DNA of 64,000 nt, taken from NCBI GenBank assembly GCA_949358305.1, contig OX442319.1, positions 13,516,001 through 13,580,000 on the forward strand, given 5' to 3'. Below the pieces are notes generated by a model that was not told the origin of the DNA, did not search any database, and worked only from the letters and a program-made list of their open reading frames with translations. The DNA is from Strigamia acuminata (taxonomy: Eukaryota; Arthropoda; Chilopoda; Geophilomorpha; Linotaeniidae). Each line of letters opens with the position of its first letter. The stretch's first letter is position 1. Below are positions 1 through 64,000 of the stretch, piece after piece. Made by a program: the position numbers and the translations under genes.

Positions 1-227
1 GGAGTTAGTAGTAAACTGGCTCGACCAATGGGACTATAGAGTCTAAAATTTGCCTTAAACCATTTGCTGATTAACTTTTATTCTCAATAAGGAACGCAAT
101 GAAATTCTGTGATATTTAAATATGCTACGCAGCATTTTCTTTCCACAAGAAGCATATGTGACATATGCTTCCTCAACTCTGAATGAGGAGTTTTTTCTGC
201 CATGCATGTGTTGCCAGATCATTATAT
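1..227. repeat. Upstream segment shared with copies B-E, inverted
   Basis: Bases 1-54 are the reverse complement of about 47064-47117 (TAGTCCCATTGGTCGAGCC and its flanks). Bases 55-215 are the reverse complement of segments found upstream of the minus-strand secreted-protein genes (around 46.0 and 47.0 kb, 51.65 and 51.97 kb, 56.2 and 56.5 kb). So gene A and its upstream region form an inverted copy of the same duplication unit. No coding sequence is supported here. Confidence 0.7.
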
Positions 228-871
228 TGTGACCAGCTGCCCACGCAGGCTGATCACTTGCCTGCAACACAGGGCACTTACAGTAGTACGGCTCTTGCGC
301 CACTCGTGTCTCTCGTGCGCAGCCTGGTGGGGTCCCCCGCACCAAGTGGAGCTGTGGGCCGTTGGTTCCACCAATCGGGACTCGGAAGTGCCCCTTCCGG
401 AAGTGGTGGTCCCCACAGAGGCCCAAGAGCCAAGAGGAGTTCTCTAGCAGCTAGCAAGGCAAAGGGTCGCTTCCACGACCGCTCTTCCAAACTAGTTACA
501 ACGATGACCCAAACCATCGGCGTGGCGACTCTGTCGCCCACCGGGCCCTGAGCGTCCAAGTATGCCGTGTTCGCCGTGCGTTTCCACTTTCCATAACGTT
601 ACAGCGACGCGGCCGTACATGCGATTCCAACCACGCGTGTAATGCGACCAATGGCCGCTGTGACACGCGGTCTTGTTAGGGATGGTTGTCCGCAGCCATC
701 GCATTGGGAAATACACCTGAGACACCAATCATACCCCTAGACAACAATAAAGCTATTCTTATAACTAAACCTGTGTCTCTGGATGTATTTCGTTGATATC
801 TTATTGTGTGTGTTGCGACCAGCGTCCCGTGGCTCTCCCCCGACCACGTGGCGTACGTCCGAACACTCACA
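228..871 (+). mobile_element. Solo LTR of an LTR retrotransposon
   Basis: The 644-bp block starts TGTGACC and ends CACTCACA. It is flanked by the direct repeat ATAT (224-227 and 872-875). It interrupts sequence that is continuous in the paralogous upstream regions of copies B-D (ATATGTTGCCATTAGTTGCC on the minus strand there). An AATAAAG signal at about 746 is followed by a GT-rich tail, as in an LTR R/U5. No internal region or second LTR is present, so it is a solo LTR. The superfamily is not assigned. Confidence 0.65.
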
Positions 872-945
872 ATATTTAACTAACTTGTAAGAAGTCATAC
901 GAAGTTTAAATAGCAGACACAAAGTGATAAGACTAAAGATTTGTT

Positions 946-1165
946 TATGTTTCACTAAAGATTCGTTTATGTTTCACTAAAGATTCGTTTATGTTTCGCT
1001 AAAGATTCGTTTATGTTTCGCTAAAGATTCGTTTATGTTTCGCTAAAGATTCGTTTATGTTTCGCTAAAGATTCGTTTATGTTTCGCTAAAGATTCGTTT
1101 ATGTTTCGCTAAAGATTCGTTTATGTTTCGCTAAAGATTCGTTTATGTTTCGCTAAAGATTCGCC
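946..1165 (+). repeat. 22-bp tandem array of CTAAAGATTCG units
   Basis: About ten near-perfect copies of a 22-bp unit (CTAAAGATTCG followed by TTTATGTTTCG) end about 30 bp before the TATA box of gene A. Two to four copies of the shorter CTAAAGATT core occur at the same place upstream of copies B, C and D, so the array looks like a local expansion of a motif already present in the ancestral promoter region. Confidence 0.85.
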
Positions 1166-1194
1166 TGGGTCCAAATAGGTGGCTGAGAAGTAGG

Positions 1195-1204
1195 GTATAA
1201 AAAA
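1195..1204 (+). promoter_or_regulatory. TATA box of secreted-protein gene A
   Basis: GGGTATAAAAAAA lies about 90 bp before the start codon. The same GGGTATA(A) block, followed by AAATTAAATGCCT and GGCGTTTATTCGGAGC, is conserved upstream of copies B (minus, about 45815), C (about 51490) and D (about 56050). That conservation supports a core promoter. Confidence 0.6.
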
Positions 1205-1287
1205 AATTAAATGCCTGGGCGTTTATTCGGAGCTTTACTGTTTGTTTACTAATACATCTTGTCTCCTAGTCTACACAAATTGAAGCC

Positions 1288-2999
1288 ATGATGCTGAAGA
1301 TTTTTGCACTTCTGTCGGCATTAGTTTTGCTACTAATCGCCAGCGAAGACGGTGAGCCTGAGCCTGTTAACTGCAAAACTCTTTCAGTGAACTTATTCTC
1401 GGTAAGAATGTGTAATTTAAAAATCCAATTAAATTCACGCTTCAATAATTTTTGCAATATTAATAGCATAGGAAGTTGGTTAAAATATTCGCTGACATAA
1501 ACAGTCAACTTCAATCTGGAATGGAACCCATCACAATTGATGACATATTAAAAAAAGTGGATCTTTCTTTCGTTGACGGATCAACATACGCTGAAAATGT
1601 ACTCTTTACGAACATGATAATTGGCTCAAATACAAGTTTTTATACTCTATCTCACTACAAGGCTTTTATAGTCAAGGGTTCCCACTTGGAAGTAAAATAA
1701 AAAAAAAACTAATCAAAATTGAATGGCAAGACCTCGATCCAAAACAAGAACCAAAGTTGTTGGATCATCAAAATGGCGGCCATAAACTAGAACATGTGTG
1801 TTTTGAGTATCCTGATTGGCCAGAAGTAAGGTTGTCGCCTATTTCAAAACAAATTTGAAGATATGATCCAACAATTGGTTCATGTTCTGGATCGAGGTCT
1901 CGCAATTCAATTCTGATTGGTTCCTTACTACTTTATCTGAGCTTACTTTACTCCAAGTAGGAACCCACCATTGCGATGTGTAAAATTTAAAGTTACTTCA
2001 ATGTTAAATTTTGTATTTTTGCATTCACTTTTGCAGTTATAAAACAACCGCTTTATAATTAATTTAACCAATTAATTGAAAGTGTGAACACAAGAGTTTC
2101 TATCGCTTCGTGCGAATTATCGTCGGAACGTAGATTTACAACGTTAACCGATTTATCTTGGTTGTACAGTTGTAAATCAGCGGGCATCGGTCCTCTATCA
2201 ATCCGGTAAAACGGCCTGAAGGTGAGGTAATGACGCTCTTGCTGAAAGGTAAACTGTAACTGTAAGTGTCGTTTCCGGTCAGAACACAGGCTTATATATA
2301 AACCGAAAGTGACGCAATCTGCAAATCCTAACTGATTATGCAGTATCGCAGAAACGGAAACTAGCCAATCTAGTTCTATGGATTACTCTTAGCGTTGTAT
2401 TGGTTTACTAATGACTAGTAAACAGGATAGAATTCCATCTAATCACTTCTTGTGATCCGGAACATGGCATTAGCAAGCATTGGTTTTATAAATAAAAAAA
2501 GAAATTTGACAAATTTCAAACTTCAAACTTATTGCGATAATAAATGAAGAGAAAACTTGAAAAGAAACTTAATGTTTGACGATAAATTTATAAGACTTGT
2601 AACCACGGTCAAACCTGATATTTTTTACAACCCATTTATTCACATTTCTTTTAAACAAATCTTTATTTTTGTGAGTGTTGTGTTGAGTTGAGTTGAGGTT
2701 GTTCCTTGCGTTAAAATATATTTCTTTTTTAGACAAAAACTGTCATTGTCGATGCTCTAACAAAATGTATACCGGAAACGGTCGAAGCAGAAAAGGTACG
2801 GAGTTTGTAGTTTTAAAACTGTTTATCAATTTCTTTCAAAAACAGAAACCCGACACTTACCGTGAATGTGTGCGCAAAAAGTTATCTGAAGTAAGTAAAA
2901 GTGTTTAACGTACAGTATAAATTGTTAATTTTTTGCAATTTCAAATTTCTGCTTTAGGGTTATTGTCGAACCATATTATTCACAATCTCACCAGGCTAA
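1288..2999 (+). CDS. Small secreted four-cysteine protein, copy A
   Basis: Exons 1288-1401, 1467-1598, 2733-2795, 2846-2890 and 2958-2999 give 131 aa with every intron in phase 0. Exon 1 encodes a signal peptide (MMLKIFALLSALVLLLIAS) and the first Cys (PVNC). Exon 2 encodes an amphipathic stretch (SGMEPITIDDILKKVDLSF). Exon 3 holds LTKCIPETVEAEK, exon 4 YRECVRKKL and exon 5 GYC, so the mature protein has four Cys. The model is confirmed by copies B-E, which keep the same exon ends. Intron 2 (1.1 kb) contains a hairpin-forming block at 1709-1925 that also occurs in copies B-D. Splice sites are GTAAG/TTAATAG, GTACTC/TTTTAG, GTACGG/CAG and GTAAGT/TTTAG. The function is unknown. The pattern is weakly reminiscent of small helical ligand-binding proteins, but I cannot assign a family. 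Confidence 0.75.
1709..1925. repeat. Intronic inverted-repeat block conserved among copies A-D
   Basis: The left arm (CAAGACCTCGATCC...) and right arm (GGATCGAGGTCTCGCAATTC) are inverted copies of about 45-50 bp. Equivalent blocks lie in intron 2 of B (about 44705-44930), C (about 50797-50980) and D (about 54587-54765). It is either an old MITE inherited through the duplications or a retained structured intron element. Confidence 0.6.
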
Positions 3000-3101
3000 A
3001 GAAATGTCGACACATGATTAAACTTGTAACAACTAACGTTATTCAATTTTGTGCAAGTTAAAATTTATTAAACCACGCTTCGTGCCGAATACTCAGTCGT
3101 T

Positions 3102-3477
3102 TTATTTCCGCCACGTACTCTGTTCGGCGTGAATTTGCATTTCCACGCAAAACAAGCGTCGCATCGCTTGTTTTGTTTTTAAACCAGCAGTCCCTTGCGT
3201 AATGGCCTGTCTCGTGCCAATTATAGCATTCCACATTGCTTTTTCCGTATTCTCGTTGCCCTTTTGTCTCTCAAAAATCCTCACATTGTGCTCGAACTCT
3301 GAACGCAGTCCCTGTGCAACGTAGCAAACCAGTTCTTGGTTGGTAAAATTCCACTCCACACTTCACTATTTCAAAGTCGTTTTTTGGCCCCTTGTCGGAC
3401 TCGATGTTGTCCCAAAACTTCTTTGCGCTTGTTACGGTGCTGTACTGTACTAGGAATGGCTGCAGAGGAAAATGCAC
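3102..3477 (-). pseudogene. Degenerate copia-type Gag fragment
   Basis: Two overlapping minus-strand frames carry Gag-like pieces: AKKFWDNIESDKG upstream, then NQELVCYVAQGLRSEFEHNV in another frame. The second resembles the conserved ...L..GL..EFE..V region of UBN2/copia Gag proteins. A frameshift separates them and there is no start or zinc knuckle. It is a transposon relic, and the assignment rests on short motifs only. Confidence 0.35.
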
Positions 3478-3629
3478 CGAGACACTAAAATCCCCTAGAC
3501 AAACCTAAATAAAGCCAATAAGCAATAACCCTCGTGTCTTGTGTATTTTGTAGTTTTTTCATAGTGTGTGTTGCGTGCAGCGTCTCGTGGTCCTCCCATG
3601 ACCAAGTGGCATCCGTCCGAACACTCACA
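3478..3629 (+). mobile_element. LTR 3' end related to the 228-871 solo LTR
   Basis: This tract follows the end of the 228-871 LTR: AATAAAGCC, a GTGTGTGTTGCG tract, CGTGGTCCTCCCATGACCA, then CGTCCGAACACTCACA. It ends in CA at 3629. The 5' boundary could not be placed. 3630-3890 holds nothing else I can name apart from AT-rich sequence. Confidence 0.5.
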
Positions 3630-3891
3630 AGGTTGTGAAAATGTAAATGCACATCAGGGAGTTTTGCACATTATGCATGAAAACATTAGTATTTTGTATT
3701 TTTTTCCGACATGTTATGTTGCAGTTCATTTTTTGGCTCCAAAATTTTGCATTTTCATATTAAATTTTGGATTCGGCACTAGATTTTACATCACTAACAA
3801 TGCACCTGATAGAATCTCAAATCTACCCATCTCATTATATGACAAATTCAAATAATTAAAAAACAATGGTTTATTGTCCAATATAAACATT

Positions 3892-6800
3892 TCATCTTGA
3901 AGTTGACGGCTCATCCAAGTTATCATGCGCCATTCCTTCCAGCTCTTCCTCCATAAACACTTTGCTGAATCGATAAAACACGCTGTACTTGCGCTGTTTT
4001 ATTCTATCCTCCACGGAGCTCTGTACGTCCATTCCTTCTGCCTCTAGCTCGGCTAGACCGGTAGCCGTGTGAAACCCCAACGGCATCCCTCGCCGCTTCT
4101 GCCAATCCAAATACATAACCTTATTGACCACATCTCTTGGTCCCCAAGTGTAAATAGGTTGAAATGACGCTGTAAAGCTAGCCTATATCGACAAACAAAA
4201 TAAAATCAACTTCTATTCAATTGTATTCAAGCGTATATTTACTTGTTCCTTGTAATATTTCACCACAGTGTATATTGCTATGATAGGAACTTGGATGACA
4301 ATAGTTAGGGAAATGGTCCATCCGCCGATGCAAAACACTCTGCTGTAGTTCTCGCATGATTTGCCGAAAGGAATTCCTAGAACTAAAACAATCTGCCAGA
4401 AGAAGAAGTAAATGGGGATTAATTATTGGCGCCCTATTATACCGGGGTTTTACACTTTGTCTCTTAAGCCTTATTTATAGGCAGTGGCTACGTTCATGTC
4501 CGACATAAACGTACAATTCCTTTTTATTGCTGTTTTCATTTTCTAATTGGCAATTCAGGACAAACATACAAAATTATGAACCATACTTTTGGTACATAAA
4601 ACTACAATCATCAAGCTGTCATTTGGTCACGATGTTTTCGAGGTTTTATCTCTTCCGAGTGTTTCTATTAATGTATCCCTAGGTATCTCTCAACCAATCA
4701 CAGCTCGTCATGAAAATAATCCATTCCTGTCGGACATGAACGTAACCACTGTGTTATTTGTATGGTATGTATTACTAGCAATAAAAGTGGACATAAAAAT
4801 CTCCAGCTGCACTTCCAAAACCAGTGAACTTTGTCTTTTTGCATAAATTCCATATCCTGGAAAAAATGATCCCAACCTGGCAGATAAAAATCAATCAATG
4901 CAATTCCAGCAATTTTAAATCAGCTTAGGTGCATTCAAAGTTTTTACGGAGTTTCTGCAAACAGAATGGACATCAATAACAGCCACAAAAGCATCACCAA
5001 AAACTGCAGACACAGCAAAAACAACACTGGAGTTGTTTTTTAAGTGATTTATGTCGGCTTTTGGTTTTGACAACCAAATTCAAAATGGCTGCCACGAAAG
5101 TTAGATCGATGGATCAAACTTTCAGTCATGCTGAGACCGAAAGACTATCGTAATCTATAGAGGTCCAAAAACTAACACATTCACAGTTAGGCAAGTGTTT
5201 GTCTTTTATTTTTGCTGTTTATAAAAACAATGGCAACGGATACTTTGACTGCACCTGATGGGCTTAATTACCATATATGTACATAATTGCAATGACTTCA
5301 CAAATTGCCACAAATATTAATGACAAATGAATAACGAAACTATCAATAAAATTAATCACCAGCAGACCAGCCTAATAAATTACAATTCATAAATTAAGCG
5401 ACAAAAAGAAGAACCGTTCTTGACCAAATAATAACCCGGGCGACTATTTAAAATTTTACATCTCCAAAACTATTTTCATGCAATAGAAGAGACTCACTAC
5501 TGAATCCCTGGAGACCAGTAATTGTTACTACCAGTGAAAACCCAGTAGGGAAATCAGAAAAGATGTGATAAACTGCCACCGGTTGGCACTGGCAACGTTA
5601 AACGGTGGCTCTTCTGACCAATAGGCAAAGCTGCAACCCCAGTGCAACCAATATAGAAAGAGGAGCAAGAAGGGTCAGCACAATTCATGTTTGTCCTAAC
5701 CTAGGAGCACTGACACCTAGACAACCTGCAATAAAGCGTCTTATGAGTGGCAGTTGGATATCTTGTGGCTCAGGGGATGGCCAAGCGGTGTTTGGATACC
5801 ATTCACAATAAAAGAAACAACACAAAGAACACACAGTTTAGGATTGATGAGTCTTTATTGCCGTGGTTGTCTGGTGGTTCTGCATTCATGATGTTATTGC
5901 CTTTGTTGTTGCATTGCATCATTGACCACATGATCGAAGATGCCGCTTCACCTATAGGTTAGGAGCTGCTGAGGACCACTGTTTAATGTTGCCGTTGCCA
6001 CGGTAGGTCACCCGAGATACTATAAAATTTCTTACATTGGTCGTAAAAGGAATGCTCAACGAAAACAGAATGAAGCAGACACTCATCTGCATTGTCACTA
6101 TGTAATGTTTCAGCCGAGGTACTTGTTCATAAATACTCGTTATAAAAGCATCCAACTGCGCTGCCTTCAACATAAGCGATTGTAGGATATATCAAGAAGA
6201 ATTGCTACAAAGCTTTCTATACCTGACTGTTAATACCCATAGAAAAAAGCATTATGAAGTATAAGAAAGACCAGAATTGTGGCACGGGTAATTTGGCGAT
6301 GGCTTTGGGCATCACGACGAATATTATTCCGGGACCTTTCAATATAAAAGTTCAAATCAATTGAGTAGATAAATGCTGTTTGTTGATTTGCCTTTTTCGA
6401 CCACTTCTTTAATGTCCACTTCCATCTCTTCGGCTAAGCATCCCAGAATGGAGAAAACGGTCATTGCCGACAAGATGTTTACAACATAGGCCACAAATAG
6501 AATGAAGAAAACACTTCTGAAATAATAATAAGAAAAAGCATCAAATCAAAACAAGAAATGTGTGTTATTGCTTGAATATAAAGGGTGTCCCAAAATTAAC
6601 GCAAGATTTGAATTCGCCGCCATTTGTGCAGTAAATTGTTGGCAACCCTGAAACAACAACAAATTGACAGCTGAGAGTTTAGGGTGAAGTTTAGGGTTAG
6701 TGAAAATGGAGCGTTACACGATACAACAACGTGTAACAATTCAATTACTGCATGAGACATTTCCTGGTCGTGTACTCTCTCGTTTCGGTGATCAGAATTG

Positions 6801-9800
6801 GCCCCCTAGATCATGTGATTTAACACCATTAGATTTCTTTTTATGGGGTGATTTGAAGTCAAAGGTCTATGTCAACAAGCCCACAACCACCCGTGCATTA
6901 CAATTCTGATCACCGAAACGAGAGAGTACACGATCAGGAAATGTCTCATGCAGTAATTGAATTGTTACACGTTGTTGTATCGTGTAACACTCCATTTTCA
7001 CTAACCCTAAACCTAAGCCTAAACTCTCAGCTGTCAATTTGTTGTTGTTTCAGGGTTGCAAACAATTTACTGCACAAATGGCAGCGAATTCAAATCTTGC
7101 GTTAATTTTGGGACACCCTTTACTTACTTCAATAATTCACTGTGAAATCTATTATAAGAACTGTAGAGGATAATGCACCCGAAGCAGATCCCAGTGGAGA
7201 AAAGTGCGTGAGAAATAGAATCCACCCACAACTGAATAAATAAAAATTTAAGACATATACTGTATACAGTGAAGAAAAGTGATAAAAAAAACTGAGGAAA
7301 AGCGTTGAAAACTGAGGAAAAGTGTTGAAAACTGAGGAAAAGTGTTGAAAAGTAAAAAAGGGTTTTTAAAAGATGAAGAAAAGTGGTTAAAAACTGAAAA
7401 AAAGTGTTAAAAAATGAAAAAAATTGGTAAAAACTGAAAAATAGTAGTAAAAACTGAAAAACAGTAGTAAAAACTGAACAAAATGTTAAAAAGTAACGAA
7501 ATCACATGTTAATGTACACTGAAACTGAACTTACTTTTCTACATTCGTACCTCTATTCTCAATAATTCCTCCCAATTTGGTACAAACAGGTGCTCGAGTC
7601 CAGCGATGGAATTGTCTAAGCGAAGTGCATTTACTACCATGCATATAACGATAATAAACGAGAAAGCTGTTGTGTAATGTGCAACTTTGGTGATCGATCT
7701 GAGTCCGCGGGAGACAACGACGTACTGGGCGAGCCAGCAGACCATTAAGGCCAAAATGAGGTCCCACTGGACAACTCCTATATCTTCTAGCGAGTATTTT
7801 TTACCACTGCCGTCATCCAAGTGCAGAATTGCTTTCCTGGTAAATAGAATGTTCGATTATTCGTAAATGGGACTTATCCGAGTGGCGGTTGGTCGCCTAA
7901 TGGCAAAGGGAGAACCACAGGGGCGGGTCTACATAGGGGCTAATGGGGCTTGAGCCCTAGGCCCCCAAATTCTAGGGGGGCCCCAAGACGCAGGGCCATG
8001 TACTAAAAAAAAAAAAAAAAAGGTTGCTAAAAAACAAAAACGAAGAAAGGTCGCTATTAAAAATTTCGATAAAGGGCCCCGAAAAAACCTCAAGCCCCGG
8101 GCCCCCGAAAAGCTAGATCCGCCCCTGGAGAACCAAGGGGCATTTGGACACCATTCACGATTAAGTACAAACACAGAGAACACACAGTTTGGGATTGATA
8201 ATGTCTTTATTGCCGTGACGGTCTAGAGGTTGTGCATTCACCATGTATTGCCTAGGTTGTTAGCCACCCAATAACCTAGGTGATACACGGTGAATGGATA
8301 ACCCAACAACCTAGAGTCAAGGACCACATGGGCAGCGTGCTCGGAATAACTTGCCCAAGCTGTTTTGCAGCACGGGTCAATGGGTTGCTTCAAGTCTATG
8401 CGAACTTGAGAGCAACCTCGCCAGATATTGCCATCGGATCGAACATCATCTCCTTCAATATCAAGCACGGCCAGTCACTCGTGACCCAGATTGTCCTGGG
8501 TCAGATGTGGCGGTCTTGCCACAGACTGACCCCTTGCTAAATCCTCTGCAGAGGGAACGCAGCTCCGACGTTATGTGCATAGGAGCTGCTGAGGATCATC
8601 TAGATAATGTTGCCAGTTGGCCACACTTACTGCCAGTACTGTTCCGTAGATGGCATTCCTTCGAGGCAGCTGACATTTGTAAGTTGTTTGTTAGTTTTGT
8701 TGGTCCAGGTTTGGTTTGTGGAACAATAGGGCAATGTTGTATCCTAGAAATGAATGGATAAATCAATGAATAATTAGAAAGAGTGAGGCGAATTTTAGTC
8801 GGTGGCGTAACTACATCTTAGCGATACATCTTTTTTGATAAGGGATCAAAAGTTGATTTCTTAAAATTTGTTTTTTGGGAAAGAAAGAGTGTCAGAAAAG
8901 TCAATTTTCATAAAAAAAAAATCGGAAATAAATCAAAGAGAAAATAACCAATTTCCGGGTGAAATAATTAATTTCCGGGTGAAATAATTAATTTCCGGGT
9001 GAAATAATTAATTTCCGGGTAAAATAATTAATTTCCAAGTGAAAATATCAATTTCCGGGTGAAAATAACGAATTTCCGGATGAAAATAACAAATTTCCGG
9101 ATGAAAATATCAATTTCCGGATAAAAATATCAACTTCCGGGTGAAAATAACAAATTTCCGGTTAAAGAAATCAATTTCCATGTGAAAATATCAATTTCCG
9201 GGTGAAAATATCAATTCCCGGGTGAAAATATCAATTTCCGGGTGAAAATATCAATTTCCGAGTGAAAAAAATTAATTTCCGGATAAAAAAAATTAATTTC
9301 CAGGAGAAAAGTAATAATTTCCGGATTAAAATCTATTTCCCGGGTGAAAAATCCACTTCCCAGGGTGAAAAATCCATTTCCCAGGGTGAAAAATCCATTT
9401 CCCAGGGTGAAAAATCCATTTCCCAGGGTGAAAAATCCATTTCCCAGGGTAAAAAATCCATTTCCTAGGTGAAAAAATCCATTTTCCGAATGAAAAATTC
9501 ACTACCGGTAATCTAAAATAAAATATACATTCACAAATTTCAATCTCCGTTCCCATTCCCAGTTGCACCACCGGACTAACTTACAAACTACATACATTGC
9601 CAGGTTTCCTTTCGTAACATCTACCATCAGCTCCCCAACTCGAATCACAAAATTCCCACGGCAACCGATTCGCAAACGAAACCAGCGTGAACTTGAGCGA
9701 ATACACCAGAATCATGACATGATACAAGCACACGTAAACCGGCAACAACGTCATAGCCAAACCAATGCCTTTGCACGCAGGCGCAAAATTAAACGCAGCA

Positions 9801-10123
9801 ATCGGATTGCAACCGGTGAATTGACCCAAAGCGCACTCCAAATAAAACATAGGCAGCGATATGAACATCATACTTATCGTGTACGACAGGATAAATGCAC
9901 CTGCAACGATTTACGGATCAGTATCAATTTTATTTCACGTTTAATCCACCATACCTCCGCCATTTTTGTGCACAATGTACGGAAACCTCCACAGGTTACC
10001 GAAACCAATGCAATATCCGATGCTCGATACGATGAATTCCGCCTTGCTCATCCATTTGTAGTGTCTGAGTGGGGTGAAATAATGTTGAAGTCGAGATCTC
10101 ATCCATGTCACCGACGACCGCAT
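3892..10123 (-). CDS. Sodium- and chloride-dependent SLC6-family transporter
   Basis: Eleven exons (9955-10123, 9585-9900, 7551-7836, 7128-7231, 6392-6516, 6223-6335, 6036-6155, 5272-5371, 4776-4876, 4243-4392, 3892-4182) join in frame to 624 aa, normal for SLC6. Diagnostic segments in order: TM1 [15 protein letters not shown] (about residues 35-49); [16 protein letters not shown]; a C-x9-C pair in the second extracellular loop ([12 protein letters not shown]); TM6 [25 protein letters not shown]10 [14 protein letters not shown]; then HFFQDMEFM and IYTWGP near the C-terminus. Gly40 occupies the TM1 position that is Asp in monoamine carriers, so an amino acid, glycine or GABA-type substrate is more likely. 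Intron 5 uses a GC donor (AAAAAG/GCAAAT). The start Met (10123) is the nearest in-frame ATG; splicing into 10064 from an unseen exon is an alternative. Introns are filled with mobile elements and repeats. Confidence 0.88.
5555..5960. repeat. Interspersed repeat R, copy in SLC6 intron 7
   Basis: Related segments sit at 7880-8660, 14800-14990, 28950-29210 and about 33165-33245. Shared landmarks are TTTGGATACCATTCAC, a stretch with TCTTTATTGCCG and the GAGCTGCTGAGGA block. The reverse strand shows AATAAAG, so this may be part of an LTR. No ORF. Confidence 0.55.
6579..7122. mobile_element. Fold-back element carrying a mariner transposase fragment
   Basis: Perfect or near-perfect inverted arms of about 221 bp (6579-6799 and 6902-7122) flank a 102-bp spacer. 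The ends read TAAAGGGTGTCCC and GGGACACCCTTTA, consistent with TA insertion. On the plus strand an ORF from 6706 to 6909 reads [15 protein letters not shown] (transposase N-terminal helix-turn-helix type) fused to [20 protein letters not shown], a typical mariner/Tc1-class catalytic-domain block. The middle of the transposase is deleted. The element lies in SLC6 intron 4, starting 5 bp inside the splice donor of exon 4. Confidence 0.85.
7232..7550. repeat. Degenerate AAACTGAGGAAAAGTG repeats, SLC6 intron 3
   Basis: This is a short intron between SLC6 exons 3 and 4 made largely of variants of AAAACTGAAAAA and AGTGTTGA, A-rich on the plus strand. No other feature. Confidence 0.6.
7880..8660. 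repeat. Interspersed repeat R, copy in SLC6 intron 2 with nested hAT MITE
   Basis: This is the fullest copy of repeat R, split at 7918-8127 by a hAT-type MITE. ORFs over it (for example 8351-8761) show no recognisable protein and I treat them as chance. Confidence 0.5.
7918..8127. mobile_element. hAT-type MITE with 8-bp target duplication
   Basis: The 210-bp element begins CAGGGGCGG and ends CCGCCCCTG. It is flanked by perfect 8-bp direct repeats GAGAACCA (7910-7917 and 8128-8135). Terminal sequence and TSD length are those of the hAT superfamily. It is non-coding, with a run of 17 A inside. Confidence 0.85.
8940..9500. repeat. Minisatellite of AATTTCCGGGTGAAAATA units, SLC6 intron 2
   Basis: Tandem units of about 18-21 bp (AATTTCCGGGTGAAAAT...) grade into AAAATCCATTTCCCAGGGTG units at 9340-9470. 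Open frames across it exist only because the unit is free of stops. Confidence 0.9.
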
Positions 10124-10487
10124 TTGACAGCAACAATAACAATATAAACAAAAGATGAAACAAATAACAAATAACAATCCCATAGTGCTGAAACTGCCTC
10201 ACTTGGTGCAGCAAGTTGGATTTGCCTCCGCAAGGCGGCAATAACGGAGCAACAAGGCTTATTTTCATTAAGATAACAGCATTTCTGATTATAAAAATGC
10301 TTTTTTACGACTGAAAACGCATTTTGGCGACTAAAAATTGCAAAATTCTTTTTAGACAAATAAATTTTTATATTTTTCCCACTCTTTTTTTATACAAATA
10401 TATTTCTTCTATATTTTACAACATTGATGGAAAGTACACAGCATTATACAATTTGTCCTTTTTTTTATAAAATCAATTTTGGTGTTT

Positions 10488-12489
10488 TCAATTTCTGAAA
10501 ATGAGAATAATGTCTTCGTCAGTCCCTCGACACCGTCTTGCTTTTTCGAAGCATTCATACGACATCAGACAAACCTCTGTTGGTAAATGTCAATTTTGAT
10601 AGTGTTTACTATTATTTGTCGTTCAGCAACTTACTGTCGTTTTTTGCCGGATTTCTATACATTAATTTTAAGTTTTTTTCGTCGTAGCCGCACAGCAGAA
10701 TGAAATGGCCAGTGAACGGTAAAAATCTTGAAAAATAATGCATCCACATGCTTATCTGGAATGTACAAATGCATAAATCACATTTCGTGTTTCTTCGTAT
10801 GCACAAATGTTTGTTTGCCTAGTAAGCACTTTTGCATCTTTAAGTTCTTTTTTGTATGAAAACTCACATACAAAATGTATTCTTAAATTAAAAAATACAA
10901 GATTTAACTGTAAAAATACACATTTAAATGTAAAAATGCACATTTTGTGTGTAAAAATGCACATTTTGTGTGTAAAAATGCACATTTTGTGTGTAAAAAT
11001 GCACATTTTGTGTGTAAAAATGCACATTTTAGGTGTAAAAATGCACATTTTAGGTGTAAAAATGCACATTTTAGGTGTAAAAATGCACATTTTAGGTGTA
11101 AAAATGCACATTTTAGGTGTAAAAATGCACATTTTAGGTGTAAAAATGCACATTTTATATGTAAAAATGTAAAATTTGGCCAAAAAGAACAAAATCCCCA
11201 ACAAAATCAAGCAAAAACAATTACCGCACTTCCACAAGTTGCACAATCAAGTAAATTTGCATTTACAAGTACTATAGCAGGATTTCCACAAGCTATGTGG
11301 TGTAAAATCTCATTTAAAACCAGTGATCTACAAAAATAAAAATAAATAAAAATAATCACCTGAATTAAAAACCAATAAAAACATATTTGAAAAAAAACTC
11401 TACTTTTTAATAACCACAATATTGTTATTAATGGCAGACTTGAATTTACCATTAACCCGAAACTCATTTGCTGGAAAATTATCCTTATAAAAACTCTAAA
11501 CATAAATTTTAAAAATTCAATCAATCAATCAAAATTATAAAACATCTTTCTTTCAATTCTCACCTCACTCTTGTAGTCTGGATTAACCCCAACGGTGACC
11601 GTATAATAAATGTGCTCAATCTGAAATCTTCTCAAAATATATGCCAAATCAATTGTCCACACACTGAAAGCAAGCAAACAATCAATCAACATCACTAAAC
11701 AACAAAAATTAAAAAAAACATTAGATTGACCAGACTGCCGGTAAAATACCGGCATGTCGTTATAAATGAGAATTGAACCAAAACAAGCTCAAAAAGCATT
11801 TTTAGATGTCCAAAGAGTAGGAAATTAGCCTTAATTTCTATAAATTTAACCAAAATTTTAATATAACCTTCAGAATTTCAAGAAAACTCAAATTTCTCGC
11901 CCAAATTCCAGCATAATTACCTATTCATCCGGGCTCATCGCATGTCATGTACATAAATTTCAAACAAAATTTCTTAAGGGCAGTGATATCAACAGCTTTT
12001 GTCATGATATCAGCCCAATTCACACTAGTGTTAATTTAATTAATTTTTAACCCTTCCTTTTTAACCAGTTCACGAACAAAGTGAAATCTAATGTCGATGC
12101 AGCTTAAAGTGGGGTAATATAGGGGCTCCGAAATGCTTAAATATTCATTTATACCTCGTTCCAAAACCCTCTTCTTTGAAGATATTCTCTTTTTCATTGG
12201 CAAATATCGCCCGTTGGTTGTCACTAAAAACCAAATAATTCAAAAATTTAAATTTAAAAAAATAAAAATAAAAGAAATGCATTAAATATATTAATGTATA
12301 TATTTTTAAATTTTTAAATTACTCTAATGTCATCAAAACACACGCAATTCCGCAATCCCAGTCGCATTTTTGTTGAACGTGTTTTATGTCAGGCAGAAGA
12401 ACAACTGCGAAAGAAAGGAGAATTAGGTGAGAAATTGAAAACGATTTTTCGTTGTTTTTGTTTGTGTTTACTCTGCGGCCGACGTCCAT
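10488..12489 (-). CDS. GUCD1: GUCD1-like protein (guanylyl cyclase domain-containing 1)
   Basis: Seven exons (12323-12489, 12155-12223, 11564-11663, 11404-11495, 11225-11327, 10635-10755, 10488-10576) give 246 aa; the human protein has about 240 aa. Matching blocks in order: CDWDCGIAC (residues 42-50, conserved WDCG.AC); SVWTIDLAYILRRF; GVNPDYKSE then SFYKDNF; the AIVLVNANLLDC block; GHFILLCGYD; the YRNPA block; TDEDIILIF at the C-terminus. The family has a papain/C39-like fold, and its biochemical role is poorly known in spite of the name. The start is the in-frame ATG at 12489, read straight into the conserved block without an intron. Intron 5 holds a 21-bp minisatellite. The gene lies 364 bp upstream of the SLC6 start, on the same strand. 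Confidence 0.85.
10915..11175. repeat. 21-bp minisatellite in GUCD1 intron 5
   Basis: About eleven copies of GTAAAAATGCACATTTTGTGT and its variant ending in AGGT. It yields long artefactual ORFs on both strands (repeats of CKNAHF or KMCIFTP). Confidence 0.9.
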
Positions 12490-14365
12490 TAGTTGACGAA
12501 TAGTCTGGTGAGTTTGGTTGTTTGTTCCTTCTATTGTTCATTTAAATACATTTAAATTGTGTAATCAATAAAACCTAAAACATGAATGAAATTTAAGTTC
12601 AAAATGAATGGAATCAAAATAATACTCTGGTCGCAGTTGGGTGGAAACTAACTCAGCCTATTGGCGAATAAAATAAGTTTGAAGGTACGGTAGCTCATAG
12701 GTACACTCCAAAACAACTGCACATAAATAAAAAGAACAAAATCAACCACAAATAGGAAAAATGTCAAATGTCAGCTGAAAATAGCAAACATTAGCTGAAT
12801 CTAGCTAGAATCAGTTACAAATTACTAAAATTAGCTAAAATAGCTAAAATTAGCTAAAAATAGCTAAAATCAGCAAAAATAGCTATAAATGAGCTAAAAT
12901 GGCTATAAATGAGCTAAAATAATAGCAGAAATGAGCTATAAATAGCCAAAATCACCCCAGAAAAAAAACAGCTACCACATGGGACACTAAAATTAGTATT
13001 AATGAAATTAAGCCGAAATAAGCATTAAAAATGTTTTTATTTCTGTCATTTAACGCAGTTTGAATTTTGTTTTTCTGGCATTCTAACCAACTGAAATGGG
13101 GCCCTAATGTGCCCAAACTGCGCATACAATGATGTAGTTGCCGAAAGCAGCAAATTTGAAACACAAAAATAATATGAAAATTTATTTAATATCTAGTCGT
13201 CACAGGTACCAATTTCTAAGCCCACAACATATCAGTATTGATGCATTACACAGTATAATATACACATATCCTTCAAATTAAATTTCGTCAACGTAATTGG
13301 CACATGGAAGAAATCAATGTACAATGATTGCAAAAACACAAACACCGAGAAAATTCCAATCAAAATATCAACAACACGACATAATTTACACCGGTGATAT
13401 GAGCGCTTTATCACTGAACGTAATTTAACAACATTTTTTCGCTTTCCACCAACTGTGAATGCTTGAGCAAATCCCACAAACAATAAATACATTTCTTTAA
13501 TTAAATTAAATTAAAATAAAATAAAATAAAATAAAATAAAATAAAATAAAAAATTAAGCTCGCACAATATCATTCTCCGTCATCACAAATTAATATTAAT
13601 TTAAATTTTTAAAAAATTAAACTTAAATTAATTAAAAAATTAGATACAGGTCCTATAAACATTGAAGGGTGACATTTAACTATGAAACAAATCATTTCGC
13701 CTGTTCTATTATTCTTTAAAAATCACAATATAAAGCTCCGTAAACTACACAGTACAAATATTTCTTATTTTACTTGTCATATTGATTGTGTGTGGCAAAA
13801 CAAGTGAATCAAACTCCAACATAACACAAATCTAATTTCATTTCAGCACACAATGGTTGTTTTTTTTCTTGTCTTTTTTGTCTACTTGCATATTCTTTTC
13901 AAGCTGTTGAGCCTGTTGATTTTCCACTGGTTGTATGTAACAATGACTCCTTAAAATTACAAAATGTATATTAGCTCAGTGAATGAATGAATTTTACCCA
14001 AAAATATATTTTTAAAGGCATAAAAATTGTCCTTTTACACAAAAAAGAATGCATTTTTAGACCCAAATTAAATTTTTAGACATAAATTAAATGTTTAGAC
14101 CAAAAAAATGCATTTTTAGACACAATTTATCCGCTATTTCACAGGTCATTAGTAATGACCTGTGAAGAAATGGCGCTGATTTGCTATTGCAACAAATAAT
14201 TTGACTGAAATAAATTATTTTATTTTGCATATTTTCATTTTTTTTTTCCGCATAAAATGAAATTTTTGCTGCATCTTTTATGTGCATAAACCGAATTTTA
14301 TTTCACATATATATCCGGTCTCTAGTCATTACCGATTAATCGACAGAAATAATGGTACAAAGTTT
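12490..14365. other. Intergenic region between GUCD1 and CUEDC1
   Basis: AT-rich. It holds a degenerate AGCTAAAAT repeat at 12780-12955, an (AAAAT)n tract at 13508-13550, TTTTTAGAC-type repeats at 14040-14125 and a 29-bp palindrome at 14138-14166. A minus-strand ORF at 13232-13492 (hydrophobic, MYLLFVGFAQAF start) has no recognisable match or splice support, so I do not call it a gene. The GUCD1 promoter should lie in the first part of this region. Confidence 0.5.
14138..14166. promoter_or_regulatory. 29-bp perfect palindrome with AGGTCA half-sites
   Basis: TTCACAGGTCATTA and its inverted copy flank a single G. Within it are AGGTCA and TGACCT separated by 7 bp, an everted or inverted nuclear-receptor-like arrangement. 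It lies 200 bp after the CUEDC1 stop codon. A role as a binding site is only a possibility. Confidence 0.35.
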
Positions 14366-17300
14366 TCATACCCTTGATTCAAATTCTTCATCCGCAGAAG
14401 CTTTAACAGCAATGTCATCACCGGATTCGTCTTCGTCTTCATCGTCGTCATCTTCGAGCAGTAAGTTATCTTTGCTAGGAACAGCGCCATCGCTCAATCT
14501 TACCAGAAAACACAGCAAAATAAAACACACAATCCAAACAAACAAACACAAAACATTTCCAACAAAAAACTTACATTTGTTTTGCGCTTCGCTTCTTCCT
14601 GCGTGAAAAAATCCGCGCCAACTGCGCAAACTTACGTCGAGACACTAAGAAACATCAAGAAATGTTTATTGAAGTTAAACTTCTTTAGGCACGCCAGTTA
14701 TTCCGAACAAGATGTCACACGAGATTTCACGAGATTTGTAACAAAACTGGCACCAATGATTACTTCTACCGTCGCAACGTCACGTCATCGCAACGTTGTG
14801 AGAAGCAGTCGGTCGCCTCATGGCCAGGGGAGAACCATGGGGCTTTGGACACCATTCACGATTAAGAACAACACAGAGAACACACAATTTGGATCGATCA
14901 TATCTTTATTGCAATTGTCTAGTGGTTGCGCGCTCACCGTATTATTACCTGGTGCCAGTTGGGCACAACGTGATGTTACTTTAGTACGACTCATAAGACA
15001 TCTTGTTTTATCTCTCGACATCTCATTCATTTTTTTCCTATATATTTTTATATCTTAATGATTATTGCTCACTTTTCCCCATGTTTTTCAACTTCTCCCT
15101 AAAAGCTGCATCAGAATCTTCGGACGGAAAAGTTTTTGTGTACGGGTACGGGCCCGCAGCTTCACCGGACACTTTTTCAACATCGTCGTCGGTATCTAGC
15201 GAAACAGAAACAAAAAAAAAATCATAAAACAACTCAAATACTAAATCTGCATCACTCAAAACTATTTTAACCCTAAAGCACCTTGGTACCCCGCGCTATA
15301 TTTCATTGCGTCAAGAGACCAAGGAGATTCTTGACCCATAAGTCGCGAGCACCTTCTACCTTCCACGGTGACAACTTGATGTTGAAAGGATAATTAAAAT
15401 ATATAAATAAAACAATTGTTGCTAGCACGATAACACAGTGGTAGAGAGCTGTTTGGGATTAACGGCTTTTGGAGAAATGCGAGCGTGGTTTTGAAATTGT
15501 ATTTATTACGGTGCAAAGACCGATCGCAGATGGATTGGCAAATTTTAGATAACTTGTTCTTGGATAATGTAACCTTGCAAGGTAATTCGGTTTTCAAAGA
15601 TGTAAAATGTACTATTTAGACGCAGAAATGCATTTTTAGATGCAGAAACGGACTTACTAGACGTAAAAATGTAATTTTTTGATGTAACATATATTTTTTA
15701 GACACAAAAATGCATTTTTTAGACATAAAAATGCATTTTTAAGACACAAAAATGTTTATTTAGACACAAAAATGCATTTTTAAGACACAAAAATGGATTT
15801 TTTAGACACAAAAATGCATTTTTAAGACACAAAAATGTTTTTTTAGACACAAAAAAGCATTTTTTAGACACAAAAAAGCATTTTTTAGACACAAAAAAGC
15901 ATTTTTTAGACACAAAAAAGCATTTTTTAGACAAAAAAATGCATTTTTAAAACACAAAGATGTTTCTTTAGACACAAAAAAGCATTTTTTAGACAAAAAA
16001 ATGCATTTTTAAAACACAAAGATGCATTTTTTAGACACAAAAATGCATTTTTAGATGCGGAAATGCATTTTTAGTTGCAAAAATTACATTTCTTGTGCAA
16101 GAAACCATTGATTTTTGATGGATTTTTTCATACTAAGAATAAGTTTGTGCTTTGTTTAACCCAAAAACTATAATTTTTGGAAATAAAAAGAGCTCACCGC
16201 TTTCACTATCACTGACTGAGTATGAAAAGTTGCGTTGTTTCGATAGCGCATCTGAAACAAAGAAATACAAATGTTTGAATTATTAGATTTTTATAGTTTA
16301 TAGTTTATAGTTTTTATAGTTTATACAGTAGTTTATAAGTGGATATACGGACCTCTTTCGAGAGTTGACATGAAATCTTTATTCCTCCGTAATTCCTGAA
16401 CGAATTCTTCATTTTGTAACAACAGTGCAACCCGTTCGTCTTCTAGATAGCGTGCCAATTCCGGATCGCAGTCTCCGGCGCTTAGCCGCCTCTGCTGTCT
16501 TGCATTTTCTTCGATTTTACGCTGGATGATTTCGGAACTCAGCACAGCTGTTAATTCCTGCAAAATAACAGTTTTTTTTAAATGTAAACCTTGTTGCCGT
16601 TCAAGCTCAATTTCTCATAAGCTTATTTATTGAAAAATTGTCAAAATCAAAAAAATTAATTTTTGAATTTTCCTTTGCACACAGACATAAAATATACCGG
16701 GTGGCCCAAATCAAACCGGTCCGACAATACTAGAAGTCTCAAAAAATGGAGGTTGTATACTGTTTAATTAAATGCGGTATATATTAATCATTAGTTGTGG
16801 GCAGTGTTGTTCAATTAACGTTTCCGGTGCAATTTTTCCCGCTCTTTCATTTGGTGTTTAGGTTTTGACGATCCGAGCTTTCGTTCTCGAGATATTTGCA
16901 ATTTTAATCAAGTTTTGTCCCAATTCGCCAACTTTGATAGCACTAGTCATTCCTAAATTTCAGAGTGTGTGGTACTTTTGAGGATTTCTTCAGCGGTACC
17001 GATACAGGTACACAGCACCTTATAAAAACTACCGCATTTTATGGTAGTGGTACTGTACCTGTACAACCTTTTTTGGTACAATACCACTTTACTTTAGGTA
17101 AAATCTCATAAAATGTAGCAAAACCTCACAAAAATTGAGCAAAATCACAAAATCTAGCAAAATCTAGCAAAATCTGAGTTCAGCTTTTAGCTGAATTGTG
17201 CTATGGCTAAATTGGGTTATTTTAGCTGAATTTGTGTGCTATTTTGGCTGAATTTATTTGCTATTTTAGCTGAATTTATGATCTATTTTATCTGATTTTT

Positions 17301-18103
17301 TAGTGAAATTATATGCTGTTTCAGCTGATTCTTGCAATTTTTAAATTATGCAATTGTAAGCTCAATTACCCAATTTTCAGCTCATATTGTGCTGTATTTA
17401 GCTCAATTTTGATGAACGAAATAAAAAAGTAAGCATAAACAAAGCATACCCTGTGTTGGGTCCGCTTCTTTTCACCGGCAACTCTCAAAAAATCCGTCGG
17501 TAACGAGCCCAGCATCATCGGACACCAGTTGCGCGCGCTCCGCAGCGGCCCGCTAGCCGCCTCCCCGACCGCTTCTTCCTTCTCCTCGCAAACCAACGAG
17601 CCGCCAATCTTATCCAAAGGATCAAACCGCAACAAATCCACAGCCCCGTCGCCCACAACATCCGCCGGCCCGTCTTCCGCCAACGCTTCTTTCCCACCGC
17701 TGGCGCTAACCTTCGGCGACAACGGCGGCGTATTCACATTGGGCACGGCCTGCTGATACGACGGCGGCGGAGTCGTCGGCGAGTAGCTCGGCGGCGATTC
17801 GGCGTTATCCGCCGCGTCCATTTCAGTTCTGAGTCGTTCGTTTTCATTGTCAATGCTCATGGTGAGCAGTTGGTCTATGGTGGCGTCGACGGCGCCTTGG
17901 TTCGCCCGGAGAACGGCTTCGATGACGTCTTCGTCCATTTCGGGGAACATGGTTTTGAAGTCGTGCATGGCTTGGCTGAATTCTAGCTGGGTGGCGTTCG
18001 GGGTCGCCGGCGGTTCGTCCTGCGACGGGGGCTGGTCTACAGCCGCCATTGTCCAGTTGCGGGAATTGATTATGAGTTTTCGAGCTGGCGGTCCAGCGGC
18101 CAT
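14366..18103 (-). CDS. CUEDC1: CUE domain-containing protein 1
   Basis: Six exons (17450-18103, 16353-16557, 16198-16251, 15073-15195, 14575-14644, 14366-14474) give 404 aa; human CUEDC1 has 386 aa. The CUE domain, residues about 40-83, has the ubiquitin-binding MFP motif (52-54) and the LL pair (79-80). PPSY and PPPSY motifs follow. Exon 2 encodes a charged helix (RYLEDERVALLLQNEEFVQE). Exons 4-5 encode FREKLKNMGK then RRKFAQLARIFSRRKKR, the conserved basic segment of the family. Exon 6 is an acidic tail (LLLEDDDDEDEDESGDD). CUEDC1 binds ubiquitin non-covalently and is proposed to act as an adaptor in protein turnover. An acceptor (GTTGACTAG) lies 8 bp before the ATG, so a 5' UTR exon further upstream is likely. 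Reading exon 4 through its donor would give a stop after 4 residues, which is a possible short isoform. Confidence 0.9.
14800..14990. repeat. Interspersed repeat R fragment, CUEDC1 intron 4
   Basis: It shares GGGGAGAACCATG, GGACACCATTCACGATTAAG and ATCTTTATTGC with the copies at 8.1 and 28.95 kb. No ORF of note. Confidence 0.6.
15605..16075. repeat. TTTAGACACAAAAATGCA minisatellite, CUEDC1 intron 3
   Basis: Units of about 20-21 bp (TTTTTAGACACAAAAATGCA and relatives) fill half of the intron. They produce artefactual reverse-strand ORFs (repeats of KKCFFVS). Confidence 0.9.
16558..17449. other. CUEDC1 intron 1, repeat-rich
   Basis: It contains degenerate sequence around 16680-17090 (imperfect GGTACC/GGTACTG repeats) and TTTAGCTGAATTT-type repeats at 17100-17400. 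I see no exon here. Confidence 0.5.
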
Positions 18104-18289
18104 TGCAAGCTAGTCAACATTGGAGGTGTGGAGTTTAATTGCTTGTTTGGTGCTTGTTCGGGGGTGACGAGTGTGGCTGTAAATATCAAAGAAAAGTATT
18201 CATGGATCAGTTGAAGTGTCTAAAATATCAAAAACTCTCATATTTTAATGCTAATTTACTAATATATCTCATATTTTAGAAAAATTTAT

Positions 18290-19210
18290 CAGAAATTTAT
18301 AAAATTCGTCGGAAATTATCAAAATTCGTCGGAAATTATCAAAATTCGTCGGAAATTATTAAAATTCGTAGGAAATTATCAAAATTCGTCGGAAATTATC
18401 AAAATCCGTCGGAAATTATCAATATCCGTCGGAAATTATCAATATCCGTCGGAAATTATCAATATCCGTCGGAAATTATCAATATCCGTCGGAAATTATC
18501 AATATCCGTCGGAAATTATCAATATCCGTCGGAAATTATCAATATCCGTCGGAAATTATCAATATCCGTCGGAAATTATCAAAATCCGTCGGAAATTATG
18601 AAAATCCGTCGGAAATTATCAAAATCCGTCGGAAATTATCAAAATCCGTCGGAAATTATCAAAATCCGTCGGAAATTATCAAAATCCGTTAGAAATTATC
18701 AAAATTTGTCGGAAATTATCAAAATCCGTCGGAAATTAACAAAATTCGTCGAAAAAACATTGAAATCCATCGAAAATTATATGAAAATAAGTCGGAAGAT
18801 AACAAAATTTGTCGGAAATTATTAAACTTTTTCGGAAAAAATTCCAACATTTGTCGGAAATGTATCAAACAATTCCTAGATTTGTCAGAAATTCATTAAA
18901 AAAATTCCCAGATCTGTCAGTAATTTATTTTAAACATTCCCAGATTTGTCAGAAATCTATTTAAAAAATTCTCAGATTTGTCAGAAATTTATTTAAAAAA
19001 TCCCCAGATTTGTCGATAATTTATCAAAAAAATTCCCAGATTTGTCAGAAATTTATTTAAAAAATCCCCAGATTTGTCGATAATTTATCAAAAAAATTCC
19101 CAGATTTATCAAAAAATTATCAAAAAATTCCCAGATTCATCAAAAAATTATCAAAAAATTCCCAGATTCATCAAAAAAATTATCAAAAAATTCCCACATT
19201 CGGCTGAAAT
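18290..19210. repeat. 20-bp satellite AAAATCCGTCGGAAATTATC grading into a longer unit
   Basis: About 22 units of 20 bp (18296-18760), nearly identical in the middle where AATATCCGTCGGAAATTATC repeats exactly. They decay into units around TTCCCAGATTTGTCAGAAAT at 18840-19210. Confidence 0.95.
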
Positions 19211-20640
19211 TTTTCAATAAATTCCCAGATGAAACAAAATAAATTTCCCACATTCCTCATAAATCATCAAAATTTGTCAGTATTTAACAAAACCCATCAG
19301 AATTCATCAAAACATTCCTGAAACTAACCAAATTCCATCCAAAATCATCAAAACTTACAAACCCACACACAACCCAACCAAAAAATCCCCAAAACCACCC
19401 AAAACCAAACTACTCAAATTGCCCATCCCTCAAATCCACCAAAAAAACACACCAACCACCACATGCACCCAAAACCCTCTTTATTTATTTATTTATTATC
19501 TTATCCATCCACCAAAATGCCATTGACCTTTCTGCCTAATTGAACAGAACCCTTCTGCATCCTCTTTAACCAATCCCAATTAAATTGGACTCCAGCCAAA
19601 CAAAACTCCACAAAATTAAACTTTTATCAAAAAATTCACTTGTTTACTCCTCACACATTCCCAATTAAAAATACAACACAAATCCATTTTCCTCCAACTC
19701 CTCTTCTCCATATTGCTCAACATCATTGCACATACTTTCGCTAGTCATAAAAGCCGTATGTTTCTATTCATGGCCACACTTAACAGATTGTTTACTCTAT
19801 ACAAATATCTCCATTCTGGGACTGTGTGTGTTTTCTATTGATCAAAAACAGTCAATCAATCAGATAATACAAAAAAAAAATTTTTTCCAAAAAATTTTTC
19901 CAAAAGAATTTTCAAGAAAATCCAAAATAAATATTTTTGTCAATAAATTCCTGTAAAATATGTAAAAATCATATAAAAATCAAATTTCAATATAATCTCT
20001 TGTAATTATGTGTAAATACTTACCACTAGACTATAGAAATCTCCCAAGATGCACCATAAATAATTGACAATGTAAATGAAGCGAGATAAGTTGTTTGGTG
20101 GTTTATTGGGGATTGGATTGATTAGTGGGTTAAGTGAGCGTGAAATAGGACATGACTTGGTTATGTGGGACGTTTGGTACCTTAGGAAAGTGGCGTTAGA
20201 TGCGGAGCAGGTCGCAAGAGGAGAATTCAAGCCCGTTTGTTCACAAACAATCCTGCAGGAGGACCACGGTGCGATTCTACGGAGGCTTAGAGTGGGCGGT
20301 GTTGAATGGTGAAATCGGGTTGGGTAGTGACACGTGCGGGAAAATCGTTAGACTTTCTGATGTATTGTGACTTGTGTGGTGTGTTACCGTATGGGAAATC
20401 GTTAACTTGTATAATTAATTCAAAACTATAATTGATTTTAGTTATTTTAGAAAAAGAAAATGATTTTTTTGGAAAAATAAAGAAATAGATTTTTAGAAAA
20501 AGTGAGGAATTTTTAAAATAAAAGATGGATTTTTAGAAAGTGATGGATTTTTAGAAAAGTGATAGATTTTTAGAAAAAGCGATGGATTTTTAGGAAAATA
20601 GATGAATTTATAGATAAAAGTTGAATATTTTTTTTAAAAA
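19211..20640. other. Intergenic, possible 5' UTR exon of CUEDC1
   Basis: AT-rich sequence without conserved coding frames. On the minus strand a strong donor (TCTAGTG/GTAAGTATTT) at about 20022 follows a moderately GC-rich block (20023-20330), so this could be a non-coding first exon joined to the acceptor just before the CUEDC1 start codon. This is a suggestion only. 20440-20640 is made of TTTTTAGAAAA-type repeats. Confidence 0.25.
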
Positions 20641-20905
20641 TAGGTTTTAAATTTTTAGAACAAGTTATGAATTTTTAGAACAAGATATGAATTTTTAGAA
20701 CAAGATATGAATTTTTAGAACAAGATATGAATTTTTAGAACAAGATATAAATTTTTAGAAGATATGAATTTTTAGAACAAGATATGAATTTTTAGAACAA
20801 GATATGAATTTTTAGAAGATATGAATTTTTAGAACAAGTTATGAATTTGTAGAAGATATGAATTTGTAGAAGATATGAATTTTTAGAAGATATGAATTTT
20901 TAGAA
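20641..20905. repeat. 20-bp satellite TATGAATTTTTAGAACAAGA
   Basis: About 12 units with small deletions. It directly precedes the perfect 20-bp array. Confidence 0.9.
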
Positions 20906-20919
20906 AGATGGATTTTTTA

Positions 20920-21536
20920 GAAAGAGATGATTTTTTAGTAAAAAAGATGATTTTTTAGTAAAAAAGATGATTTTTTAGTAAAAAAGATGATTTTTTAGTA
21001 AAAAAGATGATTTTTTAGTAAAAAAGATGATTTTTTAGTAAAAAAGATGATTTTTTAGTAAAAAAGATGATTTTTTAGTAAAAAAGATGATTTTTTAGTA
21101 AAAAAGATGATTTTTTAGTAAAAAAGATGATTTTTTAGTAAAAAAGATGATTTTTTAGTAAAAAAGATGATTTTTTAGTAAAAAAGATGATTTTTTAGTA
21201 AAAAAGATGATTTTTTAGTAAAAAAGATGATTTTTTAGTAAAAAAGATGATTTTTTAGTAAAAAAGATGATTTTTTAGTAAAAAAGATGATTTTTTAGTA
21301 AAAAAGATGATTTTTTAGTAAAAAAGATGATTTTTTAGTAAAAAAGATGATTTTTTAGTAAAAAAGATGATTTTTTAGTAAAAAAGATGATTTTTTAGTA
21401 AAAAAGATGATTTTTTAGTAAAAAAGATGATTTTTTAGTAAAAAAGATGATTTTTTAGTAAAAAAGATGATTTTTTAGTAAAAAAGATGATTTTTTAGTA
21501 AAAAAGATGATTTTTTAGTAAAAAAGATGAATTTTT
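20920..21536. repeat. Perfect 20-bp satellite, about 30 copies
   Basis: The unit GATGATTTTTTAGTAAAAAA repeats without any substitution for about 590 bp. That homogeneity implies very recent expansion or gene conversion, or an assembly effect. Confidence 0.97.
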
Positions 21537-22375
21537 AGAAAAAGAGATATGTATTTAGAAAAAGAGATATGTATTATGAAAATAAGATGATTTGTTATAA
21601 TTGCCGACGAATTTATAAAAGGATAAATTTTTGGAAAAGAGATGAAGTTTTAGAAAAGAATATGTATTTTTAGAACAAGATCTGAATTTTTAGAACAAGA
21701 TGATTTTTTAGATTTTAGATGATTTTTTTGAAAAAAAGAAGAATTTCTAGAAAGAGAGATACGGAGTAAATAAAATGAATTTTTAGAAAGATGAAATTTT
21801 TCATTAAAAATTAAATTCTAAATAAAGACAAAAATGAAGAATTTGTCGCCGGTGTAGAAATGACTCGAACAAATGACTCCGTTTGATAAGATTTCAACAT
21901 CAATTTATTGAAGCTTCAAATATGACAGTCAAAACTTGAGAACAACTTCAAAAATAAATTAAAGAGCAATTCTTTGTCATGATTCAACGGTATTAGTATA
22001 AAAATCTCATTTGAAATTCTCTCCGCTTGCGAAATTGACCCTGTAATAATTAAGTGACGATAGAGCTGTTTGTAAATTAATCGAAATCAATTTTAAAATC
22101 AAAAGGAAATTAAATCCACAGTAAAACATGCATGAAATTAACAGAACTAAAGCGAGAAATTAAAAATTAAATTTAAAAATAATTTTAGTTTGTAATTAAA
22201 GCATTTACTGCAAATATCAAATGCAACATCAACATTAGAAAATCCCGTATTAAAAAACCCCAAAGATATCACCTGCCGCACCTGGTCTCAATTGGAGTGG
22301 CGGCTTGCAAAAGGTGACAGGTTTGCGAAAATTCACATGGAATGCCGACAAGTTTGAAGTTGTCGTTGAATATCG
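21537..22375. other. Intergenic AT-rich sequence
   Basis: Degenerate TTTTTAGAA-type repeats continue to about 21830. Beyond that I see no coding or structural feature to 22375. Confidence 0.5.
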
Positions 22376-23350
22376 ACAAATTTTTGAGAAATTTTTCGGA
22401 GATTTGGCAAATTTTTGAGAATTTCGGAAAATTTTTGAGAATTTCGGGAAATTTTTGAGAATTTCGGGGAATTTTTGAAAATTTCGGAAAATTTTTGAAA
22501 ATTTCGGGAAATTTTTGAAAATTTCGGGGAATTTTTGAGAAATTCGGGAAATTTTTGAGAAATTCGGGAAATTTTTGAGAAATTCGAAAAATATTTACGA
22601 AATTCGGAAATTTTTTACGAAATTCGGAAAATTTTTACGAAATTCGGGTAATTTTTGAGAAATTCGGGAAATTTTTGAGATATTCGGGAAATTTTTGAAA
22701 ATTTCGGGTAATTTTTTAAATACCGTATTTTACCAAATAAGAGCCGCGGCTCTTATTCAAAACTGCCACTATGAGCTGCGGCTTTAATTCGGGGGCGGCT
22801 CTTATTTGAAATAGTGGCCAATATCGTACTGTTACGTTCATTGAACGTATACAGCCGCGGCTACTATTCGAGGGCGGCTCTTATATCAAGTCACCTATCT
22901 CGTCCGCGGCTACTATTCGAGGGCGGCTACAATTCGAGGGCGGCTACAATTCGAGGGCGACTCTTATTCGGTAAAATACGCTATTCGGGAAATTTTTGAG
23001 AAATTCGGGAAATTTTTGAGAAATTCGGGAAATTTTTGAGAAATTCGGGAAATTTTTGAGAAATTCGGGAAATTTTTGAGAAATTCGGGAAATTTATGAG
23101 AAATTCGGGTAATTTTTACGAATTCGAAAAATTTTTACGAAATTCGGGAAATTTTTTAGTAATTCAAGAAATCTTCGACAAATTCAAGAAATCTTCGACA
23201 AATTCAAGAAATCTTCGACAAATTCAAGAAATCTTCGACAAATTCAAGAAATCTTCGACAAATTCAAGAAATCTTCGACAAATTCAAGAAATCTTCGACA
23301 AATTCAAGAAATCTTCGACAAATTCAAGAAATCTTCGACAAATTCAAGAA
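22376..23350. repeat. ATTCGGGAAATTTTTGAGAA satellite, split by an inverted-repeat element
   Basis: 20-bp units occur at 22376-22720 and resume at 22984-23150. A second 20-bp unit (AAATCTTCGACAAATTCAAG, about 10 perfect copies) follows at 23155-23350. The 22721-22983 insertion interrupts the array. Confidence 0.93.
22721..22983. mobile_element. Palindromic element with TA-CCGTATTTTACC ends
   Basis: It starts TACCGTATTTTACC and ends GGTAAAATACGCTA (one mismatch in the inverted ends). The interior reiterates GCGGCTCTTAT and GAGGGCGGCTACAATTC in both orientations. It is inserted in a satellite array, which proves it arrived as a unit. It has the same TA-CCGT termini as the elements at 46334, 48964 and 58587. 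Confidence 0.75.
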
Positions 23351-23612
23351 ATTATCCACAAATTTTACACATTTTTAACAAATTTGAGATATTTCCGACC
23401 AATTTCCACAATCACACCAACAAATCTCCCCGATTCCCCATCTCTCAACTCCGCAAACCTCCATCTTCAACCACCCGCCACTCCAAAAAAACCCACAAAA
23501 TCACAAATAAATAAAAAATAAACTCATCCAACACACTCCATCCATCCACTCACTCACACACCCCAAAACAAAAAACATTACAACTATCAACCATTAAAAA
23601 AACAAAAAACCC

Positions 23613-26600
23613 TCATATATAACTCTCGTGATTCTGCTGCCACAAATCCAAACTAATCCGAACATTCGACCCCGACGGACTCGTATGTGCTCGTGTCCTC
23701 CGCGCTTCCACGCCCACACACTCGCGCGGCAACGACAACCTCGACCGATGCTTCCTCTCGCCCGTCTCCGAACACACCGAAGCCGATCTCGCGTGTCTCG
23801 CCGCTGCCGGCTGATGCAGTACATTCAAATAATAATTCGCCGTTGACGACGAACACGACGAAGAGGTCGACGGCGTCTCGTCCACCCCGTACCTCGCCGG
23901 CGACGCCGGACTGCTCAAACTGCTGCCAAAACTCGCCCGACTACTGCACGTCGTGCTGCCCAAACTGCCGCTATTCGCCCGCTCCGCCGACGCCCCGCCG
24001 ACCGCCGCGCCCGCTCGCTCCTCCGACGACGACGCGGCGATGGCTATGGGCTCGCTGACCACCGCTCCGCCGTCCTCCGTTCTACGCTTCAGTTTGTGTC
24101 CGGCTTTTCTCTTCCGCCCCATCTTCTCCTTCAACTCGCACAACGTCCGATCCAGCGAACTCGCTTTGTGTCCACCGCCCGCCTCCTCCGAACGAACGTT
24201 TTTGCCTCTCAGAAAGTTGTAGTCGAACGAACTCGAGTCGCTGCTCGTCAAACTGTCCGTCCGACCGTCAAAAGTTGGCGAAGAGCTGCTCGAAGACTCG
24301 CCGGCATCGCCCAACCAATCGCCGGCGCTGTAAGCACCCCTGTGGCGCCCCTCGGTGGTCAGAGGAACCTGCAGACTCCGCCGTTTGCAGTCGGCCGCCT
24401 CGTCGCCGCTCGGACGACGCCACGAGTCGAGGACGTCGCTGTACGAGCGTCTTTTTGCTCTCCCAAAATCCTCCCCACCAACGGCGCGCGCGTTTTCGTC
24501 GAAAGCCGCCAGGTTGCTGACCCGGTGCTCGGTCCAGCCGCCGGCGTCCTCGTACTTGGCGTCGGCGCGCAACACCAGGTCCTCGTTGAGGTTGAGCTCG
24601 CTCTGCGAGCTCAGACTGGACATGCTGCCCACTACGTTCATGCGGTGTTGCGGCAGCGAAGGGTTGCCGTCTTCGCTGCGGACGGTCTCCTGGCCTAGGT
24701 CGTTCATTTCGAAGTTGTTGGCATGCAGGGAGACGCTGCTGAGGCTGGGGAGGCGGATGGGGAGGCCGGTGGCGGGGGTGCACACGTGGGGGGTTAGAGG
24801 TGGGGCGGGGTAGTTGGTGACGGCTTCGTAAGGCGGCGGGGCTTCACCTTGCGGGAAGTAGGATTCCGGGGGCTTCCAGAAGGTGTAAGGCGGAGGGGGG
24901 TCTTCGAAGAAGCCAAAGTCCACGTGATCGCGGTCGCGGAAGTAGCCAACGGTGTTGTCGTCGTCGGTGGTGAAGCGGTGGTTGGGGCACGGCCCGCGAC
25001 TTAGGTGGTTGTTGTTGATACCTGGGGAGGTGGATGGTGGTTGAGGTTAAGCTGCATGGGGGCAGTTGGTTTGCGAACAGTTTGGTTTTTGGCAGATGGC
25101 GTAGTGGCGGCGTAGTGACCGTCAATTTCAGGGCCAGCTCTCTGTAGGATCGTGCAGGGCAGCCGTACCAGGCGCATGTATACAAACTAGACTTTTGACC
25201 GATACCGGTATCGGCTATCGGCTGATATTTCGGTATTCACCGATATCGAATCCGATATTTTTTTGCGTGGCCGACACCGATATTGCCAAGTTACAAACAC
25301 CATACAAAATCTTAAACGGGCTTTGTTAGGTACTGATCGAGCTTGAGCCGGGCCTGCCAAATCTTCTCAAATTTCTCAGTTAAAATGGGAAATTGTGAAT
25401 CAAGAGATCGAAAGATCGATCGTTTTTATTTCTTTTATTTTTGGTGTCGCCAAAATATTGTTTGCTTGCTTCTTGCCAAACTGATCGCAAATTGTCATGA
25501 CAATTTTAATTTGATCTTACGTCTAATCATGAGTAGCAGTCGCCTTTGCCTCAACCTGTGGATCATGAATAAGAGCAAAGCCAGGACGAGAAACGATGTG
25601 ACCGTGCTGGCTACCAACCGCAATCCGAGATTGGCCGTGTTTAAACCGCCATTTTCTGAAAATAAAAACTCAAATTTAATTTCTAATATCACCAGAAAAA
25701 TACAAATTTATAAACTAAAACAAAGACCTTCCTTGAGTCTAAAAAAATATTTTAAAATTTATCATTTTTTCACATAATTAGTCCAATTTTCTGTCTACAA
25801 ATGACATTTTTAACCCAACAGCAGCATTTATTGTCTACAAAATGCAATTTTGGTCTAAAAATTGAATTTTTTTTGGTCTAAAAAGTGTATTTTTGGTCTA
25901 AAAAGTGTATTTTTGGTCTAAAAAGTGTATTTATGGTCTAAAAAGTGTATTTTTGGTCTAAAAAGTGTATTTTTGGTCTAAAAAGTGTATTTTTGGTCTA
26001 AAAAGTGTAAAGTGCGTAATTGCATAAATAATTTAACGTCACCTTTGGTTCCTATAGTCGTGACATTAGATAATGGAGGGACATCTGAGTCGACTCCATT
26101 TTTGCACATAAATTCACAACATTTGTCGTCTGCCAGCTGGGAATTGAGGCAGTCCTTTGGCGGTGAGCAAAGTATGGCGGTGCACATTTCCGCTTGTCCA
26201 TTCTGGCAGGTGCACGTGGTGCACGGGTCGTAACCCAATGGAATGAACCGTTGCCCGCTCGTCACCACTTCCTTCTTGAAATTTGTGCAATTGCTCTTAA
26301 CCATGGCTGAAATCAACAAACCAAACACGATTCATTATATTTTATAATATTAAAATAAATAAAAACACTCCGTAATAAATAATAATCACAAAATGCATGA
26401 AATTAATGTTAAATTTATACAAATCCACTGTGGAAATGCACAAAATGCATCAAAAATCATCTGAATTATTATTGAACGTACAATAATTTAACCAGTGCCC
26501 ACAGTGCACCAAAATTTACGTTAAATCATTTAAAATATTTAAAAATGCATAAAATTGCATCAAATTTAACACAAACTCACTCCAAATGTCACCAATATTC

Positions 26601-27395
26601 AAGGAAGACTTTCAAAATTCAACAAATTGCATCAAAATACAGCAAATTGCATAAAAATCAATAAAAACTCACAAAATTGCATCAAAAATGAGAAAAAGCG
26701 ACTCAAATTGCATCAATAATGCTTCAAAATCCAACAAATTGCATAAAATTCACCAATAGATACACCAAAATACACCAAAATACATCAAATTGCATCAAAA
26801 TCAATAAAAAGTTACAAAATAGTATAAAAATGACAAAAATTCATTCAAAATGAACAAAATTGTATTAAAAATGACCAAAAAACAATCCGAATGCACAAAA
26901 TTGCATCAAAATAATATAAAGCCACTCAAAATGCATCAAAAATGCATCAAAATAAAGAAAAGGTCACACAAAATGGATCAAATATCATCAATTTACAAAA
27001 AAATCTCCAACACATCAAATTTCATCAAAATTAACATAAATACATTATTAAAAAAATCACTCAGATAGAATCTCCAAATCTCAACGTCAAAACAACAATC
27101 CATTCATCCATCCACCATTTACTTGGAAAACAAGCGAAAACAATGCGATTTTCCTCCCAAAATCTTCATCCCGCCGTCCGTAAATCCTTATTTCTATCAT
27201 CCGACGAAACAAAAGAAAACCATTAACAACACCGAACACAAATTCCACACAATCTATTCCAGAATTACCTCCAAACGATCGTCTAGTGCTCACCCGGGCT
27301 GCAACAAACATCAAAACATTTCACCGTTACATCGTTTTACCTTGGATAGTCATCGCGAGCATCAAGTACGGTACCGCCAACCCCAGCAGGAACAT
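23613..27395 (-). CDS. DGCR2/IDD-like membrane protein (VWC domain, PY-rich tail)
   Basis: Exons 27341-27395, 26043-26306, 25521-25655 and 23613-25021 give 620 aa; all three introns are in phase 1. Exon 1 is a signal peptide (MFLLGLAVPYLMLAM). Exon 2 holds one von Willebrand factor C domain (residues about 24-90; DPCTTCTCQNG, MCTAILCSPPKDC, CCEFMC). Exon 3 holds the transmembrane helix (VASTVTSFLVLALLLFMIH) with a basic stop-transfer RLRQRR. Exon 4 is a cytoplasmic tail of about 470 aa starting with DPPPPYTF and APPPYEAV (WW-domain ligands) and continuing Ser/Pro/Arg-rich. The layout fits the C-terminal half of DGCR2/IDD, but the LDL-receptor A and C-type lectin domains of vertebrate DGCR2 are absent, so other VWC/TM adaptors are possible. 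The GC-rich long exon gives many false ORFs on other frames. Confidence 0.75.
25865..26012. repeat. 20-bp minisatellite AAAAAGTGTATTTTTGGTCT, intron 2
   Basis: About seven copies end within about 30 bp of the splice donor of the VWC exon. Confidence 0.9.
26307..27340. other. Intron 1 of the DGCR2-like gene
   Basis: Degenerate GCATCAAAAT / AAATTGCATCAAA repeats at about 26390-27060. No exon seen. Some shadow ORFs cross it. Confidence 0.6.
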
Positions 27396-28143
27396 CCCGA
27401 ATTTCTCCAATCACGTCATTGTTTTCTCACTTTCCCTTCGTTCTAACTGCATTTTCCTCACTCAATGTACAATGTGTCCACAAACACGGTTATTGATGCC
27501 TCATATTCCTCATCAATACATCAACACAGCAGAATGGCCGACGGGAATCCCCGATATTTGTTTGAGATTCCACGAGATTCTACAGTCAAGTATAGGTAAC
27601 AGCAAAGAATATTTTCTGGTTTTGAATATAAAATCAAAACTAACTAATTCAAAACATTGGAGCCCTGCACTAACTCTTTTGTAGACCCCACATGATCACA
27701 AATTAAAAAATAAATAAGATTTTTTTAAATTTCTAAGGCGCTTGGTTTCACAGACTTCTATTTAGTGGATTAATCAATAGATGGCACTGTAAACTTCCCA
27801 AAAAATATTTTGGGCTATCTTATACTAGGTGCGTTCAATTCTAAATGGTTTTCCCCGTTTTCGTCGTTTTCCTCGTTTTTGCCGTTTTCCAACACCGGAT
27901 GTAGACGTTTTTAATCAGTTTTTCACAATTTGAAATTAAATGCACCTAATAATTCCTAAATAAATAATCATGATTAATGGACTATTGACAGTCGAGCCGG
28001 GCGCTGATGCGGCACAATGTGTGCAAACATCCACACAAATATTTCGCCAGATCAGCTCCCAACTCAACTCTCAATCCATTAATCATTTATGGATCGCATA
28101 AAAACACCCAGACTTCCTCAAAATCCCAATTACACGCACCACC
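27396..28143. promoter_or_regulatory. Divergent intergenic region (DGCR2-like / NlpC gene)
   Basis: 748 bp between two divergent start codons, so both promoters should be here. A CATAAAAACAC element at about 28098 could serve as TATA for the plus-strand gene. A 123-bp inverted-repeat element (27826-27948) sits in it. Confidence 0.5.
27826..27948. mobile_element. Short MITE with TAGGTGC ends
   Basis: The ends TAGGTGCGTTCAATT and AATTAAATGCACCTA are inverted repeats. A 67-bp relative with the same ends lies at 33254-33320. The first copy has a CGTTTTC-rich interior. Confidence 0.65.
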
Positions 28144-28833
28144 ATGATGAAATACCTCGCATTTCTCCAGTATCTACTTCTCCAGTTCACCGTGACGTCA
28201 TCGATCGACTGCGATGACGTCATACGGCGTGCCACCAACTGGGCCGAGCGCGCAATCCCCTACTCCATGACCGCAACCACCACGGCACCGGACGGTGCAC
28301 GGTACCGCACCGACTGCAGCGGATACGTTTCGATGGCGTGGAAACTACCGTCCAGTTTGACCACCGTCACATTACCGAGCGTAGCCAATAAAATAGCGAA
28401 GGACGATTTACGCCGAGGGGATATCATCTTGAAAGGTCCTCCAAAACCCGGCCAGGTCGGCCACGTGGTCATTTTCGAGAGATGGGCCACCGACAATCGC
28501 AATTCGTACTGGGGATATGAACAGACACCGCCGAAAACCATTCACCGGATCATCAGTTACCCCTATTTCGGTCGGAGTGGGTATGTCCCATTTCGGTTTA
28601 AAAGCATCACATGCACTGGTGCTGGTACTGGCAGTACTGGTGGCTCTGCTGGGTGTTCCTGCTGCAAGGGAAATGCGCTGGGAGAGTTCTGCGGACACGA
28701 GTTGTGTGGGAATTGTTTGGCTAATAATATTTACGGTTGTAATGTGAAGGATGCGTCGCCGTCGATCCAGTATGGCGCTTGCTCGAAAGGGTGCACCGGG
28801 TCGAGTAATTCGCGTGCAAAATGCAATAAATGA
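28144..28833 (+). CDS. Secreted NlpC/P60-type hydrolase with Cys-rich tail
   Basis: A single uninterrupted exon encodes 229 aa. Residues 1-20 form a signal peptide (LAFLQYLLLQFTV core). Residues 22-150 match the NlpC/P60 papain-like fold of bacterial cell-wall endopeptidases: catalytic Cys58 in TDCSGYVSMAW, then the LRRGDIIL turn and His107 in GQVGHVVIF; a polar third residue may be Glu126. Residues 157-229 are a Gly/Ser linker plus a tail with eleven Cys (CSCC, FCGHELCGNC, CSKGC). The likely role is extracellular cleavage of peptidoglycan stem peptides in defence or digestion, inferred from family. An AATAAA signal lies at 28848. The bacterial-type domain and lack of introns, in a region where other genes have many, suggest ancient horizontal acquisition. 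The tail is eukaryote-like. Confidence 0.85.
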   Translation: MMKYLAFLQYLLLQFTVTSSIDCDDVIRRATNWAERAIPYSMTATTTAPDGARYRTDCSGYVSMAWKLPSSLTTVTLPSVANKIAKDDLRRGDIILKGPPKPGQVGHVVIFERWATDNRNSYWGYEQTPPKTIHRIISYPYFGRSGYVPFRFKSITCTGAGTGSTGGSAGCSCCKGNALGEFCGHELCGNCLANNIYGCNVKDASPSIQYGACSKGCTGSSNSRAKCNK

Positions 28834-28949
28834 TGCGTGATTTGTGGAATAAAATTTGTTTGAAAAGTGATTTGCCTGAAAATGGAATTATTTTGACTAA
28901 TTTGGTGCCCAGAAATGAATTTGTTTACCTGTTTCTGTCTAAAATTGAA

Positions 28950-29210
28950 TCGGAGCCAGGGGAGAACCATGCAGCGTTTGGACGCCATTCACGATTAAGT
29001 ACAAACACAGAGAACATACAGTTTGCGATTATACTGTCTTTATTGCCGTAGTCGCCTAGGGGTTGTGCGTTCACCTGTATTGCCTAGGTTGTTGGCTGTT
29101 GCCCTACAGCAGCCCAACCCAGACAAACCGCTGACCACATGGTCGAAAACCCCATGGGCAGTGTGGTCGTAATAACTTGTCCTGCCGTGCATTGCAACCT
29201 CGCCTCTTAT
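28950..29210. repeat. Interspersed repeat R, split by the copia insertion
   Basis: GGGGAGAACCATGCAGCG, ACGCCATTCACGATTAAG and CTTTATTGCCG match the copies at 8.1 and 14.8 kb. Related sequence (TTTTGCCACAGACTTATCCC, GAGCTGCTGAGGATCACC) resumes at about 33165, after the retrotransposon. Confidence 0.6.
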
Positions 29211-29426
29211 TGTTGGACATATGTGTGTCGGCCGCCAATACGTCGCGAGAGGGCGCTCGGACGTTCCGCGCCTGTCGCTGATACGTCCAAGAAACGTCCA
29301 TTCTGTAACAGCCAATCATGGCTAAGTGTCATCATATTTAACCTGTGAATTGTTCTAAATAAAATCACTTGTATTTCTTTAACCCTACGATGATGTTGCA
29401 TTATTTCAACCACACGATTTCCAACA
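29211..29426 (+). repeat. 5' LTR
   Basis: It starts TGTTGGACATATG and ends ATTTCCAACA (inverted TGTTGG/CCAACA tips). AATAAA at about 29359 lies near the R region. I saw no difference from the 3' LTR by eye. Confidence 0.95.
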
Positions 29427-29428
29427 AA

Positions 29429-29438
29429 TGGTAGCAGA
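29429..29438 (+). other. Primer-binding site, initiator tRNA-Met type
   Basis: TGGTAGCAGA, 2 bp after the 5' LTR, is complementary to the 3' end of animal initiator tRNA-Met (TCTGCTACCA). Confidence 0.7.
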
Positions 29439-29581
29439 TGAACGGTTAACAATCCACCGACGACGTTAAAGATACCTGACGATTACAAGTCAAAACACGA
29501 GGCGTACAAACTCGAAGAAGAAAAGACGAGCAGTAAAAGTCTGAAAATTTTGAGCGAGCACGTGTTTTTTGAGAAAACGAC

Positions 29582-32500
29582 ATGACGGATTCAACGACGA
29601 AAATCCGCAACCAGATAGAATTGTTACACGACGGTAACTATTTGCTGTGGTCCAAACGAGTAAAGGCCGCACTCAATGAACGAGATTTGTGGGACACCGC
29701 GATCGAAGAGACGGAGCCCAAACGACCAGTTAAGGGAGAGGCGACCCACGATGAGGACGAGAAAACGTGGAAAACGTGGCGGAAGAGCAACAACGCCGCG
29801 AAGGGAATACTGATCGGAACCCTAAACGATGAGCAGGTACTACGTTACGACGACGCATTAACCGCTAAACAACTTTGGGACGACATAAAGAAAAATATGG
29901 AGATCGATACAACAGATCTCCAGTACGAGTGCTTGGACGAGTTGCTGCGCCTCAAAATGACCGCGAAAGAGACAATAGACCAGTACGTAAACCGAGTCGA
30001 GGCACTGAGAACTAAATGCGCCTCGTACGGAGGGGATATAAAGGAAACTCAGGCCAAATACGCGATATTAAGGGGATTGCGAGAAGAATTCGACGCCACG
30101 GCCGAGGGCATCAGAGCAAATAAAACGACTACACTACAAGATGCGCGAAAAATTTTGAGATCACGTGAAACGCAGAACAACATAAAAATCGAAGGAAGCG
30201 CGGACGTCGCGTACAGAGCGGATGGCCGGAAGAAGTTTGAAAAACGTGAAGTCACGAGGAAGTGTTATAATTGTAACAAACCTGGACACATGGCGAGTGA
30301 TTGCAAAAACCCAATTTTCTGCTTCAACTGCGAAGGGAGCGGGCACAAGGCGTCAGCTTGCACAAAACCAAAGAGAGAGAGAACGAATACCAAACGTGCC
30401 ACATTCAAGCGGAACCTGGAACCCGAAGGAAACTTGTGCGCGACTGAAATTTCGACACCTACGGAAGCCGTGAGGAAAGAATATCGATTCCCAAGATCCG
30501 ACGACGGCAATACGTGGAGCGGCGCTGACGGACGCACGTGGCACGACGCCGATGAACAAAAAGAAGAATGCCACATCGTGGACGACAATGAGAAGAGCGA
30601 AGACGACGACGCGGAGAAGGAAAACGATGATGCGGAGGACGAAGACGACGATACGTGGAACAACGACGATGATAGAAGAAGAGATAAAATCCGATTCAGA
30701 TTTAACGTTTTTGGCGATTATGAAATAGACGACGAATATGATCCAGATTACGAAGAAGACGATGACGAATTTGAAGAGAACGACGAAGAAATTGGCGAGA
30801 CGAACGTAAAAATTGACGAGACGAACGTAAAAATTGGCGAGACGAACGTAAAAATTGGCGAGACGAACGTAAAAATTGACGAGACGAACGTAAAAATTGG
30901 CGAGACGAACGTAAAAATTGACGAGACGAACGTAAAAATTGGCGAGACGAACGTAAAAATTGGCGAGACAAACGTAAAAATCATCGAGAAAAACGAAGAA
31001 TCGGATGATTTTGAAAACAAGAATGCCAAACTTGATTCAAAACGAGCGGACATTGCTGCGGAGCGAGCGGAAGTAGATGCGAAACTAGAAGAAATTAATG
31101 CAAAGTTAGCAAAGCTTGACGAGAAACTTGGCGAATTCGACGTAAAAGAAGCTAGATTGGATGCGAAATTGGCTAGATTTGTCGTAAAATTACAAGAGTC
31201 TGACGTAAACGAGTTGAATGAATCGGTACCGTGCAGAAAAACGCAAGTCGGGAATTTTTTCGAAACAAAACCAGACGAGTCCGATGCGAAATTAAACAAG
31301 TTTAAAGCGGAGATTTCCGAATTCGATGCGCAACACAAGTCGACACCTGAAGTAGATCCTGATGCTTTACTCGGAAACGACGAATCCGTGACCGAAAATC
31401 AAGAGGAGAACGAGGAACGAAATGTAAAATTCGACGAGAACGAGTTGGGCGCGCCGATGCTACGCAGTGAAGCCGATACCGCGAAGCAACCCGAATACAC
31501 CGACTTGGAGATCGAATCTGAAATCAAGACGAGTTCTGACGAAGAAAAATTCAAGCACGCAGATGAAAATGACGAAATAATAGACGGGAATCGAGAGGAG
31601 AACGCGCAAGATGAAATCCAAAGCGACGAGGAAGCCGAACCGCTACCGCCCACTCAACGACGCGCGCCGAGAGCCACGATGGCAGAGTGCCAAGTTCAAA
31701 ATCTCGCAGAAAAAACGGCGAGCGAAGAAGAACTAATGCGAATAAAATCAAGAGCGATGGCCAACGTATCGGAAGAAATCGAACCCTACTACGACGAAAT
31801 GGAACCGATTAAATCCGAGGAGTGGATGGACGAGGAGATGAAGTTGATGTCAAAACAATTTCGGAGTGCGAAGAAAGCCGTGAATTCGATCGAGTCTTGG
31901 GGACGAATGAAGAAGATAGAAGACAAGATCGAGACCGAGCGTGAACAAGTTACAAGTTCAATGGCCAGTATTTCGAAAGGGATCGAAGCGGTACACTCGA
32001 TTGGTTCCGACAGGGTTGGGCCGAGTTCGAACGAAAATCAAGTGTGCAATTACAAAGTAAACAACGGTGAGAGGAGTGACGACGACTGCGACACATGGAG
32101 CAAGGACGTACGCACGAGGAGCGACTTGGGAAGTGAAAGGGTCGAATCCAACGCAAAGCACGACGTTTTGGACGCAGAATACAAGATCGAGCGCGACGAC
32201 AATCAAAAACGTAGTAAATTCGTGCTTGACCAAGATGGGCCCGACGACAAGACACAAGACGAGTTTAATGCGGGATTGGATAGACTCGACAAAATTTCCA
32301 AGAACGATGGAGAAGGACGCGATTTACAAGCTGCAAGCCTGGAAGAGAAGATCGGTGCAGACTTACAAAGTTCAAAGTACGATGGAATCGGCGTGAGACA
32401 CGACGAAGATGGTGGGAATTACGATTCGGTCAAATTGCTCCTACACGAAGAAAGCAAACGCGAAATTTTCGAGAGCAAAGACGTGACCCCAAATGGTAAA

Positions 32501-32722
32501 ATCAGAACGAATCGCAAAAAGAAGAAAAAACGCAGACGCCGAAAATACGGGAAAACACCGATAGTCGACAACAGCCACGAGGAAAGCGCGAATCACGAAA
32601 AGAAAGCTGTGCGGAGTAAGACAGAAGATTTTATTACAAAAATAAAAAACCAGCAAGGGAATGCGAAGAAGTTTTCGAACGCGGATGGCAAGATTGAGAG
32701 GAATCGAATTTGTAAAGTGTAA
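29582..32722 (+). CDS. gag: Copia-type Gag polyprotein with long acidic extension
   Basis: 1046 aa. Residues 1-195 match the UBN2/DUF4219 capsid-like Gag of copia elements (LLHDGNYLLWSKRVKAAL; ...LWDDIKKN...; LLRLKMTAKETIDQYVNRVE). Two CCHC zinc knuckles follow: Cys228-Cys231-His236-Cys241 and Cys247-Cys250-His255-Cys260. Residues about 320-1046 have no enzymatic motif: a very acidic stretch (ENDDAEDEDDDTWNND), a 7-residue repeat of the type ETNVKIG/D (21-bp units, 30780-30980), long charged coiled-coil-like segments, and a basic C-terminal patch (NRKKKKKRRRRKYG) that could act as a nuclear signal. Where copia has protease and integrase there is only this low-complexity domain. The frame is intact from ATG to TAA. 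The role is packaging of element RNA; the tail function is unknown. Confidence 0.9.
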   Translation: MTDSTTKIRNQIELLHDGNYLLWSKRVKAALNERDLWDTAIEETEPKRPVKGEATHDEDEKTWKTWRKSNNAAKGILIGTLNDEQVLRYDDALTAKQLWDDIKKNMEIDTTDLQYECLDELLRLKMTAKETIDQYVNRVEALRTKCASYGGDIKETQAKYAILRGLREEFDATAEGIRANKTTTLQDARKILRSRETQNNIKIEGSADVAYRADGRKKFEKREVTRKCYNCNKPGHMASDCKNPIFCFNCEGSGHKASACTKPKRERTNTKRATFKRNLEPEGNLCATEISTPTEAVRKEYRFPRSDDGNTWSGADGRTWHDADEQKEECHIVDDNEKSEDDDAEKENDDAEDEDDDTWNNDDDRRRDKIRFRFNVFGDYEIDDEYDPDYEEDDDEFEENDEEIGETNVKIDETNVKIGETNVKIGETNVKIDETNVKIGETNVKIDETNVKIGETNVKIGETNVKIIEKNEESDDFENKNAKLDSKRADIAAERAEVDAKLEEINAKLAKLDEKLGEFDVKEARLDAKLARFVVKLQESDVNELNESVPCRKTQVGNFFETKPDESDAKLNKFKAEISEFDAQHKSTPEVDPDALLGNDESVTENQEENEERNVKFDENELGAPMLRSEADTAKQPEYTDLEIESEIKTSSDEEKFKHADENDEIIDGNREENAQDEIQSDEEAEPLPPTQRRAPRATMAECQVQNLAEKTASEEELMRIKSRAMANVSEEIEPYYDEMEPIKSEEWMDEEMKLMSKQFRSAKKAVNSIESWGRMKKIEDKIETEREQVTSSMASISKGIEAVHSIGSDRVGPSSNENQVCNYKVNNGERSDDDCDTWSKDVRTRSDLGSERVESNAKHDVLDAEYKIERDDNQKRSKFVLDQDGPDDKTQDEFNAGLDRLDKISKNDGEGRDLQAASLEEKIGADLQSSKYDGIGVRHDEDGGNYDSVKLLLHEESKREIFESKDVTPNGKIRTNRKKKKKRRRRKYGKTPIVDNSHEESANHEKKAVRSKTEDFITKIKNQQGNAKKFSNADGKIERNRICKV

Positions 32723-32755
32723 TTAATTTGTATTAAGTGTGAGTATTGACGGTCC

Positions 32756-32767
32756 GAGAGGAGAATT
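32756..32767 (+). other. Polypurine tract
   Basis: GAGAGGAGAA lies directly before the 3' LTR; such tracts prime plus-strand DNA synthesis. Confidence 0.7.
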
Positions 32768-32983
32768 TGTTGGACATATGTGTGTCGGCCGCCAATACGT
32801 CGCGAGAGGGCGCTCGGACGTTCCGCGCCTGTCGCTGATACGTCCAAGAAACGTCCATTCTGTAACAGCCAATCATGGCTAAGTGTCATCATATTTAACC
32901 TGTGAATTGTTCTAAATAAAATCACTTGTATTTCTTTAACCCTACGATGATGTTGCATTATTTCAACCACACGATTTCCAACA
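32768..32983 (+). repeat. 3' LTR
   Basis: 216 bp, the same sequence as 29211-29426 by eye, followed at once by the CTTAT target duplication. Confidence 0.95.
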
Positions 32984-32988
32984 CTTAT

Positions 32989-33480
32989 TTCTATTACGAT
33001 CTTTGTATCGTCCATCTGCTACCAGGTTACTAATGTGTACCAGTATCGCGGTCCTTTTGGGCTGGCCCAAAGTACCGTGTACTGGTATCGCCGACTTTTG
33101 GGTCTTGTATTGTGTACCTGGACCTTCTTTTGGGTCCACACAGTACCGTGCCTAACACTGGATGTGGCGATTTTGCCACAGACTTATCCCTTGCAATGGG
33201 AATGAAACTCCGACGTTACGTCATAAGAGCTGCTGAGGATCACCTAGAGATAATAGGTGCATTCAATATCAATAAGGAGAAGTGACTTCTTTCACTTATT
33301 TGACTGATTGAATGCACCTAGTGTTGCCAACTGGTGTGAGTTTGTCACACAAAATCAGTGCAATGTCAATAGACAATGTCAATAAACTTTCTGTACCATT
33401 GTTAGGTTGGTTGCCGTTGACAATCGAGAAAGAATAAATTATTACGTTCAAAGTGGTCTCAAAGATCTCTATTCGATTAA
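32989..33480. other. Repeat-rich intergenic sequence upstream of gene F
   Basis: Imperfect GTACTGGTATCG / TTTTGGG repeats (33030-33160), a repeat R fragment (33165-33245) and a 67-bp MITE (33254-33320, ends TAGGTGCATTCAAT and ATTGAATGCACCTA). From about 33400 the sequence duplicates the region upstream of gene G. Confidence 0.6.
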
Positions 33481-33562
33481 GGTAAAAGCTAAATCGAAAT
33501 TGTACACAAAATGAGACTAATGGCTAATTCATTGACTACGGTGTGTGTTTAGATTGAAGCGG

Positions 33563-34470
33563 ATGATGATGACGATTGGTGTGTTTCTGGTTTTGTCCGT
33601 AGTCGCCGTCGCTGGCAATGTGCTGGAATTTGAGCCTGACGAAGCGGGCTGCGATGAGGTCAAAGTAAGGGATTTCTTTTAGAAAAATTGAATTTAGAGT
33701 TCCATAATTCGTGTTAATTATTTAGAAAATACTTAGCAGTACTCCGGAAGTATTCATGCAGATGAAAATCCCGAAAGCAGACAGTAATTATCCAGACGAA
33801 TTCGTAAGGAAGGAATTGTCGCCTCTTTTTCAGAATGTCTCAGTAAGTATTTGCAGCACACTCACTTCAGGCGGGAGTGACTTGACTAGACATTCAAGCA
33901 GTTGGAAATGTGGGAATTAGTTGGAAATGCAGCCAAATAGTTGGAAATTAATGTGTTCTTCAGTCCGGAATCCGGATATGGATCGATTCAAGAAGCAGCC
34001 ATTGCTTAGTTGAAATTTTATATAATAAGATAGGTGGCGTTACGAGTGCGTACGCGTCACAAATTAACAAGATTTAAACATGGAGTCAGAACACTCCAGA
34101 AATCTAGCAAAATAGTAGAAAATCTTGGAAATCAGTAGGAAATGTAGGAAATGTAGGAAAGCAGTAGGATTATCCATTCTAGTTGTAACATTTTTTTCTC
34201 ATTTTAGACAGCGGACGAATTTATTCGTATTCTACTTGATTGTAGTCTGGTTATGCCACCCACTCAATATTTGGTATGAAATTTGACATTTTTTAAACCG
34301 TTTTATATTCTATTGATTTAAAAAAAAATTATGAATAAAATAGATTGAAGAAATGTGTGCCATGGATATGATTCGAGAGGTAAGTAAAAACTGCTGAAGA
34401 TTAGATTCCATTTTAATTCCATCACTCTGTTATTCAGGTTTGTTCCAAGAACCGTAAAAAATGCACATGA
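33563..34470 (+). CDS. Small secreted four-cysteine protein, copy F
   Basis: Exons 33563-33664, 33726-33842, 34208-34273, 34344-34379 and 34438-34470 give 117 aa, all introns in phase 0. Signal peptide MTIGVFLVLSVVAVAG; Cys in EAGCDEVK (exon 1), LLDCSLVMPP (exon 3), EEMCAMDM (exon 4) and VCSKNRKKC (exon 5, with one extra Cys). Exon count, phases, lengths and Cys placement parallel copies A-E although residue identity is low, so I infer a second subfamily. A 5' UTR intron (donor GATTAAG/GTAAAA at about 33480, acceptor GTGTTTAG at 33552) is probable. The upstream block CTCAAAGATCTCTATTCGAT is repeated before gene G. Function unknown. Confidence 0.75.
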
Positions 34471-35041
34471 ATATATTATTATAGGTTGAAAAGACTATTG
34501 TATTTATTTTTTTTGTTAAGATATACGTGTTAATAAACCTATTGCATTTGAAATCAAACTTTCTGTAACGTAACCGGTGGAGGGGTGTATGAAAGTTGGT
34601 CCGAAACCACAGAAACGCTCGTAAATCGATCTGTAAAATTATATAAGTTTGTAGAGGGAGGCCAGGCGTTTCTTTTTCCGTAAAAAAATCCAGGAAATGA
34701 TGATTTCTTCGCGTCAAAAACGACGAAAAACGACACAAAGATGGCGGAAAGCCTTTGATTTAAGTTTCTATAGCAAGCAGTATTTCAGAATTGAATTGTT
34801 GTGGTTTAAGCTATAATTTCTAATTCATAAATGCAAGAATGCGCATTGTACAATTGTAAAACTGTATTGTTGGGTTGGTTACCGTTGACAACCGAGAAAG
34901 AATAAATTAGTAGTGGTCTCAAAGATCTCTATTCGATTAAGGTAAAACCTAAATCGAAATTGTGCACAAAATGAGACTAATGGCTAATTCATTGACTACT
35001 GTGTGTGTTTAGATTGCAGGAGATTAAACTGGTTGAAGTGG

Positions 35042-35210
35042 ATGATGATGATTGGTGTGCTTTTGGTGTTGTCAGTAGTCGCCGGCGATGTGGAGGTGGA
35101 GGAATTTAAGCCTAACCAAGCGGACTGCGATGAGGTCAAAGTAAGGGATTGATTTCTTTTAGGAAAGAAAGTTTGGTTTGGGAATTTGGGTGTTTGTGCA
35201 ACAACTGAAT

Positions 35211-35241
<31 letters not shown>

Positions 35242-35922
35242 GAAAATACTTTCTAGTACTCCGGAAGTATTCATGCAGCTGAAAGTCCCTGAAGAAGATA
35301 AAGATGATCCATACGAATTCGTAAGGGAGGAATTGTTGGATCTTTTTAAAGATATCTCGGTAAGTGTGTACGGTGGAGAACACTCACTTGTGCAGCGGCG
35401 AGACTACGGTTGACATTCAAGCAGAACAAATCAGTAAGACATTTAACAAATTAGTAAGAAATTTAACAAATCAATAAGAAATCTAGGAAATTCGTAGGAA
35501 ATCTAGGAAATTCGTAGGAAATCTATAGAAAATCTAGGAAATCTATAGAAAATCTATAGAAAATCTATAGAAAATCTAGGAAATCTATAGAAAATCTAGG
35601 AAATCTATAGAAAATCTATAGAAAATCTAGGAAATCTATAGAAAATCTGGGAAATCTATAGAAAATCTAGGAAATCAGTAAGGAGTTGCTAGGAAATCTA
35701 AGAAATCAGTAGGAAATCTTGCAAATCCGTATGAAACCTAGCAAACCGGTAGGAAATCCGTGAGAAATCCATTGTTGTACTAACGTATTTTTCCTATTTT
35801 AGACGGCGGAAGAATTTATTTCTATTCTAATTGATTGTACCGGTAGTTTTGTTGCGCCACCCACCAAATATTTGGTAGGAATAAAATTGAAGTTTCTCAA
35901 CTGTTTTATATCTTATCAATTA

Positions 35923-35953
<31 letters not shown>

Positions 35954-36070
35954 GCAGATTGACGAAGTTTGTGTCATGATTAAGGTTCGAGAAGTAAGTA
36001 CAACGTTGAAGATTACATTTCATTTTAATTCCATTACTCTGTTATTCAGGTTTGTCCCAAGATACGATAA
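35042..36070 (+). CDS. Small secreted four-cysteine protein, copy G
   Basis: Exons 35042-35140, 35243-35359, 35803-35874, 35958-35993 and 36050-36070 give 114 aa, all introns in phase 0. It is a tandem duplicate of copy F (offset about 1.48 kb, upstream and downstream flanks included). Signal peptide MMIGVLLVLSVVAGDV; Cys in QADCDEVK, LIDCTGSF, DEVCVMIK and VCPKIR. Exon 2 is closely similar to copy F (KILSSTPEVFMQLKVP). Exon 3 has a two-codon insertion relative to F, and the C-terminus is three residues shorter. Intron 2 holds a 20-bp minisatellite. Like F, it has a probable 5' UTR intron ending GTGTTTAG before ATTGCAGGAG. Confidence 0.75.
35440..35780. repeat. 20-bp minisatellite AAATCTATAGAAAATCTAGG, gene G intron 2
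   Basis: Present in gene G; a much shorter trace (AATCTAGCAAAATAGTAG, GGAAATGTAGGAAATG) lies in intron 2 of F, so it expanded after the duplication. Confidence 0.9.
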
Positions 36071-36500
36071 ACACGCAAATGAATATATTATTAGCTTAAA
36101 AAACTATTTGTATTTTGTTGTTAATTTGTGGTTATTTAGTTGTTAATAAAACTATTGCATTTGAAATCAAACATTCTGTAATATCACGGATCGGGGTGGG
36201 GGGAGGGGGGGGGTATGAAAGATGTCCCGAAATGCATAGGAACGGTCGTAAATCGTATACGTTTGTGGAGGGAGGCCAGACGTTTATTTTGCCGTAAAGA
36301 AATTTCGGAAAAGATGATTTGTTCGGGTCTAAAACGACGAAAGAATTCGACGCACGCGATACGTTTTTATGCACAAAACGGATGAAAATAGACATTTCGC
36401 TGTGATTGGCTGAAAATTGTCCGTGCAGTCGACGTGTACAATATTTTACCAATATTTAAAGGGTCGTCCATGTTTTTAGTCAGTAGTTTAATAGACAGCA

Positions 36501-36857
36501 ATGGCGACACAGTCGACGTCGACAGTTCGCGTTGGTAAGAAAGCGAATAAACGGTTCAATGTGATGGAATTCAATCGGGAGTGGAGGAAGAACAAAAATA
36601 GGACGTGGAAGAAGGATGGTAAAAGGCAGAAGAAAGGTGGAAGTAAGAAGAAACAGAATTGTTTGAACGAGGCGTCGATGGACGAAGGCAGCAGCAGTGG
36701 AAGCGATGGCGCGGATTTGCAATCGGGACGGACCGAGAAGAGGAAACTGGAATGGTCGGCGGAGAAGCCGCCCGCGAAAATACCCAAGTTGGAGTTGGAG
36801 AGAGTTGTCGTCGTTGGACATGCATTTTCGAAAAGCGTGCCGATGGAAATGGGATAA
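36501..36857 (+). CDS. Small lysine-rich protein, unrecognised
   Basis: A 118-aa single-exon ORF. The N-terminal half is strongly basic (RFNVMEFNREWRKNKNRTWK, then KKDGKRQKKGG), the middle is Ser/Gly-rich (DEGSSSGSDG), and a PPAKIPK segment is followed by a short hydrophobic VVVVGHAF. This looks like a nuclear or nucleolar protein, but I know no family match. Supporting a gene: an inverted CCAAT box (GATTGGCTG, about 36404), an ATG in good context (CAGCAATGG) and AATAAA shortly after the stop (about 36908). Against: no splice evidence and no homolog recognised. Confidence 0.45.
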   Translation: MATQSTSTVRVGKKANKRFNVMEFNREWRKNKNRTWKKDGKRQKKGGSKKKQNCLNEASMDEGSSSGSDGADLQSGRTEKRKLEWSAEKPPAKIPKLELERVVVVGHAFSKSVPMEMG

Positions 36858-37162
36858 ATTTTGGATATTTATGTGATTTTGCGACATAAACCTTCATTTT
36901 TAGTACGAAATAAATAAAAAAATTGACTTTTAAAATCCATTTTAAGACTAGAAATTGCAATTTTAGACCTAAAACGCCATTTTCAGATTAGGAATTGCAA
37001 TTTTAGACGCAAAAACTATTTATTTAAAAGCCTCACTTGATTTTAATGGTGAATATTGTAATTTTAGACGTTTAATTCCAGCTTTCTATCTGTTTTTATC
37101 GTAGAACTCTGCGATAACTACGTGTGTAGAATGTGGATGGCACTGTGGAACTACCGTAGGTG

Positions 37163-38808
37163 ATGTCGAAAATGGCGCTTAGGATCGCTGCGAATTTGTC
37201 GTTTCTGTTTAAGGAGCACAGCAGTTTGCTGGACCGCTATACGGCAGCGAAAAAAGTTGGTTTTAAAGGAGTGGAAGTTGCGTTTCCGTATGATGTGCCG
37301 GTCGAAGAGTTGGCGGCGCATAAGATCAACACGGGGCTTGAACAGGTGTTGATTAACAGTTGGCCAGGTGACTAGGGCACCGTGCTACATAATATAGCAA
37401 ATGAAATGTTTTGGCCTAACTTGAATTTTTTGACAGAAAATAAATAATCTTTTAACCTTTAATTGAATTTTCTTTGAACTAAAATAAATTTTTTGGGCCT
37501 AAAGTCAATTTTTTCGGCCTAAAATCGAATTTTTTGTATTGTTTTAGAAATTGTTTATTTACTTTTGTTTTATTTTCCATAGGGGATTTGACCAAAGGAG
37601 AACTGGGTTTAGCTGCAATCCCAGGAAGACAAGAGGAGTTTTTAAAGACGTTGGATGTTTCTATTGAATATGCAAAGGCTTTGGATTGTAGCCGGTAAAC
37701 AACCGGTTGAGATTTTATTTTTGGAATAGTTTTTTCAAGCGAAGTTTTGTTTTAGACTTCATATTGTAGCTGGGAAAAAGGATGGTGGCTTTCGGGAGGA
37801 GGAAATGGATTTGGTTTATGAGGAAAACATAAAAATTGCTGTGGAGAAGATGGAAAAGGTTGCATGTTCTGGCAAAATTTAATCAATTTTAGATGAATTT
37901 TGACAAAATTTGATCAATTTTAGATGAATTTGATCAATTTTAGATGAATTTTGACAAAATTTGATCAATTTTAGATGAATTTGATCAATTTTAGCTGAAT
38001 TTTGACAAATTTTGATGAATTTTAGATGAATTTTGACAAAATTTGATGAATTTTAGATGAATTTTGACAAAATATGATCAATTTTAGATGAATTTTGTCA
38101 AAATTTAATCAATTTTAGATGAATTTTGACAAAATTTAATCAATTTTAGATGAATTTTGACAAAATTTAATCAATTTTAGATGAATTTTGACAAAATTTA
38201 ATCAATTTTAGATGAATTTTGACAAAATTTAATCAATTTTAGATGAATTTTGACAAAATTTCATCAATTTTAGATGAATTTTGACGAAATTCTTTTCTTT
38301 CTCCAGCTGAAAATCGTTTCCCTCATTGAACCAATTAACAACTATTCAGTGCCAAATTACTACATGAACAACTACCAAAAAGCGTTGAAAATAGTTCAAA
38401 AAATAAACAGCCCGTACCTGAAAATCCAATTGGCAAGTACCAAACACGAAAATGATTTATCAAAATTAAATTCTATTATTTTTCACAGGATTTTTATCAT
38501 CTGCAAATCTTGTGTGGAAACTTAACAAACAACATCAAAGATTTATTGCCATTCGTCGGTAGAAATCTCTTATTAATTTTTTATTTTAATTTTTTATTTA
38601 ATCTGATTATTTTCTTACAGGCCACATTCAAATTGCTCAAGTTCCTGACAGAAACGAACCAAACACATTTGGCGAAATCAATTACAAATATGTGTTTGAT
38701 TTGCTCGCCGAGTTGGGATATTCTGGATGGATCGGATGTGAATACAACGCCAAGTCCGACGTTGCGGAAGGATTGACCTGGGTCCAAGAATTTGGTCTAA
38801 AACTATAG
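37163..38808 (+). CDS. HYI: Putative hydroxypyruvate isomerase
   Basis: Exons 37163-37367, 37583-37694, 37756-37858, 38307-38432, 38489-38558 and 38621-38808 give 267 aa, the usual length. The enzyme interconverts hydroxypyruvate and tartronate semialdehyde, with a TIM-barrel fold. Conserved blocks: LRIAANLSFLFKE at the N-terminus, GFKGVEVAFPYD, LGLAAIPGRQEEF, LHIVAGKK, IEPINNYSVPNYYM, DFYHLQILCGNLTNNI, the HIQIAQVPDRNEPNTFGEIN segment and GWIGCEYNAK near the C-terminus. The start is MSKMALR; the internal Met at 37172 is an alternative. Intron 4 has a GC donor (CAATTG/GCAAGT). Intron 3 is filled by a 31-bp minisatellite. Cytosolic; no signal peptide. Confidence 0.93.
37880..38290. repeat. 31-bp minisatellite in HYI intron 3
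   Basis: The unit is CAATTTTAGATGAATTTTGA followed by CAAAATTTAAT, about 13 full or partial copies. It runs up to about 20 bp before the exon 4 acceptor. Confidence 0.9.
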
Positions 38809-39818
38809 ACATTGTGGGTGTAGGACCACATTTGCGATCGTGAAAATTGGTCTCAAAATTGCGACGTTTTGAATTTGCGACGAATTAAAAATAAAATAAA
38901 ATTAAAAAATTAAATAAAATAATAATAAATAATGTTGCTGTATTTCTCACACAAAAGATTATGGAAAAATAATTTGATTATAAAAGATTGTATAAATTTT
39001 TAATGTTTTCTTTTTTATTGTATTCAATTCAACACCAAGTAATGCTATTTAACAATTTAAAATTTAATTATCATGGAACAAAATTCCTCAAAGAATAATT
39101 AATAATGGCTGGAAAATCACTATTTTTTGGCCGCATTTGAGCGCTCGAATGCTGCTAGTTTAATTTAAAATCCCGTCTTATTAAAACGGTTTCCATGTTG
39201 CTTGATACAACAACAATTAACTGCAAAAGTGGAAGTTGATCCAAATTATTGCGCTGCAGTGAAGTTCCAATTGTTGCGCTGCAGTGAAGTTCCAATTGTT
39301 GCGCTGCAGTGAAGTTCCAATTGTTGCGCTGCAGTGAAGTTCCAATTCGCTGCGCTGCAGTGAAGTTCCAATTGTTGCGCTGCAGTGAAGTTCCAAATTG
39401 TTGCGCTGCAGTGAAGTTTCAATTGTTACGTTGCAGTGAAGTTCCAATTCGCTGCGCCGCAGTTATCCAAGGGGCAGCTTTTGCAGTTAGCAAAATAAAA
39501 TGGAAAAGAAATTTGTGCGTGTATAAATAGTTTTTCTTTATTCACTTTTTGCGTTGTTAGCTTTTTTTCGTACAAGATAGGATTAAAAATTTTGCTGTTT
39601 ATTGTCGTAAAGTAGAAGAAAAGTTGATGTTTTTTGTTTTTTTTAGTTTTTTATGTGAGGTGCTGTTCTGAAGCAACGAAAAATGGACACAAAAGAATTT
39701 ATGATGACACCCATTTGCACGAGGGACACTCGGCGGCTAAACAGGAGCGAAAACTCTTTAAAAAAATCGTTCTCAAACTCCCGGCTAGCACGAAGTCAGG
39801 CCTCGGACAAATGGAGTG
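38809..39818. repeat. Intergenic region with 25-bp GCTGCAGTGAAGTTCC repeat
   Basis: 39240-39450 holds about nine copies of GAAGTTCCAATTGTTGCGCT+GCAGT. AT-rich sequence surrounds it. It lies between the 3' ends of HYI (+) and the following minus-strand gene. ORFs on either strand are repeat artefacts. Confidence 0.85.
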
Positions 39819-42528
39819 TCATGGGGTTGGGACAAAAGCTCGAATGGCATTGAGGCAATAAATAAACCAAAATCCGCCGGCATAGAAAACGGGCACCAAT
39901 TGACGAAGAGGGTATCCAGCCCAGTTGCCGCCCTCGTCCTCGCCGTCACCGTCGCCTTCTTCTTCGCCCTCCTCGCCCTCTTCATCCTCGTCCTCTTCCT
40001 CTTGACTGCCGCCTTCACCGGCTCCACCTTCAACCAATCAGTTTAGATTCATTAATCTTGTTGCACCAATTTTAGACTAGAAATATGCATTTTTTGGTTT
40101 ACCCGTGCAAATTTAAGACAAAAATGCAATTTTTCGTACAAAACGACGATTTGTCGCAGAAAATTGCAATTTAAACACGACAAAATCCAAGAAATCTTCG
40201 AAAAACTCAAAAATAACGAGAATAACACGAGAAATTTCGAGAATACTCGAGAATAACACGAGAAAACTCGAGAATAACACGAGAAAACTCGAGAAAACAC
40301 GAGAAAACTCGAGAAAACACGAGAATAACATAAAAACTCGAGAATAACTCGAGAATAACATGAAAAAACTCGGGACTAACACGAGAAACTGGAATATAAC
40401 ACGAGAAAACTCGAGAAAACACGAGAAAACTCGAGAAAACTCGAGAAAACTCGAGAAAACACGAGAAAACTCGAGAAAACACGAGAAAACTCGAGAATAA
40501 CATGAAAACTCGAGAAAACACGAGAATAACATGAAAACTCGAGAATAACATGAAAAAACTCGAGATTAACACGAGAAAAGTGGAAAATAAAACGAGAAAA
40601 CTCGAGAAAACACGAGAATAACATGAAAACTCGAGAATAACACGAGAAAACTGGAATATAACACGAGAAAACTCGAGAAAACACGAGAATAACATGAAAA
40701 CTCGAGAATAACATGAAAAAACTCGAGACTAACACGAGAAAAGTGGAAAATAACACGAGAAATCTCGAAAATAGCGGGAGAAAACATGAGAAAAGTCTAG
40801 TCTATTTTACTTTGCGATCCAGCTTGCGATCCAGCTTTAGATCCAGCTTTAGAACCAGCTTGAGATCCAGCTTGAGATCCACCACCACCAGCTCTAGATC
40901 CAGCTCTAGATCCAGTTTTGGTCCCAGCTTGAGATCCACCCCTGGTTCCAGCTTGAGATCCACCCTTTGTTCCAGCTTGAGATCCAGCCTTGGTTCCAGC
41001 TTGAGATCCACCCTTGGTTCCAGCTTGAGATCCACCCTTGGTTCCAGCTTGAGATGTACCCTTGGATCCAGCTGTTTTGGTCGCTTTGGATTTTTGTTTG
41101 GAGGCACCACTTGTAGCGCTTGCATTGCTTTTACTGCCGACCGAAGACTTGCGACTGCCAGACCTTCAAATCAAACAACAACTACAATTAATGAAAATCG
41201 CTTTTGCATCAAATTAGACAATTTTTCAGCAAAATCCATCATTTTTATGAAAACCTAGCATTTTTGCACATCAAGATGCAGTTTTTATCAAAATCCATCA
41301 TTTCTGCATCTAAACATGCAGTTTTTAATGAAAATCAATCATTTCTGCATCCAAACATGTAGTATTTAAATAAAAATCAATCATTTCTGCATCTAAACAT
41401 GCAGTTTTTAATGAAAATCAATCATTTCTGCATCTAAACATGCAGTTTATAATGAAAATCAATCATTTCTGCATCTAAACATGCAGTTTATAATGAAAAT
41501 CAATCATTTCTGCATTTAAACATGCAGTTTATAATGAAAATCAATCATTTCTGCATCTAAACATGCAGTTTATAATGAAAATCAATCATTTCTGCATCTA
41601 AACATGCAGTTTTTATCAAAATCCAGGATTTTTGCACATGAAGATGCAGTTTTTACGAAAATCCATCATTTTTACATCTAAACATGTAGTATTTAAATAA
41701 AAATCAATCATTTCTGCATCTAAACATGCAGTTTATAATGAAAATCAATCATTTCTGCATCCAAACGTGCAATTTTTAATGAAAATCAATCATTTCTGCA
41801 TCCAAACATGCAGTATTTAATGAAAATCAATCCTTTTTGTACTTGAACATGCAGTATTGAACGAAAATAGATCATTTCTGCATCTAAACATGCAGTTTTT
41901 AATGAAAATCAATCATTTCTGCATCCAAACATGTCGTATTTAAATGAAAATCAATCATTTCTGCATCTAAACATGTCGTATTTAAATGAAAATTGATCAT
42001 TTCTGCATCTAAACATCTTTCTCTAAATTCGCCACCCAAAAATGCTCACTCACCTTTCCGAAATGGATGAACTCAGCCTTTTCTCGAGCCCTTTATAAAT
42101 CTCGCATTCCTCCTCCTTCAACTTCTAAAAAGAAGCATGAAAAACCACCGAAAAGCACGGCCAAAACGAAATCTCCACAATACCGCCAATCTCTGAATGC
42201 TCCTCTGCTGACTCTCCAAATCGTTCAGATCCTCCTCCTGGCCCGCTTCAGACGCGCTCGCGCTCCGACCTCCCTTCGACGGAGAAGCCGCAGTGCCAGT
42301 GGCGGTGCCAGTATCGCCCGCTTCGCCGGTATCGACGCCTTCCTCTCCCGCCTCGCCTTCCTCTCCCACCTCCGCCTCCTCCTCAATCGGTTCGGCCCCC
42401 GGACTACCGGTCGCGCCGGCCTCGCCAGTATCGCCAGTCTCTCCGGCCTCGGCGCCTTCCGGTCCCGCAGTTTTCTCATCGTCTTCGGCGATTGGCTCCT
42501 CGCTTTCAACCGGCCCTTTATTGGCCAT
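39819..42528 (-). CDS. Unrecognised protein: acidic N-term, coiled coil, GSQAGTK repeats, membrane tail
   Basis: Exons 42184-42528, 42054-42124, 40811-41163 and 39819-40027 give 325 aa with phases 0, 2 and 1 all matching. Residues 1-95 are Gly/Glu-rich (MANKGPVESEEPIAEDDEKT). Residues about 100-140 form a charged helix (LNDLESQQRSIQRLAKLKEE, then YKGLEKRLS). Exon 3 encodes heptad-like GSQAGTK/GGSQAGT repeats. Exon 4 has a GEGGSQEEEDEDEEGEE run and ends with a hydrophobic segment (RQLVPVFYAGGFWFIYCLN) 9 residues from the C-terminus. That looks like a tail-anchored or single-pass membrane protein. The composition carries across the exon 3/4 join (GSQAGSQ-S-GGAGEGGSQ), which supports the model. 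Function unknown; alternative termination inside intron 3 after SKID is possible. Confidence 0.6.
40195..40790. repeat. AACTCGAGAAAACACGAG repeat, intron 3 of the unrecognised gene
   Basis: Interlaced 9-18 bp units (ACTCGAGAAAAC / ACACGAGAATAAC) over about 590 bp. They create long false reverse ORFs of FSCYSRVF type. Confidence 0.9.
41235..42010. repeat. 41-bp minisatellite, intron 2 of the unrecognised gene
   Basis: The unit is AATGAAAATCAATCATTTCT followed by GCATCTAAACATGCAGTTTAT, about 18 copies with substitutions. Confidence 0.9.
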
Positions 42529-43617
42529 TTCGTCGATTCAGTTCTACTAAATCGGCCCAACGGTATTCAGCCTCGATAAAACGCTCTAGTTACTTACTTG
42601 ACCTATTTTTTTGGGGGAAGTTTAAAGTTTTGCACCCACACGTACTGGGGAAGAGAAGAAAAGCGCGGCAAATTATGGAACGTTTTTCGGATTTAAAATT
42701 TGATTGTGCGTTACCGGTGAGGCTGACGATTCTTTTAATTTTGGTTCATCCGTTTCTAGTTTTAGTTCGAATTTGTGCTGTATAATTTCTTCATGTTTTT
42801 TGTTTTCTTCCGAGGGCGAAATCTTAAAGAAGTTTAATCGACGGTCTTCTCGAACCGTTTGTGGGGGCGACACGCGGTTGGTATGGAAACGGGGCTTTTG
42901 TCCGGGTGGACGCTCTGGTGGCAGTTTGTGGTAGTGGGGATGGCGCTAGTGCGCGCATGGTACTGATGGCGATTTGCTAGTTTAATTGACGAAAGAATGT
43001 GTATACTTTTTCGTTGAATATAGAGGGTGTTCACAAAGTCTTTAGACAATTTTTACACACTAAAATGCATATTAATAAGTTGCTATTTAAGTTTTTATTC
43101 ATGAAATGTTTCTTATTTCAGAGATCAATCAGCGCTACCGGTATGCAGTCCTTTGTGGATTTATTCGTATCATACATGACCACATCACCATGCAAGAAGA
43201 TACTCGTCGCTCAGCAAGGCGGTTTGTTTGGCTCAAACATTAATATTGAGATCGTCATCTTCAATTGACGGGGGTTGTATCTATTTGTACCAGAATAATA
43301 CAACGATTTCGAGTGACAAGCAAGAAGAAACTAAAACTAATCTGTCTTTCATTCTGTTGTCAGGAAATATGTACACTTGCTTGGATTAAGGAATTTGACC
43401 AATTATCCAATAGAAACATGCGTATCATGAATCCCACCAATCCTGAGACGCACGAACTAATCCAGGACAAGAAATTGAAAGTGGATACCCGGGACCGGAA
43501 GTGGATACCCAGGACTCATTCCAAAGGCACGCATTAATCCTTTAATCTGAATTGTGTCATTTCCAGAACCAAACTGATTCTTTCATGACCGCTTTCCGCT
43601 GTATTTGAATTCATATA
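42529..43617. other. Intergenic; unassigned ORFs
   Basis: The first part should hold the promoter of the 42528 gene. Plus-strand frames at about 43112-43268 (MQSFVDLFVSYMTTSPCKK) and 43369-43537 (EICTLAWIKEFDQLSNRNMR) follow acceptor-like CAG sites but match nothing I know and lack a start exon. They may belong to the retrotransposon whose RT tail follows. Confidence 0.35.
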
Positions 43618-43941
43618 TTGTCGTTGGTGAACCTACTGCTCCTCTTCAATTTGTCGTCATTGTGTGATGCTCTCCGCAATCCTGCTCATCCCGCGCATTT
43701 CATCACCAACCAATACCACCCGGAGGCTTTCGTTCGCACCACTCGCAGACACATGTTTGAACCGGCCACACATATCACTGCATATTTGTCGAAATCGTTC
43801 CCATTTCGGTGTTTCTCGTCTTGGAACAATCTCCCCATCGAGCTTCGTTCTTCCGCCCTGGACTGTTCTTCAGCTATGTGTGTGTCTCATTGCCGTCATT
43901 TCCATCGGCGCCTACATCGTCACTTATTATCTGTTCAATAA
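43618..43941 (+). pseudogene. C-terminal fragment of a non-LTR reverse transcriptase
   Basis: The frame contains YHPEAFVRTTRRHMFE, then SFPFRCFSSWNNLPIELRSS, the pattern ...R.T...F..P..RT...SF..R....WN.LP..IR that ends jockey/CR1/RTE-type polymerases and related ORFs. Only the tail is present, so it is a 5'-truncated insertion. Confidence 0.6.
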
Positions 43942-44323
43942 TCATTTTCACACTTGTATCTCATTTCTTTTTACTCTTTTGGAGTGCGATTAAATAAATA
44001 AATAGGAGCTGTGGAAGGTATGAATATCTTTATTCCAATTCTATTCTAATAAATACTTATTAATCACAACGTTGAATTTACCGCTGATTTGTATTAACGT
44101 CATCTAGTATCATTGAGCACTAACAAAAGCGACGCTTAGCTGGCGGAACCAACTTGTTCGAGCCATAATACTCGAGCAAAAGGAACTTGATCCACTTATT
44201 AAGATAGTTTTTCTTTATTACACAAATAAGTTGTTTACAAGATATTCATATTTGGTTCATTTAGGTGCTAATGTGCTATTAGGTGGATGATTACGGTTTC
44301 ATAACTGTCAAAAGCTTGTAGAT

Positions 44324-45729
44324 TTAAACGTTGGAACAATAAACCTGAAACAGAAATTTGAAATTGCAAACAAAGAAAAAAATCATACGTTAAACGCTTT
44401 TACGTACTTCAATCAAATTTTTGCGCAGGCATTGACGGTAAGTGTTAGGTTTCTGTTTTTGAAAGAAATTGATAAAATATAAAATAGTTTTAAAACTACA
44501 AACTCCGTACCTTTTCTGCTTCGACCGTTTCCGGTATACATTTTGTTAGAGCATCGACAATTACACTTTTTGTCTGAAATAGAAATATACTTTAACGCAA
44601 GGAACCACCTTAATTCAACCAACTCAACTCAACTCAACACAACACTCACAAAAATAAATATTTGTTTTAGAGTTTTTTTAGTATGTTTATATTTGTTTGA
44701 AAACTAATAAGGAACCAATCAGAATTGAATTGCGAGACCTCGACCCTGAACATGAACAAAGTTGTTGGATCATCTTCAAATTTGTTTTGAAATAGGCGAC
44801 AACCTTACATCCGGCCAATCAAAAGAATCAAAACACACATGTTCTAGTTTATGGCTGCCATTTTGATGATCCAACAACGTTGGTTCTTGTTCTGGATCGA
44901 GGTCTTGCCATTCAATTTTGATTGGTTTTTTTTTTTTATACTTTACTTCCAAGTGGGAAACCTTGACTATAAAAACCTTGTAGTGAGTTAGAGTATAGAA
45001 ACTTGGATTTGGGGCCATCCATAAATGGCTGATTTTACGATTTTTAGACCCCCTCCCCCCCCTTGTAACAAGGTTGTAACAAATCCACAAACCCCCCCTA
45101 GAATATTAATATTACGTAATAAAACTCACTACCCCCCCCCCCCAAAATAAAAATAAAAATTTTTACACAAATTTAAAATTTTTTACAAAAATTTAAAAAA
45201 AATTTTAAAAATTTTCACAAAAATTTAAAAAAATTTAAAAAAATTTCAAAAAATTTCAAAAATGTTAAAATAAATTTTGTTACGTAACATTATTAAGACC
45301 CCCCCCCCCCTCCCCGTCGTAACAAACCGTAACAAAATTTGAAACCCCCTCCCCCCCCCCCTCCAGGCGTTACGTAATTTATAGACGGCCCCTTTGAGTC
45401 AATTATCTCGTTCGTAAAGTGTACCTTTTCAGCCTTATCTGATTTGTCAACAAAAGAAAGATCCACTTTTTTTAATATGTCATCAATTGTGAGTTCCATT
45501 CCAGATTGAAGATCTTTGTTTATGCCAGCGAGTATTGTCGTAAACTGCTTCTTCTATTAATATTGCAAAAATTGTTGAAGCGTGAATTTGATTGGATTTT
45601 TAAATTACACATTCTTACCCCCAAAAAATCCATTAAAATAATTTTGCAGTTAACTTCAGGCTCAATTTCATCACTGGCGATTATTAGCAAAACTAATGCA
45701 GATAGAACTGTAAAAATCTTCAGCATCAT
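44324..45729 (-). CDS. Small secreted four-cysteine protein, copy B
   Basis: Exons 45619-45729, 45425-45553, 44511-44573, 44408-44452 and 44324-44344 give 122 aa, all introns in phase 0. Signal peptide MMLKIFTVLSALVLLIIAS; Cys in EVNCKII, LTKCIPETVEAEK, YRQCLRKNL and VYC. Exon 3 differs from copy A at one residue (TKSVIVDAL). The short last exon ends the protein at YCSNV. Intron 2 carries the conserved hairpin block and a later insertion (45011-45392) of a GGGGCC-ended element. An AATAAAG polyadenylation signal lies on the minus strand at about 44213, conserved downstream of C and D. Promoter landmarks: TATA at about 45815-45820 and CTAAAGATT repeats at 45855-45898. Confidence 0.75.
45011..45392. 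mobile_element. MITE with GGGGCCGTCCATAAATTACG-type ends, in gene B intron 2
   Basis: The left end GGGGCCATCCATAAAT and the right end TTTATAGACGGCCCC are inverted. The interior has runs of C and AAAATTTAAAA. A fuller relative lies at 52866-53183 and a truncated one at about 50720-50793. Relative to copies C and D it is a clean insertion in ...GTATTTGAGTC. Confidence 0.7.
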
Positions 45730-46333
45730 GGCTTCAATTTGTATAGACTAGGAGACAAGATGTATTAGTGAACGAACAGTAAAGCTCCGAATAAACGCCC
45801 AGGCATTTAATTTGTTATACCCTACTTTCTCAGACACCTATTTAGACCCAGGTTAATCTTTAGCAAATTTTTAGCAAATCTTTAGCGAATCTTTAGTCTT
45901 ATCACTGTGAGTCTGCTATTTAAACTTCATAAGACCCCTTAGTAAAATGTAATGATGTGGCAACTAATGGCAACATATGGCAGAAAAAACTCTTCATTCA
46001 GAGTTGAGGAAGCATCGCGACGAAACGGTCTTTTAGTCGTTTAGTCGTTTAGTCGACAAACGGCTTGTTGACCAAACCAATGCTCTGTCATTTAGTCGAC
46101 ATGCGTTTAGTCGACACACGTTTAGTCGACATGCTTTCCACGTGCGAATCGGTTGTTAGCTGATGTGGATGCCGAACCGTTCCTCGCCTGGTGGTAGGAT
46201 AATTACGTGATAGGTAGAGTCAACTGCAATGGTGTTCGAAATGAACCCATGTTCTCGCCTAGACTCTGGAGCTCGCACAGAGTTTTCAAAGCTAATCAGC
46301 CAACTAATCCAGTAGAGTCGTGGCACAAAAGAC
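45730..46333. repeat. Upstream region of gene B with CTAAAGATT motifs and TTTAGTCGAC repeats
   Basis: 45855-45898 holds four inverted copies of the CTAAAGATT(C/T)G core. 46025-46135 holds several TTTAGTCGAC(A) repeats that are absent from the other copies, presumably a separate transposon insertion. The rest is shared duplication sequence. Confidence 0.6.
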
Positions 46334-46754
46334 TACCGTCTTCCCTCGAATATAACGTCATGACGTTGTATTAAAGTTTTTTCGAAAATTGCCGTTTTCG
46401 AAAGTTTATGCCTTTTCTCGAATATAACGTCAGTTCGAATACAACGTCACTTCGAATACAACGTCATGACGTTATGTTCGAGTGCATTGACGGGTGCGAT
46501 GCCGGGAAGTGTTAAGGGTTGCGCTTTTTACGAATTTTACGAATTTGATACGTATTAAAACGAATTGGATACAAATTTTGTAATTAAAATTTTCAATCAA
46601 ATTTATTTTGCCAAATTGCATGATACTTTCTGATTTTTCAGAAGTTGCAAGAAAAAAATTGAATACAACGTCATGACGTTGTATTCGAATACAACGTCAG
46701 GTGTCGTTGTATTCGAACTCAACGTCATGACGTTATATTCGAGGGAAGACGGTA
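46334..46754. mobile_element. Palindromic element with TA-CCGTCTTCCCTCG ends
   Basis: Starts TACCGTCTTCCCTCGAATAT and ends in its inverted copy. The interior repeats AATACAACGTCA / TGACGTTGTATTCGAA in both directions. Non-coding. Flanked by TA on both sides, like 22721, 48964 and 58587. Confidence 0.75.
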
Positions 46755-47043
46755 ATCACTGTAGTCGGCACCAAACATGACGGCATTTTTAGAATGCTAG
46801 AAGCCTTGCGTCGACTAATTGTGCGTCTACTAAATAACACGTTCTCGCATGATATATTGATCGGTCTATCATGGAGTATACAGGAGAATGTGGAAATCTT
46901 TTTGGCTGAGAGCTACATTTTCGCATTGTGAGCAGTGTTAACGGTTAACATTTAGGTTTACCTTAATTAAATTGCTGATTGCGGTTTCACGTTGCAAAGC
47001 GAGCTTCTTGTGGAAAGAAAATGCTGCGTAGTAAATTTATACA

Positions 47044-47392
47044 CTAGTTGCAGTCAAAAAGGCAAATTTTAGACTCTGTAGTCCCATTGGTCGAGCCAGT
47101 TTACTACTAACTCCGGACTGTGTACTACTACTAGGAGAAGTAGTTTTGATTTTTATTTATTTTTGTGATTGTTATGACTACTTTAGTTAATGTAATTTTG
47201 ATTTTTCTTATTAAAAAAAGTTTTACGCATATAAAAATGTCAAACTCATGTTTGTTATTTTGAGTTTTTGACCATTGCCAAGGCAATTGATTACAATGTC
47301 TGTTTGGGTCTACTTTTCCGGATCACTACACCAGTAAACTGGCTCGACCAATGGGACTATAGAGTCTAATGTGCCTTTAGGACTGCAACTAG
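47044..47392. mobile_element. Inverted-repeat element with CTAGTTGCAGTC ends
   Basis: CTAGTTGCAGTC at 47044 and GACTGCAACTAG at 47381-47392 are inverted. Inside them TAGTCCCATTGGTCGAGCC is inverted too (47080 and 47340). It splits sequence that is continuous upstream of C and D. The window's first 54 bases are a fragment of this element. Confidence 0.6.
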
Positions 47393-48360
47393 AGTATAAA
47401 TATCACAGAATTTCATTGCGTTCCAGGTGACAATAAAAGTTAATTAGCAAATGGTTTAAGTATTGAATGCCAGTTTTATTGAACTGGAGAAAAAGAGTAT
47501 TTTTTATTTATATAAATAAATTAGAAGTGCAATTTTAATATTTCTAATAATTATTATTATAAATTATAAATTATAAATTCTGTTATTTATTTCTCCGTTG
47601 AAAATGTTTTTGAGTTTTCAGTGATTTTCTAGTTATTTATCAATAATTTTAATTTTAAAGTTTAAAATTATAAATTTGTTTCTAATTGACATAAATATAA
47701 ATTTAACAATTGAGAAATATTTTTTTGAAATTGATAAAATATTTTATCATGTGAAGCTTTTATAAACTGTTTATTTTTTCCGCTCATTAAAAATTCAATC
47801 AACAATTATGGTTGATTGAATTTTTAACGACTGCATTGCTCATAAAAATTTAGACGTTTCTCAAAATTAACGTCAAAGCCAAAACAAATTTTAATTTTAA
47901 TATTAAATAATTAAAGGAACATTTTTAAAAATATTGCTTTATACTAACCCTTGCCTCGGAGGAGTAAGATTATGTGGGCGGGGACCACATGTGCACATTG
48001 CAAGTGTGCACCGAAATCAATTGCGCACATCAATTCTGCACGTTGCAAATGCGCTGTCTCATGTGCGCAAATTGCAAATGTGCACGTCCTAAATGTGCTC
48101 GTCTTAAATGCGCACTGATTAAAATTAAATCAAATAAAATAAAAATGAAATAGGTTTATTTAAAATTAAACATTAAGTATCAAATAATAAAAATAAAAAA
48201 TGGGTTTCAAATAAATGATCACACACATAAGAACATGATGCAGTTTCCACTTAATATTTATCTGCCAACATGTATATTTTCGATTTTTTTGCAAATACTC
48301 TTCAAACTTTTATCTTGACTTTGAGTGATTTTTTGCACTACCAGGTCTGCAGACATGCAG
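47393..48360. other. Duplicated AT-rich intergenic sequence
   Basis: 47393-47950 is shared with 51950-52680 and 56480-57000 (AATGCCAGTTTTATTGCACT..., and the short palindrome TTCAATCAACAATTATGGTTGA...). 47985-48115 holds GTGCACATTGCAA-type repeats. No gene seen. Confidence 0.6.
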
Positions 48361-48881
48361 TGAGTTTGCCATTGCCAATTGTTCCTTATAATTATGAGTT
48401 ACAAGCTCATAATTATAATTATAATTCCTTCTTGAAATAGGCACTTGCGGTGCAATAAATATATTTTGTGAATTATACTTATAAATTCCATGTAATGGTA
48501 GAACAAATCCCTATGCAAAAGAAAATGAAAATCTGTAGTTTTACTAATTTGACAGTTTTCAGACATGAAATTGTCATCCAGTTTATTTATTTGCTTACCT
48601 GGAATGATTTTAGTTGTTTCTATCCTTCGATGGCAGAAAGAAATTGTGATTGAGGCTGAATGTTGAAACAGGTCAGGCAGCCATTTTGAATTTCCATTAG
48701 CACCATCAGCTCCATTTGCAATAGTGGGAGGAGCTTCAAATAGTGGTAAGCGATCTGATTGGCTCCCTTATTTTACAAAATAGTGTAAAAGTTGAGGAGT
48801 TACGTTATGTTATAAGTCTATTTTTATAATTATGAGCTTGTAACTCATAATTATAAGGAACAATTGGCAACCGCAAACTCA
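48361..48881. mobile_element. Fold-back element with nested palindromic arms
   Basis: Arms of about 60 bp (TGAGTTTGC...CCAATTGTTCC, then TTATAATTATGAGTTACAAG...) recur inverted at 48820-48881. Each arm contains its own palindrome around TTACAAG. The interior has no convincing ORF. Confidence 0.6.
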
Positions 48882-48963
48882 GCAGTTTCTAATCATTTAT
48901 ATTTGTCCCAGTTGTTGGTTAATTGGTTTTATAATTGATTAGTTTCGTAACTATGGAAATGCA

Positions 48964-49136
48964 TACCGTACTGCCTCATTTAAACGCCCGGGCGTTTAAT
49001 TCTGTTTTTGGGCCGACCCCCTCCCGGTAAAGTCGGTTCGGGGCGGCGCACGGTGCAATAAGCGCCGCCCAACCCCCGGCATTTATTCGGTCCCGGCGTC
49101 TAAATGAACCCAGGCGTTAAATGAGGCAGTACGGTA
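48964..49136. mobile_element. Palindromic element with TA-CCGTACTGCCTC ends
   Basis: 173 bp; TACCGTACTGCCTCATTTAA at the left and its inverse at the right. The interior is GC-rich (GGGCGGCGCACG). Flanked by TA. Confidence 0.75.
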
Positions 49137-49574
49137 TATACTAAATTGAACTGTTAGAAATAAAACAATAGTCATTTGTGTGAATGTTTGTAATGGAAAA
49201 CGTGTACATTTCTTTTCATAATCAGGGTTAATTTGGACTGAATTACAATACCAGTTATATGAAATGGTGCTCTGGACTCGTCTGCTTGACTCTGTAATCT
49301 GTATTTGAGGTATTTTCGTTTTAAAAGTTTAATTATTGGTGATTTCGAGTCATTTGTTGGTCTTTAACATTAGGCATGTTTGTTAAATTTTCCAAACATG
49401 AAAATCACTTCTCAATGTATTGGATGAGCACTAGTGGGTTTAGAGAAGAGGGGACAGTGTTGTCATTAATTATAAATTCAAAATTCAAAAATTTTCTGTG
49501 TTTGATTGAATACTTTTTTCCAAGGTTTGTTGTGATCGAATACTTTTTTCCTCAAGAGTGTCAACAACCTGTAA

Positions 49575-49930
49575 TGCTGGGCGCAGACATACCGCGATTT
49601 CGCGTCGCGTCGCAATCGCGTTGCCATTGCGCATGCCCAGATGACGTCATTTCCTTCGTGCCGGTTGGAAATCTACTTTGCGAAATAGTACTTGTCCCAG
49701 GTACTATTTCGCCCGCGATTTATGTTGCAGCCAATCCCGTGAGCTGATTGAAATGACGTCATTTCATCAACATTTTTGGTTGCTGTGTGAATGCTGTGGA
49801 ATGACGTCATAAGTTTGAATTTGCAGAGCTGAAATAGCTACATGTGTGTAGCACTGCGTGCGGTTCACAGCGCGATTTCGCTAGTGAAATCGCATCGCGA
49901 CGCGAAATCGCGGCATGTCTGCGCCCAGCA
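49575..49930. mobile_element. PIF/Harbinger-like MITE containing TGAC GTCA sites
   Basis: The ends TGCTGGGCGCAGACAT and ATGTCTGCGCCCAGCA are inverted, flanked by TAA on both sides (a 3-bp TWA duplication typical of PIF/Harbinger). The subterminal part is CCGCGATTTCGCG. Three TGACGTCA palindromes lie inside (about 49641, 49754 and 49803). Confidence 0.65.
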
Positions 49931-50204
49931 TAACTATTTTAAATTTTGTTTAATTTTTTTTCAATTGCTACTAAATTGTTTCATTTGGCTTGGTCTTTTC
50001 AGTGAATAAAATGTTTTGTATATAAATTATTACTTACGTTAGACTGAAAAAAAAAAGATTTTGGATTCAGATCATCTCATGTGATGACTGATCGAATACT
50101 TTTTGCCAGGGGTTGTAACTTTCATCCACTTATTAAGATAGTTTTTCTTTATTACACAAATAAGTTGTTTACAAGATAATCATATTTGGTTCATTTAGGC
50201 GCTA

Positions 50205-51401
50205 TCAGGTGGCGTAATTACCGGTCCAACGGCTATTAGTGTTTATTTCCATTCTAGAGAATTCATATAAACAATAATCCTGAAACATAAATTTTAAATT
50301 TTAAAAAAGAAAAAAATTATACGTTAAACACTTTACTTACGATAAGGAAATGTTTGCGCAGGCATTCACGGTAAGTGTTAGATTTCTGTTTTTGAAAGAA
50401 ATTGATAAAATATAAAACAGTTTTAAAACAACAAACTCTGTACCTTTTCCGCTTCGACCGTTTCCTGTATACATTTTGTTAGAGCATCGACAATTACACT
50501 TTTTGTCTGAAATAGAAATATACTTTAACGTAAGGCTTTAACTCAACTCAACACTCACAAAAATAAAGATTTGTTTAAAATAAATTTGAATCAATGGGTT
50601 GTGAAAAGTATCAGGTTTTACCGCGACGTCGTAATATGGGCTAATATTCGTATTCCAAAAATCATATAAAAAATTACTATATTTTAATTATTTAAAATTT
50701 AAATTTTTTTTTTTTACATGGAAGGTAACAAAATTTGAAACCCCCTTCTCCCCCCCCCCCTTGGTGCGTTACATAATTTATGGACAGCCCCTAAAGAACC
50801 AATCAGAATTGAATTACAAGACCTCGATCCAGAACATAAACCAAGTTGACGACAAAATTACATTCGGCCAATCAGGAGCGACTTCAACACACGTGTTCTA
50901 GTTTATGGCCGCCATTTTGATGATCCCACAACTTTGGTTCTTGTTCTGGATCGAGGTCTTGCCATTCAATTTTGATTGGTTTTTTTTTTTTTTACTTTAC
51001 TTCCAAGTGGGAAACCTTGACTATAAAAACCTTGTAGTGAGTCAGAGTGTAGAAACTTGTATTTGAGTCAATTATCTCGTTCGTAAAGTGTACCTTTTCA
51101 GCCTTTTCTGATTTGTCAACAAAAGAAAGATCCAATTTGTTTAATATGTCATCAATTGTGAGTTCCATTCCAGATTGAAGTTTATCGTTTATTTCAGGCA
51201 ACATTTTCTTAATCTGCTTCCGCTATTAATATTGCAAAAGATATTGAAGCGTGAATTTAATTGGATTTTTAAATTATACATTCTTACAATGAAAAAGCTC
51301 AATAAAACAATTCCGCAGTCAACTCCATTCTTTCTTCTTTCTTTGCTAGCGATTACTAGCAAAATTAATGCAGATAGGACTACAAAAATCTTCAGCGTCA
51401 T
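50205..51401 (-). CDS. Small secreted four-cysteine protein, copy C
   Basis: Exons 51288-51401, 51094-51222, 50444-50506, 50341-50385 and 50205-50279 give 141 aa, all introns in phase 0. Signal peptide MTLKIFVVLSALILLVIAS followed by a basic KERRKNG, then Cys in GVDCGIV, LTKCIQETVEAEK, YRECLRKH and DYC. Compared with the other copies, the last exon is extended (YCLYEFSRMEINTNSRW...) because the stop codon is shifted. Intron 2 has the hairpin block and a fragment of the GGGGCC element. CTAAAGATT motifs lie at 51528-51562, TATA at about 51490. Function unknown. Confidence 0.75.
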
Positions 51402-51789
51402 GGTTTCAATTTGTGTATACACTAGGAGACAAGATGTATTAGTAAACGAACAGTAAAGCTCCGAATAAACGCCGAGGCATTTAATTTTCTTATACCCTAT
51501 TTTCTTAAACACCTATTTCGACCCACGCGAATCTTTAGCAAGTCTTTAGCGAATCTTTAATCTTATCACTGTGAGTGAGCTATTTAAACTTCGTAAGACC
51601 CCTTAGTTAAATATAATGGATGATGTGGCAACTAATGGCAACATATGGCAGAAAAAACTACTCTTTCAGAGTTCAGGAAGCATATGTTGGGACAAATATT
51701 ATTTGTATTATGATTAGACATTATTAAGTAATATCTATGATTATTAGCGCGTGATGTATTGATCTGTCAATCATGGAGTATACAGGAGA

Positions 51790-51948
51790 ACACTCAACGC
51801 CAAGCTTAAAAAGGTTGGATTTACTCGATTATTGGTAGAACCTTGTGTGTATTTATATAGAAGAAGGGAACAAGTCATTATAATGGCAGTTTATGTTGAT
51901 GACTTGCCAGTAATAACAAATGCTATTGACTTATTGGATTCTGCGTAG
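51790..51948 (+). pseudogene. Ty1/copia reverse transcriptase fragment (YVDD box)
   Basis: A 52-codon frame reads NAKLKKVGFTRL, then VEPCVYLYRRREQVIIMAVY and VDDLPVITN, the copia RT region around the catalytic YVDD. It stops at TAG (51946). Flanks on both sides are duplication-unit sequence, so a short piece of a copia element was captured here. Confidence 0.75.
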
Positions 51949-54070
51949 CATATTTAAATATCACAGAATTTCATTGCGTTCCTTGGTGACAATAAAAGTT
52001 AATTAGCAAATGGTTTAAGTATTGAATGCCAGTTTTATTGCACTGGAGAAAAAGAGTATTTATTTTTTATACTTATAAATAAATCAGAAGTGTAATTTTA
52101 ATATTTATAATAATTATTATTATAAATTATAAATTATAAATTCTGTTATTTATTTCTACGTTGAAATGTTTTTGAGTTTTCAGTGATTTTCTAGTTATTT
52201 ATCAGTAATTTTAATTTGCTATCAGAATTATTTATAAGTTATAAGGTTTTATATGTAATCTCAACATATCTAATAAATTTTAACATCCGGAGAAATTTGA
52301 TTAATTTATTTTAATGTTTTATGTTATATTTGATTTCAATCCTTTTTGTAAAAAATGTTTTTTTTTATATAGTTTTAATTTTTTAATTTTAATTTTTTAA
52401 ATATTTATTTTGTGAATAAAAAGTTTAAAATTATAAATTTGTTCTTTATTGACATAAATCTAAATTTAACAATTGAGAAATATTTTTTTTAAATTTATAA
52501 AATATTTTATCATGTGAAACATTTTATAAACTCTTTATTTTTTCCGGTCATTAAAAAATTCAATCAACAATTATGGTTGATTGAATTTTTAACGACTGCA
52601 TTTCTCTGAAAAATTTAGACGTTTCTCAAAATTAACGTCAAAGCCGAAACAAATTTTGCTTTATATTAACCCTCAGAGGAGTAAGGTGGGACGGTTGTAA
52701 AACCGTGTAGTTATGAATGTTCACGTCAGATGGCGCTGATACATTCTAGCATGTAGTTCGAAAGATATATGAATGCTTTAAGATATTAAGTGTTGGTTGT
52801 AGTTTATTTGATGAAATAAACTAGGCAGTTATTATGAAGAATATTGATTCTATCGAATCCAATAAGGGGCCGTCCATAAATTACGTAACGCCAATTTTGG
52901 GCATTTTAGACCCCCTCCCCCCCTCTGTAACAAGGCAGTAACAAATTCCCAAACCCCCACCCCCCTAATTACGTAATAAAACTGAAATCACCCCCCCCCC
53001 CCCAAAAAATTTTCAAAAATCAGTCTCAAAACTGCGATATTTTCAATTTTAAAACATTAAAAAAAAATTTTTCAAGGACCGTAACATTATTGAGAACCCC
53101 CCTCTCCCTTACTAATGACCCGTAACAAAATCTGAAACCCCCTCCCCCCCCCTTGGAGCGTTACGTAATTTATGGACGGCCCCTAATAAGTACTAAGTTA
53201 TACTTACCGGAAGTAGTGACCAGTTGGACACCAGGTGGAGATTTGATCTTATCTCCAAGGAAGGCATCCTATTGGATGCTCCTAATCCTTCTGTTCTCAA
53301 GAACATATACAAGCTCTGGTTTTCACCAGAAAGCTGCTGTTTGTGTTGTTCTTGTTTCCTATGATTCTTTGAGCACACATTCAGTCAGACAGTTGATTAC
53401 TCACGTCGATTGTCTTTAAACCAGCTTGTATATACGCTTCTAAACCAGCTTGTATACCTGCTTTTACCGGGATGGTAACCCCGTGAACGGTTAATACCGT
53501 GTTAAACAAATACCGGTACCCAGCGGATGGTAACCCCGATAACGGCTAAACACCGTGATAAGCAAATACCCGGCCATGGATCACACGATCCTTCGATTGT
53601 AAGGCTGTTCATGGCGGATGGAGGTTTCCTCCCGCAATGGTTGAGCGCCATTGTGACTGACCCCGCCGACATTCGAATTATATCTAATATTTAATACTTC
53701 TTTATTTCTGTTTTCCGTAGCTTAAGAATTGTTTGATTCTTATTACATCGATTGAATAATCGATGGTTTAGATCCCGGTGATGCGGAGAATTCTCCGGAT
53801 ATAATTATCGTAATAATTATTCCGGCCAATACAAATAAAATACTAAATTATATATAGGACTAATGCCGACACGTGGCCAGTTAATCATCAATTTAAAAGT
53901 TGACCACAATGGTCCTGAAATAATATCAATACGGTTAAGCTGATCCTTGGTCCGGACGCGGGTTAACTTCCTATTGCTATACGGAAGTACAGTTGTCATC
54001 TGGCCGGTCTGGCTGCGTCCTCGAGCCCTGGTCGACATCGCGTGTTCCTGGTCGTGTAATGCAAAAGTAA
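51949..54070. other. Duplicated and transposon-rich intergenic sequence
   Basis: 51949-52680 duplicates 47393-47950. A GGGGCC-ended MITE lies at 52866-53183. 53190-54070 is a unique block with repeated GATGGTAACCCCG / ACGGTTAATACCGTG phrases, possibly a worn LTR. No supported gene. Confidence 0.5.
52866..53183. mobile_element. MITE with GGGGCCGTCCATAAATTACG ends
   Basis: 318 bp with inverted ends GGGGCCGTCCATAAATTACG and CGTAATTTATGGACGGCCCC. The interior has C-runs and AAAAATTTT. Similar flanking AATAAG on both sides suggests a short target duplication. Confidence 0.75.
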
Positions 54071-54187
54071 CTTCATCCACTTATTAAGATAGTTTTTCTT
54101 TATTGCACAAATAAGTTGTTTACAAGCTATTCATAAGTTATTTGGCTGATTTAGGCGCTAGCAGGTGGTGTAATTGATCGTTCATGA

Positions 54188-55961
54188 TTAAAATGCGTAG
54201 TTTATTGAGAGATTTGAACAATAAACCTGAAACAGAAATTTGAAATTGCAAACAAAGAAAAAAAATCATACGTTAAACACTTTTACGTACGTCAACCAAA
54301 TTTTTGCGCAGGCATTGACGGTAAGTGTCACGTCTCTGTTTTTGAAAGAAATTGAGAAAATATGAAACAGTTTTAAAACTACAAACTCCGTACCTTTTCT
54401 GCTTCGACCGTTTCCGGTATACATTTTGTTAGAGCATCGACAATTACTTTTTTTGTCTGAAATAGAAATATACTTTAACGCAAGGAACAACCTCAACTCA
54501 ACTCACCACAACACTCACAAAAATAAAGATTTGTTTTAGAGTTTTTAAATGCAGCTAGTATGTTTATATTTGTTTGAAAAGTAATAAGGAACCTCTCAGA
54601 ATTGAATTGCGAGACCTCGATCCTGAACATGAACCAAGTTGTTGGATCATCTTCAAAACACTCAAAACACACACGTTCTAATTTATGGCCGCCATTTTGA
54701 TGATTCAACAACTTTGGTTCTTGTTCTGGATCGAGGTCTTGCCATTCAATTTTGATTGGTTTTCTTTTTTTTTACTTTCGTACTTCCAAGTGGGAACCCT
54801 CGACTATAAAAGCCTTGTAGTGAGTTATACAGGGTGGACAAAAAGTATGGTTCACAGTAAATAATTCCCAAACTGTTCTAGATGTTGATTCAGCAAAATG
54901 ACTGTAAAGGTAGTATGTCGGGGGAAATCCAATTATGACATCCAATTTGACCTCTGAGGTCATCTTCAAGGTCATCCATATTGTAACTCGAGAACCGTGA
55001 CAGATAGAGCAAAAATGTGAATTAGAAAGTTGTAGAGCACCATCCAATTAGTCTAGAACTGTTCTTAAAAAAATTATTTCTTACTGAAAAGTTTTGAGAA
55101 AAAAGGTCTGAAACATTAGTCTACTCAGCTTTATAACCTAAAAGTATCATGTTGGAATGTATTTCCAAAATAAATTATTTCTTTTCTTTTGTGTTTCCTC
55201 TCTTCCACTTACAAGTATGACCGAATAAGGTGTCCTAATTGAGGATTAGCTTGGTTGCCTCAATAGTTTTAGGTTACAAAGCTGAGTTACAATGCTGAGT
55301 AGACTAATGTTTCAGACCTTTTTTCTCAAAACTTTTCAGTAAGAAATAATTTTTTTAAGAACAGTTCTAGACTAATTGGATGATGCTCTACAACTTTCTA
55401 ATTCACTTTTTTGCTCTACCTGTCACGGTTCTCGAGTTACAATATTGATGACCTTGAAGATGACCTCAGAGGTCAAATTGGATGTCATAATTGGATTTCC
55501 CCCAACATACTACCCTTACAATCATTTTGCTGAATCAACATCTAGAACAGTTTGGGAATTATTTACTGTGAACCATACTTTTTGTCCACCCTGTATATGA
55601 GTTAGAGTGTAGAAACTTGTATTTGAGTCAATTATCTCGTTCGTAAAGTTTACCTTTTCATCCTTTTCTGATTTGCCAATGAAAGAAAGATCCACTTTGT
55701 TTAGTATGTCATCAATTGTGAGGTCCTTTCCAGATTGAAGGTCCTTGTTTATGCCATCGAGTATTGTCTTAAACTGCTTGTTCTATTAATATTGCACAAA
55801 TTATTGAAGCGTGAATTTGATTGGATTTTTAAATTACACATTCTTACCCCCAAAAACTCAATTAAAATTATTTTGCAGTTAAATTCAGGCTCAGGCTCAT
55901 CGTCTTCGCTGGCGATTACTAGCAAAACTAATGCAGATAGAAGTGCAAAAATCTTCAGCAT
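54188..55961 (-). CDS. Small secreted four-cysteine protein, copy D
   Basis: Exons 55848-55961, 55654-55782, 54394-54456, 54291-54335 and 54188-54226 give 129 aa, all introns in phase 0. Signal peptide MLKIFALLSALVLLVIAS; Cys in EFNCKII, LTKCIPETVEAEK, YRQCLRKNL and VYC. The first of the two Met codons seen in A and B has become GTG, so translation must start at the second. Exon 2 differs most (SGKDLTIDDILNKVDLSFIG). Intron 2 contains the hairpin block and, as a later insertion, the 772-bp fold-back element at 54826-55597. Two CTAAAGATT cores lie upstream (about 56090-56113). Confidence 0.75.
54826..55597. mobile_element. 772-bp fold-back element in gene D intron 2
   Basis: Inverted arms of about 310 bp with ends TATACAGGGTGGAC and GTCCACCCTGTATA, flanked by the direct repeat TGAGT (54821-54825 and 55598-55602). 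Removing the element and one repeat restores the sequence of copies B and C exactly (GTAGTGAGTTAGAGT). No transposase seen; mobilised by another element. Confidence 0.88.
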
Positions 55962-57222
55962 CACGGCTTCAATTTGTATAGACTAGGAGACAAGATGTAT
56001 TAGTGAACGAACAGTAAAGCTCCAAATAAACGCCGAGGCATTTAATTTTTTATACCCTACTTTCTCTGACACCTATTTGGACCCAGGCGAATCTTTAGCA
56101 AATCTTTAGTCTTATTACTTTGGGTCTGCTATTTAAACTTCGTATAAACCCTTAGTTAAATATAATGATGTGGCAACTAATGGCAACATATGGCAGAAAA
56201 AACTCCTCATTCAGAGTTGAAGAAGCATTTGTTGAGACAAATATTATTTGTATTATGATTAGACATTATTAAGTAATATCTATGATTATTAGCGCGTGAT
56301 GTATTGATCTGTCAATCATGGAGTATACGGAAGAATGTGGAAATCTTTTTGGCCGAGAGCTACATTTTCGCATTGTGAGCAGTGTTATCGGTTAACATTT
56401 AGGCTTACCTTTAATTAAATTGCTGATTGCGGTTTCAACGTTGCGAAACGAGCTTCTTGTGGAAAGATAATTCTGCGTAGCCTATATTTAAATATCACTG
56501 AATTTCATTGTGTTCCTTATTGACAATAAAAGTTAATTAGCAAATGGTTTAAGTATTGAATGCACACTTTTATTGCAGTGGAGAAAAAAAGTATTTACTT
56601 TTTATAAATATAAATAAATTAGAAGTGCAATTTTAATATTTCTAATAATTATTATTATAAATTATAAATTATAAATTTTGTTATTTATTTCTACGTTGAA
56701 AATGTCTTTAAGTTGTCAGTGATTTTCTAGTTATTTATCAATAAATTTAATTTTAATTTGCTATCAGAATTATTTACAAATTTCCACGCGCCCTCTTGCG
56801 GCGTATTGGCGGACAGAGAAAACAAATAAATATTCAATCAACCATGATTATGGTTGATTGAATTTTTAACGACTGCATTGCTCTTAAATTTAGAAGTAAA
56901 AACGTTTCTTAAAATTAACGTCAAAGCCGAAACAAAATTTAATTTTTTAATATTAAATAATTAAAGGAACATTTTTTAAAATATTGCTTTAGAAAAAATT
57001 GCGGCCATTTCTATTTTTCTCAAACAATCAGTCCCTTTGTCCTGGCATTCAGTTAACGCCATCTGGTGATTAAGATTGTACACATTAGCCCTATTGGCTG
57101 AAAAAACACCACGGAAAATGGTACTTTAAACGGAGTATTTATTTATTTATTTATTTATTTATTTCTGCTAAAATTGAATAACCTTAGTTGTTTCAAGTTC
57201 AATCAAAGATGTCTGCGTCTCT

Positions 57223-58044
57223 TTAAGCAGAAACAAGTCCTGCCAAATAGCTTGTGCAAAATTTCTGAAACGGAATTTCAAATTGTGAAAAAAAGAAATC
57301 AAATGTTAAACAGTTTTGCTTACTTTATACAAATTGTCGGATAGGCATTTGCGGTAAGCTTTAGGATTCTGTTTTCGAAAGAAATTGATAAAACAAAACT
57401 AAAAACCGTTTTAAAACTACAAACTCCATCCATACCTTTTCTCCTTCGACTGTTTTCTGTATACATGTTGACAGAGCAGCTACAATTACAATTTCCGTCT
57501 GAAAAAAGAAGAGTACTTTAGAACGAGGATGGAAAACAAAGCGGACAACGAACAACTCAAAACAATACAACGCCGTCAATGGCGGCCTCAATTTACGAGT
57601 CAGTAACAGTCGCAATCATCAGATGGCGCGACTGTCGACTCATAAATACACATCGTAAGAAGAGTGAATAATGTCGGCCCCTTGACCAGCAACGTGTATT
57701 TGAGTGAATTATCGTGTTTGGTAAGTGAACCTTTTTAGACCTTTCAGCCGTTTCAGAATATTTGTCAATAAAAGAAAGATCCAGTTGACTTAATACGTCC
57801 TCACTTGTGAGTACTTCTCCATCCTGAAGTTGGTTGTTTATTTCAGTAAATTTGGCCCGGAACTCGTCGTTCTAATGATAAGCAACAATTATCGAATCAT
57901 AAACCTAAAACATATTTTTGCATTGTACATTCCTACTTGGAGGAAAGCGTCAACAACAAGTTCGCAGTCGACTCCATTGTCTTTTGTGAGATTGTCGACT
58001 ACTGTTTGTAAAAGTAAGAGTGATGCAACGATCGTCAAGATCAT
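57223..58044 (-). CDS. Small secreted four-cysteine protein, copy E
   Basis: Exons 57937-58044, 57731-57871, 57436-57498, 57324-57368 and 57223-57264 give 132 aa, all introns in phase 0. The most diverged of the A-E group: signal peptide MILTIVASLLLLQTVV; Cys in GVDCELV, LSTCIQKTVEGEK, YRKCLSDNL and FC. Exon 2 is four codons longer (YSETAERSKK end). The compact introns lack the hairpin block and the fold-back insertions, so E may keep the ancestral gene form. The exon 2 donor (AAAAAG/GTTCAC) is weak. I did not find the CTAAAGATT array upstream. Confidence 0.7.
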
Positions 58045-58586
58045 GACTTCAATTTGTATATCGACTAGGAAACAATACGAAGGCAACATGTCACAAATGT
58101 ATTCTTCGTTAAAATTTAGTTTTACCTTATTCAATTGCTGTTTGCGGCTTCAATGTTGCGAAGCCATCTGTTAGCCATCTTAAATATCACAAAATTTTAT
58201 TGCATTCCTTTTTGCAATAAAAGTTATTTGCAAATGGTTTAAGTATTGAATGCCAGTTTTATTACACTGGAGAAAAAGAGATTTATTTTTTTATAAATAT
58301 AAATAAATAATCAGTTGTGTAATTTTAATATTTCTAATAGTTATGAATAATACATAGTTATTCCTGTGTGTAAAATGTATTTCTTCTCAGTTATTTACTA
58401 GGAATTCATCAATAAATTTAATTTTAATTTTCTTAATTATTAAGGAACAAATTTCTATGACTCTAAGATTTGAAATGAAATCTCAGCAAACCAATAAACC
58501 TAATCTTGCGTTGATTCCTTCCTATTTACATCCCAAAAACTGCTAAGTTCTGTTTTCCCAAGAAAAAAGTGTTTATTTGGAAAATG
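58045..58586. other. Duplicated AT-rich sequence upstream of gene E
   Basis: Partial match to the other upstream regions (AAATGGTTTAAGTATTGAAT, CCAGTTTTATTACACTGGAG). No gene seen. Confidence 0.5.
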
Positions 58587-59001
58587 TACCGTATTACCTC
58601 ACATAAAGCGGCATGCCGTTGGGCATGGGTTTAGCAGGTTTTTAAAATTTTGTCCAAAAAGTGTAGACCGGCATGCCGATATAAAACGAAACATGCCGAT
58701 ATAAGTGAAAAACTTTTTATTCTTGTTTTTTTTCTTAAAGAGCCCAGATGAATAATTATATTGAATTTTGGGTCTGAAATTTAAGTTTTATTGATATTCT
58801 GAAGATTACTACTAAAATTTGGGAAATGTTATACAAATTTCCTACATTTTGGACATCAAAAAATGATTTTTTTGGTTGTTTTGGCTAAATTCTTTTATAA
58901 AAAATTACGTACTCACTTACACCGTTATAAACGAGGTTTATCGGCATGCCGGTATAACTCAAATTATACCGGCATGCGGCTTAATGTGAGGTAATACGGT
59001 A
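58587..59001. mobile_element. Palindromic element with TA-CCGTATTACCTC ends
   Basis: 415 bp; TACCGTATTACCTCACAT at the left, its inverse at the right. The interior repeats the palindromic CGGCATGCCG several times. Flanked by TA. Confidence 0.78.
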
Positions 59002-59121
59002 GTTACCGCTTACCGGCTGTTGTTCATATCCTCCATGGGGCAGCCATCTTGAAACTTGTGAATACTTATGATGTCACATGTCACATGTTAGCGCCATCTG
59101 GTGACTAAATTGATAAAATGT

Positions 59122-59795
59122 TGTCACGATTAATTCCGTTGGTGTAATTAATTCCTAACAATATCGCGCAAAAACTAATTCGCGCAATAGTAATGGGCAA
59201 AGTTCGTAGATTTCCCTAAACCTTGTTTCCTTCAAATGTGGACATCCAGAAACTCAGGAAACCTAATACTCGCGTTTGACTAACATAATTTATATTGGAC
59301 AGTTCCTTGCTTACGACGGGTGTTTGTAGGCGTAAAAGAATGAAAGCACGATGATATAAACCTAAAGTGGAAAGGGGATATCATCGGGCAGTGATAATAT
59401 AAAAGATGGCGGCTTAGAAAATAGCGCAATAGGGTTAGATGTAGTGGCGCTTGTTGAAGGCGCAAATAATAGAGGACTAAATCTAAATGTTACTAAAGGA
59501 GAATGGTCTTATCCAGTAGAGAGCATAAGAAGAAGTGATTAAACTTAGGATGATTGGAAAGAAGAAAACTCAGTCATGTGACTGGTCAGATCAATTAAAG
59601 AAGGGGGTGGAAAGGTGAAAATAGGAGTTCGATTGTTAAGAATAATGATATGCGCATCATCCAGATTGCGCATTCATTAAATGAAGATGAGTAAGTGAGA
59701 TGAATCATCACAAGTGAGAAAAACAAGAAAATATTATAAGAAATAAGATCGGGTTATTCTAAATTAAAAATAGGCGGGTAGACGTGCCCGTGACA
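59122..59795 (-). repeat. 3' LTR of a minus-strand LTR retrotransposon
   Basis: Read on the minus strand, it starts TGTCACGGGC directly after a polypurine tract and ends ...AATCGTGACA, giving 7-bp inverted tips TGTCACG/CGTGACA. Length 674 bp. The second LTR and target duplication lie beyond the window. Confidence 0.65.
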
Positions 59796-59808
59796 TCCCC
59801 CTCCCCTT
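59796..59808 (-). other. Polypurine tract
   Basis: On the minus strand AAGGGGAGGGGGA immediately precedes the LTR TG, the usual site for plus-strand priming. Confidence 0.7.
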
Positions 59809-61662
59809 AAACCTTTATTATAGTTGTTGTAATAAAGGCAAAGAGAGAGAGACTCACTCAAAACAATACAATAATAAATACAATCTTGGTTAACATATGA
59901 AATAAATGTCTAGACTAACATACTCTTGATTAAATATGATCTTGGTTAAATATGATCTTGACTAAATATGATGATTATGGCTATTTGGGGTCGTCACCAG
60001 ATAAATAATAATAACAAAAATTAGCTCATCAGGAAGCTTGAGACAAATTTCCGACCGACTTGTAAATGAAAATTATAAATCAGTAAGGTTAGGAAGAATA
60101 AACAAACATTTTTAAATAAACTGCATAAAACTCATCGAATAAAGATTAAACAATTTTGGTATGGACGAAGACAAGACTAACTAAACACGCGACATTCACA
60201 GGGGGGACGTGGACTAAATTTTTTAGGATTGGACGGACTCGAGGCTATACACTTTAAATTCAATTTAAGTCATCACAATAAAATTATTTTACCCATTTGC
60301 TTTGTAAATCGAAGCAATAAATTTCTACGCGGATAAATTTTTAAACACGAAAAATAATACAAATAAGGAACGTCACAAGAGAGTTTATCTTACGAACAGG
60401 GGGTTTTATTCGGATTGGATACCTTTTTTTTAGGAACAAGGCGCAAATAAATGCGCAAAACAAAATAAGGTAAGGGATACGATACATGAATGTAATCTTA
60501 ACATCAGGTAAGTATGTAGGGAATGATGGGAGAACTAAACAGAAAATATGAAAATTGCGCAATGTTGGCGCGATAAACAAAAAATATAAACATGACACTA
60601 TTTGGAATCATTAGAGGAAAACAAATAAGAACAGGGATAAAGGTATCCTCATGCACAACCGGACCGGTTGCCACGGGAAAATTATCACAGTTAGAAATAT
60701 TAGGCATTATGAAAATTGAATAAACACTAAATTTGAAAAATCACACTAATATATCACAATTATGAATATCACAAGTAATTATCAGTATCATGACCTATTC
60801 CAGTAATTCAAATGAGAAAAACTAAAATTAAACTTAATCATCTCAGTCTTGAGGGAATTTAAAAATTAGAATAATTTCTGGAATAAGTCAGGATTTAAAT
60901 TCAAAAATATCACAATATAATTAAATTATAATAATGAAAAATAATAATGAAGAAAACACTATAGCAAATAAAAGTCTCGTAATTGTTCGGCTAATTGTTC
61001 ATGCTAAAGTATTTAAAAATAAACATAATAAAATTAACACTTCACTTTTGGAGCACTTATCCAGCGGTGATGAAGATCAGATAAATTTGCGCAATAAATG
61101 TTTCCAGCAGTCTGTGGAATATTACACTTATTGAAAAACATTTAACACAAAATGATGATGAGAAACACAAACACAACGGCCAAAACACAAAATCAGTTCC
61201 TCAACTCCGTAGAGAAATTTTAGGAGGGCGCTATAAGAATTTGATGCCTTGGGACGTGTGAAATGAACTTTTATGATGAAATATTTCATTCGCATCCGCA
61301 ATGGTGGCGAGAAACAAAACCAGTTCCGCAACTCCGTAGAGAAATTTTAGGCGGGCGCTATAAGGAGTTGTTCTCGGGACATTAAACGAATAGCTGAGAT
61401 GAAATACACTTTACCTCTAACTCATATGTGAGGATGAGAATAAGACCAGTTCCGTAACTCAATTGAGGAATTTTACATGGGCGCTGTAAGGAAATATTCT
61501 CACATCGTTGAACGAGTAGAGGTGATGAAACACACTTTGGGTGGTGATTTGTTGGTTAAATTGCGCAAAGAGAATGGTGGCGCATAATGGGTAGTCCTAC
61601 GGTTTTCCGAGTGACGATGTTGCTGTCCCGTAGAATATCTATGTTAAAGAAATTGTTATTGT
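59809..61662 (-). other. Non-coding 3' region of the retrotransposon, with three 125-bp repeats
   Basis: No conserved ORF. About 61193-61500 holds three diverged copies of a unit of about 125 bp, each starting CAGTTCC(G/T)CAACTCCGTAGA (or CAACTC variants) and running through GGGCGCTATAAG. The hexamer TGCGCA / GCGCAA is frequent across the element. There is no pol between the ORF and the LTR. Confidence 0.5.
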
Positions 61663-64000
61663 TTATTGAGAATTACCTGACAAGGTGCGGTAAGGTGTCG
61701 GCATTCGAAATGATTTTATCATGTTTAACGCCACGTTGACCACAACTCTCATTGCATCTCGGTAGTTGGTGGCACCCTGCCGGTTAATCTCATTCTTACA
61801 ATGGTCCAAGAAGAGTTCTCCGTATCGGCGATACAGCGAATTGAGGAGTGGTTTAGCCTCTTCCGGACTCATGCGTAGGTCTGCAGATGCGAGGGATTGG
61901 AAAAGTTGTCGGACAGATGCGGCAGACATCCCAAATTGGAGGCACGGTCCATTTGCATTCGCAAAATTGCACTCGACCGCGGCTGGTGGCAAAAGGCTGG
62001 GGAGCAGCTCCAGAGTGATGCGGGGTGGCGTGTCATCCCAAATTTGCGATCCTTGGGCCGGTGGAATGGATGGTGCTGTCATCGGGTAAAAACCTGAATC
62101 CGTCATCAGATTGCGCAATTCTTGAAGGCGCAATTCATCCGACCGTCTCTTTTCTTCCTCTTTTTCTGCTTGTTCACGAGCTTCACGTTCGTCTGCTTGG
62201 CGGTGGGCTTCTGCAACTCGGGTTTTTTTCAATTCGTATTCCGCATCTCGTTCTTGCCGTCTTTTTTCCTCCATCATGTTGTTATAGTCCCTGTTGTCCT
62301 GGACTTTGTAGAGGTGGACGGAGATCTCACGATGAAGGGTCCAAATTAGGATCTCAACTGCTGTCTCGGAATCGTACGTGCTACACTCGGACATTCGCTT
62401 TTCAACCTGTCGCGCAATGTGGGGCCGTCTGTCCATCATCTCCTTTTGGGTCGTACGGAAGTCTCCTTGGTAGACGCTGAAATCTTCTACCATCATGAAG
62501 GTGATCAGCGTATTCCAGGCCTTCCATGGGATTTGGAAGCGGGTCTGGGAAACTCCGGGTCCCTTGATGGAAATCTGGACCTCGAATTTTTGCAAGAATT
62601 CCTCTACGACTTCCAACGAGTTGACGGGCTTTTGGGTTACTCCATACTTATCATAGGCCAACTCACATCGCGAAGCGACTTTTTTGAATGAAAGTCCAGG
62701 TCCGATATTTGGGATGGCGCAGTCGAGTCGGGATCGGTAAGGTGATGAGTCCGAAACAAGAGTCGACGTCACTGGAATTTTCGCGGTGGCAGCCGTTGTG
62801 GTTGACATGTTAAAGTTGGCGCCAGATGACGTTGTGGAGGTTACATTGCGCCCAGGAAATTGCGCATAAGTAATCGGCGTCACCGGCAAAGTTGGAACTT
62901 TTGAAAATTTTGCCTGCTGACACGATGAAACTTCGGTTGCTGGTGCAATTGGCGAGATCGTGTACGTTTGTGAAAATACATCGGCCGAAGCAGCAGAGAC
63001 GGTTGAAGCTGGAAAAAGATCGGCAGATAAATTAATATTTAAATTGTCAATATCAGGGTTAAATTGTAAACTCGGCGTTGACGCTGATGACGGCGCGTTT
63101 ACGGCTGGTGTCAGTCTAGCGCTCAATGGCGGTCCGCGTGGCCGAGAAAAGTCAGTTTTGGCAGACGGAATGTCGATGTCGCGAATATCAATCATCTTTC
63201 GTTCCAGTCTGCGCACATCACTTATTTTGGCGGTGGGAACACTATCGCGAATTTCATTTGTGATGTCCAGAATCGACGGGGTCACACTCATTGTGGATTG
63301 CACATCGAATTCCGGAAGTCTAGCGGCTGAGATAGATTGTTGAGAATCGTCCATGTTCTCTTTGCGCAATGTTTCTTGCGCAGAATCGTCCGCTAACACT
63401 GGTGATTCAGGGATGAATTGCAGTTGTGGCACTGGTCGTAGCGCCATTTTTTCGGTGTCCTCCTTGGTGGTAATGGTGAGCGTCGCCATCTTTTCGGCTG
63501 CTTTGGCAACCGTCTCGGCCGAAGGTCTAGGCACGAATTGTTCCGTCTCCGTGTCGCGAGTTGGATCGTGCGGGAGCGCCGACGACGAGGTTGCCAAAGT
63601 GTTGCGCACCTTGATGGCTAGTTGCTGCTCTCGATTTGGATTTCGATTCATTGAGCAGGGTGGTTTACGCTGGTAGAAATATGGCAGCGCGGTGTCGGTG
63701 TTGTCATCGATCGTGTGAAGGTCTCCTAGTGATTCCAACGCAATGCTGATCTGCTCTTGAAGGCTCGCATCGGTCCCAGGGAAACTGTGGAAGAATTGAG
63801 GCAACGTCGGTTGCGCTTCGTCAACTTCCCGCTGCTCCTGGTCCATTGGGTCCAAACCGGCGATTTCGTCGGCGAGCAAATTCGGCACTTGCGCAAATGT
63901 AACGCGCATTAACTCAGCTGTCGGGTAAATCCAGCTCCTAGGCACGATTCTCGCCTGCCTCGCCTCTCGCTGGAGTCGATGCCAATATTTAAAATGGCCG
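61663..64000 (-). CDS. Large retrotransposon ORF, open to the window edge
   Basis: At least 778 codons are open on the minus strand, the frame reaching base 64000 without a stop. The first in-frame Met seen is about residue 13 of the 61663-63945 segment, but the true start may lie outside. The N-terminal half is Ser/Thr/Pro-rich and disordered. A folded part (about the middle: CAIPNIGPGLSFKKV, EEFLQKFEVQI, WNTLITFMMVEDFSVYQGDF) is followed by a coiled coil (EEKRRQERDAEYELKKTRVA) and a helical C-terminus. No zinc knuckle, protease, RT or integrase motif. Its place before the 3' LTR and this composition suggest a Gag-like or additional structural protein. Alternatively it is a host-derived ORF carried by the element. 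Confidence 0.6.
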   Translation of the reverse strand, partial: GHFKYWHRLQREARQARIVPRSWIYPTAELMRVTFAQVPNLLADEIAGLDPMDQEQREVDEAQPTLPQFFHSFPGTDASLQEQISIALESLGDLHTIDDNTDTALPYFYQRKPPCSMNRNPNREQQLAIKVRNTLATSSSALPHDPTRDTETEQFVPRPSAETVAKAAEKMATLTITTKEDTEKMALRPVPQLQFIPESPVLADDSAQETLRKENMDDSQQSISAARLPEFDVQSTMSVTPSILDITNEIRDSVPTAKISDVRRLERKMIDIRDIDIPSAKTDFSRPRGPPLSARLTPAVNAPSSASTPSLQFNPDIDNLNINLSADLFPASTVSAASADVFSQTYTISPIAPATEVSSCQQAKFSKVPTLPVTPITYAQFPGRNVTSTTSSGANFNMSTTTAATAKIPVTSTLVSDSSPYRSRLDCAIPNIGPGLSFKKVASRCELAYDKYGVTQKPVNSLEVVEEFLQKFEVQISIKGPGVSQTRFQIPWKAWNTLITFMMVEDFSVYQGDFRTTQKEMMDRRPHIARQVEKRMSECSTYDSETAVEILIWTLHREISVHLYKVQDNRDYNNMMEEKRRQERDAEYELKKTRVAEAHRQADEREAREQAEKEEEKRRSDELRLQELRNLMTDSGFYPMTAPSIPPAQGSQIWDDTPPRITLELLPSLLPPAAVECNFANANGPCLQFGMSAASVRQLFQSLASADLRMSPEEAKPLLNSLYRRYGELFLDHCKNEINRQGATNYRDAMRVVVNVALNMIKSFRMPTPYRTLSGNSQ

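Follow-up and report, generated by a model that had tools for sequence, protein, structure and literature searches.

Among tandem gene families, exons that outrun introns mark genes of venom, mating and immunity, and insect odorant-binding proteins (OBPs; PBP_GOBP, PF01395) resemble in size, secretion and helical content the seven predicted proteins described here (A to G). These are encoded in a window of 64,000 nucleotides from the geophilomorph centipede Strigamia acuminata (assembly GCA_949358305.1, contig OX442319.1, positions 13,516,001 to 13,580,000). Unlike the insect OBPs, none of the seven proteins matches PF01395, and their four shared cysteines are spaced 55-68, 15-17 and 9-10 residues apart. 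Mite OBPs, namely VdesOBP1 (PDB 7NYJ, 7NZA; PMC8222343) and the TurtOBPs (PMC8269058), carry the disulphides C1-C6, C2-C3 and C4-C5. Like A-G, VdesOBP1 and TurtOBP1-4 are small, secreted and helical at least in part, with a last Cys pair 9-10 residues apart, cysteines near both mature ends and low-identity paralogues, whereas A-G have four instead of six cysteines, are 22-35 residues shorter from C1 to the next shared Cys and show no profile similarity to them. Chemosensory proteins (OS-D/CSP), as described in PMC12940638, likewise have four cysteines, about 110-120 aa and a helical build, and their bridges join closely spaced cysteines (Cys1-Cys2, Cys3-Cys4); in A-G, by contrast, Cys1 and Cys2 lie far apart (55-68), and OS-D (PF03392) matched none of the seven, two grounds on which we reject a chemosensory protein. 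Within the same genus, the venom of S. maritima is described as containing private families without recognised relatives, GEOTX1 and GEOTX2 (PMC6878950), which by that description are lineage-restricted secreted families, as predicted for A-G.

The sequence-only reading of the window had proposed seven genes on a five-exon plan with all introns in phase 0, encoding proteins of 114-141 aa, and the gene models agree with it: five coding exons were found in 7/7 genes, all 35 exons could be placed exactly, and 28/28 introns are GT-AG and in phase 0. The predicted genes are as follows.

1288..2999, plus strand: gene A, 131 aa, GT-AG phase-0 introns; coding exons 1288-1401, 1467-1598, 2733-2795, 2846-2890, 2958-2999
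33563..34470, plus strand: gene F, 117 aa, five Cys; exons 33563-33664, 33726-33842, 34208-34273, 34344-34379, 34438-34470
35042..36070, plus strand: gene G, 114 aa; exons 35042-35140, 35243-35359, 35803-35874, 35958-35993, 36050-36070
44324..45729, minus strand: gene B, 122 aa; exons 45619-45729, 45425-45553, 44511-44573, 44408-44452, 44324-44344
50205..51401, minus strand: gene C, 141 aa; exons 51288-51401, 51094-51222, 50444-50506, 50341-50385, 50205-50279
54188..55961, minus strand: gene D, 129 aa; exons 55848-55961, 55654-55782, 54394-54456, 54291-54335, 54188-54226
57223..58044, minus strand: gene E, 132 aa; exons 57937-58044, 57731-57871, 57436-57498, 57324-57368, 57223-57264

One cysteine each in exons 1, 3, 4 and 5 is kept in all seven copies (A 29/94/111/121; B 28/92/109/119; C and D 29/93/110/120; E 27/95/112/122; G 29/84/101/110), and copy F does have the one extra cysteine ascribed to it (30/85/100/109/116). 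In exon 3 the Cys always stands at residue 12. Intron 2 is the longest in every gene (232-1197 bp, the remaining introns measuring 50-102 bp), and all five A-E copies share an intron 1 of exactly 65 bp. Internal stops are absent partly by construction, because exons were chosen as open stretches. Signal peptides, judged by eye, together with the gene models bear out the earlier description of secreted-looking proteins on one exon plan, from which we infer that the products are small secreted proteins, probably carrying two disulphides. AlphaFold predicted three helices in exon 2 of B alone (2-16, 23-29 and 33-40; mean pLDDT 74.7). Scans of the hydrophobic moment gave no support for regular amphipathic helices, with two windows at the 2% level in B, two in G and none in E.

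Searches of Pfam, the PDB and the protein database yielded no relative, in keeping with the initial impression that it belongs to no known family. The protein database search with B returned no orthologue (no search there had E, F or G as its sole query), and no Pfam family scored above its cut-off for any of the seven members. Weak Pfam matches, including DUF5725, YlzJ and PET191 (best E 0.0044-0.013 among six families), were all below the cut-off wherever one was given; DUF5725 (PF18992) reached 17.1 bits against a cut-off of 26.7 bits, and did so in A only. In the genome search, close copies are confined to the window at the sensitivity used, and the 10 kb on either side held no credible copy (best E 0.61). 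Matches at C3:33393625 (E 6.06) and C4:14114642 (E 1.82) were chance-like, with no second exon recognisable by eye around them.

A-E are certainly paralogues of each other, their exons matching one another at E values down to 5e-25 (tblastn), whereas F and G have the exon plan in common with them and hardly any protein similarity. With the cysteines held fixed, similarity between F-G and A-E exceeded all shuffles in exon 1 and was not significant in exons 2-5 (p 0.84, 0.23, 0.46 and 0.62); with the cysteines free, p was 0.042 in exon 3 and 0.052 in exon 4. A leader block within 130 bp upstream of the ATG, compared after a wider 1.1-kb upstream test had been inspected, showed F-E similarity reached by 0/500 shuffles and G-E similarity at p 0.004, and 8 of the 10 pairs of F or G with A-E were not significant. 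Over the 1.1 kb, neither F-E nor G-E rose above shuffles. Only F-D was above its 30 shuffles there (40 vs 30), at a site distant from the ATG. The claim of one family stands for A-E; F and G are assigned to it by their gene structure and a short stretch of similar leader, not by protein similarity. The following elements were placed upstream of the coding exons.

58065..58125, minus strand: putative 5' leader intron of E, by eye; donor after 58126, acceptor before 58064
33482..33552, plus strand: putative 5' leader intron of F, by eye; similar to E
34942..35012, plus strand: putative 5' leader intron of G, by eye; E similarity p 0.004
1195..1204, plus strand: TATA-like element of A, ~90 bp before the ATG, with a putative function

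The stretch of the putative E leader intron resembles F and G, and an untranslated exon 0 upstream of E is possible. GTATAA elements like that of A also precede B, C and D.

In at least four of the genes, the coding exons have diverged at two to three times the pace of the introns. Among A-D, coding DNA diverges by 8-24% and introns plus promoter by 3-8.5%. Compared with a noncoding reference consisting of introns 1, 3 and 4 and 110 bp upstream (3.4-8.5%), codon positions 1+2 differ more (7.9-23.1%; one-sided Fisher p 0.019 to 2e-6), as do third positions (15.7-24.0%; p 7e-4 to 2e-5), in each case in 6/6 mutually non-independent pairs. The four pairs with E point in the same direction (exons 73-75% identical vs introns 82%; p 0.009-0.036); between F and G, exons are not significantly more diverged than introns (p 0.27). 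Since third positions also outrun introns, the exon-intron contrast is not wholly a matter of amino-acid selection. Codon maximum likelihood on A-D gave its best result for mature exon 1 plus exon 2 (omega 2.66), where the nominal p of 0.010 fails correction for the nine partitions tested. Exon 2 alone (omega 2.86, p 0.047), mature exon 1 (3.42, p 0.055) and the mature protein without exon 3 (1.70, p 0.066) followed, exon 3 had an omega of 0.47 (p 0.42), and all codons together gave 1.46, not different from 1 (p 0.115). Pairwise Nei-Gojobori omega was 1.07-1.36 in five of the six A-D pairs and 0.70 in B-D, 0.56-0.74 in pairs with E and 0.82 in F-G. Exon 3 differs at 2-4 of 63 sites among A-D, which lies within the intron and promoter range, so that the special conservation attributed to it by the sequence-only reading does not hold; the mature protein outside exon 3 is mostly accelerated. 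The diversifying pressure suggested there finds backing in exons that outpace introns and in the nominally elevated omega of exons 1-2. Taken as a whole, the pattern hints at an evolutionary arms race behind the exon acceleration.

The same figures can be read without positive selection, with gene conversion or constraint keeping the introns and promoters of A-D alike while the exons diverge in a relaxed, near-neutral way. We regard this as doubtful: third positions that roughly match or exceed positions 1+2 in rate, a whole-protein omega indistinguishable from 1 and the invariant length of intron 1 in A-E are all compatible with it, but the four plan cysteines are preserved in every copy, and omega, at 2.7-2.9 in exons 1-2 but 0.47 in exon 3, also speaks against it, at nominal significance only. 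If selection is at work, effectors of the venom gland or another gland would be one candidate, as lineage-restricted secreted proteins in an arms race comparable to that of venom copies with KA/KS >1. Omega >1 in exons 1-2, exons faster than introns and the precedent of GEOTX1 and GEOTX2 fit such a role, as does the habu snake, whose major venom families are described as accelerated and non-venom paralogues as not (PMC6062510); it is nevertheless unlikely, as centipede venom proteins evolve slowly under purifying selection according to a conclusion cited in PMC6878950, and B finds no database relative, though sources resembling transcript assemblies were apparently included. Reproductive proteins (seminal or spermatophore) shaped by sexual conflict, or immune proteins shaped by microbes, would leave the same selection signature, and several OBPs are reported among fly seminal proteins (PMC10834028), but no Pfam family matched above its cut-off, and we consider this candidate fairly improbable.

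It is likewise rather unlikely, although it overlaps with the explanation that we prefer, that A-G are reduced non-insect OBPs, carriers of hydrophobic ligands in sensillar or other fluids. The six-Cys spacing of non-insect OBPs (20, 27, 43, 21-22, 9) is absent from A-E and G with four cysteines and from F with five, but loss of the self-contained C2-C3 bridge alone would leave four cysteines paired C1-C6 and C4-C5, a pairing that could apply to A-G, whose spacing recalls non-insect OBPs without that bridge. The last two cysteines are 9 apart in 13/13 chelicerate rows (one orthologous group, with row P0018 incomplete and misassigned) and in F and G, with a near match of 10 in A-E, which is weak evidence alone; the preceding pair measures 21-22 in these rows (21-25 in TurtOBP1-4) vs 15-17 in A-G, and C1 to the next shared Cys 90 vs 55-68. 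Cys-anchored residue similarity, computed for B, E, F and G, reached p 0.023 for B, and likewise for E, but was absent in the other two (p 0.53 for F, p 0.17 for G); exon 2 of B, the part modelled of what would be a five-helix fold, is predicted to be helical. Comparison of profiles is unsupportive, hhalign against the 13 rows giving a probability of 0.3% for A-E and 0.5% for A-G with thin profiles (Neff about 2). PBP_GOBP matched 0/7 members even at E 10, which says little because VdesOBP1 itself falls below the PBP_GOBP cut-off (19 of 22 bits). Genome-wide, PF01395 gave one sub-threshold match only (E 0.136), and the OS-D control gave three matches flagged over cut-off, one of them over it only with neighbours and one with three stops; VdesOBP1, searched against the S. 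acuminata genome without positive control, had no match. For S. maritima, OBP-like members are cited by PMC5638865, whereas the species is without OBPs according to PMC4244043. A still bolder combination, a geophilomorph-restricted secreted family derived from the non-insect OBP fold through loss of the self-contained C2-C3 disulphide, then co-opted in a venom or mating arms race, its introns and promoters converted and its exons driven apart, is a long shot.

We tentatively favour, at somewhat less than even confidence, a young, tandemly duplicated and as yet orphan family of small secreted geophilomorph proteins, diversified by selection and with homogenised introns. In such a family, presumably expressed, the mature chain would probably be a short-helix bundle held shut by two disulphides, C1-C4 linking both ends and C2-C3 lying between the final two helices. 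Its core, encoded by exon 3, changes no faster than noncoding DNA, and the variation falls in exons 2 and 4 and in the N- and C-terminal tails. The proteins would most likely bind, outside the cell, a target that itself varies, such as a prey, microbe, mate or ligand target. Duplicate copies may have been retained because they differ, gene conversion probably keeping introns and promoters alike and selection removing those conversions that would homogenise the exons.

Genes of this kind are easily overlooked, because their exons, 6-47 codons long, escape ORF finders. If they are expressed in the forcipule gland or the gonads, A-G would constitute a compact seven-gene arms-race system in a myriapod, and, if the OBP-like fold is true, they would bear on the loss, retention and reuse of the OBP fold in land arthropods.

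The sequence-only reading had proposed seven genes for small four-cysteine proteins sharing a five-exon, phase-0 plan, and this family was borne out, with 35 coding exons placed in the window, five for each predicted gene:

1288..2999, + strand, gene A
33563..34470, + strand, gene F
35042..36070, + strand, gene G
44324..45729, - strand, gene B
50205..51401, - strand, gene C
54188..55961, - strand, gene D
57223..58044, - strand, gene E

All introns start with GT, end with AG and lie in phase 0. In every gene intron 2 is the longest; the other three span 50-102 bp, and intron 1 measures exactly 65 bp in each of the five copies A-E. The predicted products comprise 114-141 residues with a hydrophobic, signal-peptide-like N-terminus (judged by eye), and exons 1, 3, 4 and 5 encode one cysteine apiece, with an additional fifth cysteine in F.

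Around these genes, a tandem array of a 22-bp unit (window 933-1163, 10.5 copies, 99% matches) stops 125 bp short of the start codon of A, more of this repeat unit lies in the left 10-kb flank, and by eye B-D hold only short remnants of the motif. Many further arrays, whose units differ and repeat every 20-21 bp or so or at multiples of that period, occupy window 7287-42016, the whole window yielding 102 tandem-array rows. Intron 2 of D contains a DNA element (window 54826-55597) with 312-bp inverted repeats, 97% alike. Other ORFs encode a CUE domain (17366-18103, -, E 1.3e-14), VWC and pacifastin-like matches, both sub-threshold (25978-26328, -), and a Copia-type gag of 1046 aa that has zinc knuckles and a tail that is long, acidic and repetitive (29582-32722, +). 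A single-exon, secreted-looking ORF of 229 aa (28144-28833, +) shows a sub-threshold NlpC/P60 match (E 0.0016, 18.8 against a cut-off of 23 bits), and a horizontal origin is conceivable.

The sequence-only reading recognised no known family, and the searches revealed none: not one of the seven matched Pfam above cut-off, the PDB profile search gave two matches (E 0.47 and 1.1), neither of them credible, and in the protein database neither the alignment of the seven spliced products (7992 candidates scored, none at E 1) nor residues 20-122 of B (3 candidates, none at E 10) found a relative. This database does contain arthropod proteins, since the mite odorant-binding protein VdesOBP1 returned 19 from it. 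Searching the genome (237,517,015 bp, 157 contigs) with B and G recovered only exons in the window besides two marginal matches elsewhere, and the 10 kb on either side held no credible additional copy; both searches were word-based, so that remoter copies would escape. The family appears to be new, and restricted at the sensitivity used.

The assembly as a whole has 54 Chitin_bind_4 matches with E no higher than 0.001, in keeping with an arthropod genome. A COX1-like fragment on a nuclear chromosome (C8:11426194-11426376; 32.9 bits against a family cut-off of 34.8; one TGA, one TAG) may be mitochondrial DNA copied into the nucleus. On the mitochondrial contig (15,068 bp), trnL(taa) directly precedes nad1, a non-pancrustacean state.

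Judged from their sequences, the paralogy of A-E is beyond doubt (tblastn E as low as 5e-25), and F and G share 65% identity. When A-E were compared with F-G and cysteines were kept fixed, similarity rose above shuffles only in exon 1, which is mostly signal peptide (sum including exon 1, p 0.02), and not in exons 2-5 (p 0.84, 0.23, 0.46 and 0.62); with cysteines free, the sum gave p 0.002, exon 3 p 0.042 and exon 4 p 0.052. Within 130 bp upstream of the start codon, a leader block links E to F (0 of 500 shuffles) and to G (p 0.004), and is shared by none of the eight pairs of F or G with A-D. Over 1.1 kb upstream, E against F and against G did not exceed 30 shuffles, which makes the leader-block argument post hoc and position-based. 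A relative of the E leader region lies at least ~430 bp before the ATG of D, and the E/F/G block looks like the donor of a putative untranslated leader exon. Since both this block and the architecture (five phase-0 exons, long intron 2, cysteine at residue 12 of exon 3) tie the groups together, common descent is likely but not proven.

The cysteine arrangement invited comparison with odorant-binding proteins (OBPs), whose cysteines C1-C6 pair in non-insect members as C1-C6, C2-C3 and C4-C5 (PMC8222343, PMC8269058). Without C2-C3, 13 chelicerate rows have C1 near the N-terminus and then three cysteines spaced at 21-22 and 9, whereas the last three in A-G are spaced at 15-17 and 9-10. Among B, E, F and G, cysteine-anchored residue similarity to OBPs reached a nominal p of 0.023 each for B and E over 300 shuffles, with no excess for F and G (p 0.53 and 0.17), and hhalign of the family against the chelicerate rows returned a probability of 0.3-0.5%. 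AlphaFold, run on exon 2 of B with its counterparts from A, C, D and E as aligned rows, predicts helices 2-16, 23-29 and 33-40 (mean pLDDT 74.7). The absent Pfam OBP match counts little, because even VdesOBP1 reaches only 19 bits, short of the cut-off of 22. As two defining features, six cysteines and profile similarity, both fail, we do not class A-G as OBPs; they may still work like them. For Strigamia maritima, the genome paper gives no OBPs and two chemosensory proteins (CSPs; PMC4244043), and PMC5638865 refers to OBP-like members found later. In the present genome, three matches to the CSP family OS-D were flagged over cut-off; one of them passes only when its neighbours are counted in, and another contains three stops.

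Diversifying pressure, suggested earlier for the family, found partial support. In all six A-D pairs, coding sequence had diverged more than noncoding DNA of the same genes: 7.9-23.1% at positions 1+2 and 15.7-24.0% at third positions, compared with 3.4-8.5% in introns 1, 3 and 4 together with 110 bp of promoter. One-sided Fisher tests gave p from 0.019 down to 2e-6 for positions 1+2 and from 7e-4 down to 2e-5 for third positions. These pairs are not independent; the contrast is nonetheless stronger than the single-partition omega p-values. The four pairs with E behaved likewise (p 0.009-0.036), but F-G did not reach significance (p 0.27). Exon 3, singled out before as almost invariant, is merely unaccelerated, differing at 2-4 of 63 sites among A-D, within the noncoding range.

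Table. Omega among A-D by codon likelihood (best topology (A,C),(B,D)); with nine partitions tested, individual p-values are weak.
Mature exon 1 (17 codons): 3.42, p 0.055
Exon 2 (43 codons): 2.86, p 0.047
Mature exon 1 + exon 2: 2.66, p 0.010
Mature protein minus exon 3: 1.70, p 0.066
Exon 4: 1.82, p 0.36
Exon 3: 0.47, p 0.42
Signal peptide: 1.01, p 0.99
Exon 5, first six codons: 0.29, p 0.10 (unreliable)
All codons: 1.46, p 0.115

Five of the six A-D pairs had a pairwise omega of 1.07-1.36, the sixth, B-D, only 0.70; pairs with E gave 0.56-0.74 and F-G gave 0.82. Third positions are raised too, so selection alone does not explain the exon-intron contrast; putative gene conversion homogenising noncoding DNA, with selection keeping exon differences, would fit both the contrast and the raised third positions.

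Overall, the A-E members appear to be fast-evolving. In S. maritima, venom includes private families of unknown relationship (PMC6878950). The selection pattern described here favours venom, mating or immune roles at least as much as an OBP-like role.
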